DNA of 64,000 bases from Corynebacterium appendicis CIP 107643 (GTDB lineage Bacteria > Actinomycetota > Actinomycetes > Mycobacteriales > Mycobacteriaceae). This document shows positions 1 through 64,000 of this stretch, piece by piece (positions within the stretch are counted from its first letter, which is position 1; each line of letters starts with the position of its first letter). The position numbers and the translations under genes are program-made. The notes beneath the pieces are model-generated. The model worked only from the letters and a program-made list of their open reading frames with translations, made no database searches and was not told where the DNA came from. The stretch spans positions 124,001 to 188,000 of the forward strand of contig NZ_CP046976.1 of the NCBI RefSeq assembly GCF_030408415.1. The letters are read 5' to 3'.

Positions 1-1282
<1,282 letters not shown>

Positions 1283-1346
1283 TCAAAAGGGGGTGCACGG
1301 CCGGCATGCTGAACTCCGCGACGGGGCGCCAGCCGTGATGTGAGGC

Positions 1347-1418
1347 CTAGAACCCGCCGCGGCGCAGAAGTAGGGCAGCTCCCGGAAGAGCCCTGATCGC
1401 CGCGGTTGCCAATGACAT
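1347..1418 (-). CDS. leuL: leuA leader peptide (23 aa, Leu-rich)
   Basis: A 23-residue open frame upstream of leuA with five Leu codons, including the consecutive block CTA CTT CTG; CTA is a rare codon in such GC-rich genomes. The ATG lies 7 nt after a TAGGAT -10 box, so the transcript would be leaderless and the peptide would be its first translated element. About 90 nt of GC-rich, hairpin-capable sequence separates the peptide stop from the leuA start. This is the arrangement expected for ribosome-mediated attenuation, and leucine leader peptides upstream of leuA are known in actinobacteria. The alternative RNA folds were not computed; the attenuation role is inferred. Confidence 0.72.
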   Translation of the reverse strand: MSLATAAIRALPGAALLLRRGGF

Positions 1419-1425
1419 GTTTCAC

Positions 1426-1453
1426 ATCCTAGCCATAGTGTGGCGGCGCGCAA
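1426..1453 (-). promoter_or_regulatory. leuA promoter
   Basis: On the minus strand a -35 like TTGCGC (1448-1453) and a -10 TAGGAT (1426-1431) are separated by 16 nt. The leader-peptide ATG follows the -10 by 7 nt, which places the start point at or next to the ATG. Confidence 0.6.
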
Positions 1454-1461
1454 CCATCCGG

Positions 1462-2364
1462 TCAGAGGGATTTGCGCGACAAGAAGAAGGTGGCCACGAA
1501 CATCGCCAGGACAGCCAGCGCCATCAGCACCCAGCCCCACACGGTGCTCACCGTGAATGTTTCGCCCAGCAGCGTCATGCCGAGCGAGTACGCGAGCAGC
1601 GGCTCGAAAATCTTCATCGCGGGCAGCGACTGCGACAAATTTCCGGCACTGAACGCGTACTGCTGCACGATTGTGCCGACTATAGCCGCGCCGAGCAGGG
1701 CGTACAGCGGCCACGTGGTCACCAGTTCGGGTACGCCGCCGCGCACGAACGCGTCAACCGTCGTCTTCGAGAACACCGCCAGGTAGCCGAAGATCGCGCC
1801 GCAGACCGCCCCCAGCAAAAACGCGCGCATGACGGATCTTTGCCGCCTCGCCGCTAGCACAGTCACGCCCATCACGACCACGCCCGCGCCCAGCGCGACA
1901 AGCCATTCGCTTATCGACGCCTCCCGCGCCCCCGGCTCCGGCCTGCCCAGCACCACCAGCACTCCCACCGCGACGGTGAGAATGGTGGCCCAGAACGTCT
2001 CGTCGATTTCCATTTTGCGCTGTTCCACGCGCGCCGACAGCACCAACGTCAGAAGCAGTGAAAGCACCAGGACCGGCTGCACCACCAACAGCGTTCCGAA
2101 GGCCAGCGCCACTGCCTGGAAGCCGTACGCCAGCCACGCCAGCGACAACGACAACCACCACGTCGGCCGCCTGATGGCCCCGATCGCCCCCGCCGAGCGC
2201 TGCCCGCCCGCTTCGTCCCGCTTCTCCCGCTTTTCCAGCTTTTCCTGCTGTTCAGCGTTGTAGCGCAGCACAATCTGGTGGCGCCACACGGTTCCGATCG
2301 CGATCGTCAGCGCAGAGGCGAACGCGAAGAAAACGGCGAGGGCATTGTTGTGCACCCGGTTCAT
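1462..2364 (-). CDS. DMT/EamA-like membrane transporter
   Basis: An integral membrane protein of about 300 residues with some nine to ten hydrophobic segments and a short charged cytoplasmic loop (QQEKLEKREKRDEAGG) after the first helix. The overall pattern, two halves of membrane helices with Pro/Gly-rich ends, fits the drug/metabolite transporter superfamily; the substrate cannot be read from the sequence. I chose the second Met (MNRVHNNALAVFF) because the 16 residues before it are Arg/Pro/Thr-rich and unlike a membrane N-terminus; no clear ribosome site is seen. It carries one copy of the repeated 11-mer (1909), read as ASIS in a loop. It follows leuA's control region divergently from the acetamidase gene. 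Confidence 0.75.
   Translation of the reverse strand: MNRVHNNALAVFFAFASALTIAIGTVWRHQIVLRYNAEQQEKLEKREKRDEAGGQRSAGAIGAIRRPTWWLSLSLAWLAYGFQAVALAFGTLLVVQPVLVLSLLLTLVLSARVEQRKMEIDETFWATILTVAVGVLVVLGRPEPGAREASISEWLVALGAGVVVMGVTVLAARRQRSVMRAFLLGAVCGAIFGYLAVFSKTTVDAFVRGGVPELVTTWPLYALLGAAIVGTIVQQYAFSAGNLSQSLPAMKIFEPLLAYSLGMTLLGETFTVSTVWGWVLMALAVLAMFVATFFLSRKSL
1909..1919 (-). repeat. CGTCGATAAGC repeat, copy 1
   Basis: Exact 11-mer on the minus strand, followed by G. It is preceded by a G-rich tract. Inside the DMT transporter gene, read as ASIS. Confidence 0.9.
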
Positions 2365-2478
2365 CGTAGTAGCTGGGGTGCACCCCGTTCGGTGCCCCGG
2401 CCGCACCCGCACCGGCGTGTTAAAGCGAGTACATCTACGGTGAAGGTAGTGGTGAGAACGTGATCAAGAGAGGAAACC

Positions 2479-3375
2479 ATGCACTCCATCAATGCTGAGC
2501 ATTTTGTTTTGTCGATGTCTGCCGAACACGAGCCCAAGCTGGAGATCGGCAGCGGCGACGAAGTGACGGTGCAGACCATGGATTGCTTTTCGGGCACGAT
2601 CGCGGATGAATCGCAGTTGTTCAGCTCGGTTGGCTGGGACAAAGTGAACCCGGCGACCGGCCCGATCGCCGTGTCCGGCGCGCGCCCCGGAGACACCCTC
2701 AAGGTCGAGGTGCTCAGCATCGAGGTGGGCGACCACGCCACCATGACCACGCACCCGGACTTCGGCGCCCTGCCCGGCACGGTTGAAGAGCGCACCCGCA
2801 AGATCCCGGTGCGCGACGGAAAGGCCTTCTTCAGCGACGAGATCGTGCTGCCTATCCGTCCGATGATCGGCGTGATCGGCACCGCCCCCGCCGGCGAAGA
2901 CGTGCCCACCGGCGAGCCCCGTCAGCACGGCGGCAACATGGACACCAAAGAGATCGTGGCCGGCTCCACGCTCTACCTACCCGTCGAGGTCGACGGAGCG
3001 AACCTGAGTATGGGTGACGTCCACGCGGTGATGGGCGACGGCGAAGTCGCTGTCTGCGGCGCAGAAATTGCGGCGGAAGTGAGGGTCAAGGTCACTGTGC
3101 TTTCCGGGCGTCCGCTGCCGTTGCCGTTTCTGGTCTCTGGCGATTCCGTCTACGCCATCTCGTCGGAGGTCGAGCTCATCGACGCCGTCACCGAATCCAC
3201 CCGCATGATGCGCGATTGGGTGGCTGCCGAGAGTAGCCTCGACCCGACTGATGCGCTCATGCTTCTCTCCTTGGCCGGCGACACACAGATCAGCCAGGTC
3301 GTCGACCCGCGCCTGACTGCCCGGTTCCGTCTACCGCTGAGCGTCCTGGAGCAGTGTGGCGTCGAGCTGCCGTAG
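2479..3375 (+). CDS. Acetamidase/formamidase family protein
   Basis: A 298-residue cytoplasmic protein of the FmdA/AmdA family, whose members hydrolyse formamide or acetamide to ammonia and the acid. Family hallmarks are visible: the N-terminal stretch around VQTMDCFSG, the conserved NPATGPIAV segment, the PHxG-like region replaced here by RQHGGNMD, and the GDVHAVMGDGEVAVCGAE block. The ATG is preceded by a strong ribosome site (AGAGAGGAAACC). It stands alone between the DMT transporter and lysC. The true substrate is uncertain; family members are often annotated from homology only. Confidence 0.85.
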   Translation: MHSINAEHFVLSMSAEHEPKLEIGSGDEVTVQTMDCFSGTIADESQLFSSVGWDKVNPATGPIAVSGARPGDTLKVEVLSIEVGDHATMTTHPDFGALPGTVEERTRKIPVRDGKAFFSDEIVLPIRPMIGVIGTAPAGEDVPTGEPRQHGGNMDTKEIVAGSTLYLPVEVDGANLSMGDVHAVMGDGEVAVCGAEIAAEVRVKVTVLSGRPLPLPFLVSGDSVYAISSEVELIDAVTESTRMMRDWVAAESSLDPTDALMLLSLAGDTQISQVVDPRLTARFRLPLSVLEQCGVELP

Positions 3376-3599
3376 AGCCCTCCCGCCGCAGCAGCGCGTG
3401 CCCCGGAATCCTGAGTTCCGCGCCGAATATAGTTCTATACAGAAGCGAGTCCGCTGACTTACGCTGTTAGGCGGTCCGCTCAGGCGGCTGATTCGGCGAT
3501 TCTGGATGCTTCTGGCGCAGCCTGGGGCACGCCGTGCTGACAACCTCATAGAATTTTGCACGTACCTTAAGTTTTAGATTCATGGAAAGGCGGACCAGG

Positions 3600-4865
3600 G
3601 TGGCACTGATCGTCCAGAAATACGGGGGATCCTCGCTGGAGAGCGCCGAGCGCATTCGTGCCGTCGCCGAACGCGTGGTGGCCACACACAAGGCAGGCAA
3701 CGATGTCGTGGTGGTCTGCTCCGCGATGGGCGACACCACTGACGAGTTGCTGGACCTGGCCGCGCAGGTCAACCCGACTCCGCCGCCGCGCGAGATGGAT
3801 ATGCTGCTCACCGCCGGCGAGCGCATCTCCAACTCCCTGGTGGCCATGGCGGTCGCAGGGCTCGGTGCGCCGGTGCAGTCCTTCACCGGTTCGCAGGCCG
3901 GAGTGATCACTACCGAGCGCTACGGCAACGCTCGCATTCTCGAGGTCACCCCGGGCCGCGTCCAGGACGCCATCGATGCTGGCAAGATCGCCATCGTCGC
4001 CGGTTTCCAGGGTGTGAACCGCGACACCCGCGACGTGACCACCCTGGGCCGCGGCGGATCCGACACTACCGCGGTGGCGCTCGCCGCCGCCCTCGGTGCC
4101 GACGAATGCGAGATCTACTCGGACGTCGACGGCATCTACAGCGCCGACCCGCGCATCGTCCCCGACGCGAAGAAGCTTGACAACCTCTGCTTCGAGGAGA
4201 TGCTCGAGCTCGCCGCGTCCGGCTCGAAGATTCTGGTGCTGCGCAGCGTCGAATACGCCCGCGCATTCAATGTTCCCATGCGAGTACGCTCGTCTTACAG
4301 CAACGACACGGGCACGCTGGTGTCCGGAGCGATGGAGGATATCCCCGTGGAAGAAGCAGTCCTGGTCGGTGTCGCCACCGACGATTCCGAAGCAAAGATC
4401 ACCGTGTTCGGCATCCCCGACGTCCCCGGCGAGGCCGCGAAGGTCTTCCGCGCGCTCGCCGACGCCGAGATCAACATCGACATGGTGCTGCAGAACACCT
4501 CCACGCAGGGCAATAACGTCACCGACATCACGTTCACCCTCCCGATCGCGGACGGCCCGCGCGGCATGGAGCTGCTCACCGACCTGGTCAAGAATGAGGG
4601 CTGGGAGGACGTCACCTACAACGACGAGATCGCCAAGGTCTCGCTCGTCGGAGCCGGAATGAAGTCTCACCCGGGAGTCACCGCCGAGTTCACGGAGGCG
4701 TTGCGCGACAAGGGCATCAACATCGGCATGATGAACACCTCCGAGATCCGCATTACCGCTGTGGTGAAGCGCGGCGATATGGAGGAAGCCGCCCGCGTCA
4801 TCCACGACAAATTCGACCTCGGCGGCGACGAGCCCGCCGTCGTCTACGCCGGCACCGGCCGCTAA
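3600..4865 (+). CDS. lysC: Aspartokinase
   Basis: Phosphorylates aspartate, the entry step to lysine, threonine and methionine and to the diaminopimelate of the cell wall. The 421-residue protein matches the usual length in C. glutamicum: kinase domain at the N-terminus ([22 protein letters not shown]) and two ACT domains at the C-terminus that bind lysine plus threonine. I chose the GTG at 3600 because the KYGGSS motif then lies at the standard position and GAAAGGCGG precedes it; an in-frame ATG at 3582 would add six residues and would remove that site. asd follows 60 nt downstream in the same operon. Confidence 0.96.
4347..4865 (+). CDS. lysC beta: Aspartokinase beta subunit from internal start
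   Basis: An in-frame GTG at 4347 inside lysC, preceded by GGAGGAT, would give a 172-residue protein consisting of the two ACT domains. In C. glutamicum the same internal start produces the beta subunit, of the same length, that joins the full-length alpha chain in an alpha2beta2 enzyme and takes part in feedback control. The sequence shows the start and ribosome site; use in this organism is inferred from the close match. Confidence 0.75.
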
Positions 4866-6511
<1,646 letters not shown>

Positions 6512-6631
6512 GAGTGCAGACGTTACCAGCCTAAAGGCCGGTGACCTGCGAACGATGGGCGGACAGCTACTCGAAACTGGCAGGGGGCTGCCGGATGATT
6601 CAAACAAAGTAATGAGTTAGGGCGTACTTGC

Positions 6632-6660
6632 TTGAAGGGCCTATCAGGCGTGCGTAGTGT
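6632..6660 (+). promoter_or_regulatory. Candidate catalase promoter
   Basis: TTGAAG (6632-6637) and TAGTGT (6655-6660) are spaced by 17 nt, about 50 nt upstream of the catalase ATG. The 5' leader then holds an AACGAGGAGGG ribosome site. Confidence 0.5.
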
Positions 6661-6708
6661 CGGGTTCACCAGTGAATCAAACCTGATTTAACGAGGAGGG
6701 CCACCTAC

Positions 6709-8304
6709 ATGGCTGACAATAAACCTGCTGAAGAGATTGTGAAGAAGGGCGAGCGCGCCGCCGGTAACGGCAAGACCACCCGCCTGGGCGGCCAGCCGGT
6801 CGTGTCGGAGAACATCTCCGTCACCGCCGGCCCGCAGGGCCCGAACTTGCTGGACGATATCCACCTCGTGGAGAAGCTCGCTCACTTCAACCGCGAAAAT
6901 GTCCCGGAGCGCATCCCGCACGCTAAGGGCCACGGTGCATTCGGTGAGCTGCACATCACCGAGGACGTTTCCAAGTACACCAAGGCCAAACTGTTCCAGC
7001 CGGGCACCGTCACCCCGATGGCCGTGCGTTTCTCCACAGTCGCAGGTGAGGCCGGCTCCCCGGACACCTGGCGCGACGTCCACGGCTTCGCCCTGCGTTT
7101 CTGGACCGAGGACGGCAACTACGACATCGTCGGCAACAACACCCCGACCTTCTTCCTGCGCGACCCCGTTAAGTTCCCGGACTTCATCCACTCCCAGAAG
7201 CGCCAGCCGGATTCCGGCCTGCGCAACGACGAGATGCAGTGGGACTTCTGGACCCGCACCCCTGAGTCCGCCCACCAGGTGACCTACCTCCTCGGCGACC
7301 GCGGTACCCCGAAGACCTCCCGCCACCAGGACGGCTTCGGTTCCCACACCTTCCAGTGGGTCAACGAAGAGGGCGACGCAGTCTGGATCAAGTACCACTT
7401 CAAGACCCGTCAGGGCTGGGAGTGCTTCACCGACGAAGAAGCAGGCAAGATGGCCGGCGACAACGCCGATCACCACCGCGAGGACCTGTTCGAGGCCATC
7501 GAGCGCGGCGACTACCCGATCTGGGACGTCAAGGTCCAGATCATGCCGTTCGAGGATGCGGAGAACTACCGCTTCAACCCCTTCGACCTCACCAAGATTT
7601 GGTCCCAGAAGGACTACCCGCTTGTCGACGTCGGCTACTTCGTCCTCAACCGCAACCCGAAGAACTTCCACGCTCAGATCGAGCAGCTGGCTCTTGACCC
7701 GTCCAACATCGTGCCGGGCGTCGGTCTGTCCCCGGACCGCATGCTGCAGGGCCGTGTCTTCGCATACGCTGACCAGCACCGCTACCGCATCGGACCGAAC
7801 TACAAGGACCTGCCGGTTAACCAGCCGATCGTGCCGGTGAACACCTACGCAGAGCGTGGCCCGATGGCCTTCTTCTTCAACAACGAAGGCGAGCCGAACT
7901 ACAGCCCGAACCGCACGGACAAGGGCGCGGGCTACCTTGACAACGGTGAGGATTCCTCCTCCAACCACACCTCTTACGGTCAGGCCCACGACCTGTACGT
8001 CAACCCGGACCCGCACGGCACCGACCTGGTCCGCGCCGCCTACGTCAAGCATGCCGAGGACGATGACTTCGGCCAGGCAGGCACGCTGTACCGCGAGGTC
8101 TTCGACGACGCAGAACGTGAGCGTTTCATCGACAACGTCACCAACAAAATGCTGCCGATCGAGGACAAGGACGTCGAGGAGCGCACCTTCGCCTACTGGG
8201 GCAAGGTCGACGCCGACCTTGAGCCGAAGCTCCGCGAGGTGCTGGCCAAGAAGCGCGAGGACGCTTCCAGGGACTTCGAGGAAGAGGTCTCCTTCAACGG
8301 CTAG
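6709..8304 (+). CDS. katA: Catalase
   Basis: Haem catalase that disproportionates hydrogen peroxide in the cytoplasm. The 531-residue protein has the active-site His at residue 71 (RIPHAKGHG), the distal Asn region (VGNNTPTFF), the haem-ligand signature RVFAYADQHRYR with its Tyr, and normal small-subunit catalase length. GAGGAGGG lies ahead of the ATG. Codon use is strongly biased to C-ending codons, as in highly expressed genes. It is followed by a perfect 19-bp terminator hairpin. No copy of the 11-mer repeat is found in it. Confidence 0.97.
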   Translation: MADNKPAEEIVKKGERAAGNGKTTRLGGQPVVSENISVTAGPQGPNLLDDIHLVEKLAHFNRENVPERIPHAKGHGAFGELHITEDVSKYTKAKLFQPGTVTPMAVRFSTVAGEAGSPDTWRDVHGFALRFWTEDGNYDIVGNNTPTFFLRDPVKFPDFIHSQKRQPDSGLRNDEMQWDFWTRTPESAHQVTYLLGDRGTPKTSRHQDGFGSHTFQWVNEEGDAVWIKYHFKTRQGWECFTDEEAGKMAGDNADHHREDLFEAIERGDYPIWDVKVQIMPFEDAENYRFNPFDLTKIWSQKDYPLVDVGYFVLNRNPKNFHAQIEQLALDPSNIVPGVGLSPDRMLQGRVFAYADQHRYRIGPNYKDLPVNQPIVPVNTYAERGPMAFFFNNEGEPNYSPNRTDKGAGYLDNGEDSSSNHTSYGQAHDLYVNPDPHGTDLVRAAYVKHAEDDDFGQAGTLYREVFDDAERERFIDNVTNKMLPIEDKDVEERTFAYWGKVDADLEPKLREVLAKKREDASRDFEEEVSFNG

Positions 8305-8337
8305 AGGCTCACGCTGCTAGGCGCGGCTTCCCTCCGC

Positions 8338-8393
8338 CGAACCCCTGTTCACTGCTGCCGGATGTGTAGCAGTGAACAGGGGTTCGTTGTTTC
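8338..8393 (+). terminator. katA terminator
   Basis: Arms 8338-8356 and 8368-8386 form a perfect 19-bp stem with an 11-nt loop, followed by TTGTTT. It lies 34 nt after the catalase stop. Confidence 0.85.
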
Positions 8394-8509
8394 TGCCGCC
8401 GAGGCTCCGAAGAATGCGCCCCGGTGATTGCCCCGGACCCAGCCTTCCACGCGACGAGGCCCCCGGATCGAGTCCGACCCGCGCTCGAACACTCCCCCTG
8501 AAACGCTAA

Positions 8510-8586
8510 ATCCAGCTATCTGGACCCAGCTAACCGGCTTGATAACGGTGAATAGCTGGATCCAAATAGCTGGATCTGGTTTTTGG
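8510..8586. terminator. Long hairpin between katA and mnhG, likely bidirectional terminator
   Basis: Arms 8510-8532 and 8553-8575 pair over 23 nt with two mismatches; the loop holds a further ACCG/CGGT stem. Each arm contains the unit TAGCTGGA or its complement twice. A T-rich stretch follows on the plus strand. On the minus strand it comes after the mnhG stop and the 11-mer repeat at 8605. Together with the katA terminator it accounts for the 312 nt without a gene; nothing else is seen there. Confidence 0.65.
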
Positions 8587-8604
8587 TGGGGTGGACGCGT
8601 TGGG

Positions 8605-8615
8605 CGTCGATAAGC
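8605..8615 (+). repeat. CGTCGATAAGC repeat, copy 2
   Basis: Exact 11-mer followed by G, with a G-rich tract before it. Intergenic: it ends 1 nt from the stop codon of mnhG (minus strand), so in the mnhG transcript the order is stop, GCUUAUCGAC, hairpin. Confidence 0.92.
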
Positions 8616-8616
8616 G

Positions 8617-8964
8617 TTATTGCTTTTTCGCGCGCTCCTCGCGCAGCAATGCGGCGCGCGGATCGACGACGGTGACTCCGTGGATCGCGCGGCCCATGAT
8701 GAACGAGCCGACGGAACCGACAATCCACACGCCGAGGATGGCGACGACGGCGCGGATGAAATCGCCCGCGTTGACACCGTCGGTGGACCAGTCCGTGATG
8801 AGCTTGGCCAGGATGAGGGCAGGGAAGGCGATGCACACCAGCGGGCCGAGCAAGTTGACGCGGGTGAGGGCGTTGGGGGCGCGCAGCTGCAGGATCAGCG
8901 TCGCCACCGACATGAAAACGGCGAGGAACACGAAAACCAGAACGATGATCTGCCAGATAGCCAT
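8617..8964 (-). CDS. mnhG: Mrp/Mnh antiporter subunit G
   Basis: A 115-residue membrane subunit of the multi-component Na+(K+)/H+ antiporter. It has three hydrophobic helices (1-25, 40-58, 68-90), and its core RAPNALTRVNLLGP matches the PhaG/MnhG family. The start is placed at MAIWQIIVL, whose ATG shares one base with the mnhF stop (TAATG), a coupling seen through this operon. It is the last gene of the cluster. Confidence 0.93.
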   Translation of the reverse strand: MAIWQIIVLVFVFLAVFMSVATLILQLRAPNALTRVNLLGPLVCIAFPALILAKLITDWSTDGVNAGDFIRAVVAILGVWIVGSVGSFIMGRAIHGVTVVDPRAALLREERAKKQ

Positions 8965-9230
8965 TAGCGGCGCCCCCTCGAGATGATGCGTGACATCGAC
9001 AGCGTTGGGATCGCGCCGCAGACGATTGCCGCGAGAATCGCGATCTCGTAGCCGATGAACGTGTCGTTGAACAGGGTCCAGATGAAGTAGAGGCAGACCA
9101 TCGTGTAAAAGATGTAATCCGCCATGACAGCTCTGTCGAGCTCGTCTTTCGAACGCAGGATCGCTAGCAGCCCGGCGACCATGCACACGGCCATGATGCC
9201 GATGCATACGGTGAGGATCATTTCAAACAT
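8964..9230 (-). CDS. mnhF: Mrp/Mnh antiporter subunit F
   Basis: An 88-residue protein with three membrane helices and the conserved RSKDELDRAVMADY segment between helices 1 and 2, typical of the MnhF/PhaF family of the Mrp complex. Its start lies 2 nt from the mnhE stop and its stop overlaps the mnhG start, so it is translated as part of the polycistron. Confidence 0.93.
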   Translation of the reverse strand: MFEMILTVCIGIMAVCMVAGLLAILRSKDELDRAVMADYIFYTMVCLYFIWTLFNDTFIGYEIAILAAIVCGAIPTLSMSRIISRGRR

Positions 9231-9232
9231 GG

Positions 9233-9742
9233 TTAGTTCCTCTCTTTCGTGGCGCGCTCTGCACGGCGCTTGCGGGCACGAGCGCGGGCACGGCGTTCGC
9301 GGCGGGCACGGTCGGCGGCGTCGATGGGGTCGGCGGCATCGGGGTTGAGGCGGCTGCGGAAGTCACGGTAGGGCTCCCACAGCACCTGCGCGGGGTCGAT
9401 GGGCTGGTCCTTGACTCGGGGGGCGACGTGCTCCTCCATGTCGGCGAGCCCGGCGACGATGTCTTCGGGGTTCGAGCCGAAAGCGGCTTGGACGAGCATT
9501 ACCTGCGGCTTGCCGGGAATATTGTCGCGGAAGCCGAAGGACAAGGTGGACGGGGTCGCGGTGACGGAGGTGGAGAACCAGAAAAGTTCCCAGTCGCCGT
9601 CGATACGCAGCGGGTAGTAGACGATGATTGGGTCGATGCCGGAATTCGGGCGCAGCGCGGCGAACGCGGTGCTGAAACCGACGACGATGATCTCTTTGAC
9701 GATCCAGAAGAAGTATCGGATGCCGTGCAGGATGGTTCTCAT
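9233..9742 (-). CDS. mnhE: Mrp/Mnh antiporter subunit E
   Basis: A 169-residue member of the MnhE family: an N-terminal membrane segment (about 12-30) followed by a soluble part with the conserved PLRIDGDWELFWFSTSVTAT-type block. The C-terminus is very rich in Arg and Ala and is probably cytoplasmic. Its ATG overlaps the mnhD stop by 1 nt. Confidence 0.93.
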   Translation of the reverse strand: MRTILHGIRYFFWIVKEIIVVGFSTAFAALRPNSGIDPIIVYYPLRIDGDWELFWFSTSVTATPSTLSFGFRDNIPGKPQVMLVQAAFGSNPEDIVAGLADMEEHVAPRVKDQPIDPAQVLWEPYRDFRSRLNPDAADPIDAADRARRERRARARARKRRAERATKERN

Positions 9743-11271
9743 TACTGGCCCCCTTGCAGGTTAGCGGTGTCGGGCACCCCGATGGGGTCGGGGCCGAGGA
9801 CGGCGGAGGAGTAGGCGTCGACGTCGAGAAGCGCGTCGATGGACGCCGTCGTCGCGCCCCACAGCGGGCCGGCGGCGAGGAACATCGCAAGCGAGATGAG
9901 CATCAAGCTTGCCGACGGCGCCAGCAGCGCCCCACGCACGTTCAGATTCCTCGGGAACCGCTGCATCGGCTTGCCCCAGAAGACTTCCCGCCAGACGCGG
10001 AACATGGCCAGCATCGCGCCGAAGGACGCAATGATGATAGCGGCGATGACGACCCAGGCTCGCTCGTCGCCGCCGCGCGCCGCCGCGAAGACGAGGGTGA
10101 GCTTGCCCCACAGGCCGGAGAATGGCGGGAAGCCGATGACGGAGAACGCGCCGGCCGCGAAGACAGTGGCGGTGAGCGGGTCGCGCCGCGCGAGGCCGGA
10201 GAGCTTCGAGATCGTGCCGGTGCCGTAGGTCTCCTCGATCGCGCCGGAGTTGAGGGTAAGCGCGCCGATCGTGATCATGTGGTGCAGCGTGTACATCAGG
10301 CCGGCGGCGAGCGCGTACCGCGGGTCTTCCTGCGTGAACGCGAGCATGACCAGGATGAACGGCATACCGTTGACCATCTGGTAGCCGAGCACCTGGCGGA
10401 TCGTGGATTCCGCGAGCCCGGCGTACGCGCCGACGAGCATGGAGACCACCATCACGGCGATGATCAGCCAGTTCCAGCGCGGGTCCATGTCGAAAATGAC
10501 GACCCATATGCGGAACAGCATGTACACCGCGACCTTCGTGTGCAGGCCGGAGAACAGGCCCATGACAGCAGCGCTTGTCGACGTGTACGTCCGCGGCAGC
10601 CACGTATGCAGCGGGAACACAGCGGCCTTCGCGCACACGGCGATGACCACGATGCCCATGGCGACTGTGACGGGGCCATTGCCGGCCGCTGCTCCCTTCA
10701 GCGCACCGATATTGACTGCGCCGGTGGCCGCGTAGACGAAGCCGACGCCGATGAGTAGGAAGGTCGATGCAGAGAGATTCACCAGGACGAATAGGCGCGC
10801 CGACTGGAGACGGTGGCGCGTGCCGGTCATGGCGATCAGGCCGTAGGACGGCAGCAGCATGACCTCGATCATGACGAAGAAGTTGAACAAATCCGCCGTG
10901 AGCAGCGCGCCGGAGACACCGGTGAGCAGCACCAGGGACAGCGGGGTGAAGTACCGCGCGTGGGTCTCACCGGAGATGATGGCGAACCAGTTGGAGATCA
11001 GGGCCACCAGCATCGTGGTGATGAGCATGATCGCGGAGAACTGGTCGCCGCCGAGCGCGATGCCGGCGCCGCCGGGGTAGAGGCCGATGACGTGGCCGAT
11101 CGTTCCGTGCTGGGCGGTGTGGCTGTACAGCCAGATGCCGCCGGCTAAGTTGATAGCCGGGATGATCAGCCCCAGCGCGCTGTTGAGGGCGCGCCACGGG
11201 GAGATCGCCGTGATCGCCGCGACGATGAGCGGCAGGGCGATGAAAACGGGGAGAAGTGCTTCAGGGGCCAC
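9742..11271 (-). CDS. mnhD: Mrp/Mnh antiporter subunit D
   Basis: A 509-residue membrane protein of the family shared with NuoM/NuoN of complex I. About 13-14 hydrophobic segments are visible. The key Lys/His-bearing regions include the KAAVFPLHTWLPRTYTSTSA stretch and LHTKVAVYMLFR. It forms one of the two proton-path subunits of the antiporter. Start and stop overlap its neighbours mnhC and mnhE. Confidence 0.95.
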   Translation of the reverse strand: MAPEALLPVFIALPLIVAAITAISPWRALNSALGLIIPAINLAGGIWLYSHTAQHGTIGHVIGLYPGGAGIALGGDQFSAIMLITTMLVALISNWFAIISGETHARYFTPLSLVLLTGVSGALLTADLFNFFVMIEVMLLPSYGLIAMTGTRHRLQSARLFVLVNLSASTFLLIGVGFVYAATGAVNIGALKGAAAGNGPVTVAMGIVVIAVCAKAAVFPLHTWLPRTYTSTSAAVMGLFSGLHTKVAVYMLFRIWVVIFDMDPRWNWLIIAVMVVSMLVGAYAGLAESTIRQVLGYQMVNGMPFILVMLAFTQEDPRYALAAGLMYTLHHMITIGALTLNSGAIEETYGTGTISKLSGLARRDPLTATVFAAGAFSVIGFPPFSGLWGKLTLVFAAARGGDERAWVVIAAIIIASFGAMLAMFRVWREVFWGKPMQRFPRNLNVRGALLAPSASLMLISLAMFLAAGPLWGATTASIDALLDVDAYSSAVLGPDPIGVPDTANLQGGQ

Positions 11272-11660
11272 TAGTTGCGCACCCCCTTATGGGCCTTGCG
11301 TCCGGCGGTGGTGAGGGCGTCGGGGCCGAGCTTGGCCTCCTGTTCGGCGTCGAGAATGTTGTCGATGGTGTCGTCGTCGCGCCCGAGTGCTGCCATGAGA
11401 AGCAGGATCGTCGTGGTGGCCATCGCGATCACGATGGCTGTGAGGACGAATGCCTGGGGGAGCGGGTCCGCCATCTGGTCCATCGGGGTCGTGGAGGGGA
11501 ATGCTTCCCCGCGCCATGCCCCGTTGCCGGCGGCCAGCAGCATCAAGTTGCCTGCGTGGCCGAGCAGCGACATGCCGAAGACGATGCGAACCATGCCGCG
11601 CTGCATGATCAGGTACACCGCCCCCGCAATGAGGATTCCGACGGTAGCTGCGTAGATCAT
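11271..11660 (-). CDS. mnhC: Mrp/Mnh antiporter subunit C
   Basis: A 129-residue NuoK-like subunit with three membrane helices. The conserved VFGMSLLGHAGNLMLL and PQAFVLTAIVIAMATT segments define the MnhC family. Its ATG overlaps the mnhA stop by 4 nt. Confidence 0.95.
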   Translation of the reverse strand: MIYAATVGILIAGAVYLIMQRGMVRIVFGMSLLGHAGNLMLLAAGNGAWRGEAFPSTTPMDQMADPLPQAFVLTAIVIAMATTTILLLMAALGRDDDTIDNILDAEQEAKLGPDALTTAGRKAHKGVRN

Positions 11661-14605
11661 CGTGCGCCTCCGTTTTCCTTGTCGTTGGAGGGATTGCCGC
11701 GCGCACCGGAGATGATGGCGCGGGCGAGGTCCACCGGCTCGGATGCCGGGTTGATGGGCTGTGGGCGGGGGTCGACGGTCTGCTCGGAAGCGGCCGTGGT
11801 GGGGACATCTGGAAGAGGGTTCTCGTCGCTGCGGTGGTAGTCGAGCTGCTCGTGGTCCGCGCCGGGGCGCAGGTAGCCTCCCATGCCGTTAATAGCCATG
11901 GTGAGCATGCCGAGCACCGCGAGGTAGATTCCCGCGTCGAAAATAAGCGAGGTGGTCATGTGTTCCCCGGCGATCTCGCCGTGGATGGCGTAGAGGAACC
12001 CGCCCTCGATGAAGCCGATGAAGCCGGCTGTCAGCGCGACGATCACGCCGACGCCCGCGAGGTAGACCGGGGTCTTCTCGCCGACGGCGTTGTCGTCCGA
12101 GCCCTGCGACAGGTAGCTGAGAACGAATGCGGTGGCCATGACCAGCGCAGCGATGAAGCCGCCGCCCGGGACTGTGTGGCCGCGGAAGAAGATCAGCACG
12201 GACAGCACCACGAGGATCGGGACGATCAACTTCGTCACCTTGCGCAGCGGCAGGGTGTTCAGGCGGGACTGGCCGAACGGTGCGGGGCGAGTGCCCTCCT
12301 GGAAGTCGTGGCGCGGCACGGAGGTCGTCACGGCGGCGATGACCACGGCGGCCATGCCCAAAACGGAGAGCTCGCCCAAGGTATCGAAGCTACGGAACTC
12401 CACAAGAATCACCGCGACGATATTGTCGCCGCCGGTGAGCGGGCCCGTCTCGTTCAAGTACCACATGGCTAGCTCGGAACGGTCCTGCCGGCCGGTCAGG
12501 GCATAGACACCGGCAAAGGCCACGACACCCGCCACCACCGCGAAGATAGCCGACAAGGTCTTGCGGCGCTTCGACACATCCGGGAACAGACGCGGCTGGT
12601 AGCGCAGCACCATCATGATCACCACGACAGTGAGCGCTTCCACCGTGAACTGCGTCAGAGCCACGTCCGGAGCGCCGAGCAGCAGCATCTGCAGGCTCAC
12701 ACCGACACCGGTGGTGCCCAGCAGCAACGCCGCCGTCATGCGCTTGGTGGTTGCCATCATGCCCACCACCGACACGACGATGATGAGAAGTGGCAGGAGA
12801 TCCCAGTAATTGGTGAGGCCCTCGGTGCGCGGCGCCGGGACGACACCGTCCACACCGGTGGTGAAAAGCATCGTGGCCAAGCCCAGCGCCACAATGACGC
12901 CGACCGGCCACTTCAGGTGGCGCGACGGGTCGTAGGAATTAGCCATGGCACCGGCAGCGCGCCCGATATCCGTCGAGCCGTTGACGATCATGCGTAGGAT
13001 CTCGTTGCCGGTGTAGGGGAGAAGCATCTTGTTCTCCAGTGCCTTGTACACCGGCTTGCGCACAAAGATGAACGCGATGCCCGCGACCAAGACCAGCGCA
13101 GACACGATGAACGGCCATGTCACGCCATGCCAGAGAGCCAGGTGCGACTCAAACGAGGAGTCCCCGGTGATGGAGTGGACGGCGCGGGTGACGGGGGCGT
13201 CGATAAGCGGAAGCCCGAAGACGACCGGGACGGACAGAAGGCCCGGAATTGCTGCCGGCAGCCAGAGCGCGACGGGTGCTTCGTGGACGCCGCTCATGTC
13301 GCGCGTGCCGTCGATGAACGCGCCGAAGACGATCTTCGCGGAGTAGACGAAGGTCAAAAATGCCGCGAGGCCGGCGAGGACGAGCAGGGGGGCGCCGTAC
13401 TGCGTCGAGTGGAACGCCTCCAGGATCGACTCCTTAGACACGAAGCCGAACAGTGGCGGGACGGCGGCCATCGATGCCGCCGCGACGACGACCGACGCGA
13501 AAGTGAACGGCATCTTGTCGTAAATCTTGCCCAGGCGGCGGATGTCGCGGGTGCCCGTCTCGTGGTCGATCACGCCGATGAGCATGAACAAAGACGACTT
13601 GAATAGCGCGTGCGCCAACGTGTGCACGAGAGCCGCCGCAAACGCCGCTGGCGTGCCGACGCCCACCGCCGCCACGATCCAGCCCAAGTGCGACACCGTC
13701 GAGTACGCCGTGAGGTGCTTCAGGTCCGTCTTAGTGATGGCGAACACCGCCGACATCAGCGCCGTGCCCAGGCCGAACGCGACCAGAATGACATTCCACG
13801 TCGGGTTTAAGCCGAAGATGGCGGAGAAACGCAGAAGCAGGTAGACGCCCGCCTTGACCACCGCGGCCGCGTGCAGGAACGCGGAGACCGGCGTCGCCGC
13901 CGCCATTGCCTCCGGCAGCCAGAAGTGGAACGGGAACTGCGCGGCTTTGGTGAAGCCGGAGAACGCGATCAGCACGGCCACCGTCGTGGTCAGCCGCGGG
14001 TTGTCGGCCCACACGTCGGAGGTGAGAATGCCGTCGAGCTGCGTCGTACCGGCGCTCACCGCCGCGACCGCGAGGCCCGCCAGCAGGGTCAGTCCGCCGA
14101 AGAACGTCAGCGCGAGCGTGCGGAAAGAGCCCGCCTCGCCCGAGGAGCCTGAGCGCGCGATGAGCAGGAATGATGCGATGGACACGAGCTCCCAGCCGAT
14201 GAATAGCACGACGACGTCGCCCGCCGTCACGAGCAACAGCACGGACAGCGAGAACGCCGTCATGATCGTGTAGAAGCTCGTGTTGCCGTCGTTTTCCGGA
14301 AGGTACGCCGCGGAGTACAGCATCACCATGCCACCGATGCCGAGCGCGAGGAGCGCGAAGAACAGGCTCAGCCCGTCCGCGCGCATCCCGAGCTCCACGA
14401 CGGTGCCCGGCCCGAGCAGATCATTCGCCCAGGTAGTAGAGAAAGCTGGTGTCGCGCCGTCCCGCGCGGCGTTCGCGAGAATACCGGCCGCGACGAAGAA
14501 CACCGGCCCGATCACCCACCCCGCCCGGCGGTCAATTGCGCGCACCAACACGGGGGATAGCACCACGGTCGCGGCGACTAGCCCGAAGACCAAAAGAAGA
14601 GCCAT
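11657..14605 (-). CDS. mnhA: Mrp/Mnh antiporter fused subunit A/B
   Basis: A 982-residue polytopic protein. The N-terminal two thirds resemble NuoL (KAAQFPFHFWLPEAM, THALAHALFKSSLFM-like region), and the C-terminal third matches MnhB (GHTVPGGGFIAALVMATAFV), so A and B are one chain, as usual in actinobacteria. The complex exports Na+ or K+ against protons and supports pH and salt tolerance. I chose the ATG at 14603-14605, preceded by GGAG, because the preceding frame has no membrane character. It heads the six-gene minus-strand operon. One 11-mer copy (13198) is read as LID in a loop. Confidence 0.95.
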   Translation of the reverse strand: MALLLVFGLVAATVVLSPVLVRAIDRRAGWVIGPVFFVAAGILANAARDGATPAFSTTWANDLLGPGTVVELGMRADGLSLFFALLALGIGGMVMLYSAAYLPENDGNTSFYTIMTAFSLSVLLLVTAGDVVVLFIGWELVSIASFLLIARSGSSGEAGSFRTLALTFFGGLTLLAGLAVAAVSAGTTQLDGILTSDVWADNPRLTTTVAVLIAFSGFTKAAQFPFHFWLPEAMAAATPVSAFLHAAAVVKAGVYLLLRFSAIFGLNPTWNVILVAFGLGTALMSAVFAITKTDLKHLTAYSTVSHLGWIVAAVGVGTPAAFAAALVHTLAHALFKSSLFMLIGVIDHETGTRDIRRLGKIYDKMPFTFASVVVAAASMAAVPPLFGFVSKESILEAFHSTQYGAPLLVLAGLAAFLTFVYSAKIVFGAFIDGTRDMSGVHEAPVALWLPAAIPGLLSVPVVFGLPLIDAPVTRAVHSITGDSSFESHLALWHGVTWPFIVSALVLVAGIAFIFVRKPVYKALENKMLLPYTGNEILRMIVNGSTDIGRAAGAMANSYDPSRHLKWPVGVIVALGLATMLFTTGVDGVVPAPRTEGLTNYWDLLPLLIIVVSVVGMMATTKRMTAALLLGTTGVGVSLQMLLLGAPDVALTQFTVEALTVVVIMMVLRYQPRLFPDVSKRRKTLSAIFAVVAGVVAFAGVYALTGRQDRSELAMWYLNETGPLTGGDNIVAVILVEFRSFDTLGELSVLGMAAVVIAAVTTSVPRHDFQEGTRPAPFGQSRLNTLPLRKVTKLIVPILVVLSVLIFFRGHTVPGGGFIAALVMATAFVLSYLSQGSDDNAVGEKTPVYLAGVGVIVALTAGFIGFIEGGFLYAIHGEIAGEHMTTSLIFDAGIYLAVLGMLTMAINGMGGYLRPGADHEQLDYHRSDENPLPDVPTTAASEQTVDPRPQPINPASEPVDLARAIISGARGNPSNDKENGGAR
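13198..13208 (+). repeat. CGTCGATAAGC repeat, copy 3
   Basis: Exact 11-mer followed by G, after a G-rich tract. Within mnhA on its template side; read as LIDA. Confidence 0.9.
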
Positions 14606-14723
14606 GTGTGCTCCAGCCTGTGTAGCGGTTGGCAAACATTTCAAGGGTAACAGTAAAACAGCGTATAGCTCACCGCGGTGTGTCACATACACAACATTCG
14701 CCACAATCATTACATTGCTCGGT

Positions 14724-16310
14724 ATGAAGTGGAACGCCATCACGCCTGTCGCCGCCCTTCTCGTTCTGGTCGCCGCAGCCTTCGCGCCCATGAACCCCGC
14801 CTCCACGTGGGTGCCGCGCGGCGCCGAGAGCGCCTCCGGCGCGCCCGCCGCCTACTCCGGCGCAGACAACTTCGTCGACGCCCGCCGCGCTGCCGGCGAC
14901 GCCAGCGCCCAAGCCGGCTTCCTCACCCAGGGCACGTCGAAGCTGAAAGACGGCACCGAAGAGCTTCGCGACGGCTCCACCGAACTCGCCGACGGCGTCT
15001 CCGCCGCCAAAGACGGCGCCGACGAGCTCTCCCAAGGCATGACCGAAATCCAGGCGGGCACGGGCCAGCTTGCCGACGGCGCCACCCGCCTCGCAGACAA
15101 CGTCGGTGGCGCCGTCGACCAAGTCGTCGGGTTCGACGCCATTCGCGGCCAAGTTCTCGCCGCCATCGACGACACGCTCGAAGGCACACGCGGTAGCAAC
15201 GACCCCGAGGTCAAGGATCTGCGCAGCCAGCTCGAGGACCTCCGCACACAGGTCGACACCGCCGAGCTGCCCGAAGACTGGACCAGCCAGCTCACCGAGC
15301 TCAAAGACGGCTCCCGCGAGCTCGCCAACCAACTCTCCACGCCCGGCTACGCCTACCACGACGGCATCTACTCCGCTACCAACGGCGCCGCCGACCTCGC
15401 CGAAGGGCTCGGCGACATGAACGACCGCGTCGGGGAAGCAAAGGACGGCGTCAACAAGCTTGCCGACGGCGCCGCCAAGGTCGACGACATGGCCACCAAC
15501 ACCAAGGACCGCATCGGCGATGTGCAGCGCGCGCTCCCCGCTGCCGCGCCGGTCGCAGGTGCTGCGAGCGGCTCAGCAGGAGGGGCTGGGGGAGCGGGTG
15601 CCACCGGCGAAGCGTCGATAAGCTCGTCGCTTCCTCCTCTCGCCGCGATGCTCGTGAGCGCCCTCGCCGTGCTCGGCGGCCTCGCCGCGGCCCTCGCCGC
15701 ATACGGCGTGACCCGCTCGCGGTGGAGCATTCTCGGCCTGGGCACGCTGCTCGCCGCCGGTGCCGGCACCATCCTGGTCACGATCCTCGGCACTGGCCTT
15801 ACTCCTCTTGCCATCGCCCTCACTGGGCTCGCGCTCGCACTGGGTTCTCTCGCGTCTGCCGGGATCACGTGGATCCTCCGCGACGCCTTCGGCGAGCTCG
15901 GCGGCACCGCCGCCGCGGGCATCTTCGCCCTCGCGCAGACCGGTGTCGTCGGCTGGGTCTGGTCCCACGCCGCCACCGGCGACGTCGACGGCATCGTCCG
16001 AGCCTTGTCGTCCGCCATGCCCATGCATTGGAGCACGTCCGCCATCTCCGCCGCCGGCAACAACGGCTCAACCACTGCCATGTGGACCGGCATCGGGCTG
16101 TCTGTGCTGCTCGCTGTGCTTGGGATCGTGGCGATGCGGGCGAGCCGCCCCTCCGCCGTCTCCGCGCTTGACGAGGCCGACTCTGACTACGGCTCCGATG
16201 ACGGCGACTACGGCGACGATCTCTACGTCGCCGACGGCGAAACCGTTTTCGACGACCGCGGCGACACTGCCGTCCTCGAGGCCGAGGACGTTATCGAACA
16301 CAAGCGCTAA
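14724..16310 (+). CDS. YhgE/Pip-like membrane protein with DG-repeat coiled region
   Basis: A 528-residue protein. After an N-terminal signal anchor (about 5-25) comes a long extracytoplasmic helical region with repeated units of the form LxDGxxxLxDG, as in YhgE/Pip phage-infection proteins and related ABC-type exporter partners. A Gly/Ala-rich linker (about 280-300) is followed by about six membrane helices and a strongly acidic tail. Function is unknown; YhgE relatives are linked to phage entry or export. The ATG lies 7 nt after TACATT, so the message is probably leaderless; an upstream extension of the frame overlaps mnhA and is rejected. The 11-mer at 15613 lies in the linker. Confidence 0.72.
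   Translation: MKWNAITPVAALLVLVAAAFAPMNPASTWVPRGAESASGAPAAYSGADNFVDARRAAGDASAQAGFLTQGTSKLKDGTEELRDGSTELADGVSAAKDGADELSQGMTEIQAGTGQLADGATRLADNVGGAVDQVVGFDAIRGQVLAAIDDTLEGTRGSNDPEVKDLRSQLEDLRTQVDTAELPEDWTSQLTELKDGSRELANQLSTPGYAYHDGIYSATNGAADLAEGLGDMNDRVGEAKDGVNKLADGAAKVDDMATNTKDRIGDVQRALPAAAPVAGAASGSAGGAGGAGATGEASISSSLPPLAAMLVSALAVLGGLAAALAAYGVTRSRWSILGLGTLLAAGAGTILVTILGTGLTPLAIALTGLALALGSLASAGITWILRDAFGELGGTAAAGIFALAQTGVVGWVWSHAATGDVDGIVRALSSAMPMHWSTSAISAAGNNGSTTAMWTGIGLSVLLAVLGIVAMRASRPSAVSALDEADSDYGSDDGDYGDDLYVADGETVFDDRGDTAVLEAEDVIEHKR
15613..15623 (+). repeat. CGTCGATAAGC repeat, copy 4
   Basis: Exact 11-mer followed by T, with a G-rich tract just upstream. In the Gly/Ala linker of the YhgE-like gene, read as ASIS. 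Confidence 0.9.
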
Positions 16311-16405
16311 ACCGCGCACCTCGCTGTCGCTGCCGTCATGTAGGCTCCTGCGCTGTTCCCCACAACCGGGAGGACACCCCGCATAACTGAACAAAGGAGT
16401 CGCGC

Positions 16406-16630
16406 ATGACCACCATCACCGCCCGCCAGATCCTTGAGCGGGAAGGTCGACCGCTCACCGCCGACGTGCTCGGACCCGTCAGCGGTTACCGCCATTCGCC
16501 CAACTCTGTGCGCCGATGCTCGAAGTGCTACGACGAGATCATTCTTCACGGCCGGTTCGGCTGGCTCCACGCCGAATCGCTCGAGCACGACTGCCTCGAC
16601 GCCGAGAACACGGCCACCTGCGCCCGCTAG
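16406..16630 (+). CDS. Small Cys/His protein, possible zinc site
   Basis: A 74-residue unrecognised protein. It has a RRCSKCYDEI motif (CxxC) and a later HAESLEHDC segment, which could make a CCHC-type zinc site. AAAGGAG sits 7 nt ahead of the ATG, and the gap to the gene before it is short, so it is probably a real gene. Nothing shows its role; it could bind nucleic acid or a partner protein. The frame on the other strand (16307-16693) has no ribosome site and is taken as a shadow. Confidence 0.6.
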   Translation: MTTITARQILEREGRPLTADVLGPVSGYRHSPNSVRRCSKCYDEIILHGRFGWLHAESLEHDCLDAENTATCAR

Positions 16631-16733
16631 CGGCGGCGCAAAGATCTGGGGCGAGAAACGGCCTTGTGCGCGGATGATTGTAACCGTGCACAAAACCAGC
16701 TCTGAGACCGCAAGGCCTCCAAGGTTTTAGCAC

Positions 16734-17114
16734 ATGTCCCTGCTGTACTCCACCGCGAAGTCCAACGACCCGAAGGACGCCCTCGGCGGCCAGCAGCACA
16801 CCGGTGCCCAGGTCCGCGTCGCGGCCTCCGGCCCGGGGGCGGCGAACTTCACCGGCCAGATCGACGAGACCGACATCTTCTTCGGCGCGATGAACGCCGT
16901 GGGCGTCAACACTGATCAGCCTATCGACGGCAGCTCTTCGGGCTCCTCCGGCTCGTCTAGCTCCTCGAGCTCTTCGGCTAACTCGGCTGGTTCTTCCATT
17001 GGTGTGTTCTTCGGCGTTCTTGCCGCTCTGCTGGGTGTGGCTGCTCTTCTGAGTCCGCTGTTCCCGCAGGCACGCGAGATGTTTGAGAACTTCCGTAAGA
17101 CCCTGCCGTTCTAA
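16734..17114 (+). CDS. Unknown protein with Ser-rich linker and C-terminal membrane helix
   Basis: A 126-residue protein I do not recognise. The first 65 residues are soluble, then comes a Ser/Gly low-complexity linker (about 66-85) and one membrane helix (about 88-108), with a short basic and aromatic tail (REMFENFRKTLPF). The layout suggests a tail-anchored or cell-envelope protein. An AAGG lies before the ATG, but the start is not certain. A strong terminator (17165) follows. Codon use is the normal GC-rich pattern of the neighbours. It has no signal peptide that I can see. Confidence 0.55.
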   Translation: MSLLYSTAKSNDPKDALGGQQHTGAQVRVAASGPGAANFTGQIDETDIFFGAMNAVGVNTDQPIDGSSSGSSGSSSSSSSSANSAGSSIGVFFGVLAALLGVAALLSPLFPQAREMFENFRKTLPF

Positions 17115-17164
17115 CGCTGCGCGGGTAGCACTTCCGCTGATATGCGGCCCCGAGCCGCAGACCT

Positions 17165-17221
17165 GCTCCCCGCTGGTCGGACTGTGAACACAGATCCCGA
17201 CTAGCGGGGAGCTTCTGTATT
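17165..17221 (+). terminator. Rho-independent terminator
   Basis: Arms 17165-17180 and 17197-17212 pair at 15 of 16 positions, followed by TTCTGTATT. It ends the small membrane protein gene at 17114. Confidence 0.75.
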
Positions 17222-17281
17222 GCGGTGCCTGGGCAGAACGACAAAAGAAGCCGCTGAAATCCAGCGGCTTCTTCCTCAATT

Positions 17282-17358
<77 letters not shown>

Positions 17359-17475
17359 GTGCACTTAATGAGTACCCGGGATACTTTAGTCCACCACCCG
17401 GCAAGCTCCAAAACGCCTGTTGATCACGGCTGTTGCGGCCCTGATCTGCGCCTGATTCGAGCGGCGGACGGGGCG

Positions 17476-18405
17476 CTAGTCGTCCCGAGCATCCTCCCGA
17501 GCGGTGAGCGTCAGCAGCGCCGCGGACGGCCGGCAGAAAATACGCACGGGCGCGAATTTGGAGGTGCCCAGGCCGTTGGACACTTCGAGCCACATGGCGC
17601 GGTAGCGGTGGAGGCCGGAGGCGCGTTCACGGTCAATGTCGGCGTTGGTCACGAGGGCTCGTTCGCCGGGCAGGCAGATCTGCCCGCCGTGGGTGTGGCC
17701 GGCTAGAACCAGGCTGTAGCCGTCCACGTTGAAGCGGTCGAGGACGCGCCGGTAGGGGGCGTGGGTGACGCCCAAAGCGAGGTCGGCGTCGGGGTTGGGG
17801 GCGCCGGCGACGGAGTCGTAATCGTCGAGGTCGTGGTGGGCGTCGTCGGTGCCGGTGACGGCGAGCTTCAGCCCGTTCGCTTTGAACTCGAGCCGCTGGT
17901 GGGTGGCGTCGCGCCAGCCGCGCTCGATGAAGGCAGCGCGCATGTCTTTCCACGGCAGGTCGACATAGCTGGGTTCGCGTTTCTGATCGAGCAGGTACTT
18001 GAGCGGATTCACCATCCGAGGTGCCCAGTAGTCGTTGGTGCCGAACACGAAGACGCCGGGCCGCCCCAGCAGGGGCCCCAGGGCCGCGAGGACATCGGGG
18101 ACGGCACGGGCGTCGGAAAGGTTATCACCGGTGTTGACCACGAGGTCGGGCTGCAGCGCGTCGAGGGCGGACACCCACGCAACCTTGGTTTTCTGCCCGG
18201 GGATCATGTGGAGGTCGGCGATGTGCAGGATGGTGAAAGGCTCAGAACCGGCGGGCAGGATGGGCAGTTCGTAGCGCTTGAGCCGGAACTTGGTGAGCTC
18301 GCTGACGCCGTACGCGAAAGTCGCGGCGCCGAGGGCGAGACCAGCGGCCGCAGCGAGGCCGACGCGCCGCAGCACGCGCCGGCCGAGGTCCGTGTTTGTC
18401 GTCAT
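17476..18405 (-). CDS. Calcineurin-like metallophosphoesterase
   Basis: A 309-residue protein with an N-terminal membrane anchor (about 12-34) and a metallophosphoesterase domain with the ordered metal motifs DLH (IADLHMIPG), GDN (VNTGDNLSD), GTND (VFGTNDYWA) and GHTHGG near the C-terminus. It would act at the outer or inner face of the membrane on phosphomonoesters or diesters; the substrate is not known. Its ATG lies 7 nt after TACCCT, so the transcript is probably leaderless. It is divergent from the GatB/YqeY gene with only 39 nt between the starts, and has the same position as Rv3683 next to ponA2 in mycobacteria. Confidence 0.85.
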   Translation of the reverse strand: MTTNTDLGRRVLRRVGLAAAAGLALGAATFAYGVSELTKFRLKRYELPILPAGSEPFTILHIADLHMIPGQKTKVAWVSALDALQPDLVVNTGDNLSDARAVPDVLAALGPLLGRPGVFVFGTNDYWAPRMVNPLKYLLDQKREPSYVDLPWKDMRAAFIERGWRDATHQRLEFKANGLKLAVTGTDDAHHDLDDYDSVAGAPNPDADLALGVTHAPYRRVLDRFNVDGYSLVLAGHTHGGQICLPGERALVTNADIDRERASGLHRYRAMWLEVSNGLGTSKFAPVRIFCRPSAALLTLTAREDARDD

Positions 18406-18444
18406 TGCTCCGAGGGTACCGCTTGCCGCGCTACGCTCGTGGGC

Positions 18445-18894
18445 ATGAGTGACTTGAAGAATCAGATCCGCGCTGACCTGAAGGAAGCAATGAAGGCGAA
18501 GGAGAAGGAGCGCACCGGCACGATCCGTATGCTTCTCGCCGCGATCCAGACGGAGGAGACGGAGGGGACGAAGCATGAGCTGACGGACGAGGAGGTGCTG
18601 AAGGTCGTCGCGCGCGAGATCAAGAAGCGCCGCGAGTCCGCTGAGGTGTACGCGGAAAACGGCCGCCAGGAACTCGCGGACGCCGAGCTAGCGGAGGTCG
18701 CGGTCCTCGAGGGGTACCAGCCAGAGCAGCTTGACGACGCCGAACTTGCCGAGCTTATCGACGCCGCCATCTCCGAAACCGGTGCCACCTCCATGAAGGA
18801 AATGGGACAGGTCATGAAGCTCGCCACCGAGAAGGCTGCTGGCCGCGCCGACGGCAAGCGATTGTCCGCCGCAGTGAAGGAGCGCCTCGGCTAA
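18445..18894 (+). CDS. GatB/YqeY domain protein
   Basis: A 149-residue helical protein of the YqeY family, related to the tRNA-binding tail domain of GatB. Conserved blocks: the N-terminal LKEAMKAKEKERTGTIRML, KKRRESAEVY and the GATSMKEMGQVMK segment. The cellular role of free YqeY proteins is not settled; binding to tRNA or amidotransferase complexes is inferred from GatB. The ATG follows TACGCT by 7 nt (leaderless). It converges with the PBP gene. One 11-mer copy at 18753 is read as LID. Confidence 0.9.
   Translation: MSDLKNQIRADLKEAMKAKEKERTGTIRMLLAAIQTEETEGTKHELTDEEVLKVVAREIKKRRESAEVYAENGRQELADAELAEVAVLEGYQPEQLDDAELAELIDAAISETGATSMKEMGQVMKLATEKAAGRADGKRLSAAVKERLG
18753..18763 (-). repeat. 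CGTCGATAAGC repeat, copy 5
   Basis: Exact 11-mer on the minus strand, followed by T; the upstream tract is only moderately G-rich. Within the YqeY gene, read as LIDA. Confidence 0.9.
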
Positions 18895-18919
18895 ACGGGG
18901 CCCTGGCCAAGCGCCACCT

Positions 18920-21313
18920 TTAGCTGAAGAGGTTCGCTAACTCGTCGGCGAGCTCTCCCAGATCGACTTCGTCGGAGGCGGGCTCTTCGTCCGCTGCGGA
19001 TGCCGAGGTGGTGGGGGAGGAGGAAGGGGTGGGGGGACGCGTCGATAAGCGTGCTCTTGAGCCGTCCGACACGACGAGCGTGACTGTCGAACCCGGGCCC
19101 CCGTCCTCCGACGCGCGCGTGTCGACGACCTCGTCGCGCGGCGCATTCTTTTTCGACGTCGTCGTCTCGCGGACACGGAACCCGGCGTTTTCGAGCATCG
19201 CGCGAGCCTCGTCCTTATTCATCCCCACAGCGCGCTTGAGCAGCTCATTGCGCGCCTTCGGATCGAACAACGGACTCGGATCCGGAAGTCCCGCGTCCTG
19301 CGCACCCGGAATCCGGTTCGCCATCCGGAACCACGAATGCGCCGCCTCCTGGCCGCCGAACAGCGACCCGTTCGAACACTGACGAACAGGGCCCGTGCAC
19401 AGCGGAGTCGTCTGCGTGCCGTCGTTGTAGATGTACGTGGCTGCCGCGACCTTCTTGTTGAACCCGAGGAACGCCGAGGACTGGTGCGACTCCGTCGTGC
19501 CTGTCTTTGCCGCGACCGCGCCGCGCCATCTCGTCGCATCCGCGGCCTTCTTCGCGGTGCCCGACACTGCGTCCTCCGCCATGCCCCCCGCGAGCCCGGC
19601 CGCGAGCTCCGGCTCCACTGCCTGCTCGCAATCCGGGCGGTCGATGGCCACCTCGTCGCCGTAACGGTCCACGACGCTCTTGATCGGGTTCGGCTCGCAC
19701 CACATGCCGTCGGACGCGAGCGTGGCCGCCACGTTGGACAGCTCCAGCGGATTCACCGCCGTCGGGCCCAGCGTGAACGAGCCCAAGTTGTTCTGGCGGA
19801 AGTAGTCCGCGACCGAATTGTCTCCGTCGAATGTGCCCTGGTCCTCGTAGGAGCGCAGGCCGAGGCGCACCGCCATATCGACAGTCGGCTCCACGCCCAC
19901 GCTCTCGATCAGCTTTACGAACGGCGTGTTCGGCGACTTCGCCAACGCCTCGCGCATCGTCATCTCGCCCGGGTACTTGCCGGCGTTTTCCACGCAGTAC
20001 GCCCCCGCCGGGCAATTGCGCGCGCCGCCCTCGCCCATGCCGTAGACCACCGCGCGGTCCGGCACCTCGAGTTTCGACTCCAAGTTGTAGCCGTTTTCCA
20101 GTGCCGCGGCCGCCGTGAAGATCTTGAACACCGAGCCCGCGCCGTTGCCCACCATCGAGGATGTCTGCGGCAGCACCGTCTGGCTCTCGTCCTGGTCCAA
20201 GCCGTAGTCTCGCGAGGACGTCATCGCGAGGATGTCGTGGCTCTCCTGGCCCGGCTGGATGACGTTGATGACTTCCGCGACTCCCGGCTGGCCCTTGCTC
20301 ACCGCGCTCGTCGCCGCTTCGTGGGCGATCTGCTGCACCTCGGGGTCGAGTGTCGTCGTGATGGTGTAGCCGCCGCGCTCGACCTCCTCCATACTCAGAC
20401 CCTTTTCCGAGAGGTAGCGGAGAGCGTAATCGCACAAGAAGCCGGAGCCGCCTGCGGTGATGCAGCCGCGGGGCAAAAGCGACGGCTCGTCGAGAATGCC
20501 CAGCGGCTCGCCGGCGTAGTTGTCGGCGTCGGCCTGGCTCAGGTAGCCCGATCCCACCATCGCCTGCAGCACCGTGTTGCGTCGCTCCTTCGCGCCGTCC
20601 GGGTTCGTGTACGGATTCAGCATCTCCGACGACTGCAGCATGCCGACCAGCAGCGCCGATTGCGGCACCGTCAGCTCCGCCGCCGACGTGTCGAAATACG
20701 TGCGCGCCGCCGCCTCGATGCCGTAGGCGTGGTTGCCGAAAGACACCAGATTCAAATACCGCGCCAGAATCTCTTCTTTTGAGAGCTGCTTGTCCAGGTC
20801 TGAGGCCATGCGCATTTCGCGCAGTTTGCGCGGGATGGATTGCTCCACAGCAGCCGACTGCTCTTCGGTCGTGTCGGCGTTGACCAGCAGCAGGTAGTTT
20901 TTCACGTACTGCTGGTCGATCGTGGACGCGCCTTCCTCCACGCCGCCGGCGAGAAGATTCGTCACCATTGCGCGGGCGAAGCCTTGCATGTCGACGCCGT
21001 CGTGCTCGTAGAACCTGCGGTCCTCAATTGCGACCAGAGCGTCCTTCGCGGACTGGGCGATCTCGTCGGGCTCCACCTCGTAGCGGCGTTGCGCGTACAC
21101 CCACGCCATCGGGTCGCCGTTGGTGTCGGTGATCGTCGTGACTCCTGGCGCGGTGCCGTCGGTGAGGTCGGCGAGATTGGACTGCATGGTGTCGTCGACA
21201 CGCGTTACCGCAGCCCCGCCGATACCCGCCGCGGGGGCGAGGCACAGCGCGATGCCGAGGCCCGCTGCCAACAGGCCGACGAGCAGTTTTCCCAGGGAAT
21301 TTAGCGCAGACAC
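18920..21313 (-). CDS. ponA2: Bifunctional penicillin-binding protein with PASTA domain
   Basis: A class A PBP of 797 residues that polymerises and cross-links peptidoglycan outside the membrane. It has an N-terminal signal anchor (about 9-36), a GT51 domain with the catalytic Glu in EDRRF (residue 97), a transpeptidase domain with SVFK, SPN and KTGT motifs, one PASTA domain near residues 690-750, and a Ser/Thr/Pro-rich acidic tail. Position next to whiB4-like and metallophosphoesterase genes matches ponA2 (Rv3682). The 11-mer at 19040 falls exactly in the low-complexity tail after PASTA. Confidence 0.94.
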   Translation of the reverse strand: MSALNSLGKLLVGLLAAGLGIALCLAPAAGIGGAAVTRVDDTMQSNLADLTDGTAPGVTTITDTNGDPMAWVYAQRRYEVEPDEIAQSAKDALVAIEDRRFYEHDGVDMQGFARAMVTNLLAGGVEEGASTIDQQYVKNYLLLVNADTTEEQSAAVEQSIPRKLREMRMASDLDKQLSKEEILARYLNLVSFGNHAYGIEAAARTYFDTSAAELTVPQSALLVGMLQSSEMLNPYTNPDGAKERRNTVLQAMVGSGYLSQADADNYAGEPLGILDEPSLLPRGCITAGGSGFLCDYALRYLSEKGLSMEEVERGGYTITTTLDPEVQQIAHEAATSAVSKGQPGVAEVINVIQPGQESHDILAMTSSRDYGLDQDESQTVLPQTSSMVGNGAGSVFKIFTAAAALENGYNLESKLEVPDRAVVYGMGEGGARNCPAGAYCVENAGKYPGEMTMREALAKSPNTPFVKLIESVGVEPTVDMAVRLGLRSYEDQGTFDGDNSVADYFRQNNLGSFTLGPTAVNPLELSNVAATLASDGMWCEPNPIKSVVDRYGDEVAIDRPDCEQAVEPELAAGLAGGMAEDAVSGTAKKAADATRWRGAVAAKTGTTESHQSSAFLGFNKKVAAATYIYNDGTQTTPLCTGPVRQCSNGSLFGGQEAAHSWFRMANRIPGAQDAGLPDPSPLFDPKARNELLKRAVGMNKDEARAMLENAGFRVRETTTSKKNAPRDEVVDTRASEDGGPGSTVTLVVSDGSRARLSTRPPTPSSSPTTSASAADEEPASDEVDLGELADELANLFS
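19040..19050 (+). repeat. CGTCGATAAGC repeat, copy 6
   Basis: Exact 11-mer followed by G, after a very G-rich tract (18995-19038). In the PBP tail region, read as LST. Confidence 0.92.
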
Positions 21314-21480
21314 CTCTCATACACTACGGCCTAAATTCCGTCAGCGGAATCACCACCTACCCCCGCGTGTGTGATCTATTCGACAAAAAACGTTGCGCGT
21401 GAATACACTTACATAAGGACAGCATGGTGATAGCAGCCTTGCTGATAACGCATAGGTATAACGGCCGGAAGGAGACTGTG

Positions 21481-21858
21481 GTGACCACTACGATCAGCAA
21501 CCGCGCACTGGAAAAAGCGAACGCATCCCTACGTCTCGGGCAGCAAGTACGCCAGCGCTCCACAGCCGATTCCGAGAGGTCTTTTGAACGTGGCGAGTGG
21601 GTGACCATGGCAGTCTGCCGGTCCGGCGACCCCGACGCCCTTTTCGTCCGCGGCGCCGAGCAGCGCAAAGCCGCAGCGATCTGCCGCCGCTGCCCTGTCC
21701 AAATGGAATGCCGCGCCGACGCCCTGGATAACAGGGTCGAATTCGGTGTGTGGGGCGGCCTGACGGAGCGCCAGCGTCGCGCCGTCCTGCGCAAGAACCC
21801 CCACGTCACCGACTGGGCGGAGCACCTTGCCGAGGGCCGCGAAATCATCGGGCTGTAG
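21481..21858 (+). CDS. whiB4: WhiB-family iron-sulfur regulator, WhiB4-like
   Basis: A small redox-sensitive transcription factor. The four cluster Cys are seen in AVCRSGD and AICRRCPVQMEC, followed by the family GVWGG turn and a basic C-terminal segment (TERQRRAVLRK) for DNA contact. Divergent location from ponA2 and upstream of DUF4177/RidA/MBL genes is the Rv3681c (whiB4) context. I chose the GTG at 21481 after GGAAGGAG; the GTG at 21478 is also possible, and the longer frame to 21424 lacks a ribosome site. Likely role: oxygen or oxidative-stress sensing. Confidence 0.88.
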   Translation: MTTTISNRALEKANASLRLGQQVRQRSTADSERSFERGEWVTMAVCRSGDPDALFVRGAEQRKAAAICRRCPVQMECRADALDNRVEFGVWGGLTERQRRAVLRKNPHVTDWAEHLAEGREIIGL

Positions 21859-21911
21859 CGAGTCCTTCTGGCTTCGGCGGCCCGCCCCGCGCGGCCTGTA
21901 GGGTGGTGCAC

Positions 21912-22064
21912 ATGAAGAAATGGGAATACGCAACCGTTCCGCTGCTCACTCACGCGACGAAGCAGATCCTCGACACCTGGGGCGAGGACGGTTGGGAGCT
22001 CGTCGCCGTCACCCCCGGACCGAACCCCGAGAACGTTGTCGCCTACATGAAGCGGGAGCTGTAG
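21912..22064 (+). CDS. DUF4177 family small protein
   Basis: A 50-residue protein beginning MKKWEYATVPLLTHAT and containing WGEDGWELVAV, the core of the DUF4177 family. Function unknown. TAGGGT lies 7 nt ahead of the ATG, so translation is probably leaderless. Its stop overlaps the GTG of the RidA-like gene (GTAGTG), which indicates translational coupling. The same tiny gene lies here in mycobacteria (Rv3678A). Confidence 0.85.
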   Translation: MKKWEYATVPLLTHATKQILDTWGEDGWELVAVTPGPNPENVVAYMKREL

Positions 22065-22540
22065 TGGCCGCGGTCTCGACCAAGCCGAGCGAGCGTCTCG
22101 ACGAGCTGGGCATCGAGTTGCCCGCCGTTGCAGCGCCCGTCGCCGCGTATGTTCCGGCGGCGCAAGTCGGCAACCAGGTCTGGACATCCGGCCAGCTTCC
22201 GTTCGTTAACGGCTCTCTGCCTGCGACCGGCAAAGTCGGGGCCGACGTCGACCCGGAAGACGCATATAACCTAGCCCGCACAGCGCTGCTGAACGCGCTG
22301 GCCGCGGTAGATGATCTCGTCGGGATCGACAGGGTCACTCGGGTAGTCAAGGTCGTGGGTTATGTGGCGTCGGAAGCGGGGTTCACGGGACAACCGGGCG
22401 TCGTCAATGGCGCTTCTGACATCGTCGGCGAAATCTTCGGCGAGGCGGGCGCGCACGTCCGCAGCGCAGTCGGCGTAGCGGTCCTGCCGCTCGATGCCCC
22501 GGTGGAAGTCGAGCTCATTGTCGAGGTCGCGGACGCGTAA
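22064..22540 (+). CDS. RidA/YjgF family protein
   Basis: A 158-residue protein of the YjgF/YER057c/UK114 superfamily, orthologous in position to Rv3678c. Visible core: WTSGQLPFVNG, the LLNALAAVDDLVGIDRVTRVVKVVGYV helix-strand unit and a C-terminal VEVELIVEV strand. RidA proteins hydrolyse reactive enamines/imines, but this longer subgroup has no proven reaction. The GTG start at 22064 overlaps the previous stop and has GGAG upstream. Confidence 0.88.
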   Translation: MAAVSTKPSERLDELGIELPAVAAPVAAYVPAAQVGNQVWTSGQLPFVNGSLPATGKVGADVDPEDAYNLARTALLNALAAVDDLVGIDRVTRVVKVVGYVASEAGFTGQPGVVNGASDIVGEIFGEAGAHVRSAVGVAVLPLDAPVEVELIVEVADA

Positions 22541-22592
22541 CCACCCAGCCGTCAAGTAACAATTCCTGGTTATTGACGGTAGGGTTGGGGGC

Positions 22593-23405
22593 ATGCAGCA
22601 TCCTGCCTACAGCCAACTGCGTCCTGTCACTCCCTCCGCCGCTGTCGTGCTGGCTCCGAACCCCAGCTACGCGGCGCTGGAAGGCACGAACTCCTGGGTC
22701 ATCCGCGACCCGGAGGACGAATTCAGCATCGTCATTGATCCGGGCCCGGAGGATGAAGGCCACCTCAACGTTCTGCAGTCCGCCGCGGACAAGGTGGCGC
22801 TCGTGCTGTTGACGCACCGCCACCACGACCACGCCGACGGTGCGCAGCGCTTCCGCCAGCTCACCGGGGTGCCGGTGCGCGCGTTCGACGAGCGTTACTG
22901 CATCGGCGGCGAGCCGCTCGAGGACGGCGAGATCATCAGCGTCGACGGTGTCACGCCGCGCATCAAGGTGGTGCACACGCCGGGGCACACGGGTGATTCG
23001 GTGTCGTTCTACATCTACTCGGGGGACCCGGAATCAACGGAGCTGGAGGGCATTGTCACGGGCGACACGATCGCAGGTCGCCACACGACGATGATTTCGG
23101 AGACGGACGGCGACCTCGGCGCGTACCTGGAGTCGCTGGCGAAGCTAGAAGAGGAGGGTGCCGGCATCAAGCTGCTGCCGGGTCACGGCCCGGAGGGCGA
23201 GAACCTCGCGGAGTTCGCGCGTAAGTACATCGACCGCCGCAATTACCGCCTCGACCAGATCCGCGAGGTGCGCAAGGAGCGCGGCACGGATTTGAGCATC
23301 AACGAGCTCGTCGACGCGATGTATGACGACGTCGACCCCGTTCTCCGCGGCGCCGCCGAGCAGTCCACCCGCGTCGCTCTGCGGTACCTCGACGGCAAGA
23401 ATTAA
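22593..23405 (+). CDS. Metallo-beta-lactamase fold hydrolase
   Basis: A 270-residue MBL-fold enzyme, Rv3677c-like. The metal motif is THRHHDHADG, with further ligands in TPGHTGDS, the Asp of TGDTIAG and the His of LPGHGPE. A C-terminal helical domain follows, as in RNase Z/glyoxalase-like LACTB2 proteins; either hydrolase or nuclease activity is possible. The ATG lies 7 nt after TAGGGT (leaderless). The stop is followed within 9 nt by an 11-mer repeat and then a strong terminator. Confidence 0.9.
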   Translation: MQHPAYSQLRPVTPSAAVVLAPNPSYAALEGTNSWVIRDPEDEFSIVIDPGPEDEGHLNVLQSAADKVALVLLTHRHHDHADGAQRFRQLTGVPVRAFDERYCIGGEPLEDGEIISVDGVTPRIKVVHTPGHTGDSVSFYIYSGDPESTELEGIVTGDTIAGRHTTMISETDGDLGAYLESLAKLEEEGAGIKLLPGHGPEGENLAEFARKYIDRRNYRLDQIREVRKERGTDLSINELVDAMYDDVDPVLRGAAEQSTRVALRYLDGKN

Positions 23406-23414
23406 GCTTTTCCC

Positions 23415-23425
23415 GCTTATCGACG
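23415..23425 (-). repeat. CGTCGATAAGC repeat, copy 7
   Basis: Exact 11-mer on the minus strand, followed by G. It lies 9 nt after the MBL stop and 13 nt before a terminator hairpin. Confidence 0.92.
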
Positions 23426-23438
23426 GTCGCCGTCACCC

Positions 23439-23467
23439 CAACGGGCCCCTTTCTCCAGGGCCCGTTG
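23439..23467 (+). terminator. Terminator after MBL gene
   Basis: Perfect 10-bp stem: CAACGGGCCC (23439-23448) and GGGCCCGTTG (23458-23467), 9-nt loop. The following sequence is only weakly T-rich. Confidence 0.75.
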
Positions 23468-23746
23468 TCGTATCGATTTGTACTTCATGCATGGACCCGA
23501 TCGGTGCCCAGCGGCCGTCTTTTTCTGTGCGCTTCGCCCTGCCGCGCTTGCGCGACTGCGGAATGCTGAAGCTGCCAGCGATTGAGATCGCCGCGGTATT
23601 TCTCCTCGCCACCGCTACTGCCATCGACATGACGGGCGCCGGTCTTCGAGGGGTTCCCTGGGCCCGCACTGTTGGTTAAGCAGAATCGCGCGCACCGATA
23701 GGGCCATTGGGCGTGCGTGATCACCGTGCGCCCTTCGGCCGTTTCA
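23468..23746. other. Gene-free stretch before the HNH gene
   Basis: With the repeat and the terminator this makes a 341-nt gap between two convergent genes. Short frames on the plus strand (around 23562-23679) have no ribosome site and no recognisable content. I see nothing else; it may be a remnant left by the insertion of the HNH gene. Confidence 0.4.
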
Positions 23747-24820
23747 CTATTTCCCGAACAATAGGTGCATTGCACCGTATTGGTGGGTGGTGTTCGGTAC
23801 TGGTGTTCCGCGCGGGGAGACCCATGTCGGGGTGCCGTTGCGGATGTGTATTCGGCCCCGGTGGTGTCTGTGGGGGTCGTCGTCGTTGGTGCGGTTGTGG
23901 TACCTGCACAACACCGACAGGTTGTCCATGTTCGTCGGCCCGCCACGCGCCCACGGTGTGATGTGGTGGACCTCGCAATTATCCGCCGCATGCCGGCAAT
24001 CCGGCACCGGACACGTCGTCAACGTCGCACGGGCCAGGTCGCGTTGCTTGGCGTTGGCGAACCGCTTCGCGTGGTACAGGTTCACTGCACCTGCCTGCGG
24101 GTGGAACAACGCCACCTCCAAATCCTTCGAGTAATAGTGAGTCAGATACTCCGCACCAGTCATGGTGGTGCCGTCCGACAACCCCAGGATCGTCTCATCC
24201 CCCTCGCCTGCGAGGATCCTGATGTGCTCGGAAAGCGGGACCTGGATCAACGGGCGCGGCACAGCCTGCGCGACCCCGGCACCGCCGCGCAGCAACTCCG
24301 CGAACGCCTCATACATCTGCGGGCCCTCAGGCCGGTTGGGGTCGAGCTTTACCCGCAGGGCGTGTTCCAGGTCGGCGATGTCGCGTTCGGCGCCGGTGGC
24401 GATGACCGTGCGTTTGCCTTTCCGCGTCCGGCCAAACCGGACCGTGGACTCCGGGGCGGGTTTATCGGCGTCCGGGTCGGGGATGATGTCTTTGGCGTGG
24501 CGCTGCAGCGTCTTGTAGTCGCCGCGCACCGACAACAACGCCAGGCGGAGCTTCCACGTCTCCCGGTCGGAAGAGACAGCTTTGAGGTGTTGTTCGATGA
24601 ATACCAGTTGGTCCAACGATTTCGCTGTTTGCCGGGCAACGGTGACAGCGTTGGCTTGCTGGCGGGAAAACCGGGTTTTTCCGTAGTAGGTGTCGAAGAC
24701 GCCTTTCCATTCGGCAACGCGGGTGGGGTTGGCGCCGGCGTCGATAAGCTGCTGGGCGTTGAAGCTGCCCAGCATGTCGATGGCGTTGCCTGCGCCCACG
24801 AGCGCCGCGAATTGGTTCAT
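23747..24820 (-). CDS. DUF222/HNH endonuclease family protein (13E12-repeat type)
   Basis: A protein of about 357 residues. The N-terminal two thirds are the helical DUF222 region; the C-terminus has the HNH nuclease signature: CPVPDC, then CEVHHITPWARGGPTNMDNLSVLCRYHN, with paired Cys for structural zinc and the catalytic His. Such genes occur in many copies in actinobacteria (13E12 repeats of mycobacteria) and are thought to be mobile or remnants of mobile DNA. It separates two genes that are neighbours in M. tuberculosis (Rv3677c and Rv3676), which supports insertion. I chose the Met of MNQFAALVGAGN; the 23 residues before it are not family-like. Confidence 0.88.
   Translation of the reverse strand: MNQFAALVGAGNAIDMLGSFNAQQLIDAGANPTRVAEWKGVFDTYYGKTRFSRQQANAVTVARQTAKSLDQLVFIEQHLKAVSSDRETWKLRLALLSVRGDYKTLQRHAKDIIPDPDADKPAPESTVRFGRTRKGKRTVIATGAERDIADLEHALRVKLDPNRPEGPQMYEAFAELLRGGAGVAQAVPRPLIQVPLSEHIRILAGEGDETILGLSDGTTMTGAEYLTHYYSKDLEVALFHPQAGAVNLYHAKRFANAKQRDLARATLTTCPVPDCRHAADNCEVHHITPWARGGPTNMDNLSVLCRYHNRTNDDDPHRHHRGRIHIRNGTPTWVSPRGTPVPNTTHQYGAMHLLFGK
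24739..24749 (+). repeat. CGTCGATAAGC repeat, copy 8
   Basis: Exact 11-mer followed by T, with a G-rich tract upstream. Inside the HNH gene, read as LIDA; so the inserted gene also carries the repeat. Confidence 0.9.
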
Positions 24821-24959
24821 GCCACAAACGTTAAACCGCGCGCAACACCAGGTCCATCGAACAATGTCCACTACCGTCGACAACACCAAAACACGCAGGC
24901 CACACGGGGCGCGAACAACGGAAAATCAGGCCGAAACAGGGCTGATCCGGTCAAGACAG

Positions 24960-24999
24960 CGAAAATCCCGCCGCTCGCCGGTGAGAGGGGAGGGCGGGA
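24960..24999 (-). terminator. Terminator after glxR
   Basis: On the minus strand TCCCGCC (24993-24999) pairs with GGCGGGA (24966-24972), followed by TTTTCGC. The 11-mer repeat sits between the glxR stop and this hairpin. Confidence 0.6.
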
Positions 25000-25010
25000 C
25001 GTCGATAAGC
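25000..25010 (+). repeat. CGTCGATAAGC repeat, copy 9
   Basis: Exact 11-mer followed by G, after a G-rich tract. Intergenic, 1 nt from the glxR stop; in the glxR transcript the order is stop, GCUUAUCGAC, C-rich, hairpin. Confidence 0.92.
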
Positions 25011-25011
25011 G

Positions 25012-25695
25012 CTAGCGTGCGCGGCGGGCGAGGTGCTCGGTGTTGACGATGACCACGGACTTGCCCTCGAGGCGGATCCAACCGCGCTGGGCGAAGGTGG
25101 CGAGGGCCTTGTTCACGGTCTCGCGGGAAGCGCCGACGAGCTGGGCGATCTCTTCCTGCGTGAGGTCGTGGTTGACGCGGAGGCCGGTGCCTTCCTGGAT
25201 GCCGAAGCGGTTGGCGAGCTGCAGCAGGGTCTTGGCGACGCGGCCGGGGACGTCGGTGAAGATGAGGTCGGCGAGCGACGCGTTGGTGCGGCGCAGGCGG
25301 CGGGCGAGAACGCGCAGGAGCTGCTGGGAGATCTCCGGGTGGTCGTTGATCCAGGTGCGGAGCATCTCGGAGTCCATGGTGGCGGCTTCGACTTCGGTGA
25401 CGCACACTGCGGAGGAGGTGCGGGGGCCCGGGTCGAAGATGGACAGTTCGCCGAACATGTCGGACGGCCCCATCACGGACAGGAGGTTCTCGCGGCCGTC
25501 GGGGGCGTGGCGGGCGAGCTTCACTTTGCCTTCGATGATGATGTAGAGGGTGTCGCCGGGTTCACCTTCGTCGAAGATAGTGGTGCCGCGCGGGAACGAC
25601 TCCGTCTGCATTTGTGAGATCAGGTTGATCACTGCATCGGGGTCCACACCTTGGAAAATCCCGGCGCGGGACAGTGTTTCCTGCACGCTTTGCAT
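25012..25695 (-). CDS. glxR: cAMP-responsive global regulator GlxR (CRP family)
   Basis: A 227-residue CRP/FNR regulator, the same length as C. glutamicum GlxR and nearly identical in the parts I can recall. The N-terminal cyclic-nucleotide domain has [18 protein letters not shown], the phosphate-binding cassette; the C-terminal winged helix has [18 protein letters not shown]. It senses cAMP, and the window also contains a membrane adenylate cyclase (43698-45224). It controls carbon, respiration and many other genes. AAGGAG precedes the ATG. Confidence 0.97.
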
Positions 25696-25824
25696 CGGAG
25701 CTCCTTGTTGTTCGTGGTCCGTGTGGAGTTGGTCACCGCAGCCTCATCTCGCGGGCCATGTCACATTTGACCACACTATCATCTCGCCGGGACTGTTCGG
25801 CGCACGAATCCTAGAAGTAGTTGT

Positions 25825-25926
25825 TTATGCGTCGGTGTGCACGACGGCGACCTCGAGGCGTTCCATGCCGACGAGGAAGATGGCGAGGAACGCGGGCGCG
25901 AGTAGCGCGAGGAGAATGCTCAACAT
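25825..25926 (-). CDS. 33-residue single-pass membrane protein
   Basis: Begins [20 protein letters not shown] and ends with a short polar tail ([13 protein letters not shown]), thus a single membrane helix and little else. TATACT lies 8 nt before the ATG, so it is probably leaderless. A small membrane protein gene next to crp/glxR and divergent from nth (Rv3675 position) exists in relatives, which supports a real gene. Function unknown. Its -10 box overlaps that of nth on the other strand. Confidence 0.65.
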
Positions 25927-25934
25927 ATCCGCCC

Positions 25935-25942
25935 AGTATAGT
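25935..25942. promoter_or_regulatory. Overlapping divergent -10 boxes
   Basis: AGTATAGT contains TATAGT on the plus strand (25937-25942), 7 nt before the nth ATG, and TATACT on the minus strand (25935-25940), 8 nt before the small membrane protein ATG. One AT patch may serve both promoters. Confidence 0.65.
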
Positions 25943-25949
25943 GAACGCC

Positions 25950-26750
25950 ATGTCTGCTTCAGCCTCGAGGACACCGCAGCGTTTCCGCCGGCCGGGTTCG
26001 CATCCGGCGGCAAAGGGCACGGAGACGGAGTTGGGGCGCACGCGCCGCGCGCGGAGGATCAACCGGACGTTAGCGGCGATGTTCCCGGACGCGCACGCTG
26101 AGCTCGACTTTTCAACGCCGCTCGAGTTGCTGATGGCGACGATGCTCAGTGCGCAAACGACGGACGTGCGGGTCAACAGCGTCACGCCCGAGCTGTTTGA
26201 GCGCTTCACGACGGCCGCGGCCTACGCCGCGGCTGACCCCGCCGAGCTGGAGAGCATCATTAAGCCGGTCGGGTTCTACCGTGCTAAGGCGGGGCACCTG
26301 AAAGGGATCGGGGAGATGCTGGTGGCCGAGTTCGGCGGCGAGGTGCCGGTGGCGATCGAGGACCTGGTGACGTTGCCGGGCGTGGGCCGGAAGACGGCGC
26401 ATGTGGTGCGGGGGAATGCATTCGGTTTGCCGGGGTTGACGGTGGACACGCACTTCCAGAGACTGGTGCACCGGCTGGGGCTGACGGACGAGAAGGATCC
26501 GGTGGCGATTGAGCGGGCGGTGGGGGAGATGATCGAGAAGCGGGAGTGGACGCTGTTCTCCCACCGGATCATCTTCTGCGGTCGCCGGGTGTGCCATGCG
26601 CGCAAGGCGGCGTGCGGGGCGTGCCCGTTGGCGTACGACTGCCCATCGTTCGGCCTGGCCGGCCCTATCGAGTGGGCTGACGCCGAGAAGCTGGTGACCG
26701 GTCCGGAACGCGAACACATCCTGTCCATGGTCGGGGAGGGCAGCCGGTGA
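25950..26750 (+). CDS. nth: Endonuclease III
   Basis: DNA glycosylase/AP lyase for oxidised pyrimidines. The 266-residue protein has the helix-hairpin-helix [12 protein letters not shown] with the catalytic Lys148, the catalytic Asp166 in VDTHFQR, and the 4Fe-4S ligands in C-x6-C-x2-C-x5-C (from [12 protein letters not shown]). A basic N-terminal extension of about 30 residues precedes the core. The ATG follows TATAGT by 7 nt (leaderless). Its stop overlaps the GTG of the thioredoxin-like gene. Confidence 0.96.
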
Positions 26751-27319
26751 AAAAACAGGTCTGGCTGAGCGTTGCGGTGCTGGCGGCGGTGACGGCGCTC
26801 GTCGTCGCGGCGGCGGTGTCGTTGCTGCGGCCGGCGGACTCCGGGGATTCAGTGAATCAGGCAGAGGAAGCGACTGAAGCTACTTCTGCGCAGCAAGTCC
26901 AGGCGCGCCCGGACTGCCCGGGTGGCATCATCGGAGGGGTGGACCTGCCGTGCCTGGGCGGAAATAGCAGTGGGGCGCCGACGCAGGAGGTCACTGTCGT
27001 CAATGTGTGGGCATGGTGGTGCGAACCGTGCCGGGATGAATTGCCGGCGCTGGAGGAATTCGCGAACGACCACCCCGAGTATTCGGTGGTGGGCGTCCAC
27101 GCGGACACGAACGCGGCGAACGGGGCGGCGCTACTCAACGACCTGGGTGTGAACCTGCCGAGCTACCAGGACAGCGACAACGCTTTCGCGGGCCAGCTCG
27201 GTCTGCCGGGGGTCGTTCCGGTCACAGTGGTCTTCCGCGGGGAAGAGAAGGTGGGGGTTGTGGGGAAGGCTTTTTCGTCGTCAAGCGAAATTGCGCAGGC
27301 TGTTGAGGAGGTGCTGTAG
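26747..27319 (+). CDS. TlpA/ResA-like membrane-anchored thioredoxin
   Basis: A 190-residue envelope protein with an N-terminal signal anchor (about 5-28), an acidic linker and a thioredoxin fold with the active site WCEPC and a cis-Pro region GVVPVTVV. Extra Cys in DCPGG and PCLGG may form a second disulfide. It is the Rv3673c ortholog by position and probably reduces or exchanges disulfides of exported or cytochrome proteins. The start GTG at 26747 overlaps the nth stop (GTGA). Confidence 0.9.
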
Positions 27320-28006
27320 ATGGCGCGGTGGCTGGACGGGCTGGCGGGCGTGTTGTCGGCGCCGGGCAACGCGAAGCTGGTGAACACGATGCAGGGGCAC
27401 ATCCGGCTGGCGTCGCGGAAATCGCCGCGGTCGGCGGTGCTCATGTGCTTCACGGGCGATGCGGAGGCGGCGGAACTGCCCAGTGACGCGCGGATTCTGC
27501 TCACCCACCGCACCCCGACGTTGCGGAACCACTCGGGGCAGATGGCTTTTCCGGGCGGGCGCGTGGAGCCGGATGACCGCGGCCCCGTCGACGCCGCGTT
27601 GCGTGAAGCGCACGAGGAGACGGGCCTGGAGCCGTCGCGCGTGGAGACCTTGGCGGTGCTCGAATCCATCGCCGTCGGGCCGTCGGGACACCCGGTGAAC
27701 CCGGTGCTCGCCTACGCGGAAGATCCCGGCGAGGTGTGGTGCGCCAGCCCAGAGGAGAACGACGACGTCTTCTTCGTCGACCTCGCCCACCTGATCGACC
27801 CGGCGAACCGTTTCCGCGTCGCGCGGCTGGGCTGGTCGGGGCCCGCTTTCGACGTGGGCGGTTACGTCGTGTGGGGGTTCACGGCGTCGCTGCTCGCGGT
27901 GATGATCCGCGAGGCGGGCTGGGAGGAGCCGTGGGAGCACAAGGACGCCGTCGAGCTGCGGAAGGCGCTGCGTGCCTCGCGTAACGGCGAGGGACACGGG
28001 TTTTAG
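27320..28006 (+). CDS. Nudix hydrolase, CoA pyrophosphatase type
   Basis: A 228-residue Nudix protein. The box is GGRVEPDDRGPVDAALREAH followed by EETGL, with an NHSGQMAFPGG segment before it that is the added CoA-pyrophosphatase (UPF0035) signature. It would cleave CoA or its derivatives to phosphopantetheine. The ATG follows directly on the stop of the thioredoxin gene. Rv3672c position. Confidence 0.92.
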   Translation: MARWLDGLAGVLSAPGNAKLVNTMQGHIRLASRKSPRSAVLMCFTGDAEAAELPSDARILLTHRTPTLRNHSGQMAFPGGRVEPDDRGPVDAALREAHEETGLEPSRVETLAVLESIAVGPSGHPVNPVLAYAEDPGEVWCASPEENDDVFFVDLAHLIDPANRFRVARLGWSGPAFDVGGYVVWGFTASLLAVMIREAGWEEPWEHKDAVELRKALRASRNGEGHGF

Positions 28007-28033
28007 CGTGCCCGGCGCGTAGGGTGACTCCCC

Positions 28034-29218
28034 ATGACTGCTCTCATCGTCGACTTCGCGCTCGTCGTGCTCTTTGGCGCGGCGCTCGCGGGCGGTTGGC
28101 GGCAGGGGGCGTTTTCGTCGGCGTTCGCGGCGCTCGGCGTCGTGGCGGGCCTCGTCGTCGGGCTCGGCGCGGCGGGCCTTCTGGTGCGCGTGCCAGACGT
28201 GACGAGCATGCGCGTGCTGCTCCTTCTGGCCACCGTCGTGACGTTCGTCGGCGTGGGCAATATCGTCGGTGCGACGGTGGGCGCGGCAGTTCGCGACAGG
28301 TTGCGCTCGAAGTCGACGCAGGCGTGGGATTCGGCCGTGGGTTCGCTGTTGCAGCTGTTCATGGCGGTCGTGGTGGCGTGGGTCGTGGCGGTGCCCGTCG
28401 CGGCGAACGCCGGGGAGCCGCTAGGCAGCGCGGTCCGGGGCTCGCGCATTCTCGGCGCGGTCGACAGCGCTGTGCCGGAGTGGGGCAACAAGGGGCCGGA
28501 ATACATCGCACGGCTTATCGACGTCACCGGCCTTCCCCCTTTGGTCTCCCCCTTCCAGGGAGGCGGCGCGGAGGTGGAGGCTCCGGACCCTGACAGCATC
28601 GACCCGGGGCTCGTGGAAGATGTGCGCCCCAGCGTCGTGCACGTGCTCGGCGACGCGGAGAGCTGCAGCCGGCATCTGTCGGGCTCGGGGTTCGTGTCGG
28701 CGCCGGATTACGTGGTCACCAACGCGCACGTCGTCGCCGGCACCGAGTCGGTGGAGCTGGACACGGTGCTGGGGCTCAAGCGGGCGACGGTGGTGCTGTA
28801 CGACCCAGAAGTCGACATCGCAGTGCTGCACGTCCCCAACCTGGGGCTTGAGCCGCTGCCGACCGCGCCAGGCGCGGCGAAAAGCGGCGACGATGCCATG
28901 GTGTTGGGATTCCCCGCAGGCGGGCCGTTCGCGGTCTCACCGGTGCGGGTGCGAGAGCGCCTGAATATCTCCGGGCCGGATATCTATGCCGCGGGCCGCA
29001 CCGAGCGCGAGGCGCTCACGTTGCGCGGCAGCATCCGCCAGGGAAATTCGGGCGGTCCGCTGCTCTCTCCGACGGGGGAGGTCCTGGGGGTCGTGTTCGG
29101 CACCGCGGTCGACGGCAACGAGACGGGCTACGCGCTCACGATCCGTCAGATGCAACAGGTCGTCGGGGAGTACGAGGGGCTGACGGAGCCCGTCGATACG
29201 CAGGCGTGCGTGGCCTAG
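28034..29218 (+). CDS. marP: Membrane serine protease MarP
   Basis: A 394-residue protease for acid and oxidative stress in the periplasm-like space. Four N-terminal membrane helices (CvpA-like, to about 155) precede a chymotrypsin-fold domain with the triad His232 (TNAHVVAG), Asp261 (VDIAVLH) and Ser339 (QGNSGGPLL). Cys211 and Cys392 match the regulatory disulfide of the M. tuberculosis enzyme. The ATG lies 8 nt after TAGGGT. The 11-mer at 28513 sits in the linker between the membrane and protease domains. Confidence 0.95.
   Translation: MTALIVDFALVVLFGAALAGGWRQGAFSSAFAALGVVAGLVVGLGAAGLLVRVPDVTSMRVLLLLATVVTFVGVGNIVGATVGAAVRDRLRSKSTQAWDSAVGSLLQLFMAVVVAWVVAVPVAANAGEPLGSAVRGSRILGAVDSAVPEWGNKGPEYIARLIDVTGLPPLVSPFQGGGAEVEAPDPDSIDPGLVEDVRPSVVHVLGDAESCSRHLSGSGFVSAPDYVVTNAHVVAGTESVELDTVLGLKRATVVLYDPEVDIAVLHVPNLGLEPLPTAPGAAKSGDDAMVLGFPAGGPFAVSPVRVRERLNISGPDIYAAGRTEREALTLRGSIRQGNSGGPLLSPTGEVLGVVFGTAVDGNETGYALTIRQMQQVVGEYEGLTEPVDTQACVA
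28513..28523 (-). repeat. CGTCGATAAGC repeat, copy 10
   Basis: Exact 11-mer on the minus strand, the only copy followed by C. A strong G-rich tract precedes it on that strand. In the marP linker, read as LIDV. Confidence 0.9.
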
Positions 29219-30129
29219 GCGAAAAACGCGGCGAGCTTATCGACGAATCCCTGCGGATTCTCCACCTGCGGCACATTTTTCGCCTCCGGCACGGTGTCGA
29301 CTGTGGGCGGGATAGCCAGGCGTTTTACCGCCCGGGCGTCGATCCGGTCCCAGACGGACTGGCGGGGGTGGAGGAGGAGAGTGGGGGCGTCGATAAGCGT
29401 GCGCGTTTGGCGTGAGGCGGTGAGCATGCGCGTGTTGCGGACGATGCCGCGCAGGGCGTTGTCGATGCGTGCGGCGCGGATGCGCAGGCGGAGCGCTTCG
29501 TCGAATTCCGGGGTGCCCGCAAAGCCCGGGGCTGTGTTGAGGACGAGTTCGCGGCGCCACACCCGCGGGACGAGTGGCGCGCATGCCTGGTGCAGCCAGA
29601 TCGGAAGACGCCCCACAGCCACGCGGACCAGCATGAACATCAATTCCCACGGGCGGGCGCGCATGTGCGCGCGCATATCGCCCGGGTGCGCCGCCGAGAC
29701 CGAGACCAGGCTGGCGGTGCGCTCCGGGTAGGCGCCCGCGAATACCCACGCCAGCGCGCCGCCCGTGTCGTGACCGACGATGTGCGCGCGGTCGTGGCCG
29801 AGCGCCGTGACCGACCCCGCAATATCGCCGACCGCGATGCGCGTCGGGTCGCCCGCCCGTGCCGGCGGCTTGTCCGACATCCCGTATCCGCGCATATCCA
29901 CCGCCGCCACGTGGAAACCGTGCGCTGCGAGCGGCGCGATGACGTGCTGGAAGTCGACCCACGCGCCGAATGTGCCGTGGACGAGCACCACTAGCGGATT
30001 ACTGGGGTCGCCCGCCACCGCCGCGTGCAGACGGATGCCGCGTGTGTGCAGCCAGACATGCTCGAATGGCCCGTCGAGGGCGATGGTCTTCGGCGAGACC
30101 GGCTGCTGGGTGCGTGGCTTAGAGCTCAT
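29215..30129 (-). CDS. Alpha/beta hydrolase, epoxide hydrolase-like
   Basis: A 304-residue hydrolase with the HGTFGAW oxyanion motif and the nucleophile elbow GHDTGG, in which Asp replaces Ser as in epoxide hydrolases and dehalogenases; the C-terminal catalytic region includes LLLHPRQSVWD. It is Rv3670 (ephE) by position. I start at MSSKPRTQQ because an upstream Met would place the terminator of the holin-like gene inside the coding region. It converges with marP; the stops overlap by 4 bp. Two 11-mer copies lie in it. Confidence 0.85.
   Translation of the reverse strand: MSSKPRTQQPVSPKTIALDGPFEHVWLHTRGIRLHAAVAGDPSNPLVVLVHGTFGAWVDFQHVIAPLAAHGFHVAAVDMRGYGMSDKPPARAGDPTRIAVGDIAGSVTALGHDRAHIVGHDTGGALAWVFAGAYPERTASLVSVSAAHPGDMRAHMRARPWELMFMLVRVAVGRLPIWLHQACAPLVPRVWRRELVLNTAPGFAGTPEFDEALRLRIRAARIDNALRGIVRNTRMLTASRQTRTLIDAPTLLLHPRQSVWDRIDARAVKRLAIPPTVDTVPEAKNVPQVENPQGFVDKLAAFFA
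29235..29245 (-). repeat. CGTCGATAAGC repeat, copy 11
   Basis: Exact 11-mer on the minus strand, followed by T; the upstream tract is only weakly G-rich. Near the end of the hydrolase gene, read as VDKL. Confidence 0.88.
29388..29398 (+). repeat. CGTCGATAAGC repeat, copy 12
   Basis: Exact 11-mer followed by GTGCGC, after a very G-rich tract (29361-29387). Inside the hydrolase gene, read as LIDA. Only about 150 nt from copy 11, in opposite orientation. Confidence 0.92.
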
Positions 30130-30136
30130 AGGTCGT

Positions 30137-30171
30137 GAAAAAGCGCCCGGGGACATCTCGCCCTGGGCGCC
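30137..30171 (-). terminator. Terminator after holin-like gene
   Basis: On the minus strand GCGCCCAGGG (30161-30170) pairs with CCCCGGGCGC (30143-30152) with one mismatch and an 8-nt loop, followed by TTTTTC. It separates the holin-like gene from the hydrolase. Confidence 0.85.
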
Positions 30172-30198
30172 TGTCATGCACGTTGCCGTGCGTGGTTA

Positions 30199-30759
30199 CT
30201 AGTTGACCTTGGTGGAGCCGCCCGCGGTGCGCGGAACGGTGGAGCCGGTGCCGTAGGAGGTGTAGAGCTCCGAAGTGTCCTTCTCCAGGTTCTTCTGGGC
30301 CTGGCCCGGGACGAGGTTCTTCAGCTCGTTGACGGAGTTGATGGTCTTCTCCGGCTTGCCCATGGCCTTGAAGCGCTTCACGCCGATCAGGGCGAGGATG
30401 CCCGCGGTGATGATCATGATCAGGAAGACGATGCCGAAGCCCCACGCATCGTTGGTCCACAGGGCGATCAGCTTGGCCAGGAAGAAGAAAAAGAAGAAGG
30501 AGGAGAATGCGGCCACAACGCCTGCGACGCCGAGGAGGCCGGAGCCGACCGCGGCCTTCTTCGCCTCTCCGACAACTTCGGTCTTAGCCAGCTCGATCTC
30601 GCTACGGACCAGGCTGGAGACCTGCTCGGTCGCGTTGGACACCAGGGTTCCCAGGGAGTCGCTCCCCGGCTGGGTCACGTCCGTGTCGCGGAGCGGGATG
30701 GAATCGACCTTCGCCTTGTAGCTCGTCGACCCGCTGGTGTACAGACCCTTGTCGCTCAT
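30199..30759 (-). CDS. Phage holin superfamily III-like membrane protein
   Basis: A 186-residue protein with a polar N-terminus, an amphipathic segment (VSSLVRSEIELAKTEVVGEAKKA) and two membrane helices separated by a short loop (about 75-96 and 105-125), the last followed by a basic tail. This is the actinobacterial holin-3-like family (Rv3669 position). It is a chromosomal gene; nothing phage-like surrounds it, so a lysis role is not indicated. GGAAGG precedes the ATG. Confidence 0.85.
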   Translation of the reverse strand: MSDKGLYTSGSTSYKAKVDSIPLRDTDVTQPGSDSLGTLVSNATEQVSSLVRSEIELAKTEVVGEAKKAAVGSGLLGVAGVVAAFSSFFFFFFLAKLIALWTNDAWGFGIVFLIMIITAGILALIGVKRFKAMGKPEKTINSVNELKNLVPGQAQKNLEKDTSELYTSYGTGSTVPRTAGGSTKVN

Positions 30760-30837
30760 ATCTGAAACCTTCCTCGGTGCGCAGGTTGCGCAGCTTCATC
30801 GTCAGTTGTACTGGATCTTATAGTAACGCACAGCACA

Positions 30838-31677
30838 TTATGCGGAGGAGTCCCCGCGGCCGCGCTGCGCCAACCAGACGCCGAAGGCGGTCAGAGCGGT
30901 CACCGTGACCACGACACCAGCGCCGATGCCGATCTCTTTCGCGCCGGGCGGGTCGAAGAGCGGCTCGGGGTTTTTGAACGTGCGCGTGTCCCAGCCGTGT
31001 TCCGCTGCGTGCTTTTTCAAGCCGCGTTCAGGGTTGACGGCGACGGGGTGGCCCACGAGGGAGAGCATGGGGACGTCGGTAAGCGAATCCGAGTACGCGT
31101 AGCTCGCCGCAAGATCGTAATTCCGCTTTTCGACGAGCTCCCGTATCGCCTCCGCCTTTTGTTCCCCCTTGAGGTAGCGCGTGATCGCCCCGGTGAGCTT
31201 GCCCTCGACGACCTCGACCTCGGTGGCGACGACGCGGTCGATGCCCAGCTCGTCGGCAATCGGCTCCACCAGAAGCGATGCCGAGGCCGACAGGAGGACG
31301 ATGTCGTGGCCCTGTTCGCGGTGCCAGTCGATCAGTTCGCGCGCCTCGCTATAGATGGCGGGGGTGACCACGGTGTTCATGGTGTCGGCGACGACGCGGC
31401 GCACATCTGCGACCGGCCACCCGGCGACCATGTCCGCGAGGCGGTCGCGCGTGGCGTCCATCCTGTTGCTCGACTGGCCGTTGAACATGTACGACGTCTT
31501 GGTGAGGAACAGCTCGAGCGCCTCGCTCCGCGAAATCATGCCGTTGTCCAAGAACCCGCGGCCGAATGCGAAGGCGGATGAGGTGGCGATGATGGTCTTG
31601 TCCAGGTCGAAAAACGCCGCCACGCGGCCAGATACTGACCTGCCCGCCACGTCGTCTCCGGTGCCTGAATCTGTCAT
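30838..31677 (-). CDS. HAD-IB phosphatase, SerB-like, with C-terminal membrane helix
   Basis: A 279-residue protein with the HAD motifs DLDKTII (nucleophile Asp), LLSASAS (motif II), KGEQKAEAI (motif III Lys) and YSDSLTDVPML (motif IV). The final 30 residues contain a membrane helix (GIGAGVVVTVTALTAFGVWL), unlike soluble SerB. Rv3661 position. The substrate may be phosphoserine or a lipid-linked phosphate. TAAACT lies 6 nt before the ATG. A near copy of the 11-mer (31074-31084, CGTCGGTAAGC) lies in it. Confidence 0.88.
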   Translation of the reverse strand: MTDSGTGDDVAGRSVSGRVAAFFDLDKTIIATSSAFAFGRGFLDNGMISRSEALELFLTKTSYMFNGQSSNRMDATRDRLADMVAGWPVADVRRVVADTMNTVVTPAIYSEARELIDWHREQGHDIVLLSASASLLVEPIADELGIDRVVATEVEVVEGKLTGAITRYLKGEQKAEAIRELVEKRNYDLAASYAYSDSLTDVPMLSLVGHPVAVNPERGLKKHAAEHGWDTRTFKNPEPLFDPPGAKEIGIGAGVVVTVTALTAFGVWLAQRGRGDSSA

Positions 31678-31765
31678 GGGGATAGTTTACGCGCACGGTC
31701 AAGAGTCCGTTTTTCCCACGTCAGCTGGGCTGCCGAAGAAATATTCGACGATTGCCGCGTCGTCA

Positions 31766-31795
31766 TTGTGTTTGGTTGTGCCCGTATGCCATAAT
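31766..31795 (+). promoter_or_regulatory. Promoter of the 6C RNA
   Basis: TTGTGT (31766-31771), an 18-nt spacer and CATAAT (31790-31795) precede the small RNA; the start would be near 31803. Confidence 0.5.
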
Positions 31796-31802
31796 TATCC
31801 GC

Positions 31803-31910
31803 GCACGGCCCCGATATACAGTGTGGCCGGCCCCGGCCCTAACCCCCCCTTGTGGCCGGGTGATGGCGGCCCGCGCACCCCCCCGATAGCGCGGGCCGCC
31901 CCTTAATTTT
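31803..31910 (+). ncRNA. 6C small RNA
   Basis: Two successive hairpins each have a run of at least six C in the loop: stem CCCGGCC/GGCCGGG (31832-31838 with 31854-31860) and a perfect 12-bp stem (31865-31876 with 31889-31900), followed by CCTTAATTTT as a terminator. This is the defining form of the actinobacterial 6C RNA. Its place between the SerB-like gene and ssd is the same as in M. tuberculosis (ncRv13660c, B11). In relatives it acts on mRNAs through the C-rich loops and has been tied to replication and the SOS response. Exact ends are estimated. Confidence 0.9.
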
Positions 31911-31947
31911 CCACACTCTTTTGGTGACGTGTCCCGCATATGGCGGG

Positions 31948-31956
31948 TTATCCACA
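31948..31956 (+). other. Single DnaA-box-like site
   Basis: TTATCCACA, a full match to the consensus TTWTNCACA, stands alone between the 6C RNA terminator and ssd. Chance occurrence is possible. Confidence 0.3.
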
Positions 31957-32008
31957 GAAGCGCGGCGATCTTCTTGAGGGGGCCTTTCAGCTGGGCGATG
32001 GTGAAGCC

Positions 32009-33100
32009 ATGACCAGCGAAACAGCACCCATCCTCATCGCCGTCGACGACGCACTCCTGCACCCCGAAGCCACCCACCTTGCGGCCGCGACAGGTCGCCC
32101 GATCATCGATTCGAGCGGGCCTGGCGACTTCGTCCGCCATTATTCGCGCGCATTCGCCGTGCTTATCGATGCCGCCCGCACCCCCGACCTCGAGTCCCTG
32201 CCCCCGCGCGGCGGCGTGTTCCTCCTGAGCGGTGACACCGGAACCCCTCCCGCCGACGCCTTCATTCTTCCCGCTCAGGCCGCTGACCTGCTCAAAGCGC
32301 TGGGGAAACTCGCACTCGAGTCGTCGGGCGGTGCGCGGGAGGGCGCGGCATCGCGGGTATCGCGGTCCCGGCCGAGCACGGGCAGTGTCGGTGCTGCCGG
32401 AGCAGTCGGGACTGTCGTGGCCTTCGTGGGGGCTGCCGGGGGCGCGGGGACGTCGACAATCGCGGCGGCGGTCGCGCGGGCGGCGGCCGCGGACACGCAC
32501 CCGGTGGTGGTGGACGCGCACCGGTATTCCGGGGGGCTGGACCTGCTGCTCGGTGTGGAGGAGGAGGTCGGGGCACGGTGGGGCGAGATCGAGATCGGGG
32601 AGGGCACCGTGGACCGAGCGCAACTGCGGCAGGCGCTGCCACAGACGAAGGACGGGATCGCGGTGCTCACCGCCGCGCGGACAACGGTGCCGGCGGCAGC
32701 GGGCGCGCACGGGGGATTGCGAGCAGAGGTGGACCGCGTGACCACTGTGCTCGGCGCAGGCGGGTTCACGGTGGTGGACGCCCCGCCGGATGCGTTGCCG
32801 AACAGGTGCGACCACGCCTTCGTGGTGGTGCCGGCGGAAGTGAGGGCCGCGGCTGCCGCCGCCTTGATCAGCTCGGAGTGCCGGGCGGCGAATACCCCGG
32901 TCTCGCTTGTGCTCAGGCACCGCGGTTGGTCGGGTTTGAGTGCCGAAGAGGTCGAGCGGGTCGCCGGCGCGGACGTGATCGCGGAAGTCAAGCATCTGCC
33001 GCGGCTCGTGCGCGCCTGCGAGGTCGACGGGTTGCCGGCGCGTCTACCGCGCCCGCTGTCTACGGCGGCAGAGACCATCCTGGAGGCGGCTAATGGATAA
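32009..33100 (+). CDS. ssd: Septum-site-determining-like protein Ssd (TadZ-like)
   Basis: A 363-residue MinD/ParA-like protein, Rv3660c by position, that heads the Tad locus. A deviant Walker A region is seen at GAAGGAGTSTIAA, and a switch/Walker B-like FTVVDAPPDALP further on; the N-terminal 110 residues form a receiver-like domain as in TadZ/CpaE. It probably localises the pilus machine; the mycobacterial homologue also affects septum placement. I chose MTSETAPIL; an earlier in-frame ATG at 31940 would overlap the DnaA-box-like site and lacks a ribosome site. A near copy of the 11-mer lies at 32161. Confidence 0.88.
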   Translation: MTSETAPILIAVDDALLHPEATHLAAATGRPIIDSSGPGDFVRHYSRAFAVLIDAARTPDLESLPPRGGVFLLSGDTGTPPADAFILPAQAADLLKALGKLALESSGGAREGAASRVSRSRPSTGSVGAAGAVGTVVAFVGAAGGAGTSTIAAAVARAAAADTHPVVVDAHRYSGGLDLLLGVEEEVGARWGEIEIGEGTVDRAQLRQALPQTKDGIAVLTAARTTVPAAAGAHGGLRAEVDRVTTVLGAGGFTVVDAPPDALPNRCDHAFVVVPAEVRAAAAAALISSECRAANTPVSLVLRHRGWSGLSAEEVERVAGADVIAEVKHLPRLVRACEVDGLPARLPRPLSTAAETILEAANG

Positions 33101-34235
33101 AACGTCGATCATGGCGAAGGTTCAGCGCCGTCTCGCGGAGGACCCGAAACAGAACTCCCCGGCCGAGCTCGCCGCACTCGTCCGCGAGGAAGCAGTAGTG
33201 ATCAGCGACCTCGACGTGCTCGAGATCATGCGCGCGCTGCGCGACGAGACGGTCGGCATCGGCCCGCTCGAGCAGGTCCTGGCCATCGACGGCATCACTG
33301 ATATCTGCGTCAACGGCCCCGACGGGGTCTTCTTCGACCGCGGCCGCGGACTTGAACGTGCCAGCCTCACGCTCGGTGGGGAAGCCGACGTGCGGCGCCT
33401 GGCCACACGGCTGGCCAGCAGTTGTGGGTGCCGCCTCGACGACGCGCGTCCCTTCGCCGACGGCCACATTTCGCGTGACGACGGCACCGTTCTCCGCTTC
33501 CACGCTATCCTTTCCCCCACCGCCAACTGCGGGACCTGCATGTCCTTGCGCGTGCTCCGGAACAAGACGGCCACGTTGGACCAGATTCAGGCCTCTGGGG
33601 GAGTGGACGGGGAAAGGGCGGGGGTGCTGAAGGGGATCGTCGATAAGCGGAAGGCTTTTCTCGTTGTTGGCGGAACGGGGACGGGCAAGACGACGCTGCT
33701 CGCTGCGATGCTGGCGGAGGTCGCGGCGCACGAGCGGATCGTCGCGATCGAGGACACCGTCGAGCTCACCCCCGCGCACCCGCACGTGGTGAATCTGACG
33801 TCGCGTGGGGCGAATGCGGAGGGCGCGGGCGAGATCACCATTGCCGACCTGCTGCGGCAGTCGCTGCGCATGCGCCCCGACCGGATCGTGGTGGGGGAGA
33901 TCCGCGGTGCCGAAGTCGTCGACCTGCTCGCCGCTCTGAACACCGGGCACGACGGCGGCGCGGGCACCGTGCACGCGAATTCGATCGAAGAAGTGCCCGC
34001 CCGTCTGGAGGCGCTCGCGGTGCTCGGCGGGCTAGGACGCGAGGCGCTGCATTCGCAGCTCGCTGCGGCCGTCGACGTCGTCGTGGTCATGCGCCGCGGA
34101 CCCGACGGCCGCCGCCGCGTCCACCAGATCGGCGTGCTCGACGGCAACCCCGTGACCCCGCAGGTGGTGTGGGACGCCGACCACGGTCCTGGCGACGGTT
34201 ACGACGAACTGCTGCGCGACCTGGGGGTGGCCTGA
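33093..34235 (+). CDS. tadA: Tad pilus assembly ATPase TadA (CpaF)
   Basis: A 380-residue secretion ATPase that powers Flp pilus assembly and retraction. It has Walker A GGTGTGKTT with Lys199, the Asp box around IEDTVELTP, Walker B RIVVGEIRGAEVVD, and the His box GGAGTVHANS. An N-terminal helical domain (about 1-90) fits CpaF. Its ATG overlaps the end of ssd by 8 nt. The 11-mer at 33638 lies between the N-terminal and ATPase domains, after an unusual Gly-rich linker. Confidence 0.95.
   Translation: MDKTSIMAKVQRRLAEDPKQNSPAELAALVREEAVVISDLDVLEIMRALRDETVGIGPLEQVLAIDGITDICVNGPDGVFFDRGRGLERASLTLGGEADVRRLATRLASSCGCRLDDARPFADGHISRDDGTVLRFHAILSPTANCGTCMSLRVLRNKTATLDQIQASGGVDGERAGVLKGIVDKRKAFLVVGGTGTGKTTLLAAMLAEVAAHERIVAIEDTVELTPAHPHVVNLTSRGANAEGAGEITIADLLRQSLRMRPDRIVVGEIRGAEVVDLLAALNTGHDGGAGTVHANSIEEVPARLEALAVLGGLGREALHSQLAAAVDVVVVMRRGPDGRRRVHQIGVLDGNPVTPQVVWDADHGPGDGYDELLRDLGVA
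33638..33648 (+). repeat. CGTCGATAAGC repeat, copy 13
   Basis: Exact 11-mer followed by G, after a long G-rich tract (33596-33635). In tadA, read as VDKR. Confidence 0.92.
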
Positions 34236-35011
34236 TGACTCCGCTGCTGCTCGCCGCCGCGTTCGCCCTCGCCCCCGCGCACCCTGCGCGACGCATCGGG
34301 CACGGCGCCGCCACCCGCGCGCTGAACCTCGTGGCGCTGCTGCCGATGCTGTCCGCCGTGGTCGTGCCCGTCGTGCTCGCCACCGACCGGATGCTCGTCG
34401 TCCTCGCGGTATGCGTCGCCGGCGCGACCGCCGCGCACACCGTCGTGCGAGCCCGCCGCGCGAAATCCGACACCGCCCGCCTCGAAGCGACCGCGGCGTA
34501 CCTCGGCCATCTCGTCGCCGCACTCCGCGCCGGTTCCACGGTCGCCGACGCGTGCGCGCGTGCCGTAGACCAGCTTCCCGACACCGCCCCCGCCGAGCTT
34601 TCTCGCGATCTCACGCGCGCCGCCGCCCACGCGCGCCGCGGCGGCAACGGCGCCACGGTTCTCGCGGACTCTCACCTCGACGAGCTCCGCGACGTCGCCT
34701 CCCTCTGGATGCTGTCGTCCCGCCTCGGCATCCCCATGGCGGAGCTGCTGGACAGCGCCCGCTCCCGCATCGACAATGACCTGCGCCACCGCCAAGCGAC
34801 ATCCGCCGCGCTCGCCGGGCCGCGCGCCACCGCCATCGTGCTCTCCGTGCTGCCCCTAGCCGGAATCTTTATGGGGCAGGCGATGGGGGCGCGGCCTCTC
34901 GCGCTGCTCACCGGCGGCGGGCTCGGCAGCCTCCTCCTGCTCGGCGGGACCGCACTGGTCTGCGCCGGGTTCTACACCTCCCAATTCATCATCGGGAGGG
35001 CTGCCGCATGA
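34235..35011 (+). CDS. tadB: Tad pilus inner-membrane protein TadB
   Basis: A 258-residue type II secretion F-domain protein. Membrane helices occur at the N-terminus (about 25-65) and the C-terminus (two helices from about 195). The cytoplasmic part carries the F-domain pattern GSTVADACARAVDQLP and the LLDSARSRIDNDLRHRQA segment. Its ATG overlaps the tadA stop by 1 nt. It forms the platform of the pilus with TadC. Confidence 0.88.
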   Translation: MTPLLLAAAFALAPAHPARRIGHGAATRALNLVALLPMLSAVVVPVVLATDRMLVVLAVCVAGATAAHTVVRARRAKSDTARLEATAAYLGHLVAALRAGSTVADACARAVDQLPDTAPAELSRDLTRAAAHARRGGNGATVLADSHLDELRDVASLWMLSSRLGIPMAELLDSARSRIDNDLRHRQATSAALAGPRATAIVLSVLPLAGIFMGQAMGARPLALLTGGGLGSLLLLGGTALVCAGFYTSQFIIGRAAA

Positions 35012-35610
35012 TCAGCTTCGCCAGCGTCCTGTTGCTCGGCGCGGCCCTCGTGCTGCCGCCCGCCGCGCGACCGCACAGCCGCATCGCGACGCACGCCGCC
35101 GAGTCCGATTCGACCCCGAAGACCCCGCGCGACGGCCCTCCCGACAAGCACCGGATCGCCAGCGACATCGAGCTGTTCGCCGCGTGCTTCCGCGCCGGGT
35201 TGCCCGTCTCCGCCGCAGCGCAGGCGGTCGCCGACAGCTACGGCACGGAGCACGCAGGCGGGGAGCCGCTGCCTCCGCTCGCCCGTAAGTGGCGGCGGGT
35301 CGTGGCCTACCACGACCTCGGGGTCGAACCCGAGCGCGCGTGGTCCCCGCTGGACGGGGTGCCCGGGTGCGAAGAACTCGCATCCCTGGTCGCCCTGTCC
35401 CACGCGTCCGGCTCAGCTGTCGCCGACGGGTGCGACCGCGTCGTGGCCGCCCTCCGCGAGGAGGCCGCCACCGACGCGACCGCAGCCGCCGAACGCGCAG
35501 GGGTCCTCATCAGCATTCCGCTCGCCGCCTTCTTCCTCCCGGCCTTCTTCGTCCTCGGGCTCGCACCCGTGGTCATTGGCCTGGGATCGCAGATGTTCGG
35601 CGCGCAGTGA
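35008..35610 (+). CDS. tadC: Tad pilus inner-membrane protein TadC
   Basis: A 200-residue F-domain protein paired with TadB. It begins with a short membrane segment, has the cytoplasmic unit FRAGLPVSAAAQAVAD and CEELASLVALSHASGSAVADG, and ends with a pair of hydrophobic helices (IPLAAFFLPAFFVLG onward). The start overlaps the tadB stop by 4 nt. It is shorter than proteobacterial TadC, as usual in this family. Confidence 0.88.
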   Translation: MISFASVLLLGAALVLPPAARPHSRIATHAAESDSTPKTPRDGPPDKHRIASDIELFAACFRAGLPVSAAAQAVADSYGTEHAGGEPLPPLARKWRRVVAYHDLGVEPERAWSPLDGVPGCEELASLVALSHASGSAVADGCDRVVAALREEAATDATAAAERAGVLISIPLAAFFLPAFFVLGLAPVVIGLGSQMFGAQ

Positions 35611-35691
35611 AAGGAGGGCGCAACCACAACACACCCGACCATCCGTCCGACTAACCAACCAACCCAAAACACACACATAAGGAGAACAACA

Positions 35692-35937
35692 ATGACTGCA
35701 GCAATCACCAACACCACCGATTCCGTCAACGCATTCCTGACCCGCCTGTACGTCAAAACCGCCGCTCGCGCCGCCGCGCTGCGCAGGGACGACGGGATGA
35801 GCACCATCGAGTACGCCATGGGGAGCCTTGCCGCCGCCGCGCTCGCCGCGGTGCTCTACATGGTGATCAACGGCAACGGTGTCGTGGACGCGATCGAGGG
35901 GATCATCACCGACGCGCTGTCCAACACGCCGTCGTAA
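35692..35937 (+). CDS. flp: Flp-type major pilin (DUF4244)
   Basis: An 81-residue prepilin. The leader ends at a G|MSTIEYA site: Gly, then after cleavage a hydrophobic helix with Glu at position +5, the hallmark of type IV and Flp pilins. The mature part of about 46 residues is mostly the helix MGSLAAAALAAVLYMVI plus a small polar tail. AAGGAG lies before the ATG. The 81-nt gap from tadC is larger than other gaps of the operon and could hold an extra promoter or processing site. The prepilin peptidase is not in this window. Confidence 0.9.
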   Translation: MTAAITNTTDSVNAFLTRLYVKTAARAAALRRDDGMSTIEYAMGSLAAAALAAVLYMVINGNGVVDAIEGIITDALSNTPS

Positions 35938-35945
35938 GGAACAGC

Positions 35946-36260
35946 ATGTCACGACGCATTGCGCTTATCGACGACCGCGGCTCCGTCACCATCGAAGCCT
36001 CCCTCGCCCTGGCCGTCCTGGTCACGGTGGCGGCGGCGATCGTGGCGGGAATGGCGACACTGGGGGCATATATCTCGGCGGTGGACATCGCCGGTGCCGC
36101 CGCCCGGTCGCACGCGATCGGGGTGCCGTACGACCCACCCCGCGACGGTGTGACCGTGACCGTCACCGAGGAAGCGGGGGTCGTGCGGGTGACCGCGCAG
36201 GTTCCCGCGCCCGTGCGCGCGATGAGTGCCACCGCCGCGTTCCCGGTGGAGGCGCCGTGA
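35946..36260 (+). CDS. tadE: TadE-like pseudopilin
   Basis: A 104-residue protein with a TadE-type N-terminus: DRGSVTIEASLALAVLV, with Glu in the helix start as in prepilins, and a soluble C-terminal domain of about 60 residues. It is likely a minor pilin or initiator of the Flp pilus. GGAAC precedes the ATG, 8 nt after the flp stop. The 11-mer at 35963 overlaps codons 6-9. Confidence 0.85.
   Translation: MSRRIALIDDRGSVTIEASLALAVLVTVAAAIVAGMATLGAYISAVDIAGAAARSHAIGVPYDPPRDGVTVTVTEEAGVVRVTAQVPAPVRAMSATAAFPVEAP
35963..35973 (-). repeat. CGTCGATAAGC repeat, copy 14
   Basis: Exact 11-mer on the minus strand, followed by G; upstream tract moderately G-rich. In tadE, read as LIDD, directly before the pilin-like helix. 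Confidence 0.9.
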
Positions 36261-36673
36261 CAGCCGCACCGCGTTTCTGGCCCGTCCGGCGTGTCCGGCT
36301 GGGTCGGCCAGCCCGGCTCGCCCAGCTAGCCGGCTGCGGGTCCGACCGCGGCTACGCCACTATCGCTTCCGCAGGCATTATCGCGGCGGTGGTGGCGTTG
36401 GCCCTGGTCGTCGCGACTGCGGTGAGCAGAACTGCGGACACGCACCGCGCGCAGGTCGCCGCTGATCTCGCCGCGGTCGCCGGGGCGACTGCGCTGCACG
36501 CTGGCCAAGGATCTGGCAGCGGCGGCGGGGGCGGCGATGCGTGCGCCGTCGCGCGGGAGACCGCCCGACTCAACGGAGCGGAGCTCGCCGATTGCTCGAT
36601 CACCGGCACAGACGTCACGGTCACGGCGGAAGTCGGCGGGGCAGAGGCGGCGGCGAAGGCGGGACCGATCTAG
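36257..36673 (+). CDS. TadE/TadF-like protein (Rv3654c-like)
   Basis: A 138-residue protein with the pattern SDRGYATIASAGIIAAVVALALVV, again a pilin-like helix, followed by HRAQVAADLAAVAGA and a small soluble domain with two Cys (DACAVA and LADCSI) that may form a disulfide. It ends the Tad operon. The GTG start overlaps the tadE stop (GTGA). In mycobacteria this gene type lies between tadE and the DUF1998 helicase. The 231 nt that follow hold no recognisable element. Confidence 0.82.
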   Translation: MTAAPRFWPVRRVRLGRPARLAQLAGCGSDRGYATIASAGIIAAVVALALVVATAVSRTADTHRAQVAADLAAVAGATALHAGQGSGSGGGGGDACAVARETARLNGAELADCSITGTDVTVTAEVGGAEAAAKAGPI

Positions 36674-36904
36674 ACAAAACCGGGGCCAGCCTAAGAAACC
36701 TACCGGGGAAGGAACTCGGCAGCCACGAATCATTGGCTATGAACGAGTGGTCATCGATTGTTGGTCATGAATCGAGAGGGTGCCTCCTCGTTTTGCGGTC
36801 CCGTCAGATTCCACCTTGTTCATGCGGACTAGTTGATGCTCACGCGGAGAACCCCGGGGCTTAGCCGGGTGACGCGCTGGCCTCCCCTTCACTGCGGGCG
36901 AGCT

Positions 36905-39271
<2,367 letters not shown>

Positions 39272-39438
39272 GCGATCTCCTTGAAGCCGAAAACACGTCC
39301 GACGTAAAAGACTAAAGCATGGCAAAATAGCAGTGGTCGCAGATTTTGTGTGCGCCTTTCACGGGGTGCTCGCGAGTTTTGCAAGCACGACCGCGAACAA
39401 CCGGCGGCACGCCGGAAAACACGAAAGGTTTTATCACA

Positions 39439-39642
39439 ATGGCTACTGGAACAGTGAAGTGGTTCAACGCCGAAAAGGGCTTCGGCTTCATCGCCCCGGA
39501 CGACGGGTCTGCAGACGTGTTCGTCCACTACTCAGAGATTCAGGGCAGTGGCTTCCGCACCCTCGAGGAGAACCAGCAGGTCGAATTTGAGATCGGCGAG
39601 GGCAGCAAGGGCCCGCAGGCACAGCAGGTCCGCGCGCTTTAA
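39439..39642 (+). CDS. cspA: Cold-shock protein
   Basis: A 67-residue OB-fold RNA chaperone with RNP1 KGFGFIAPD and RNP2 VFVHYS. It melts mRNA structure during growth or cold. GAAAGG precedes the ATG. The gene is divergent from the helicase, with a 5' leader of perhaps 70-100 nt, as in other csp genes. Its stop is directly followed by the 11-mer and then a terminator. Confidence 0.97.
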
Positions 39643-39653
39643 GCTTATCGACG
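39643..39653 (-). repeat. CGTCGATAAGC repeat, copy 16
   Basis: Exact 11-mer on the minus strand, followed by T. It begins on the base after the cspA stop codon and lies 9 nt before the terminator stem. Confidence 0.93.
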
Positions 39654-39662
39654 ACGAAGCTC

Positions 39663-39689
39663 ACCCCGGCCCCGCGCCGGGGTTTCGTT
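39663..39689 (+). terminator. cspA terminator
   Basis: ACCCCGGC (39663-39670) pairs with GCCGGGGT (39676-39683), followed by TTCGTT. Confidence 0.7.
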
Positions 39690-39728
39690 ATGCCGCGGCC
39701 CGCCCCCCGTTGTGTCGAGGTGGCCGCG

Positions 39729-40364
39729 CTAAATAGCGGACATGCCGCGGCGCACGTCGTTCCACTCCGCCACATTGGACTGCAGCTTTTGGATGCCCAG
39801 GCCCACCAATGAGCCCAAGGTCACGCCGACGAGCATGGCCAGAATCGGGTAGTCGGACATGATGGCGCCGCCGAGGTATCCGACGCCGACGCCGACGGTG
39901 ACCCACAGCAGGACGCCGATGGTGTCGTAAATGAAGAACAGGAACCAGTTGTAGCGCACCGAGCCCAGCACGATCGTGGCCACCCAGCGCGCCCACGGCA
40001 AAAAGCGGGCGACGATGATGGTCACCCCCGCGCGCTTGTTCTGGTTCTCGCGCACCCACTCGATGGCCTTGCCGGCCCGGGACTCGGGGTCGAGCTGGTT
40101 GACCACCCGTATCAGGCGGCTGCCCAGCATGAAGCACAGGTTGTCGCCGATGATCGCGCCAATCGTCGCGGCCGCGAAAATCCACCGCACATCCGGCACA
40201 CCCTGTGAACCGGAGAATGCGCCCGCCAAATTCAAGACAGTCTCGGACGGCAGCAGCGGGCACAGCGCATCCAAGGTGATGACCAGGCTCAGAAGCGGAT
40301 AAAACAACGGGGTAGTCATGAGCTGCTCCAAGAACCCGACCAGCGAGTCGACTACGTCAGTCAC
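39729..40364 (-). CDS. DedA family membrane protein
   Basis: A 211-residue polytopic protein of the DedA/SNARE-associated family, which act as scramblases or transporters for undecaprenyl phosphate or lipids. The family core is seen in LPSETVLNLAGA, GAIIGDNLCFMLG and RFLPWARWVATIVLGSVRYNW, with conserved Glu, Asp and Arg residues. GGAAGGACGGAAAG lies ahead of the ATG. It converges with cspA. Confidence 0.93.
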   Translation of the reverse strand: MTDVVDSLVGFLEQLMTTPLFYPLLSLVITLDALCPLLPSETVLNLAGAFSGSQGVPDVRWIFAAATIGAIIGDNLCFMLGSRLIRVVNQLDPESRAGKAIEWVRENQNKRAGVTIIVARFLPWARWVATIVLGSVRYNWFLFFIYDTIGVLLWVTVGVGVGYLGGAIMSDYPILAMLVGVTLGSLVGLGIQKLQSNVAEWNDVRRGMSAI

Positions 40365-40470
40365 AGCTTTCCGTCCTTCCTTTTCCGCCTCGGCGCATCC
40401 GGTGTGCCGGAGATGCGGCCTCTTGCGAAAGTGTAGTGGGGCGGGAGGGGTTGGGGGTGGGCGGTGTTAA

Positions 40471-40481
40471 CGTCGATAAGC
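40471..40481 (+). repeat. CGTCGATAAGC repeat, copy 17
   Basis: Exact 11-mer followed by G, after a very G-rich tract (40438-40465). Intergenic, between the divergent dedA-like gene and topA; the only intergenic copy not behind a stop codon. Confidence 0.93.
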
Positions 40482-40578
40482 GAAAAGAGCTACCCCTGCG
40501 TTTACACGCAGCCGCGAAATTAGTGGTAGTTGTCTTTTAGAGAATCGTTGACGCGAATTATTTAAGGAGTCACGCGGC

Positions 40579-43527
40579 GTGGCTGAGCAGAACGGACAGG
40601 GCAAGACCCTGGTCATTGTGGAGTCGCAGACGAAGGCGAAGAAGATCCAGAAGTATCTGGGCGACGCCTATTTCGTCGAGGCGTCTGTGGGCCACATCCG
40701 CGATCTTCCCGGCCGCGCGGCGGACATTCCCGCGAAGTACAAGAAGGAACCGTGGGCGAAGCTCGGCGTCAACCCCGAGGCTGAGTTCGAACCGATTTAC
40801 GTGGTCAGCCAGGACAAAAAGAAGAAGGTTACAGACCTGCGCGCGAAGCTGAAGCAGTCCGACAAGCTGCTGCTCGCGACAGACCCCGACCGCGAGGGCG
40901 AGGCGATCGCGTGGCACCTGCTCGAGGTGCTCAAGCCGAAGGTGCCGGTTGAGCGCATGGTGTTCAACGAGATCACCGAATCCGCGATCAAGGAAGCCGC
41001 GGAGAATACCCGCGAGCTGGACATGGACCTCGTCGATGCGCAGGAAACGCGTCGCATCCTCGACCGCCTCTACGGCTACGAGGTGTCGCCCGTGCTGTGG
41101 AAGAAGGTCATGCCGCGCCTGTCCGCCGGCCGCGTCCAGTCCGTGGCCACGCGCGTCATCGTCGAGCGCGAGCGCGAGCGCATGGCGTTCATCCCCGCGG
41201 AATACTGGGACCTCACCGCAAAGCTCGCCCGCGATTCCGAGACCTTCGACGCCAAGCTCACGCTTATCGACGGCTCCCGCATCGCCCAAGGCAAAGACTT
41301 CGACGACCGCGGAAAACTCAAAAACGACGAGCTCGTGGTGGTCGACGAGCAGGACGCCCGCGCCCTTGCCGACGCTCTGACCGGCCAAGACATGACGGTG
41401 ACTAATGTGGTGTCCAAGCCGTACACCCGCCGGCCGTACCCGCCCTTTATGACCTCGACGCTGCAGCAGGCAGCCGGCGCGAAGCTGCACTTCACGTCCG
41501 CCCGCACCATGCGTATTGCGCAGCGCCTGTACGAAAACGGCCACATCACCTACATGCGTACGGACTCGACCTCGTTGTCCAAGCAGGGCGTTGCTGCAGC
41601 ACGAGCTGCAGCAACGGAACTATATGGTGCCAACTACGTCGCCGACCAGCCGCGCCGCTACGACCGCAAGGTGAAGAACTCCCAGGAGGCGCACGAGGCT
41701 ATTCGCCCCGCCGGCGAGCGCTTCGCCACCCCCGGCGAGCTCGCCCGTTCCCTCGACGCCGAGGAATTCAAGCTCTACGAACTCATCTGGCAGCGCACCG
41801 TGGCCTCCCAGATGGAGGACGCCCGCGGCACGTCCGTCACCGCGACCATCTCTGGCACCGCGACGACTGGCGAGAACGTCGAGCTGTCGGCCTCCGGCCG
41901 CACCATCACGTTCCCGGGCTGGCTGCGCGCCTACTCGGACACCCAGGACAAGAACGAGAAATACCTGCCGCAGCTGTCCGAGGGCGATGCCCTTGCCGCC
42001 CGCGACGTCACCGCCGACGGCCACTCCACCAACCCGCCAGCCCGCTACACCGAGGCCAGCTTGGTGAAGAAGATGGAAGAACTGGGCATCGGACGCCCGT
42101 CGACGTACGCGTCGATCATCAAGACCATCCAGGACCGCGGCTACGTCGCCCCGCGCGGCAACGCGCTCGTGCCCACCTGGGTCGCATTCTCCGTCGTCGG
42201 GCTCATGGAGCAGAACTTCGACGCCCTCGTCGACTACGAATTCACGTCGTCGATGGAGGACGAGCTCGACGAGATCGCCCGCGGCACAGAGAACCGCACC
42301 CAGTGGCTCACAGGCTTCTACTTCGGCGACGCCGACGCCGACGAGTCCACCGCCGAGGCCATCGCGCGCCGCGGCGGGTTGAAGTCGATCATCGAGAACA
42401 ACCTTGAGGCCATCGACGCCCGCCGCGTGAACTCCCTCGAGCTCTTCCGCGACGACGAGGACCGCCCGGTCTACGTCCGCGTCGGCCGCTACGGCCCGTA
42501 CCTGGAGCGCCAGGTCGGCGTGACCGATGAGGGCGAGCCCGAGTACCAGCGCGCCAACCTGCCCGAGTCCACCACCCCGGACGAGGTGACCAAGGAGATG
42601 GCGGAGAAGCTCTTTGCCACTCCGCCGACCGGTCGAGAGCTCGGCGCTAACCCGAAGACCGGCCGCACCGTCGTGGCCAAGGAGGGCCGCTACGGCCCGT
42701 ACGTCACCGAGCTCGTGCGCGACGACGAGCGCGCCACCGCCGAGGCCCGCGCCGAGGAGATCATCGCCACCGAGCGCGCCGAAGAGGACGCCCAGCGCAA
42801 GGCTGAGGGCAAGCGCGCCAAGAACTGGGAGACTAAGACCGCGGCCAACCAGAAGACGAAGCGGATCGAGCAGCTTGTCGACGAGCAACTCAAGCCCGCC
42901 ACCGCCTCTCTCTTCTCCTCAATGGAGCCCTCCTCGGTGACCCTGGACGAGGCCCTGCAGCTTCTTTCCCTGCCGCGCGAGGTCGGTGAAGACCCCGCCG
43001 ACGGCGAGATGATCACCGCCCAGAACGGCCGCTACGGCCCGTACTTGAAGAAGGGTTCCGACTCCCGTTCCCTGGCGAATGAGGAGCAGATCTTCTCCAT
43101 CACGCTCGACGAGGCCCGCCGCATTTACGCCGAACCGAAGCGCCGCGGCCGCGCCGCCGCGAAGCCGCCGCTGAAGATGCTCGGCGATAACGATGTCTCC
43201 GGCAAGCCCATGACCGTCAAGGACGGCCGCTTCGGCCCGTACGTCACCGACGGCGAGACCAACGCGTCCCTCCAGCGCGGTGACACCCCGGAGACGATGA
43301 CCGACCAGCGCGCAAACGAGCTGCTCTCAGCCCGCCGCGCCCGTGAAGCCGAGGAAGGCACCGGCGCCGCGAAGAAGACCACCAAGAAGCGGACGACCAA
43401 GAAATCTGCGAAGAAGTCGGCTAAGGAGACGGCGAAGAAAACTGCCAAAAAGTCAGCCAAGAAGACGGCCAAGAAGCCGCCGCAGACCACCAAGCGCGTG
43501 GTCAAGGCCGGCTCCCGCCGCAAGTAG
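40579..43527 (+). CDS. topA: DNA topoisomerase I
   Basis: Type IA topoisomerase that relaxes negative supercoils. The 982-residue protein starts with the TOPRIM domain (VIVESQTKAKKI, DPDREGEAIAWH) and has the active-site Tyr325 in HITYMRTDS. Actinobacterial C-terminal repeats with the KxGRYGPYV pattern occur four times instead of zinc fingers, followed by a Lys/Ala/Thr tail of about 50 residues (repeats of KKTAKK and KKSAKK) for DNA binding. GTG start after AAGGAGT. Confidence 0.97.
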   Translation: MAEQNGQGKTLVIVESQTKAKKIQKYLGDAYFVEASVGHIRDLPGRAADIPAKYKKEPWAKLGVNPEAEFEPIYVVSQDKKKKVTDLRAKLKQSDKLLLATDPDREGEAIAWHLLEVLKPKVPVERMVFNEITESAIKEAAENTRELDMDLVDAQETRRILDRLYGYEVSPVLWKKVMPRLSAGRVQSVATRVIVERERERMAFIPAEYWDLTAKLARDSETFDAKLTLIDGSRIAQGKDFDDRGKLKNDELVVVDEQDARALADALTGQDMTVTNVVSKPYTRRPYPPFMTSTLQQAAGAKLHFTSARTMRIAQRLYENGHITYMRTDSTSLSKQGVAAARAAATELYGANYVADQPRRYDRKVKNSQEAHEAIRPAGERFATPGELARSLDAEEFKLYELIWQRTVASQMEDARGTSVTATISGTATTGENVELSASGRTITFPGWLRAYSDTQDKNEKYLPQLSEGDALAARDVTADGHSTNPPARYTEASLVKKMEELGIGRPSTYASIIKTIQDRGYVAPRGNALVPTWVAFSVVGLMEQNFDALVDYEFTSSMEDELDEIARGTENRTQWLTGFYFGDADADESTAEAIARRGGLKSIIENNLEAIDARRVNSLELFRDDEDRPVYVRVGRYGPYLERQVGVTDEGEPEYQRANLPESTTPDEVTKEMAEKLFATPPTGRELGANPKTGRTVVAKEGRYGPYVTELVRDDERATAEARAEEIIATERAEEDAQRKAEGKRAKNWETKTAANQKTKRIEQLVDEQLKPATASLFSSMEPSSVTLDEALQLLSLPREVGEDPADGEMITAQNGRYGPYLKKGSDSRSLANEEQIFSITLDEARRIYAEPKRRGRAAAKPPLKMLGDNDVSGKPMTVKDGRFGPYVTDGETNASLQRGDTPETMTDQRANELLSARRAREAEEGTGAAKKTTKKRTTKKSAKKSAKETAKKTAKKSAKKTAKKPPQTTKRVVKAGSRRK
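41262..41272 (-). repeat. CGTCGATAAGC repeat, copy 18
   Basis: Exact 11-mer on the minus strand, followed by GTG; upstream moderately G-rich. In topA, read as LIDG. Confidence 0.9.
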
Positions 43528-43579
43528 GCCCGCTCCCTCGGGTTGGCCGGCGGGGTCGTTCGCGCCACCCTTTTACAGG

Positions 43580-43673
43580 GCCACTAGATGCGTATGAATT
43601 TCGGATCCCAGGCGCAACACTCGTAACATTTCACCTGGGGTTTTGTAATGGGGCTGCAAACGCATCTAGTGGC
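43580..43673. repeat. 14-bp perfect inverted repeat enclosing 66 nt
   Basis: GCCACTAGATGCGT (43580-43593) and its exact complement (43660-43673) flank 66 nt that contain an inner CCCAGG/CCTGGG pair. It lies between the convergent topA and adenylate cyclase genes. It may be a bidirectional terminator with a large loop or a small mobile relic. Confidence 0.6.
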
Positions 43674-43697
43674 GGCTGGCGGGCGCAGGGCGCGGAT

Positions 43698-45224
43698 TCA
43701 GTATTTGTCCGCCATCGTCGGCCGGACGGGGCGGGCCAGTTGCGTCATCTTGTTGCGGCCGCGCAGCTCGATCGACTTCATCACGGTCCAGCGGGCCTGC
43801 TCGATCTCGTTGGCACCCTTGAGCGTCGACAGATTGGTGAGGACGCGGCCGGGGGAGTCCTTTGCCAGCTCAGTCAGGCGCGCGGCGGTGTTCACGGCGT
43901 CGCCGATGACGGTGTATTCGAACCGGTCTTGGCCGCCGATGTGCCCGGCGACGACGTGGCCGGAGGCGACACCGATGCCGGCTTCGAGCTCCAAGCCATC
44001 AAGCTCCTGGCGCAACTCGCGCGCGGCCGCGAGCGCGTGCGAGGAGGAGTCGTTGACGGCCAGCGGCGCGCCGAACACGGCGAGCGCGGCGTCGCCCTCG
44101 AATTTATTGATCACGCCCTTGTTGCGGTGCACGACATCCACGACGATCTCGAAGAACTCGTTGAGTGCGTCGACGACCTCCTCCGGCGTGTGGTTCACCG
44201 CGAAATTGGTCGACCCGATGACGTCGACGAACACGACAGCCACCTTGCGGTCCTCGCCGCCGAGTTCGGGTTTCTCCTCGAGCGCTTTCTGGGCGACTTC
44301 GCTGCCGACGTACTGGCCGAAGATGTCTCGGACGCGCTGGCGCTCATTGAGGCCGCGAATCATTTCGTTGAAACCGGCTTGGAGGACACCGATTTCAGAA
44401 GCGTCGTAAATATCCACCTGGGTGTCGGTCTCGCCGCGGCGGACCCGGTTGATGGCCTCTTGAAGTTCCTTGATGGGGTCGACGACGCTCATCGTGGCAA
44501 AGGCGGTACCGGCCATTCCGGTGACGACCGCTGTGACGGCGAGAGCGGACACCGACGGCATGAGCTCGCCGGGGGTGTCGCCGAAGAAGCCGTTGCTCTG
44601 CGCGGCCAGCAGAAACAGAATGCCGATGAGCGGCACGCCCGAGGTCATGAACCACGTCATGTACAAACGCTGCTTGATGGGCGGCTCGAGAGTGGTGTCC
44701 GCGAAGCGCCGCGCCAGGGTGTTCGCGGCGATGGGACGCACGAGGCGCTCGGCCTGCACGTAGGTGAGAACGCAGGTGACAAGGCCCGCCATCAGCGTAG
44801 ACACGGCCACCACGAGCGCGAGGCTCCCGGTCGTCTGTGACGCCGCGGCGGTGGCGATGATGATGCCGATGAACCAGATGATGCCCACCACAAGCGTCTG
44901 CAGCACTGGGATGCGCAGCACGAGATTGCGGACGACGTACGGGTCGAAGTCGTCGGGGCGCCGCTGGTACAACAGCACCGGCCGGAAGAGCCAGTAGGAC
45001 ACGAGCCCGCCGACGATCACCGCGAAGATGAGGTACAGGATGCCCACGGGCGCGAACCCCGCGGCCACCTCGCCGAGCTGCCGGGCCTCCGGCATCGGGA
45101 TGAGGTAGCGAACGAAGGCCATGATCGCTATCGCGGCGGCGACGTTTGTGAAGAGCAGGACAGACGCGTACAGCGGCCATGGGGTGCCCATGAGCCAGCG
45201 GAAACCACGCCAAAACTTGTTCAC
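43698..45224 (-). CDS. cyaB: Membrane-bound class III adenylate cyclase
   Basis: A 508-residue enzyme that makes cAMP, the ligand of GlxR. Six membrane helices (about 10-260) are followed by a HAMP linker (SVVDPIKELQEAINRVRRGE) and a class III cyclase domain with metal motif VFVDVIGSTNF and GDAVNTAARL. Rv3645 position. I chose the GTG at 45222-45224 because TAAAGT lies 8 nt upstream; the longer frame lacks support. It is divergent from holB. Confidence 0.94.
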   Translation of the reverse strand: MNKFWRGFRWLMGTPWPLYASVLLFTNVAAAIAIMAFVRYLIPMPEARQLGEVAAGFAPVGILYLIFAVIVGGLVSYWLFRPVLLYQRRPDDFDPYVVRNLVLRIPVLQTLVVGIIWFIGIIIATAAASQTTGSLALVVAVSTLMAGLVTCVLTYVQAERLVRPIAANTLARRFADTTLEPPIKQRLYMTWFMTSGVPLIGILFLLAAQSNGFFGDTPGELMPSVSALAVTAVVTGMAGTAFATMSVVDPIKELQEAINRVRRGETDTQVDIYDASEIGVLQAGFNEMIRGLNERQRVRDIFGQYVGSEVAQKALEEKPELGGEDRKVAVVFVDVIGSTNFAVNHTPEEVVDALNEFFEIVVDVVHRNKGVINKFEGDAALAVFGAPLAVNDSSSHALAAARELRQELDGLELEAGIGVASGHVVAGHIGGQDRFEYTVIGDAVNTAARLTELAKDSPGRVLTNLSTLKGANEIEQARWTVMKSIELRGRNKMTQLARPVRPTMADKY

Positions 45225-45311
45225 GTCCACACACTTTACGTGGCACTGTGTCGCCGTAGTCCTAATACCGCCAAGCATCGCCGCAGAAGCCGCCGAAGTA
45301 GGCTAGTGTGC

Positions 45312-46547
45312 GTGACTGCCTCGACGACTTCGACTTCTCTGCCGGCGCCGCGCAGCGTGTCCGAGCGGCTCGCCGATATCCCGACGGTCCGCGACACCAT
45401 CATGTCCGCGGCCGCTGCCGCACGCGGTGTGGACGGGTCGGATGCGCACGCGATGACGCACTCGTGGCTGTTCACTGGGCCGCCGGGTGCAGGACGCTCG
45501 ACGTCGGCGCTTGCCTTCGCCGCGGCGCTCATGTGCACCGACCCTGACGAGATCGGATGCGGGCGCTGCGAGGCATGCCGCGATGCGCTGTCGGGTTCCC
45601 ACACCGACGTCGTCCACATCGTTCCGCAGGAGCTGGGCATCAAGGTAGACACGGTGCGCGGGATCATTCAGCAAGCTGCGCGGTTGCCGTCGGTGGGCAA
45701 GTGGCGGGTCGTGGTCATCGACGACGCAGACCGCTTCTCGACGGCTGCCGCCGACGCCTTCCTCAAGACCGTCGAAGAGCCCCCCGAGTCTACCGTGATC
45801 ATCATGTGCGCCCCGTCCACGGATCCGGAGGATTTCTCGACCACGCTGAGGTCGAGGTGCAGGCATGTGTATGTGCCGGCGCCGTCGACAAGCGAAATTG
45901 TGCGCCTTTTGATGAGCGAGGAAGGTGCCTCCGAAGCTGATGCGCGTCTAGCGGCCGCGACGTCGCTGCACCATGTCGGGCGTGCGCGGCGGCTGGTGCG
46001 CAGCGAGGCAGCGCAGCGCAGGCGCGCGAGCGCGATCAACCTCGCCGAGCTCGTCTTCCACGGCGATCAGGCATTTCAGGCTGTCGCCGCGCTGGTGAAA
46101 TCCGCCGACGCCGAAGCGAAAGACGCCCACGCCGAAGCCGACGAAGCGGAGCGAGAGAAACTCGAGAACGCTCTCGGCATGGGCGCGAAAGGCAAAGGCG
46201 CGGCGCGTGCTCTGAAGGGTGCGTCCGGGTCGCTGAAGGAGCTCGAAGCCAAACAGAAAGCCCGCGGCACGCGCAGGCTCCGCGACGTCCTCGACCTCAC
46301 TCTTGTTGACCTCGCCGGCATCTACCGCGACGCCATGGTCCTCGGCGCCGAGAGCGGACTTGAACTCGTTCACCCTGACTACGAAGGGCTGTCCAGCGAG
46401 ATCGCCGGCCGCGTCGACCTGGCGGGGCTCACCGAATGCCTCGACGCCATCGCGCAGTGCCGCGAGCGCCTCGACCAGTCCGTGCTGCCCGTCATCGCGT
46501 TCAACGGCATGCTCGGCCGCATCCGCAAGGCCTGCCGCGCGAGCTGA
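45312..46547 (+). CDS. holB: DNA polymerase III delta' subunit
   Basis: Clamp-loader subunit of 411 residues. The AAA+ region has GPPGAGRST, where Arg replaces the usual Lys, consistent with a subunit that does not hydrolyse ATP; a zinc module CGRCEAC; IDDADRFSTAAADAFLKTVEEP; and the SRC sensor motif LRSRCRHVYV. An unusual charged, Lys/Ala/Glu-rich segment lies at about residues 265-325. The GTG at 45312 follows TAGGCT by 7 nt (leaderless). Rv3644c position. Confidence 0.93.
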   Translation: MTASTTSTSLPAPRSVSERLADIPTVRDTIMSAAAAARGVDGSDAHAMTHSWLFTGPPGAGRSTSALAFAAALMCTDPDEIGCGRCEACRDALSGSHTDVVHIVPQELGIKVDTVRGIIQQAARLPSVGKWRVVVIDDADRFSTAAADAFLKTVEEPPESTVIIMCAPSTDPEDFSTTLRSRCRHVYVPAPSTSEIVRLLMSEEGASEADARLAAATSLHHVGRARRLVRSEAAQRRRASAINLAELVFHGDQAFQAVAALVKSADAEAKDAHAEADEAEREKLENALGMGAKGKGAARALKGASGSLKELEAKQKARGTRRLRDVLDLTLVDLAGIYRDAMVLGAESGLELVHPDYEGLSSEIAGRVDLAGLTECLDAIAQCRERLDQSVLPVIAFNGMLGRIRKACRAS

Positions 46548-46593
46548 CCGTAACCGTACTCCTAGCAGCGGTTTTTGTGGCGGCGCGCTCGTC

Positions 46594-46611
46594 GATTAAG
46601 CTATCCCCTCG
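46594..46611 (+). promoter_or_regulatory. Candidate promoter of tRNA-Thr, -10 region
   Basis: TAAGCT near 46597-46602, with TTGTGG about 16 nt upstream. The site lies about 45 nt before the tRNA. Confidence 0.35.
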
Positions 46612-46644
46612 GAACAAGTCGCGGATGCGCGCGCCCTGATCCGC

Positions 46645-46720
46645 GCCGCCTTAGCTCAGTCGGTAGAGCATCTCACTCGTAATGAGAAGGTCGCGAGTTC
46701 GATTCTCGCAGGCGGCTCCA
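46645..46720 (+). tRNA. tRNA-Thr (CGT)
   Basis: A 76-nt cloverleaf with encoded CCA. Acceptor stem GCCGCCT/AGGCGGC; anticodon loop CTCGTAA gives CGT, reading ACG; T arm with GAGTTCGATTC. Confidence 0.96.
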
Positions 46721-46724
46721 TCAA

Positions 46725-46767
46725 ATCCCCAGCTAGAACAGTGTTTTAGCTGGGGATCATTTCTTTT
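46725..46767 (+). terminator. Terminator after tRNA-Thr
   Basis: ATCCCCAGCT (46725-46734) and AGCTGGGGAT (46748-46757) form a perfect stem, followed by CATTTCTTTT. It reaches the stop of the convergent hot-dog gene. Confidence 0.85.
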
Positions 46768-47215
46768 GGTTCCGGCGATAGTACACTTGGCGGCGCACGT
46801 GCGCAACGGCGTCGCCTTCCTCGTCGACAATGTCCACGTCGAACCAGTGGAGGTACTTGTCGCCGTTGGCTGTCTTTTCTTTGATCAGCTCGTAGGTCTC
46901 ATCCGGGATGCGCATGTCGGCGGTGAGTGTGCCGCGGCCGGGCTTCACAAACTGGATTTCGCCGGCGGTGTCCCAGATCTTGTAGTCCTTGCCCAACCGG
47001 TGCATGGAGGCGAGCATGAAGAACGGGTCGGTCATGGCGGACATGGTGCCGCCGAAGGCGACGCCCATGGCGTTCTTGGTCAGCATGTTCGGCTTGTGGG
47101 TGACCACGACGCGGGTGCCGTCGTCGGTGAATTCCTTGATTTTCACGCCGGCTCCGAGAAGTGGGGGCCAGAACTGCATGAAATTCTTCAGCTGTCGTGC
47201 GGAGAAGTGGGCCAC
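46757..47215 (-). CDS. DUF4442 hot-dog fold protein
   Basis: A 152-residue protein of the DUF4442/YiiD-C type, related to acyl-CoA thioesterases. The segment NAMGVAFGGTMSAMTDPFFML is the hot-dog helix with the GG turn. It may hydrolyse or bind acyl-CoA. GTG start after TAGGAG. The next gene upstream, an acyl ligase on the same strand, suggests a shared lipid role, but the reaction is not shown. Confidence 0.82.
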   Translation of the reverse strand: MAHFSARQLKNFMQFWPPLLGAGVKIKEFTDDGTRVVVTHKPNMLTKNAMGVAFGGTMSAMTDPFFMLASMHRLGKDYKIWDTAGEIQFVKPGRGTLTADMRIPDETYELIKEKTANGDKYLHWFDVDIVDEEGDAVAHVRRQVYYRRNQKK

Positions 47216-47307
47216 GGTTGGGTGCTCCTATGCGTATCGGGGAAGTGTGGTCTAGTTCACGAACTTCCCAGACTATACGCTGACCGTGGCACGAGTTTGC
47301 ATGAAAT

Positions 47308-48969
47308 CTAGTCGTCGCGGCGGGACTCGGGCAGGAACCGCGGCATCACCTTGCCGGTGGGGTTGCGGGGCAGGAAGTCGACGAAGTTGACGTCGCGGGG
47401 GATGGAGTGGTGTGCGAGTTTGTCGCGGACCCAGTCGCGGATGGCGTCGGCGGTGAGGCTGCGGCCGGCCTCGTCGTCGGAGCGGACGACCCAGACGGCG
47501 ATGCGCTTGAAGGTCTCGTCGTCGTCCACGCCGCCGGAATAGACGTCGGCGACACCGGGCATCGGTTCGAGGGTCTCGGTGACGGACTGGGGGTGGACGT
47601 TCTCGCCGCCGATGATGATCATGTCGTCGTTGCGGCCGAGAACGTGGAGGCGCCCGAGTTCGTCGAAGTAGCCGCGGTCGCCCATTTCGATCAGGCCGTC
47701 GATCATGACCAGGGGAGTATCCGGGTTGGAGTAGCCTTTCAGGGCGGTCTCGTTGTTGAGGAAGATGCGGCCGGGTTGGCCTTGGGGGACTTCGTTGCCG
47801 GAGTCGTCATAAAGCTTGATTGTGCTGCCGGGCACGACACGGCCCGCGGCGGTGGGGTGCGCGACGATATCGTCGGCAGTGGCCACGGTGGCGAGCGAGA
47901 GTTCGGTGGAGCCGTAAATATTCGCCAGGATGGGGCCGAAGCGTTCGTGGACGCGCGCGACGACATCGGGGGTCAGTGCGTTGCCGGACGAGGCGATCCA
48001 CTTGAGCGTCGAGGTGTCCCACTGCTCGTTGTCGGGCAGATCGAGCATCTGCTTGTAGAAGATCGGGGAGGAAATCAGCCCGTCGACGCGGAAATCCTGG
48101 ATCTGCTTCATCGCGGTCGCGGGGTCGAATTCGCGTTGCGTGACGATCGTGGAGCGCGAGCCCAGCCCCACGAGCAGCGTCGCCCAGCCCCACGTGTGGA
48201 ACATCGACGCAGATTGCAGCACCGTCTGGTTCGCGTACCACGGCACGGCGGATAGCAGCCCGGTCAGCACGAACGGCATCTTCGGCTCGGTGCGCAGAAT
48301 GCCCTTCGGCACGCCGGTCGTGCCCGACGACATCAGCACGATGTCGCCTTGGGTCGGCAGGAGCGGAAGTTTCGGGAGGGCGGCATCAGAAGCAAGCAGC
48401 TTATCGACGCTACCCTCACCTTCCCCTCCATACCCCCACACCACAGCCACACCGTCCATGGCCGGGTGCTCGGCCGGGATGCGGTCGGCGAATTTGGCGT
48501 CGACGAACAGGACGTTGATGCCGTTTTCCTCGATGCAGCCCGCGAGCTGCTCCGGGGAGGACCCAATATTGAGCAGGAATGCCGCGCCGCCGGCGTAGCT
48601 CTTCGCCGCGAACGGGATGACGAAGTGGCGGCCGTTGCGCGCCATGATGCCGATGCGCAGCTCCTGCAGGCCGGCGTCGCGCTTGTGCTTGAGCAGCCAC
48701 TGCGCCATTTTGCGGGAGGCGTCGCGAAGCTGCTGGTAGGTGAGGAGGCCGGAGTCGTCGATGAGCGCGGTGCGTTCCGGGCAGGAACGTGCGCCTTGCT
48801 CAACCTCGCGGGCGGCGGTGATGCCCCAGCGCGGCAGGTCGCCGAAGCCGCGGAAGAAGACACCCGGGCCGCCCTCAGAGCTGACGATGCGGCGCCGCAC
48901 GATTAGCGACATTAGCTCTGCGAAAGCGCCGACGCGCTGGATGGGGGAGTAGCTGCTTTGGTTCACCAT
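47308..48969 (-). CDS. Fatty-acid--CoA/AMP ligase (FadD family)
   Basis: A 553-residue adenylate-forming enzyme. AMP-binding motif LMSSGTTGVPKGI, then NIYGSTELS, DRGYFDELGRLHVLGRNDDMIIIGGENV and the catalytic Lys in PRNPTGKVMPR. It activates a fatty or related acid; with DUF4442 next to it, acyl-CoA turnover is likely. The 11-mer at 48399 lies in a Gly/Glu-rich loop before the AMP motif (GGEGEGSVDKLLASD), a segment that looks like an insertion. Confidence 0.92.
   Translation of the reverse strand: MVNQSSYSPIQRVGAFAELMSLIVRRRIVSSEGGPGVFFRGFGDLPRWGITAAREVEQGARSCPERTALIDDSGLLTYQQLRDASRKMAQWLLKHKRDAGLQELRIGIMARNGRHFVIPFAAKSYAGGAAFLLNIGSSPEQLAGCIEENGINVLFVDAKFADRIPAEHPAMDGVAVVWGYGGEGEGSVDKLLASDAALPKLPLLPTQGDIVLMSSGTTGVPKGILRTEPKMPFVLTGLLSAVPWYANQTVLQSASMFHTWGWATLLVGLGSRSTIVTQREFDPATAMKQIQDFRVDGLISSPIFYKQMLDLPDNEQWDTSTLKWIASSGNALTPDVVARVHERFGPILANIYGSTELSLATVATADDIVAHPTAAGRVVPGSTIKLYDDSGNEVPQGQPGRIFLNNETALKGYSNPDTPLVMIDGLIEMGDRGYFDELGRLHVLGRNDDMIIIGGENVHPQSVTETLEPMPGVADVYSGGVDDDETFKRIAVWVVRSDDEAGRSLTADAIRDWVRDKLAHHSIPRDVNFVDFLPRNPTGKVMPRFLPESRRDD
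48399..48409 (-). repeat. CGTCGATAAGC repeat, copy 19
   Basis: Exact 11-mer on the minus strand, after a strong G-rich tract. The following 12 nt (TGCTTGCTTCTG) match those of copy 22 with one change. In the fadD-like gene, read as VDKL. Confidence 0.92.
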
Positions 48970-49299
48970 GGTTGCGTGTGTCCTTCGCTGTCGGGGGGAG
49001 TGTTCGAGTGGTGGTCGCGGCTGCGTTTGCCGTTTCTGTTCGCTGCGGCGGCCCCAGCTGGCATCCGTTGAATTCCAGTTGATATGGGTATCACATGGTT
49101 ATCGTTTTGACGGGGATATTTTGTTAGATCAAATCGGCAAACTAGTGAACAGAGTTAACAATGAGATTATTGTGGCCTATGTGGTAGTTGGTTGTGTAAC
49201 ATCCGCTTCGGAAAATCCGACCACTTAACTGTGAGGCCATTTGCGCCGCCTGTGAAAAATACGTTCCCCCAGCCATTCCGACCAACAGAAAGTAGATGG
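48970..49299. other. Gene-free divergent control region
   Basis: 330 nt between the ligase gene and the SGNH hydrolase. The segment 49090-49200 is AT-rich for this genome. TTGTGG near 49169 with TGTAAC-like sequence about 18 nt on may be the promoter of the secreted hydrolase. No hairpin, tRNA or convincing small frame was found. Confidence 0.4.
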
Positions 49300-50148
49300 A
49301 TGATGCTCACCCGCACCCGCCGCCGCGTCACCGCCTTCGTTGTCGCCGCCTTGATGGGCGCCGGCATCGTCGCCGGGCCGGCCACCCCGAATGCTCACGC
49401 CGACAACGGCAACATGGTTATCTTCGGCGACTCCGTCATCGCGGACTCCCCGGCCCCCGAATACCTCAGCGCCCGCGTCGGCCTGCATCCGAACGGTAAG
49501 TCCGATCCAGCGCGCTGGTGCCCGACGAGCGGCAACAACTTCGGCAAGCAGGCCGCCCGCCGCCTGGGGCTGCAGCCACGCGACTACTCCTGCCCGGGTG
49601 CTGTGAGCATCTCCCCCGGCCCGAATATTTCCGCGCAGATCGACCGCGCGGTGCGCGAGCGCGGAGGGCTGGACAACGGCACCAAGCGGGTCGTCCTGCA
49701 GACCGGTTTCAACGACACCTACAACCACCGCGGCGTGCACCCGAACACGGTGCGCCGCGACTACGTGAACTTCATGCGCCCGCAGATCGACAAGATCCGC
49801 CGCGCCGCGCCGAACGCGCGCATCCAGATCGTCGGCTACCCGACGATCACCGGCGGCGACCGTGTCTGTCTCTTCCACATCGGCCCGAATATGTACGACG
49901 CCACCCCAATTCCGGAGGTCGCCTACTGGGAGGACCTCGCGCAGTGGATGAACCAGGACCTGGCGCGCGCGACGGGCACCCAGTTCGTGGATATGAAGCC
50001 GGGCACCGCCAAGCACGGCATGTGCGCGCGCGACGAGGACCGCGAATTCGCCGGTCTCATCGACTTCTACGCCGGCCCCGGCAACATGCCGATCCACGTG
50101 ACGCAGCGCGGCCACGCCCGCCTGGCGGGCATCCTCGCAGCGTCCTAG
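49300..50148 (+). CDS. Secreted SGNH/GDSL hydrolase
   Basis: A 282-residue exported esterase. Signal peptide: basic start, hydrophobic core [17 protein letters not shown] and a cleavage site after NAHA (about residue 33). SGNH blocks: FGDSV (Ser), GFND (Asn region), and HVTQRGH with the catalytic His near the end. Four Cys suggest disulfides. The substrate may be a cell-envelope lipid or glycan ester. The start is the ATG at 49300; a second ATG follows at once. Confidence 0.88.
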
Positions 50149-50173
50149 AGAATATTTCCCTACGCTCGGGGGC

Positions 50174-51289
50174 ATGACGAATAACGAGCAGCAGACCGAG
50201 CAAACAGTCAAGGGCGTCATCGCGCGAGAGAAGGGCGCGGACGTGGAGATCGCGGACATCGTGATCCCCGCTCCGGGCCCGAACGATGTCGTGGTCAAGG
50301 TACAGGCCACCGGCGTGTGCCACACGGACCTCGCGTACCGCGACGGTGATATCGAGGACGCATACCCGTTCCTCCTCGGCCACGAGACGGCCGGTGTCGT
50401 CGAGACCGTCGGCGCAGACGTCACCCACGTCGAGCCGGGCGACTTCGTCGTGCTCAACTGGCGCGCAGTGTGCGGCGAATGCCGCGCGTGCCGCAAGGGC
50501 GACACGAAGAATTGCTTCAACACCCACAACGCATCGAAGGGCATGACGCTTACCGACGGCACCGAGCTCACCCCCGCCCTCGGCATCGGATCATTCGCCG
50601 AGAAGACCCTCGTGCACGAAATGCAGTGCACCAAAGTGAACCCGGATGAGGACCCGGCTGCCGCAGGTCTTCTCGGCTGTGGGATCATGGCCGGCCTCGG
50701 TGCCGCGGTGAACACCGGTGAGGTGCAGCGCGGAGAAACCGTCGCTGTCTTCGGCTTGGGCGGAGTCGGCCTGGCAGCCGTCGCAGGAGCGGCGTTGGCG
50801 GGGGCGGTGAAGGTGATCGCGGTGGACGTCGATAAGCGAAAGTGCGATGCCGCCGCGAAATTCGGCGCGACCGACGCTATCTGCAGCAAAGACATGAGCG
50901 AAGGTGAGGTCATCGACCGCGTCCGCGAGCTCACCGGCGGCTTCGGCCCCGACGTGACCATCGATGCCGTCGGCATCCAGCCCACCTGGCGCCAGGCGTT
51001 CTACTCCCGCGACCTCGCCGGACGCATGGTCATGGTCGGCGTGCCCAACCAGACCGACCACGTGGACATCCCCGCCATCGACCTCTACGCCCGCGGCGGC
51101 TCCATCAAACCCGCCTGGTACGGCGACTGCCTGCCGGAACGCGATTTCCCCACCTACGTCGACCTTCACCTGGACGGGCGGTTCCCGCTCGGCGAATTCG
51201 TCTCTGAGCGCATCGGCCTCGGCGATATCGAAGGCGCATTCACCAAGATGAAGCAGGGCGACGTGCTGCGCTCTGTCGTGGAATTTTAA
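50174..51289 (+). CDS. mscR: S-(hydroxymethyl)mycothiol dehydrogenase / class III-like alcohol dehydrogenase
   Basis: A 371-residue zinc-dependent dehydrogenase that oxidises the formaldehyde-mycothiol adduct (and S-nitrosomycothiol) with NAD. Catalytic zinc ligands in GVCHTD and GHE; structural zinc Cys set in [18 protein letters not shown] fold [10 protein letters not shown], followed by the Asp of VDVDKRK. The 11-mer at 50827 falls exactly on that VDVDKRK stretch. Start ATG 7 nt after TACGCT (leaderless). An MBL enzyme follows, as in M. tuberculosis (Rv2259-Rv2260). Confidence 0.94.
50827..50837 (+). repeat. CGTCGATAAGC repeat, copy 20
   Basis: Exact 11-mer followed by G; G-rich upstream. 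In mscR at the end of the second NAD-fold strand, read as VDKR; here the residues themselves are functional. Confidence 0.9.
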
Positions 51290-51298
51290 GGAGCACCC

Positions 51299-51919
51299 AT
51301 GAAGATTGAAAACGTGGTCACATCCGGCCTGTTCAAGCTCGACGGCGGCGAATGGGAGGTGGACAACAACGTCTGGATCGTCGGCGACGACTCTGAGGTG
51401 CTCATCATCGACGCTGCGCACGACGCCGAAGCCATCGCAAAGGTGGTGGGGGACCGAAAGGTCTCGGGCATCATAGCGACCCACGGCCACAACGACCACG
51501 TCGACGCCGCGCCACTTTTAAGCAAGCTTGTCGACGCCCCCGTCTACCTCCACCCCGGCGACGACATGCTCTGGGGCGAAGCCAACCCTTCCGAGCCCTT
51601 CGAGCCGCTTTCCGACGGCCAGGTCTTCCACATCGCCGGCACCGAGCTCAAGGTGCTGTCCACTCCCGGACACTCGCCCGGCTCCGTCGTCCTCTACGCC
51701 GAGGAAGCCGGCGAGCTCTTCTCCGGCGACACCCTCTTCCAGGGCGGGCCGGGGGCGACAGGACGCAGCTTCTCGTCCTTCGACACCATCATCGAGTCCC
51801 TGCAGAAGTCGGTGCTGGACCTTCCGGCTGAGACCGTTGTGCGCACCGGCCACGGCGACAACACCACCGTCGGCGACGAGGCCCCGCACCTCGAGGAATG
51901 GATCCGCCGCGGCTACTAG
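51299..51919 (+). CDS. MBL-fold hydrolase, partner of mycothiol dehydrogenase
   Basis: A 206-residue metallo-beta-lactamase-fold enzyme of the glyoxalase II type: THGHNDHVDA, TPGHSPGS, SGDTLF and RTGHGDNT metal motifs. In this context it probably hydrolyses formylmycothiol or a related thioester made by the neighbour. AAGGAGCACCC precedes the ATG, 9 nt after the mscR stop, so both form one operon. Confidence 0.9.
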   Translation: MKIENVVTSGLFKLDGGEWEVDNNVWIVGDDSEVLIIDAAHDAEAIAKVVGDRKVSGIIATHGHNDHVDAAPLLSKLVDAPVYLHPGDDMLWGEANPSEPFEPLSDGQVFHIAGTELKVLSTPGHSPGSVVLYAEEAGELFSGDTLFQGGPGATGRSFSSFDTIIESLQKSVLDLPAETVVRTGHGDNTTVGDEAPHLEEWIRRGY

Positions 51920-51960
51920 CCCCGAAACCGCCAGCCGGTGCCGCCGCGGCTACCAGTTCG

Positions 51961-51999
51961 CCGCCCCCCCTCTCCTCCAGCGAGAGGAGAGGGGGGCGG
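51961..51999. terminator. GC-rich hairpin between convergent genes
   Basis: About 16 bp of stem with one bulged C, from CCGCCCCCCC on the left to GGGGGGCGG on the right, 4-6 nt loop, no U-run. It can end transcription from both sides. The 11-mer lies between it and the stop of the DsbA-like gene. Confidence 0.65.
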
Positions 52000-52008
52000 C
52001 AGGGGGAT

Positions 52009-52019
52009 CGTCGATAAGC
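52009..52019 (+). repeat. CGTCGATAAGC repeat, copy 21
   Basis: Exact 11-mer followed by G, after a G-rich tract that is also the right arm of the hairpin. Intergenic, 3 nt from the stop of the DsbA-like gene on the minus strand. Confidence 0.93.
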
Positions 52020-52022
52020 GGG

Positions 52023-52904
52023 CTAGCTCGTCGTTTTCTGCAACTCTGCGTTGATGACCTTGCGGAAATCCTCGACGGGCAGCGCCCCGCCGATGAACTC
52101 GTCGTTGACGATGAAACCCGGCGTGCCCGTAATGCCCAGGCCCTGCGCGTAATCGAGGGCCTCCGCGATCGCGTCGTCGTACTTGTCGCTTTCCGCGTCC
52201 TCGCGAAACTTATCGATGTCCGGCACCCCCGCGGCCTCCGCGAAACGCACGAAATCCTCGATGCCGTACCCCGGGTGGCCCTCCACCTGGACGGCCTCCT
52301 CGAAATACGCCTTCTTGTAATCCGCGAACTTGCCTTGCTCCGCCGCCGCGCGGCCCGCACGCGCCGCAGCCTGCGCCGCGTCGCCGTTGATCGGCATGTC
52401 GTTCCACTCAATGCGCACGTAGCCGGTGTCCACGTACTCCTTGATCAACTCCGGCTCAGTCTCATTCGCGTGGCGGATGCAGAACGGGCATTCCCAGTCC
52501 GTGAACTCCGCGATCACCACTGGCGCATCCACGGCACCCACTGCGAACGGGTCGTTCGGATCGCGGCGCGCCGAATTCGAAATGTCCTGCCGCGATGTGA
52601 TCTCCGAGCCCGGCCCGTGAATCAGCGCCGCTTCCTCGCTCGCTTCCGGCTCCGCGAAATCCGTGCCCGGCTTCGCATCCTTAGGGATCTCCGTCACGGG
52701 AACCGAATTCTCCTTCTCCGGCAGCTCGCCTGCGGCCAGCGCATCCACCGCGCGGTCGTAACCGTAGTTCTCGCCCACGATGAAGCCGCCGACGCCCGTG
52801 CCCAGCGCCAGCACTGCGGCAAACGCCCACATCAAAGGCGGGACCTTCGCCCCGCCGCGATTCGTGTCGGTGTCGTTGGTGGAATCGGCAGACTTCGCGC
52901 TCAC
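52023..52904 (-). CDS. DsbA-like membrane-anchored thiol oxidoreductase
   Basis: A 293-residue envelope protein: short cytoplasmic N-terminus, membrane anchor (about 22-45), acidic linker and a DsbA/thioredoxin-4 domain with CPFC active site (DWECPFCIRHA) and the cis-Pro loop GTPGFIV. It probably forms or shuffles disulfides in exported proteins. I chose the GTG at 52904, which lies 8 nt after TAAACT; the frame opens two codons earlier. Confidence 0.9.
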   Translation of the reverse strand: MSAKSADSTNDTDTNRGGAKVPPLMWAFAAVLALGTGVGGFIVGENYGYDRAVDALAAGELPEKENSVPVTEIPKDAKPGTDFAEPEASEEAALIHGPGSEITSRQDISNSARRDPNDPFAVGAVDAPVVIAEFTDWECPFCIRHANETEPELIKEYVDTGYVRIEWNDMPINGDAAQAAARAGRAAAEQGKFADYKKAYFEEAVQVEGHPGYGIEDFVRFAEAAGVPDIDKFREDAESDKYDDAIAEALDYAQGLGITGTPGFIVNDEFIGGALPVEDFRKVINAELQKTTS

Positions 52905-52931
52905 GGGCACCGAGTTTAGTCCGCCGTAGCC

Positions 52932-53315
52932 TTAGCGCTCGTCTCGGGCCTGCGTGCTCGGACCCTCGTGCGTGGTGCCTGTCCGCGGTGCCGGCGGAAC
53001 CGCATTCTGAAGCGCCACCGCCCGCGCGAGACGTGCGTACCGCAGCTCCTGCTCGCGGAACCGCACCCACGTGGACATGGTGGTAAAGAAGAAGGCGATG
53101 ATGAGCGTGTACAGCATCAAGTCGGTGCCGCGGTCGACGCCGAGCCAGTTCGCCACGACGGTGACGTCGTCGGGGCGCAGGATCGCCCACACCGCCGCGA
53201 TGACCAGCACGACGAAGCCGATCTTCACCCACGCCTTCGCGTTGGCTTTCTTGCGGTTGGTGAAAAAGTACAGCACGAGCGCGAACGCGGCGAGCAGCAG
53301 CAGGATCTGGATCAT
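52932..53315 (-). CDS. DUF2304 membrane protein
   Basis: A 127-residue protein with three membrane helices (about 2-18, 30-47, 66-84) and a polar tail with the family motif FREQELRYARLAR. DUF2304 proteins commonly lie beside GT2 dolichol/polyprenyl-phosphate glycosyltransferases and are thought to assist them. AGGAGGC precedes the ATG, and the gene overlaps the GT2 stop by 4 nt. Confidence 0.88.
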   Translation of the reverse strand: MIQILLLLAAFALVLYFFTNRKKANAKAWVKIGFVVLVIAAVWAILRPDDVTVVANWLGVDRGTDLMLYTLIIAFFFTTMSTWVRFREQELRYARLARAVALQNAVPPAPRTGTTHEGPSTQARDER

Positions 53316-54013
53316 GGGAGCCTCCTGGCGACGAGTCCGTCGGCGAGAATATTCACGCCGTTGACCAGCGACTGGCCCTTCGACATGGAGTAGTCGGTGT
53401 ACAGAATGTCGACAGGCTCCTCCGCGACGCGCCAGTTCAGCTTGTCCATCATCGCGACGATCTCGGAGGCGTGTGACATCCCGTTCATACGGATATTCAT
53501 CTCTGCGGCGACTTTGGCGTTGAAAGCGCGCAGGCCGTTGTGGGCATCGGTGAGGCCGAGCTTGCGGTTGCGCGGGGACAAAAACACGACGGTCTTGAGC
53601 ACGACGCGCTTGATCCACGGGACGTTGTCGGTTCCGGCGCCGTCGGCAAAGCGCGTGCCGACGACAATATCCACCGGCTCCGTCCTCAGCCTCTCCACCA
53701 TGCGCACGACATCAGCCACCTGGTGCTGCCCGTCAGCGTCGAAGGTGACGAAATAGCGCGCCCCCGGCTGCGCCCGCGCATACTCCACGCCCGTCTGGAT
53801 CGCCGCGCCCTGGCCCAGGTTGACAGGGTGGTTGACCAGGTGTGCGCCGGCCGCATGGATCTCGGCGGCGGAGTTGTCGGCGGAGCCATCGTTGACCGCG
53901 ACGATATTCGGAAATGTTTGCAGGGCGTTGCGCAGCACATCACCGATGACGGGGCCTTCGTTGTAGCAGGGAACGACGAGCCACGTGTCGTCGAAGGCGC
54001 GCTGCGAAGTCAT
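53312..54013 (-). CDS. GT2 glycosyltransferase, polyprenyl-phosphate sugar synthase type
   Basis: A 233-residue GT2 enzyme with VVPCYNEG, VNDGSAD, the DxD region TFDADGQHQ and GTRFADG, as in dolichol-phosphate mannose or glucose synthases. No membrane helices; the DUF2304 partner may anchor it. It likely makes a polyprenyl-phosphate sugar for envelope glycans. Confidence 0.9.
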   Translation of the reverse strand: MTSQRAFDDTWLVVPCYNEGPVIGDVLRNALQTFPNIVAVNDGSADNSAAEIHAAGAHLVNHPVNLGQGAAIQTGVEYARAQPGARYFVTFDADGQHQVADVVRMVERLRTEPVDIVVGTRFADGAGTDNVPWIKRVVLKTVVFLSPRNRKLGLTDAHNGLRAFNAKVAAEMNIRMNGMSHASEIVAMMDKLNWRVAEEPVDILYTDYSMSKGQSLVNGVNILADGLVARRLP

Positions 54014-54023
54014 GAACGCGACT

Positions 54024-54890
54024 CTAGTCCCCGCGGTGGAACAGCCGCGAGTACACGCGCCGCATCACACCCAAGGGAAGCGCGCGGTACAGATTGCGCG
54101 CCACATAATTCGCCGCAGCACGCGGGCGCGAGACCAGCCCGTAGCTTACGAGCGCGCGCTGCATGGCGCGCTCCGCACGCCGGGTTTCGGGCGTTGTGCG
54201 GCGTTTCATCTGGGCGTCGCCCACACGGAAGTAGGTCAGTGGTTCCGGCAGGTTGTGCAGCTTCTTCCCGCCGGCGATGAGGCGCGCCCACAGGTCGTAG
54301 TCCTCCATGTTGTGCATGGGGCGGTAGCCGCCGACCTTGCGCACGTCGGCTGTGCGCATGAGCACGGACGGGTGGTTCAGCGGTGAGTTGATTGTCGCGT
54401 ACCGCGCGATCGCGTCGTGGGTTTCGGGCAGCCGCCGGACGCTACCGAGGGTGTCGCCGTCGAATTCCTGCATGGCGGTGCCCACCACCGCGATCTCGGG
54501 GTGCGCGGCCATGAACGCGAGCTGTTTTTCCAGGCGCTCGGGATACGCGGCGTCGTCGGAGTCGAGGCGCGCCACGAATTCGGTGTCCACTTCCGCCAAG
54601 CCTTCGCGCAACGCGGTGCCGAGCCCCCGGTTTTCAGGCAACGTCACGGTGTCCACAGAAGCAAGAAGCTTATCGACGTCCCCTCCCACCGGCCCGTCCC
54701 TTACCACCAGCACCCGCTCCGGCGGACGTGTTTGGGCCTCGATGCTGTCCAAGGCGTGCTTGAGTTGTTCTGCCGTGGTGTTGCGGTAGACCGACATGAG
54801 GACGGTGACCGCGCCGGGACGCAGATCGGGTTGCGGCTCGGGTCTCTGGCCGGGGCCCTGGGCGGGGCGAAAGTCGGGTGTGCTGGTCAT
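54024..54890 (-). CDS. GT2 family glycosyltransferase
   Basis: A 288-residue GT-A enzyme with [10 protein letters not shown], the metal motif [16 protein letters not shown] and a [18 protein letters not shown] block typical of rhamnosyl and galactosyl transferases. Acceptor unknown; with rmlABCD beside it, a rhamnosyltransferase is plausible. A Pro/Gln-rich N-terminus precedes the fold. The ATG overlaps the rmlA stop (ATGA). The 11-mer at 54668 sits in a variable loop ([12 protein letters not shown]). Confidence 0.88.
54668..54678 (-). repeat. CGTCGATAAGC repeat, copy 22
   Basis: Exact 11-mer on the minus strand after a G-rich tract; followed by TTCTTGCTTCTG, shared with copy 19 except for one base. 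In a GT2 gene, read as VDKL. Confidence 0.92.
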
Positions 54891-55756
54891 GGGCGCTCCC
54901 GGGCGGCGTCGAGAAGGTACCGGCCGTAGCCGGATTTCAGCATCGGCTCGGCGAGTTTTTCCAGAGCAGCAGCGCCGATGAAGCCCTCGCGGAACGCTGC
55001 GACCTCGGGGGAGCCGATGACGGTGCCGGTGCGCTTCTGGATCACCTCGACATACGCGCTGGCCTCGCTCATCGAGTCGATGGTGCCGGTGTCCAACCAC
55101 ACGTCGCCGTGGTGCAGACGGTGAACTTTGAGGTCGCCGCGCTGCAGGTAGGCCTCGTTGACACTAGTGATCTCGAGTTCGCCGCGTGCGCTCGGGGTGA
55201 TCGTCTTCGCGATCTCCACCACGTCGTTGTCGTAGAAGTACAGTCCCACCACCGCGAAATTGGACTGCGGGTCAGCCGGCTTTTCCTCGATGGCGGTGGC
55301 GGTGCCGTGCTCGTCGAAGCTGACCACGCCGTAGCGTTCCGGGTCGGAGACTTCGTAGGCGAAGATGGCGCCGCCCGTTGGGTCGTACGCCTCGCTCATC
55401 AGTCGGGAGAGTTCTGCGCCGTCGAAGATGTTGTCACCCAGGACGAGCGCTACGGAGTCGTCGCCGATGAAGTCTTCCCCGATGATGAATGCCTGGGCGA
55501 GCCCGTCGGGGGAGGGCTGGACGGCGTATTCGATCATGAGGCCGAGGGCGGAGCCGTCGCCAAGCAGGCGCTTGAATGCGTCCTGGTCCTCGGGCGTGGT
55601 GATGATCAAGATCTCGCGGATCCCCGCGCTGATCAGCGTGGACAGCGGGTAGTAGATCATCGGCTTGTCGTAAATCGGCATCAGCTGCTTGGAGATGCCT
55701 TTTGTGATCGGGTACAGCCGCGTGCCCGATCCACCGGCGAGAATGATGCCTTTCAT
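54887..55756 (-). CDS. rmlA: Glucose-1-phosphate thymidylyltransferase
   Basis: First enzyme of dTDP-L-rhamnose synthesis, 289 residues, the usual length. Nucleotide motif [11 protein letters not shown], then [14 protein letters not shown], and the active-site region GDNIFDG and [10 protein letters not shown]. The ATG at 55754-55756 follows the rmlCD stop by 14 nt. Rhamnose is the linker sugar between peptidoglycan and arabinogalactan in this group. Confidence 0.96.
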
Positions 55757-55770
55757 GGTTGGGATTCTAG

Positions 55771-57105
55771 CTAGCCGATGTACAGGGCGAGTGCCACGCG
55801 CCAGTTCGTCGGGGTGAATCCGGTGGCTTCGATTTTGTCCAGCGTGAGCGTCGATTCGGCGGGCCGTGGCGCCTCGGGGCCGAATTCGGCCTGGTAGTCC
55901 GCGGAGCTCACCGGGTGTACATCGGCGGGGTCGGCGCCGGCGGCGACGAAGACAGCCATGGCGATCTCGTCGCGCGTCGCCGCATCGCCGCTGGAGGTGA
56001 TGTTGTAAATCCCGTAGTCCGCGCCCGTATCCAGCAGATGCACGATGCCTTTCGCGAGGTCCTCCGCCCACGTCGGACGCCCGCGCTGATCGTTGACCAC
56101 CTTCGGCGACACACCCTTGTGCGCGAGGCGCCCCATCGTGGCCATGAAGTTGCCGCCGTCGCCGAAGACCCAGCTCGTGCGCACAACATAGTGCCTCGCC
56201 GCCGCGGCAGCCGCAGCTTCACCCGCGCTTTTCGACGCCCCGTACACCCCCAACGGACTCGGCACCTCCCCTTCGGTGTGCTCCGCCACCGTCCCGTCGA
56301 AGACGTAGTCGGTGGAGACATTCACGAGTGTCAGGTCGAACCGGTTGGCAATCTGCGCCAACTTTGCGGGGCCGAGGGCGTTGACTTCCCACGCAGCAGT
56401 CCTACCTCCCGGCGTTTGCGCTCCATTGACATCGTTGAATGCCGCCGCATTGATAATCGCCGAATACTGCGACCAGTCCCGGCTCTCCAGCATTGTCTCC
56501 ACTGGCCAAGTCAGATCGAACTCTTCGTGTCCGCAGAAATCCGCGTCCGGCAAGATGCCCCGCAGAGCACGGCCCAACTGACCATTTGCCCCGAGGATGA
56601 GGGGGCGGCGGGGAGGGACGGGGGAAGCGTCGATAAACGGTGGATGGGCGTTGTCTTTCGCGGAAACTTCTGTGGGCTCGAGCGGCCAGTCGATCTCCTT
56701 GTACGAGCAGAATGCGTATTGCGCGTGCGGCGACCAGCGCGCATTGCACAAGTAGATGTACGTCGTGGCGTCCTCGAGCGCCTGGAAACCATTCGCCACC
56801 CCGCGTGGCACGAACACCGCCGTATCGGGGCCGATCTCGCAGCCGAATGTCTCGCCGTACGTCGCGGACCCTTCGCGCATGTCCACCCACGCGCCGTACA
56901 CGCGCCCCGTGGCCACCGAGACGTACTTGTCCCACGGCTCCGCGTGCATCCCGCGCGTCGCGCCTTTTGCGGTGTTGAAGCTGACGTTGTTCTGCTCCAC
57001 GCGCAGCGGCGGCGTACCCGCCCAATTCTCCTTGAACCACCCGCGGTTATCCCCGTGAACCGTGAGCTTATGGACCGTCAGCCCCTCGATGCGCGTTGCC
57101 GTCAT
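55771..57105 (-). CDS. rmlCD: Fused dTDP-4-dehydrorhamnose 3,5-epimerase / reductase
   Basis: A 444-residue two-domain enzyme for the last two steps of dTDP-rhamnose synthesis. Residues 1-170 are a cupin RmlC ([16 protein letters not shown], the catalytic His, and [11 protein letters not shown]). Residues 175-444 are RmlD: Rossmann [19 protein letters not shown] and the catalytic YGASKSAGE. The fusion is known in corynebacteria. The junction is a short Ser/Pro/Arg linker and holds a one-mismatch copy of the 11-mer (56628-56638) with its G-rich tract. Confidence 0.95.
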
Positions 57106-57115
57106 GCCCGCCACC

Positions 57116-59352
<2,237 letters not shown>

Positions 59353-59364
59353 CGTGGGCTGATC

Positions 59365-60649
59365 TTAGCCCTCAAGCAGCTCCTGGCCCCAGTACTCCCC
59401 GTCACGGGTCCCGCGCGGGATAGCGAACACTGCGGATCCAATGTGGGAGATCCACTCGTTCAGGCGGTCGGACTCGTCGAGACGCTTCTGGATCGGGTCG
59501 AACTGCTTCAGCGGGTTCTTCTGGAAGCAAATGAACATCTGCCCCGCGTTTGACGTCCCACGCGTATCTGGCCCGGGTGGCATGTCGTAATTGTAGGGGC
59601 GGCGGAAAATACGCTCCGCAGGGTCATGTGAAAAAGCCCTAGCCATGTGGGAGCTCGGGTCAATGACGGGCAGCCCGTATTCATCACGGGCCTCGAAGTC
59701 GGGCTCGTCGAATTCATCCTCACCGGTTAGGGGCGCACCGGTGTCCAATGTCCGGCCGACCGAGACTTCTCGGGAAGGGCGGTCGAGGATGTCCCATTCG
59801 TCGAGAAGCATTGCGATGCGCCGCACCACCATCGCGGTGCCGCCTTGAATCCACGAGGGGCCGTCGGTAATCCAGACCACGTCGCCGAAATCCTCAACGG
59901 GCGGGGTTACCTGAACCGTCGAGTTGGCCGAAAAGGTTGCGCGGAGTCTCACCCTGTTCGATGGAGCCACGGGCGTGCAGGAAGCCGTCTTGGATCCATG
60001 CGACATCGAGGTAGCTGCGCGCAGTCTTGGTCATGAAGCGGGATGCGTGCGAGACCGTGAACCGATCGTCGGCGCAGATTTGCAGGCAGAGGTCGCCGCC
60101 AGACCATTCGTCGCGGAGCTCATCGAGGGAGTACTTGGGGAGGTCCTCCAGCCAGTCCGGCGCCTCGAGGCCGAGTTTATCCAGAAAGCTGTGGCCGAAC
60201 CCGACCGTGATGGTCAGGTTTGCCGTGGCGACCATGTTTTCCGGCTCGAGGTCGGCGAGGCCCGCCAGGCCTGAGCACATCCGCCGTGCGTCATCGGTCC
60301 ACAGGCGCAGGAGACGACGCGCGTCTTCGACAGTCTCTCTGCCATCCCTCAGGTTGAACGCGATGAGCTTGTTGAATGCCTGCTCAGGCGCGGCAATGCC
60401 GGCTTGGTGTGCGCCGTCAAAGTCAACCCGCGAGTCAGCCAGGTACGCGTCGGCCTCTTCGTTCATGCCTTGCCCGGGCCACGCATCCTTTTGTTTGTCG
60501 ACGTTCGCACCACGGTCCTTCTCAACCCCCTCATTCGCGCATGCCGACGCCCCCGCAGCCACCACTCCAGCAGCGCCGGCAATTCCTGCGCCGTGCAAAA
60601 ACTGGCGGCGGGTCGGTTGGGAGGTGCGGGGGCGGGGGTTGTCCGTCAT
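59365..60649 (-). pseudogene. DyP-type peroxidase, broken by one frameshift
   Basis: A Tat-exported haem peroxidase of the DyP/EfeB family. The first frame (60649 to 59894) has a twin-arginine signal (RRQFLHGAGIAG, ending in a Cys that may be lipidated), the middle domain and the GQLDG catalytic motif, then stops. The second frame continues at once (PPVEDFGDVVWITDGP...) with the proximal-His segment SSHMARAF and RRPYNYD. Adding or skipping one base at AACCCCGCCC near 59905 restores one protein. Either a recent mutation, phase variation or a sequencing error in a C-run. All key residues remain, so the loss, if real, is recent. Confidence 0.85.
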
Positions 60650-60672
60650 GGTTCCTTCGTGGTTAGTGGCTG

Positions 60673-61295
60673 CTAGTGGTTGTGGCCTCCGCGGTCTCCA
60701 CCGTAATTCTCCTCGCCGGAGGGTTGCTCGCGCACGGGGATCTGGAGGCTCAGGACGGAACCGTCGTCGGTGGTGATCTCAACCTCGAAGATTTCACCGG
60801 CGGGGATGGCGTCGGCGTAGTTCATGATCATCAGGTGGTCGTCGCCGGGGACGAGCTCGTACGTGTCGCCCGCAGCAATGGTGAAGCCGTCCGGTTTTCC
60901 CGCATAATGCCGTCGACGACTTCGTGCAGCTCAGTGCTTGCACCCTCGAGAGACGGAACTGCGAAGGATCTGACGGCGATCTCCTTGTCGGAGGTGTTCT
61001 TCAGGGTGCCGAAGCACGCCGTCATGTCAGAGTGTTTCTCGTCCAGCTCGGTGGCGTGCTCCAAAGCTGCTTCGCCGTCGGCGGCGGGCTTGGCGCGGCA
61101 GTAGCCGTCGACGAGCTCAAGGGCGGAGTTCGCGGAGGCAGCGGCGGCTTCAGACGCAGTGGAGTCGGCGGGGTCAGCCGAGTCTGCCGCTGTGGTGTTG
61201 TCCGCCGCAGTTTCTGTCTCGGTGCTGTCGCCGCACGCTGCCAAGGCAAGAGAGCCAGCGCAGAGCACTGCCGCGCGAGCAATCGTCTTCCTCAT
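60673..61295 (-). pseudogene. PCuAC-type copper chaperone lipoprotein, broken by one frameshift
   Basis: Starts with a lipoprotein signal (AGSLALAACG), a Thr/Ala/Asp linker, then the PCuAC fold: MTACFGTLKNTSD, ELHEVVDGIM. The frame then breaks at CGGGAAAA near 60900. In the next frame the rest follows exactly: GKPDGFTIAAGDTYELVPG, the copper motif HLMIMNY and a His-rich end (GGHNH). A single missing base in the G or A run explains it. PCuAC proteins deliver copper to cytochrome oxidase. It precedes the DyP gene, likely in one operon. Confidence 0.85.
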
Positions 61296-61335
61296 GGTGG
61301 AGTCTTTCCCGTGGAGTAACTGGAGACTTGAGACA

Positions 61336-63327
61336 TCAGTCGGAAGCTTGATGCGGAGAGTTCCCGATTTGTTTTTCAAGCCATGTGTAGATGAGCGATT
61401 CCACCCGCGCCACCTGCTGGTTGTCGGCTGCTCCAGCGTGACCACCGGCGGTGTTCTCGAAGTAATCGACCGGTTGCCCGGCCTTCGCAATGGCGAGAGC
61501 GAACGCGCGGGCATGGGCTGGGTGGACGCGGTCGTCGCGGGTGGATGTGGTCACCAACGCCGGCGGATACGCAGGCGAGGAAGTGACATTGTGGAGTGGC
61601 GACCACGTCTCAATCGCCGCACGTTCCCCCGGCGTGTCTGGGTCCCCGTACTCTGCTATCCAGGACGCTCCAGCCAATAGCGTGTGATAGCGCAGCATGT
61701 CGGTCAACGGCACCTGAATCACGGCCGCGCCGAACAGGTGCGGATACTGCACCAGCGCTCCCGAGGTCAGAAGGCCGCCATTGGAGCCGCCTCGGATCGC
61801 TAGCCGCTCCGGCGTGGAATAACCGCGGGCGACAACGTCTTCGAGCACCGCCCGGTGGTCCTCCCACACCTTGTGCCGGTTGGTCTTGACCACCTGCGAG
61901 TGCCACTCCGGGCCGAACTCTCCGCCACCGCGCAGGTTGGGCTGGACAAAGTAGTAGCCATTCTCCAACCAGGAGATTCCGCGAACGGCGGAGTATCCTG
62001 GGGTGAGCGACACCTCGAAGCCGCCGTATCCGCCGACCAACGTCGGTTGCGGGCCACGGGAGAAATCGCCCGTGATGAAGTAGGGGATCTTTGTTCCGTC
62101 GGAGGAGACGGCCCAGTGTTGGCGGGTTTGAAGGCCGGGAGCATCGAAAAGCGCGGGTGCTTGGCGCACCACCTCACCGTCACGAAGCAGGGTCGAAGGG
62201 GTGGTGAACGACGACACGTTAATCCAAGTCTCGTCGCCGTCGAGTGGGCTTGTGGCCACGACTGACGCCGTCGCGGCGTCTGGGAGTTCAACTTCGGAAC
62301 GATCCCAGGTACCCAACTCGAAGCGGACTATGCGCGTGACCACGTCGTCCAGCACAGTCAACAAGAGGGTTGTCGCAGTGATGGAGAGGTCTTCAATGGG
62401 GAGGTCGTCGATAAGCGTGCGCATGTTGCGCTCACCCGCGAGGAAGCGCTCCAGCTCGATCACTGCGAGCGCACCCGCGGGCACTCCTGCGAACTCGGTG
62501 CGGGGGAGCAGGAACAGCCATTGCTTGTGGGGGACGACGATGCAATCCTCGGGGACGTCCACAGGGGTGTCGCCGATGAACGTCTTCGCGGTGTAGAAGT
62601 CCAGGGCGCGCTCGAATATCACGCGCTCGTAGCCCGGGGTGTGGTCCACGCGGGCGCCGACGGCGACATCGCTGCGCTTGCCGCGGAACACCACCGGGGC
62701 ATCCTCGATGGCGGTTCCGCGGGACCATTCGCGTACTTCAACGGGGTAGCCGGACTGCGTCACTGACCCGGCGCCAAGATCGGTGCCTACCAGCAGTGTG
62801 TCGCGGTCCAGCCAGCTCACGTCGGATTTCGCTTCTGGGAGCGTGAAACTTTCGTTGCGGGCTTCGTTGAGGAATGTTCGTGAGTCGATGTCGAATTCAC
62901 GCACCACTACTGCGTCCGCGCCGCCGCGGGAGAGCCGGATCAGCGCCCGGTCGTTCGCAATGGGCCTGACCACAGCGCCTTTCCACACCCAGTCCTCGTC
63001 TTCGTCGCGGGCGAGCTTATCGACGTCTACCAGTACCTCCCACTCATCATGGCCCTCCTCATAACTCTCGGGGGTGGTGCGGCGCCATATTCCCCGCGGG
63101 TGCTCGCGGTCGCGCCAAACGTTGTAGAGGAAACCGCCGCGCCGGGTGACGTACGGGATCTTGTCATCAGTGTCCAAAGCATCCCGGATCCTCGCTGCGA
63201 GCTGCTTGTCCTGAAAGTTTGCCTCCGTCCGATCCGACCACGCACCCGCCCACGCCAACGCTTTCTCGCCTGTGATGTGGTCCAGTTCTGTTGGGTCGAT
63301 AGACAGATCGGGGGCGTTAGAGGTCAT
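61336..63327 (-). CDS. Prolyl oligopeptidase family serine peptidase (S9A)
   Basis: A 663-residue peptidase with an N-terminal beta-propeller and a C-terminal alpha/beta hydrolase. The nucleophile is Ser515 in GGSNGG; the acid is in STRDDRVHP and the His in GGHAGAAD near the end. It cleaves short peptides after proline. There is no signal peptide, so it acts in the cytoplasm. Two 11-mer copies are present in propeller loops (62406, 63015). Confidence 0.93.
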   Translation of the reverse strand: MTSNAPDLSIDPTELDHITGEKALAWAGAWSDRTEANFQDKQLAARIRDALDTDDKIPYVTRRGGFLYNVWRDREHPRGIWRRTTPESYEEGHDEWEVLVDVDKLARDEDEDWVWKGAVVRPIANDRALIRLSRGGADAVVVREFDIDSRTFLNEARNESFTLPEAKSDVSWLDRDTLLVGTDLGAGSVTQSGYPVEVREWSRGTAIEDAPVVFRGKRSDVAVGARVDHTPGYERVIFERALDFYTAKTFIGDTPVDVPEDCIVVPHKQWLFLLPRTEFAGVPAGALAVIELERFLAGERNMRTLIDDLPIEDLSITATTLLLTVLDDVVTRIVRFELGTWDRSEVELPDAATASVVATSPLDGDETWINVSSFTTPSTLLRDGEVVRQAPALFDAPGLQTRQHWAVSSDGTKIPYFITGDFSRGPQPTLVGGYGGFEVSLTPGYSAVRGISWLENGYYFVQPNLRGGGEFGPEWHSQVVKTNRHKVWEDHRAVLEDVVARGYSTPERLAIRGGSNGGLLTSGALVQYPHLFGAAVIQVPLTDMLRYHTLLAGASWIAEYGDPDTPGERAAIETWSPLHNVTSSPAYPPALVTTSTRDDRVHPAHARAFALAIAKAGQPVDYFENTAGGHAGAADNQQVARVESLIYTWLEKQIGNSPHQASD
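62406..62416 (+). repeat. CGTCGATAAGC repeat, copy 24
   Basis: Exact 11-mer followed by GTGCGC (as in copy 12), with a short G-rich stretch upstream. In the peptidase gene, read as LIDD. Confidence 0.9.
63015..63025 (-). repeat. CGTCGATAAGC repeat, copy 25
   Basis: Exact 11-mer on the minus strand, followed by T; moderately G-rich upstream. In the peptidase gene, read as VDKL. Confidence 0.9.
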
Positions 63328-63371
63328 ACAGACAACACTAACGACCCCGGGGGTACGAGCCGAATGGCAGG

Positions 63372-64000
63372 CTACTTGTCGAATGCCGGCTTGATGGTCT
63401 TGAACCAGGAGTTCTCCAAATCCTTGCGCCAGTCCGGCCAGGAGTGGGTACCCACGTTGCGGAACTCGTAGTGGGCCGGGATGTTCAGGCTGTTCAGCTT
63501 CGCCCTCAGGTCGTGGTTGCAGGTGTTGATGGCGGCCTCAATCACACCGCCCTCGACCTGGAGTACCATCGCGCCGGCATAAGCTTCCGGGACCGAGGCG
63601 CCTTTACCGACCAAGGTGGAAACCATGTCATTCTCCGACGCCAGGCCCGTGGCGGTGGAGACGTACAGTTCGGTGCCGCGCAGCTTCTCGGCGTTCACCA
63701 GTGCGTCGTTCGCGCGGTTGTACTGGCCGCCCATCGGGCCCCACATCTGCTCCGGGGTGACCGTCTGGTAGTTTGCCTGGGCGCCGGCGCCGCGGTTCAC
63801 GGTCAGGCGGGCGAAGTTGTACCCAGCCGGGCTAGAAGTGGCAGCGCAGCCGGAGAAGGATGCGGCGGCATCGTAGAAGCCGGGCACCTTGGTCGGCAGG
63901 ACCAGCGCGGAGGTGCCGGACATGGAGAACCCGACGACGGCACGGCGGCTGTCCGCCTCCAGACGCTTCTCGATCGGCCCCGGCAGCTCCTTCGTCAGGA
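63372..64000 (-). CDS. Trehalose mycolyltransferase/esterase (Ag85 family), N-terminus outside window
   Basis: The C-terminal 209 residues of an antigen 85-type enzyme that moves mycolic acids between trehalose lipids and to arabinogalactan in the outer envelope. The nucleophile motif GFSMSGTSA lies near the window edge and the catalytic His is in GTHSWPDW close to the end. The frame is open at the right edge. Several such genes (cmt/cop) exist in corynebacteria; which one this is cannot be told. Confidence 0.92.
   Translation of the reverse strand, partial: LTKELPGPIEKRLEADSRRAVVGFSMSGTSALVLPTKVPGFYDAAASFSGCAATSSPAGYNFARLTVNRGAGAQANYQTVTPEQMWGPMGGQYNRANDALVNAEKLRGTELYVSTATGLASENDMVSTLVGKGASVPEAYAGAMVLQVEGGVIEAAINTCNHDLRAKLNSLNIPAHYEFRNVGTHSWPDWRKDLENSWFKTIKPAFDK

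What the first reader, a model, noticed from the sequence alone, without database searches (positions are those of the whole stretch)
1909..63025. An 11-mer, CGTCGATAAGC, occurs 25 times in 64 kb: candidate DNA uptake or other genome-wide signal
Seen directly: 25 exact copies, 13 on the plus and 12 on the minus strand, mean spacing about 2.5 kb. Random expectation is about 0.03 (128,000 divided by 4 to the 11th). The core GTCGATAAGC is preceded by C in all 25 cases and followed by G (14), T (10), C (1), never A. Intragenic copies are read as VDK, LID, SIS and LST, so selection is on DNA, not protein. Balanced strands argue against Chi- or KOPS-type polar signals and fit DNA-uptake sequences as in Neisseria and Pasteurellaceae. 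I know of no such element described for Corynebacterium.
Basis: partly seen in the sequence, partly recalled or inferred. Interest (0 to 1): 0.93.

Follow-up and report, generated by a model that had tools for sequence, protein, structure and literature searches.

The report
Repeated self-DNA tag in Corynebacterium genomes
An 11-letter DNA word with a G-rich stretch in front of it is scattered hundreds of times through the chromosomes of many Corynebacterium species, in species-specific spellings, and it looks most like a tag by which these bacteria could recognise their own kind's DNA when taking up DNA from outside.

Summary
The word is part of a larger polar element: about 32 nt, G-rich and C-poor on the motif strand, then CGTCG-NN-AAGC. 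The tract is alike in sense, antisense and intergenic copies, so the constraint is on DNA. Copies prefer neither replication strand (110 of 218) nor intergenic DNA, and in relatives turn over at similar density. Of 242 Corynebacterium genomes, 165 hold at least 20 copies, 77 at most 13 and none 14-19. Some of the latter use other dialects, CATCGGCAAGC or CGTCGTAAAGC; 51 show none. Samples outside the genus show no such excess. DNA uptake sequences (Neisseria-type dialects) fit better than Chi, KOPS, terminators or regulatory sites; RecC, the Chi reader, is in 0 of 80 genomes. Nearly all genomes searched carry comEC, comEA and TadA, but these do not predict the motif, and no receptor was found. 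Uptake is inferred, not shown (0.6). If right, it is the first dialect-bearing uptake signal I know of in Gram-positives.

The parts
1909..1951 (-). copy 1: 11-mer 1909-1919 plus 32-nt upstream tract
   Evidence: tract length
8573..8615 (+). copy 2: tract plus 11-mer 8605-8615 (intergenic, 1 nt past the stop of the called minus-strand gene 8617-8964)
13166..13208 (+). copy 3: tract plus 11-mer 13198-13208
15581..15623 (+). copy 4: tract plus 11-mer 15613-15623
18753..18795 (-). copy 5: 11-mer 18753-18763 plus tract
19008..19050 (+). copy 6: tract plus 11-mer 19040-19050
23415..23457 (-). copy 7: 11-mer 23415-23425 plus tract (intergenic)
24707..24749 (+). copy 8: tract plus 11-mer 24739-24749
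24968..25010 (+). copy 9: tract plus 11-mer 25000-25010 (intergenic)
28513..28555 (-). copy 10: 11-mer 28513-28523 plus tract
29235..29277 (-). copy 11: 11-mer 29235-29245 plus tract
29356..29398 (+). copy 12: tract plus 11-mer 29388-29398
33606..33648 (+). copy 13: tract plus 11-mer 33638-33648, inside the tadA gene
35963..36005 (-). copy 14: 11-mer 35963-35973 plus tract, inside the tadE-like gene
39194..39236 (+). copy 15: tract plus 11-mer 39226-39236
39643..39685 (-). copy 16: 11-mer 39643-39653 plus tract (intergenic)
40439..40481 (+). copy 17: tract plus 11-mer 40471-40481 (intergenic)
41262..41304 (-). copy 18: 11-mer 41262-41272 plus tract, inside topA
48399..48441 (-). copy 19: 11-mer 48399-48409 plus tract
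50795..50837 (+). copy 20: tract plus 11-mer 50827-50837
51977..52019 (+). copy 21: tract plus 11-mer 52009-52019 (intergenic)
54668..54710 (-). copy 22: 11-mer 54668-54678 plus tract
57904..57946 (-). copy 23: 11-mer 57904-57914 plus tract
62374..62416 (+). copy 24: tract plus 11-mer 62406-62416
63015..63057 (-). copy 25: 11-mer 63015-63025 plus tract
32009..36673 (+). tad/Flp pilus locus (TadZ-like, TadA, TadB, TadC, Flp-type DUF4244 pilin, TadE- and TadF-like): candidate uptake pilus, linked to the motif only by hypothesis; the names TadZ, TadE and TadF rest on gene order and recall, not on a Pfam hit
   Evidence: Pfam T2SSE, T2SSF (twice), DUF4244; no family for the TadZ- and TadE-like proteins; TadF-like not scanned; synteny in relatives

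Best explanation
The word is the core of a DNA-uptake (self-recognition) signal for natural transformation. A surface or envelope receptor, perhaps a pilin of the tad/Flp pilus or a partner of ComEA, would bind a duplex of about 43 bp: CGTCG-NN-AAGC with a species-tuned middle, plus about three helical turns of G-strand upstream. DNA from the same or related species would thus be taken up preferentially through ComEA/ComEC and recombined. Biased uptake and recombination would then keep copies spread over the core chromosome. Shown: the element, its polarity, the DNA-level constraint, dialects, restriction to the genus in the samples searched, turnover, and the presence of comEC, comEA and TadA. 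Inferred: uptake, the receptor and the drive.
For: 585 copies; 1387 of the frame CRTCGNNAAGC against 118 reversed, about one per 1.6 kb. Leading strand 110 of 218, p 0.95; in genes 181 of 218 against a coding fraction of 0.836, p 0.86; the G tract is alike in sense, antisense and intergenic copies, with its edge at -32, and is present in dialect 2. D1 and D2 are nearly exclusive over 242 genomes; D3 genomes lack both. Dialects cluster on a one-gene tree, with scattered absences. Sites intact beyond drift in three relatives: 11 of 25, 15 of 24 and 6 of 17 aligned. The only two of 40 stretches without a copy carry transposases and metal ATPases. comEC in 241 of 242, TadA in 236 of 242, comEA in 80 of 80 genomes. 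A Flp pilus is required for transformation in the actinobacterium Micrococcus luteus, which has comEA and comEC homologs (PMC6370729, passages).
Against: No uptake or transformation data; in the paper listings seen (the latter 15 of 66) I noticed no demonstration of competence in Corynebacterium, and those papers were not read. comEC, comEA and TadA are also present in species without the motif, so no gene was found whose presence tracks it. A G-rich tract of about 32 nt is not a feature of any uptake sequence I recall. The tract is weak in G009 and in dialect 3, and its edge is less clear in dialect 2. In genes, 121 copies are antisense and 60 sense, a bias I have not explained; codon constraint is a guess. 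Any slowly evolving genome-wide DNA signal would also be missing from young islands.
Confidence: 0.6

Rival explanations
1. A Chi-like recombination-control site read in single-stranded form by a helicase-nuclease other than RecBCD (for example AdnAB). The G-rich 32 nt lie 5' of the core, where RecA would be loaded on the surviving strand.
For: Polar element, high copy, absent from two stretches rich in mobile genes, and a tract on the side where RecA loads (reasoning from recalled RecBCD mechanism).
Against: No leading-strand excess: 110 of 218. RecC in 0 of 80 Corynebacterium genomes. Dialects and absences inside one genus. 11 nt plus tract is long for a Chi (recalled). AddAB and AdnAB were not searched.
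Confidence: 0.17
2. A binding site for a chromosome-organising or nucleoid-associated protein.
For: Fairly even spread, mean 4.8 and variance 6.7 copies per 20 kb over 40 stretches; no preference for or against genes.
Against: Uneven across species (0 to 782 copies); nearly exclusive dialects and repeated absences are unexpected for a housekeeping factor. Polarity without any replication orientation has no obvious use there.
Confidence: 0.1
3. A self-marking or modification site of a defence or restriction system.
For: Patchy presence and dialects would fit a variable system.
Against: Restriction sites are normally avoided, not enriched (recalled); the element is about 43 bp with a tolerant middle. 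No defence gene was tested against presence.
Confidence: 0.06
4. Transcription terminators or Rho-loading (rut) sites: the complement reads GCTTATCGACG followed by a C-rich, G-poor stretch, and some copies follow stop codons.
For: C-rich complement; window copies 8605, 23415, 25000 and 52009 lie 1 to 9 nt past called stop codons; in genes the complement lies on the coding strand twice as often as not, 121 to 60.
Against: 181 of 218 copies are inside genes, as chance predicts, in both orientations, with the same tract.
Confidence: 0.03
5. A dispersed mobile repeat (REP- or MITE-like).
For: High copy number.
Against: Of 34 window sites aligned but not intact in three relatives, 25 align without a gap in the 11-mer; most copies lie within called genes; apart from the core only composition is shared.
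Confidence: 0.02

Closest known systems
Neisseriaceae DUS and its dialects (PMC3630211, abstract and passages seen)
   Same: Short over-represented word; dialects differing at a few positions around fixed ones; a dialect conserved within a species; family members without any; a genome with two dialects (compare G023: 45 D1 and 210 D2).
   Different: Here the core frame is CRTCGNNAAGC, copies are fewer (585 exact; 1387 in the frame), there is an upstream G tract of about 32 nt, the host is an actinobacterium, and no receptor (ComP equivalent) or transformation test exists.
Pasteurellaceae USS (recalled; PMC1626085 seen only in a search listing with the start of its abstract)
   Same: Core plus extended flanking composition over a few helical turns (recalled); genus-wide spread; subtypes.
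   Different: USS flanks are T-rich and lie downstream of the core (recalled); here the flank is G-rich, strand-asymmetric and upstream.
Chi of RecBCD/AddAB (recalled)
   Same: Polar, frequent, over-represented.
   Different: No replication-strand skew, RecC absent from 80 of 80 genomes searched, longer, dialects within one genus.
KOPS / AIMS polar signals (recalled)
   Same: Genome-wide polar words.
   Different: No orientation towards the terminus here.

Membership tests
DNA uptake sequence (DUS/USS) | Short word strongly over-represented genome-wide on both strands | tested here: met
   585 copies, 282/303; Markov controls
DNA uptake sequence (DUS/USS) | DNA-level constraint independent of reading frame and transcription | tested here: met
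   Tract alike in sense, antisense and intergenic copies; several reading frames, though 121 antisense to 60 sense
DNA uptake sequence (DUS/USS) | Related dialects or absence in related species | tested here: met
   D1 and D2 counted in 242 genomes; D3 in 61 of them; the frame in 57 of them plus two of other genera
DNA uptake sequence (DUS/USS) | Host carries DNA-uptake machinery | tested here: met
   comEC 241 of 242, comEA 80 of 80, TadA 236 of 242; also in species without the motif, so not discriminating
DNA uptake sequence (DUS/USS) | Motif raises uptake or transformation | not testable with these tools
   needs a wet assay
DNA uptake sequence (DUS/USS) | Cognate surface receptor (ComP-like) | tested here: inconclusive
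   No candidate found; the three gene searches run did not discriminate, and no genome-wide search for co-occurring genes was run
Chi site | Excess on the leading strand (recalled as typical) | tested here: not met
   110 of 218
Chi site | RecBCD (RecC) reader present | tested here: not met
   PF04257 in 0 of 80 genomes; of 14 control genomes E. coli alone rings; AddAB/AdnAB readers not tested
Rho-dependent or intrinsic terminator | Location downstream of genes in sense orientation | tested here: not met
   181 of 218 inside genes, in both orientations, 60 sense and 121 antisense

The most novel reading that the evidence does not exclude
Much of the genus Corynebacterium has sequence-specific natural transformation, with an uptake signal in dialects that acts as a sexual-isolation code. 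It is read by an unknown receptor over about 43 bp as two parts, a CGTCG-NN-AAGC core and a strand-specific G tract about three helical turns long. This would be the first such system in a Gram-positive, mycolic-acid lineage and a new way of reading self-DNA.
Probability: 0.5. Interest if true: 0.95.

Novelty: new variant of a known kind. Interest (0 to 1): 0.9.

Why it matters
Uptake guided by a DNA word is known to me only from Neisseriaceae and Pasteurellaceae, both Gram-negative (recalled). An independent case in Actinobacteria would show the trait evolved again, would imply natural competence in a genus not known to me for it, and would make gene flow and species barriers in skin, nasal, food and industrial corynebacteria testable. 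It would also offer a simple design rule for transforming harmless laboratory strains. Even if uptake is wrong, a genome-wide element with dialects and a tract of about 32 nt, which I did not find explained in the papers searched, needs a reader protein.

Tried and rejected
Rejected as main explanation: Rho or other terminators (position random, both orientations); promoter-type sites (most copies inside genes); replication-oriented signals; G-quadruplexes (only 12 of 217 tracts have four or more runs of three Gs); mobile repeats. Led nowhere: comEC, comEA and TadA as predictors of the motif. The weaker TadA scores of many motif-less species seem to follow phylogeny: in the eight such loci fetched the tad genes sit in the same place. 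Sampling of relatives poor in the first word (20 to 104 kb each) gave dialects 2 and 3 but no clear further one; the frame count later showed that G053 and G188 hold the frame. ComEA often matches in two pieces with a longer linker in motif-less species, but also in some carriers, so nothing is claimed.

Literature: 9 of 9 papers listed; 10 of 10; 12 of 12; 15 of 66; 15 of 401; 1 of 1; 20 of 364; 7 of 7; the library says it holds open PMC papers and no bioRxiv set. I noticed no report of this motif in these listings. Passages were read in PMC5217627 (its Corynebacterium motif pairs are CRISPR-derived), PMC6370729, PMC3630211 and PMC1193525 (it cites a 2003 paper whose title links genome stability in Corynebacterium to lack of recombinational repair). 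The hits for TCGATAAGC were not read.

Limits: gene calls are from a simple finder of my own. The tree is one gene, quick method, and its 'absent' labels for named species rest on the loci (9 to 23 kb) unless tied to a whole-genome count. The D3 word was counted in 61 of 242 genomes only, so D1- and D2-rich genomes other than the own one (28 copies) were not checked for it. Five genomes with 29 to 37 D2 copies (G027, G031, G127, G156, G185) are left undecided.
Full report
WHAT IS THERE. The window holds 25 exact copies of CGTCGATAAGC, 13 on + and 12 on -, at the coordinates given. The whole genome, one contig of 2,284,440 bases in which the window is 124001-188000, holds 282 + 303 = 585, against one for the reversed word. 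To study it I used the window plus 40 stretches of 20 kb spread over the chromosome: 864 kb, 218 copies, 106 on + and 112 on -, the commonest 11-mer there; Markov models of order 3, 4 and 5 expect 0.8, 3.1 and 15.3. By TopA, the nearest named relative listed is Corynebacterium sp. Marseille-P3884, at 94% (the tool may leave out the own record).

THE ELEMENT IS LARGER THAN THE WORD. On the motif strand the bases just upstream are G-rich and C-poor: in the 33 upstream bases G is 0.52, 0.49 and 0.50 and C 0.16, 0.20 and 0.17 for copies in sense, antisense and intergenic positions, while random gene positions give 0.32 to 0.34 for each. Further upstream the G-C difference is near zero; downstream only the first few bases show a small G excess. 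A two-level model puts the upstream edge at -32, and the 5th, 50th and 95th percentiles of 300 bootstraps are all -32 (217 copies); 209 of 217 have more G than C in the 33 bases upstream. In other species the same model gives -32 (G058, n=20; named species, n=96; the G012 set, n=32) and -35 (near relatives, n=56), but -26 for dialect 2 (n=28, 5-95% -35 to -24), -11 for dialect 3 (n=11) and -47 for G009 (n=25); in the last two the tract is weak. The middle two bases of the core are tolerant. The frame CRTCGNNAAGC occurs 528 times in the 864 kb against about 40 expected, and the 16 commonest spellings all have more G than C in the tract (difference 0.09 to 0.36) and little difference beyond it. 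Genome-wide the frame has 1387 copies against 118 reversed. So the unit is: about 32 nt of G-strand, then CGTCG-NN-AAGC, about 43 bp, with AT preferred in the middle here.

IT IS NOT TIED TO GENE ENDS OR REPLICATION. 181 of 218 copies are in called genes, where the coding fraction of 0.836 predicts 182 (p 0.86). Of these 60 are sense and 121 antisense, in several frames; this two-to-one bias is unexplained, codon constraint being my guess. Taking the terminus at 1.20, 1.25 or 1.30 Mb from the GC skew, 108, 110 and 110 of 218 lie on the leading strand (p 0.95). The only two of the 40 stretches without a copy (L034, L038) have, among ten proteins scanned, four Mutator-type transposases, one integrase-core transposase, two P-type ATPases and a copper-resistance protein, besides a permease and a dehydrogenase; that mobile DNA lacks the word rests on these two cases.

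SITES ARE KEPT BUT TURN OVER. In relatives 84%, 82% and 77% identical over the aligned window, 11 of 25, 15 of 24 aligned and 6 of 17 aligned sites are intact. Independent drift would leave about 14%, 12% and 5% (my arithmetic). Of the 34 others, 25 align without a gap inside the 11-mer. The relatives' fetched regions, 70 kb each, hold 22, 20 and 20 copies.

DIALECTS AND DISTRIBUTION. Over 242 genomes of the genus, 165 have at least 20 copies (up to 782), 77 have at most 13, and none has 14 to 19. Sampling one of the poor genomes (G001) showed its own commonest excess word to be CATCGGCAAGC. That D2 word reaches 133 to 478 copies in 14 genomes; apart from G023 (45 D1, 210 D2), genomes with at least 20 D1 copies have at most 25 of it and D2-rich genomes at most 13 of D1. 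D2 copies carry the tract too: G 0.48 / C 0.22 in G001 (n=17) and 0.51 / 0.21 in G096 (n=22). A third word, CGTCGTAAAGC (D3), reaches 42 to 235 in six genomes of 61 searched; the own genome has 28. Two more, G053 and G188, hold the frame in excess (577 against 57, and 1120 against 87) with other middles. Counting these, 186 of 242 carry some dialect, five are undecided (29 to 37 D2 copies) and 51 show none (frame at most about three times the reversed control). G001 also holds CATCGATAAGC and CATCGACAAGC (7 and 6 in 100 kb), a plausible path between dialects. Outside the genus, 149 genomes of 30 other genera of the family have 0 to 7 copies of D1. Of 197 genomes drawn from the class, the 196 besides the own one have a frame count of at most about 2.6 times the control, against 11.8 here. 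A quick tree of one gene next to tad places D3 in its own clade and D2 within a clade that also holds D1 species, with absences in one large group (with C. kalidii, C. jeikeium and C. dentalis) and scattered elsewhere. Three of the scattered cases can be named by matching contig lengths: C. uropygiale (G231), C. meridianum (G113) and C. spheniscorum (G207).

MACHINERY. comEC is found in 241 of 242 genomes, comEA in 80 of 80 tested, and TadA in 236 of 242, the six misses being fragmented or incomplete assemblies. The tad locus lies in the window at 32009-36673. In the 30 loci examined, of carriers and non-carriers, TadA, TadB, TadC and Flp lie together beside the same helicase gene; TadZ-, TadE- or TadF-like genes were not detected in some. 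In Micrococcus luteus, another actinobacterium with comEA and comEC, a Flp pilus is required for transformation (PMC6370729, passages read). These genes make uptake possible but do not predict the motif. RecC, the Chi-reading subunit of RecBCD, is in 0 of 80 genomes, with E. coli positive in the control; AdnAB was not searched.

READING. Among the genome-wide words I know, only uptake sequences combine equal strands, indifference to gene ends, dialects around fixed positions, genomes without any, and similar density with turnover; the Neisseriaceae paper describes dialects, a genome with two and genomes with none (PMC3630211, abstract and passages). I therefore judge an uptake signal most likely (0.6), with a Chi-like site of another helicase-nuclease next (0.17): there the G tract would lie where RecA is loaded, but strand skew and a RecC reader are missing. 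What is shown is the element and its distribution; uptake, the receptor and the drive that spreads copies are inferred. I noticed no report of it in the listings of eight library searches, which hold open papers only and of which three were listed in part.

'Never followed by A' is a small-sample effect (A follows in 17% of 119 copies). Exact 25-fold conservation follows from searching for the exact word; the real element is degenerate in the middle and longer upstream.

Noticed in passing
L084, L085, L130 (G028, 44 kb in all): A motif-less relative has 13 copies of CCCCTGGTATA and 12 of TGGTATACTCC, against 0.01 expected each: a different repeat, not examined.
   Followed up: no
L078, L079, L128 (G011, 44 kb in all): Excess of CGCGGCGTCAT (5 copies, 0.10 expected) and CGCGACGTCAT (4 copies, 0.04 expected); could be an unrelated signal or another type of word.
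   Followed up: no
L034, L038 (G000:C1:524001-544000 and 924001-944000): Motif-free stretches with Mutator-family transposases, an integrase-core transposase, P-type ATPases and a copper-resistance protein.
   Followed up: partly
L075:9033-9662 and relatives: ComEA matches as one piece (SLBB next to HhH) in many motif carriers but in two or more pieces in many motif-less species and in dialect 3; exceptions exist on both sides.
   Followed up: partly
G123 comEC; G007 and G165 comEA: In the rows listed (both lists are cut) the only stop codons inside comEC or comEA matches are in motif-less genomes; too few to weigh, and alignment overrun is possible.
   Followed up: no
L046 (G000:C1:1724001-1744000): GC skew of -0.12, far below neighbouring stretches, while the motif is present at normal density (6 copies).
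   Followed up: no
window 6124, 7620, 9822, 10573, 31125, 42873, 45733, 45883, 51526, 56227, 59799: Eleven further sites CGTCGA(C/G/A)AAGC in the window; in the 864-kb sample such variants carry the G tract and are probably weaker copies of the same element.
   Followed up: partly
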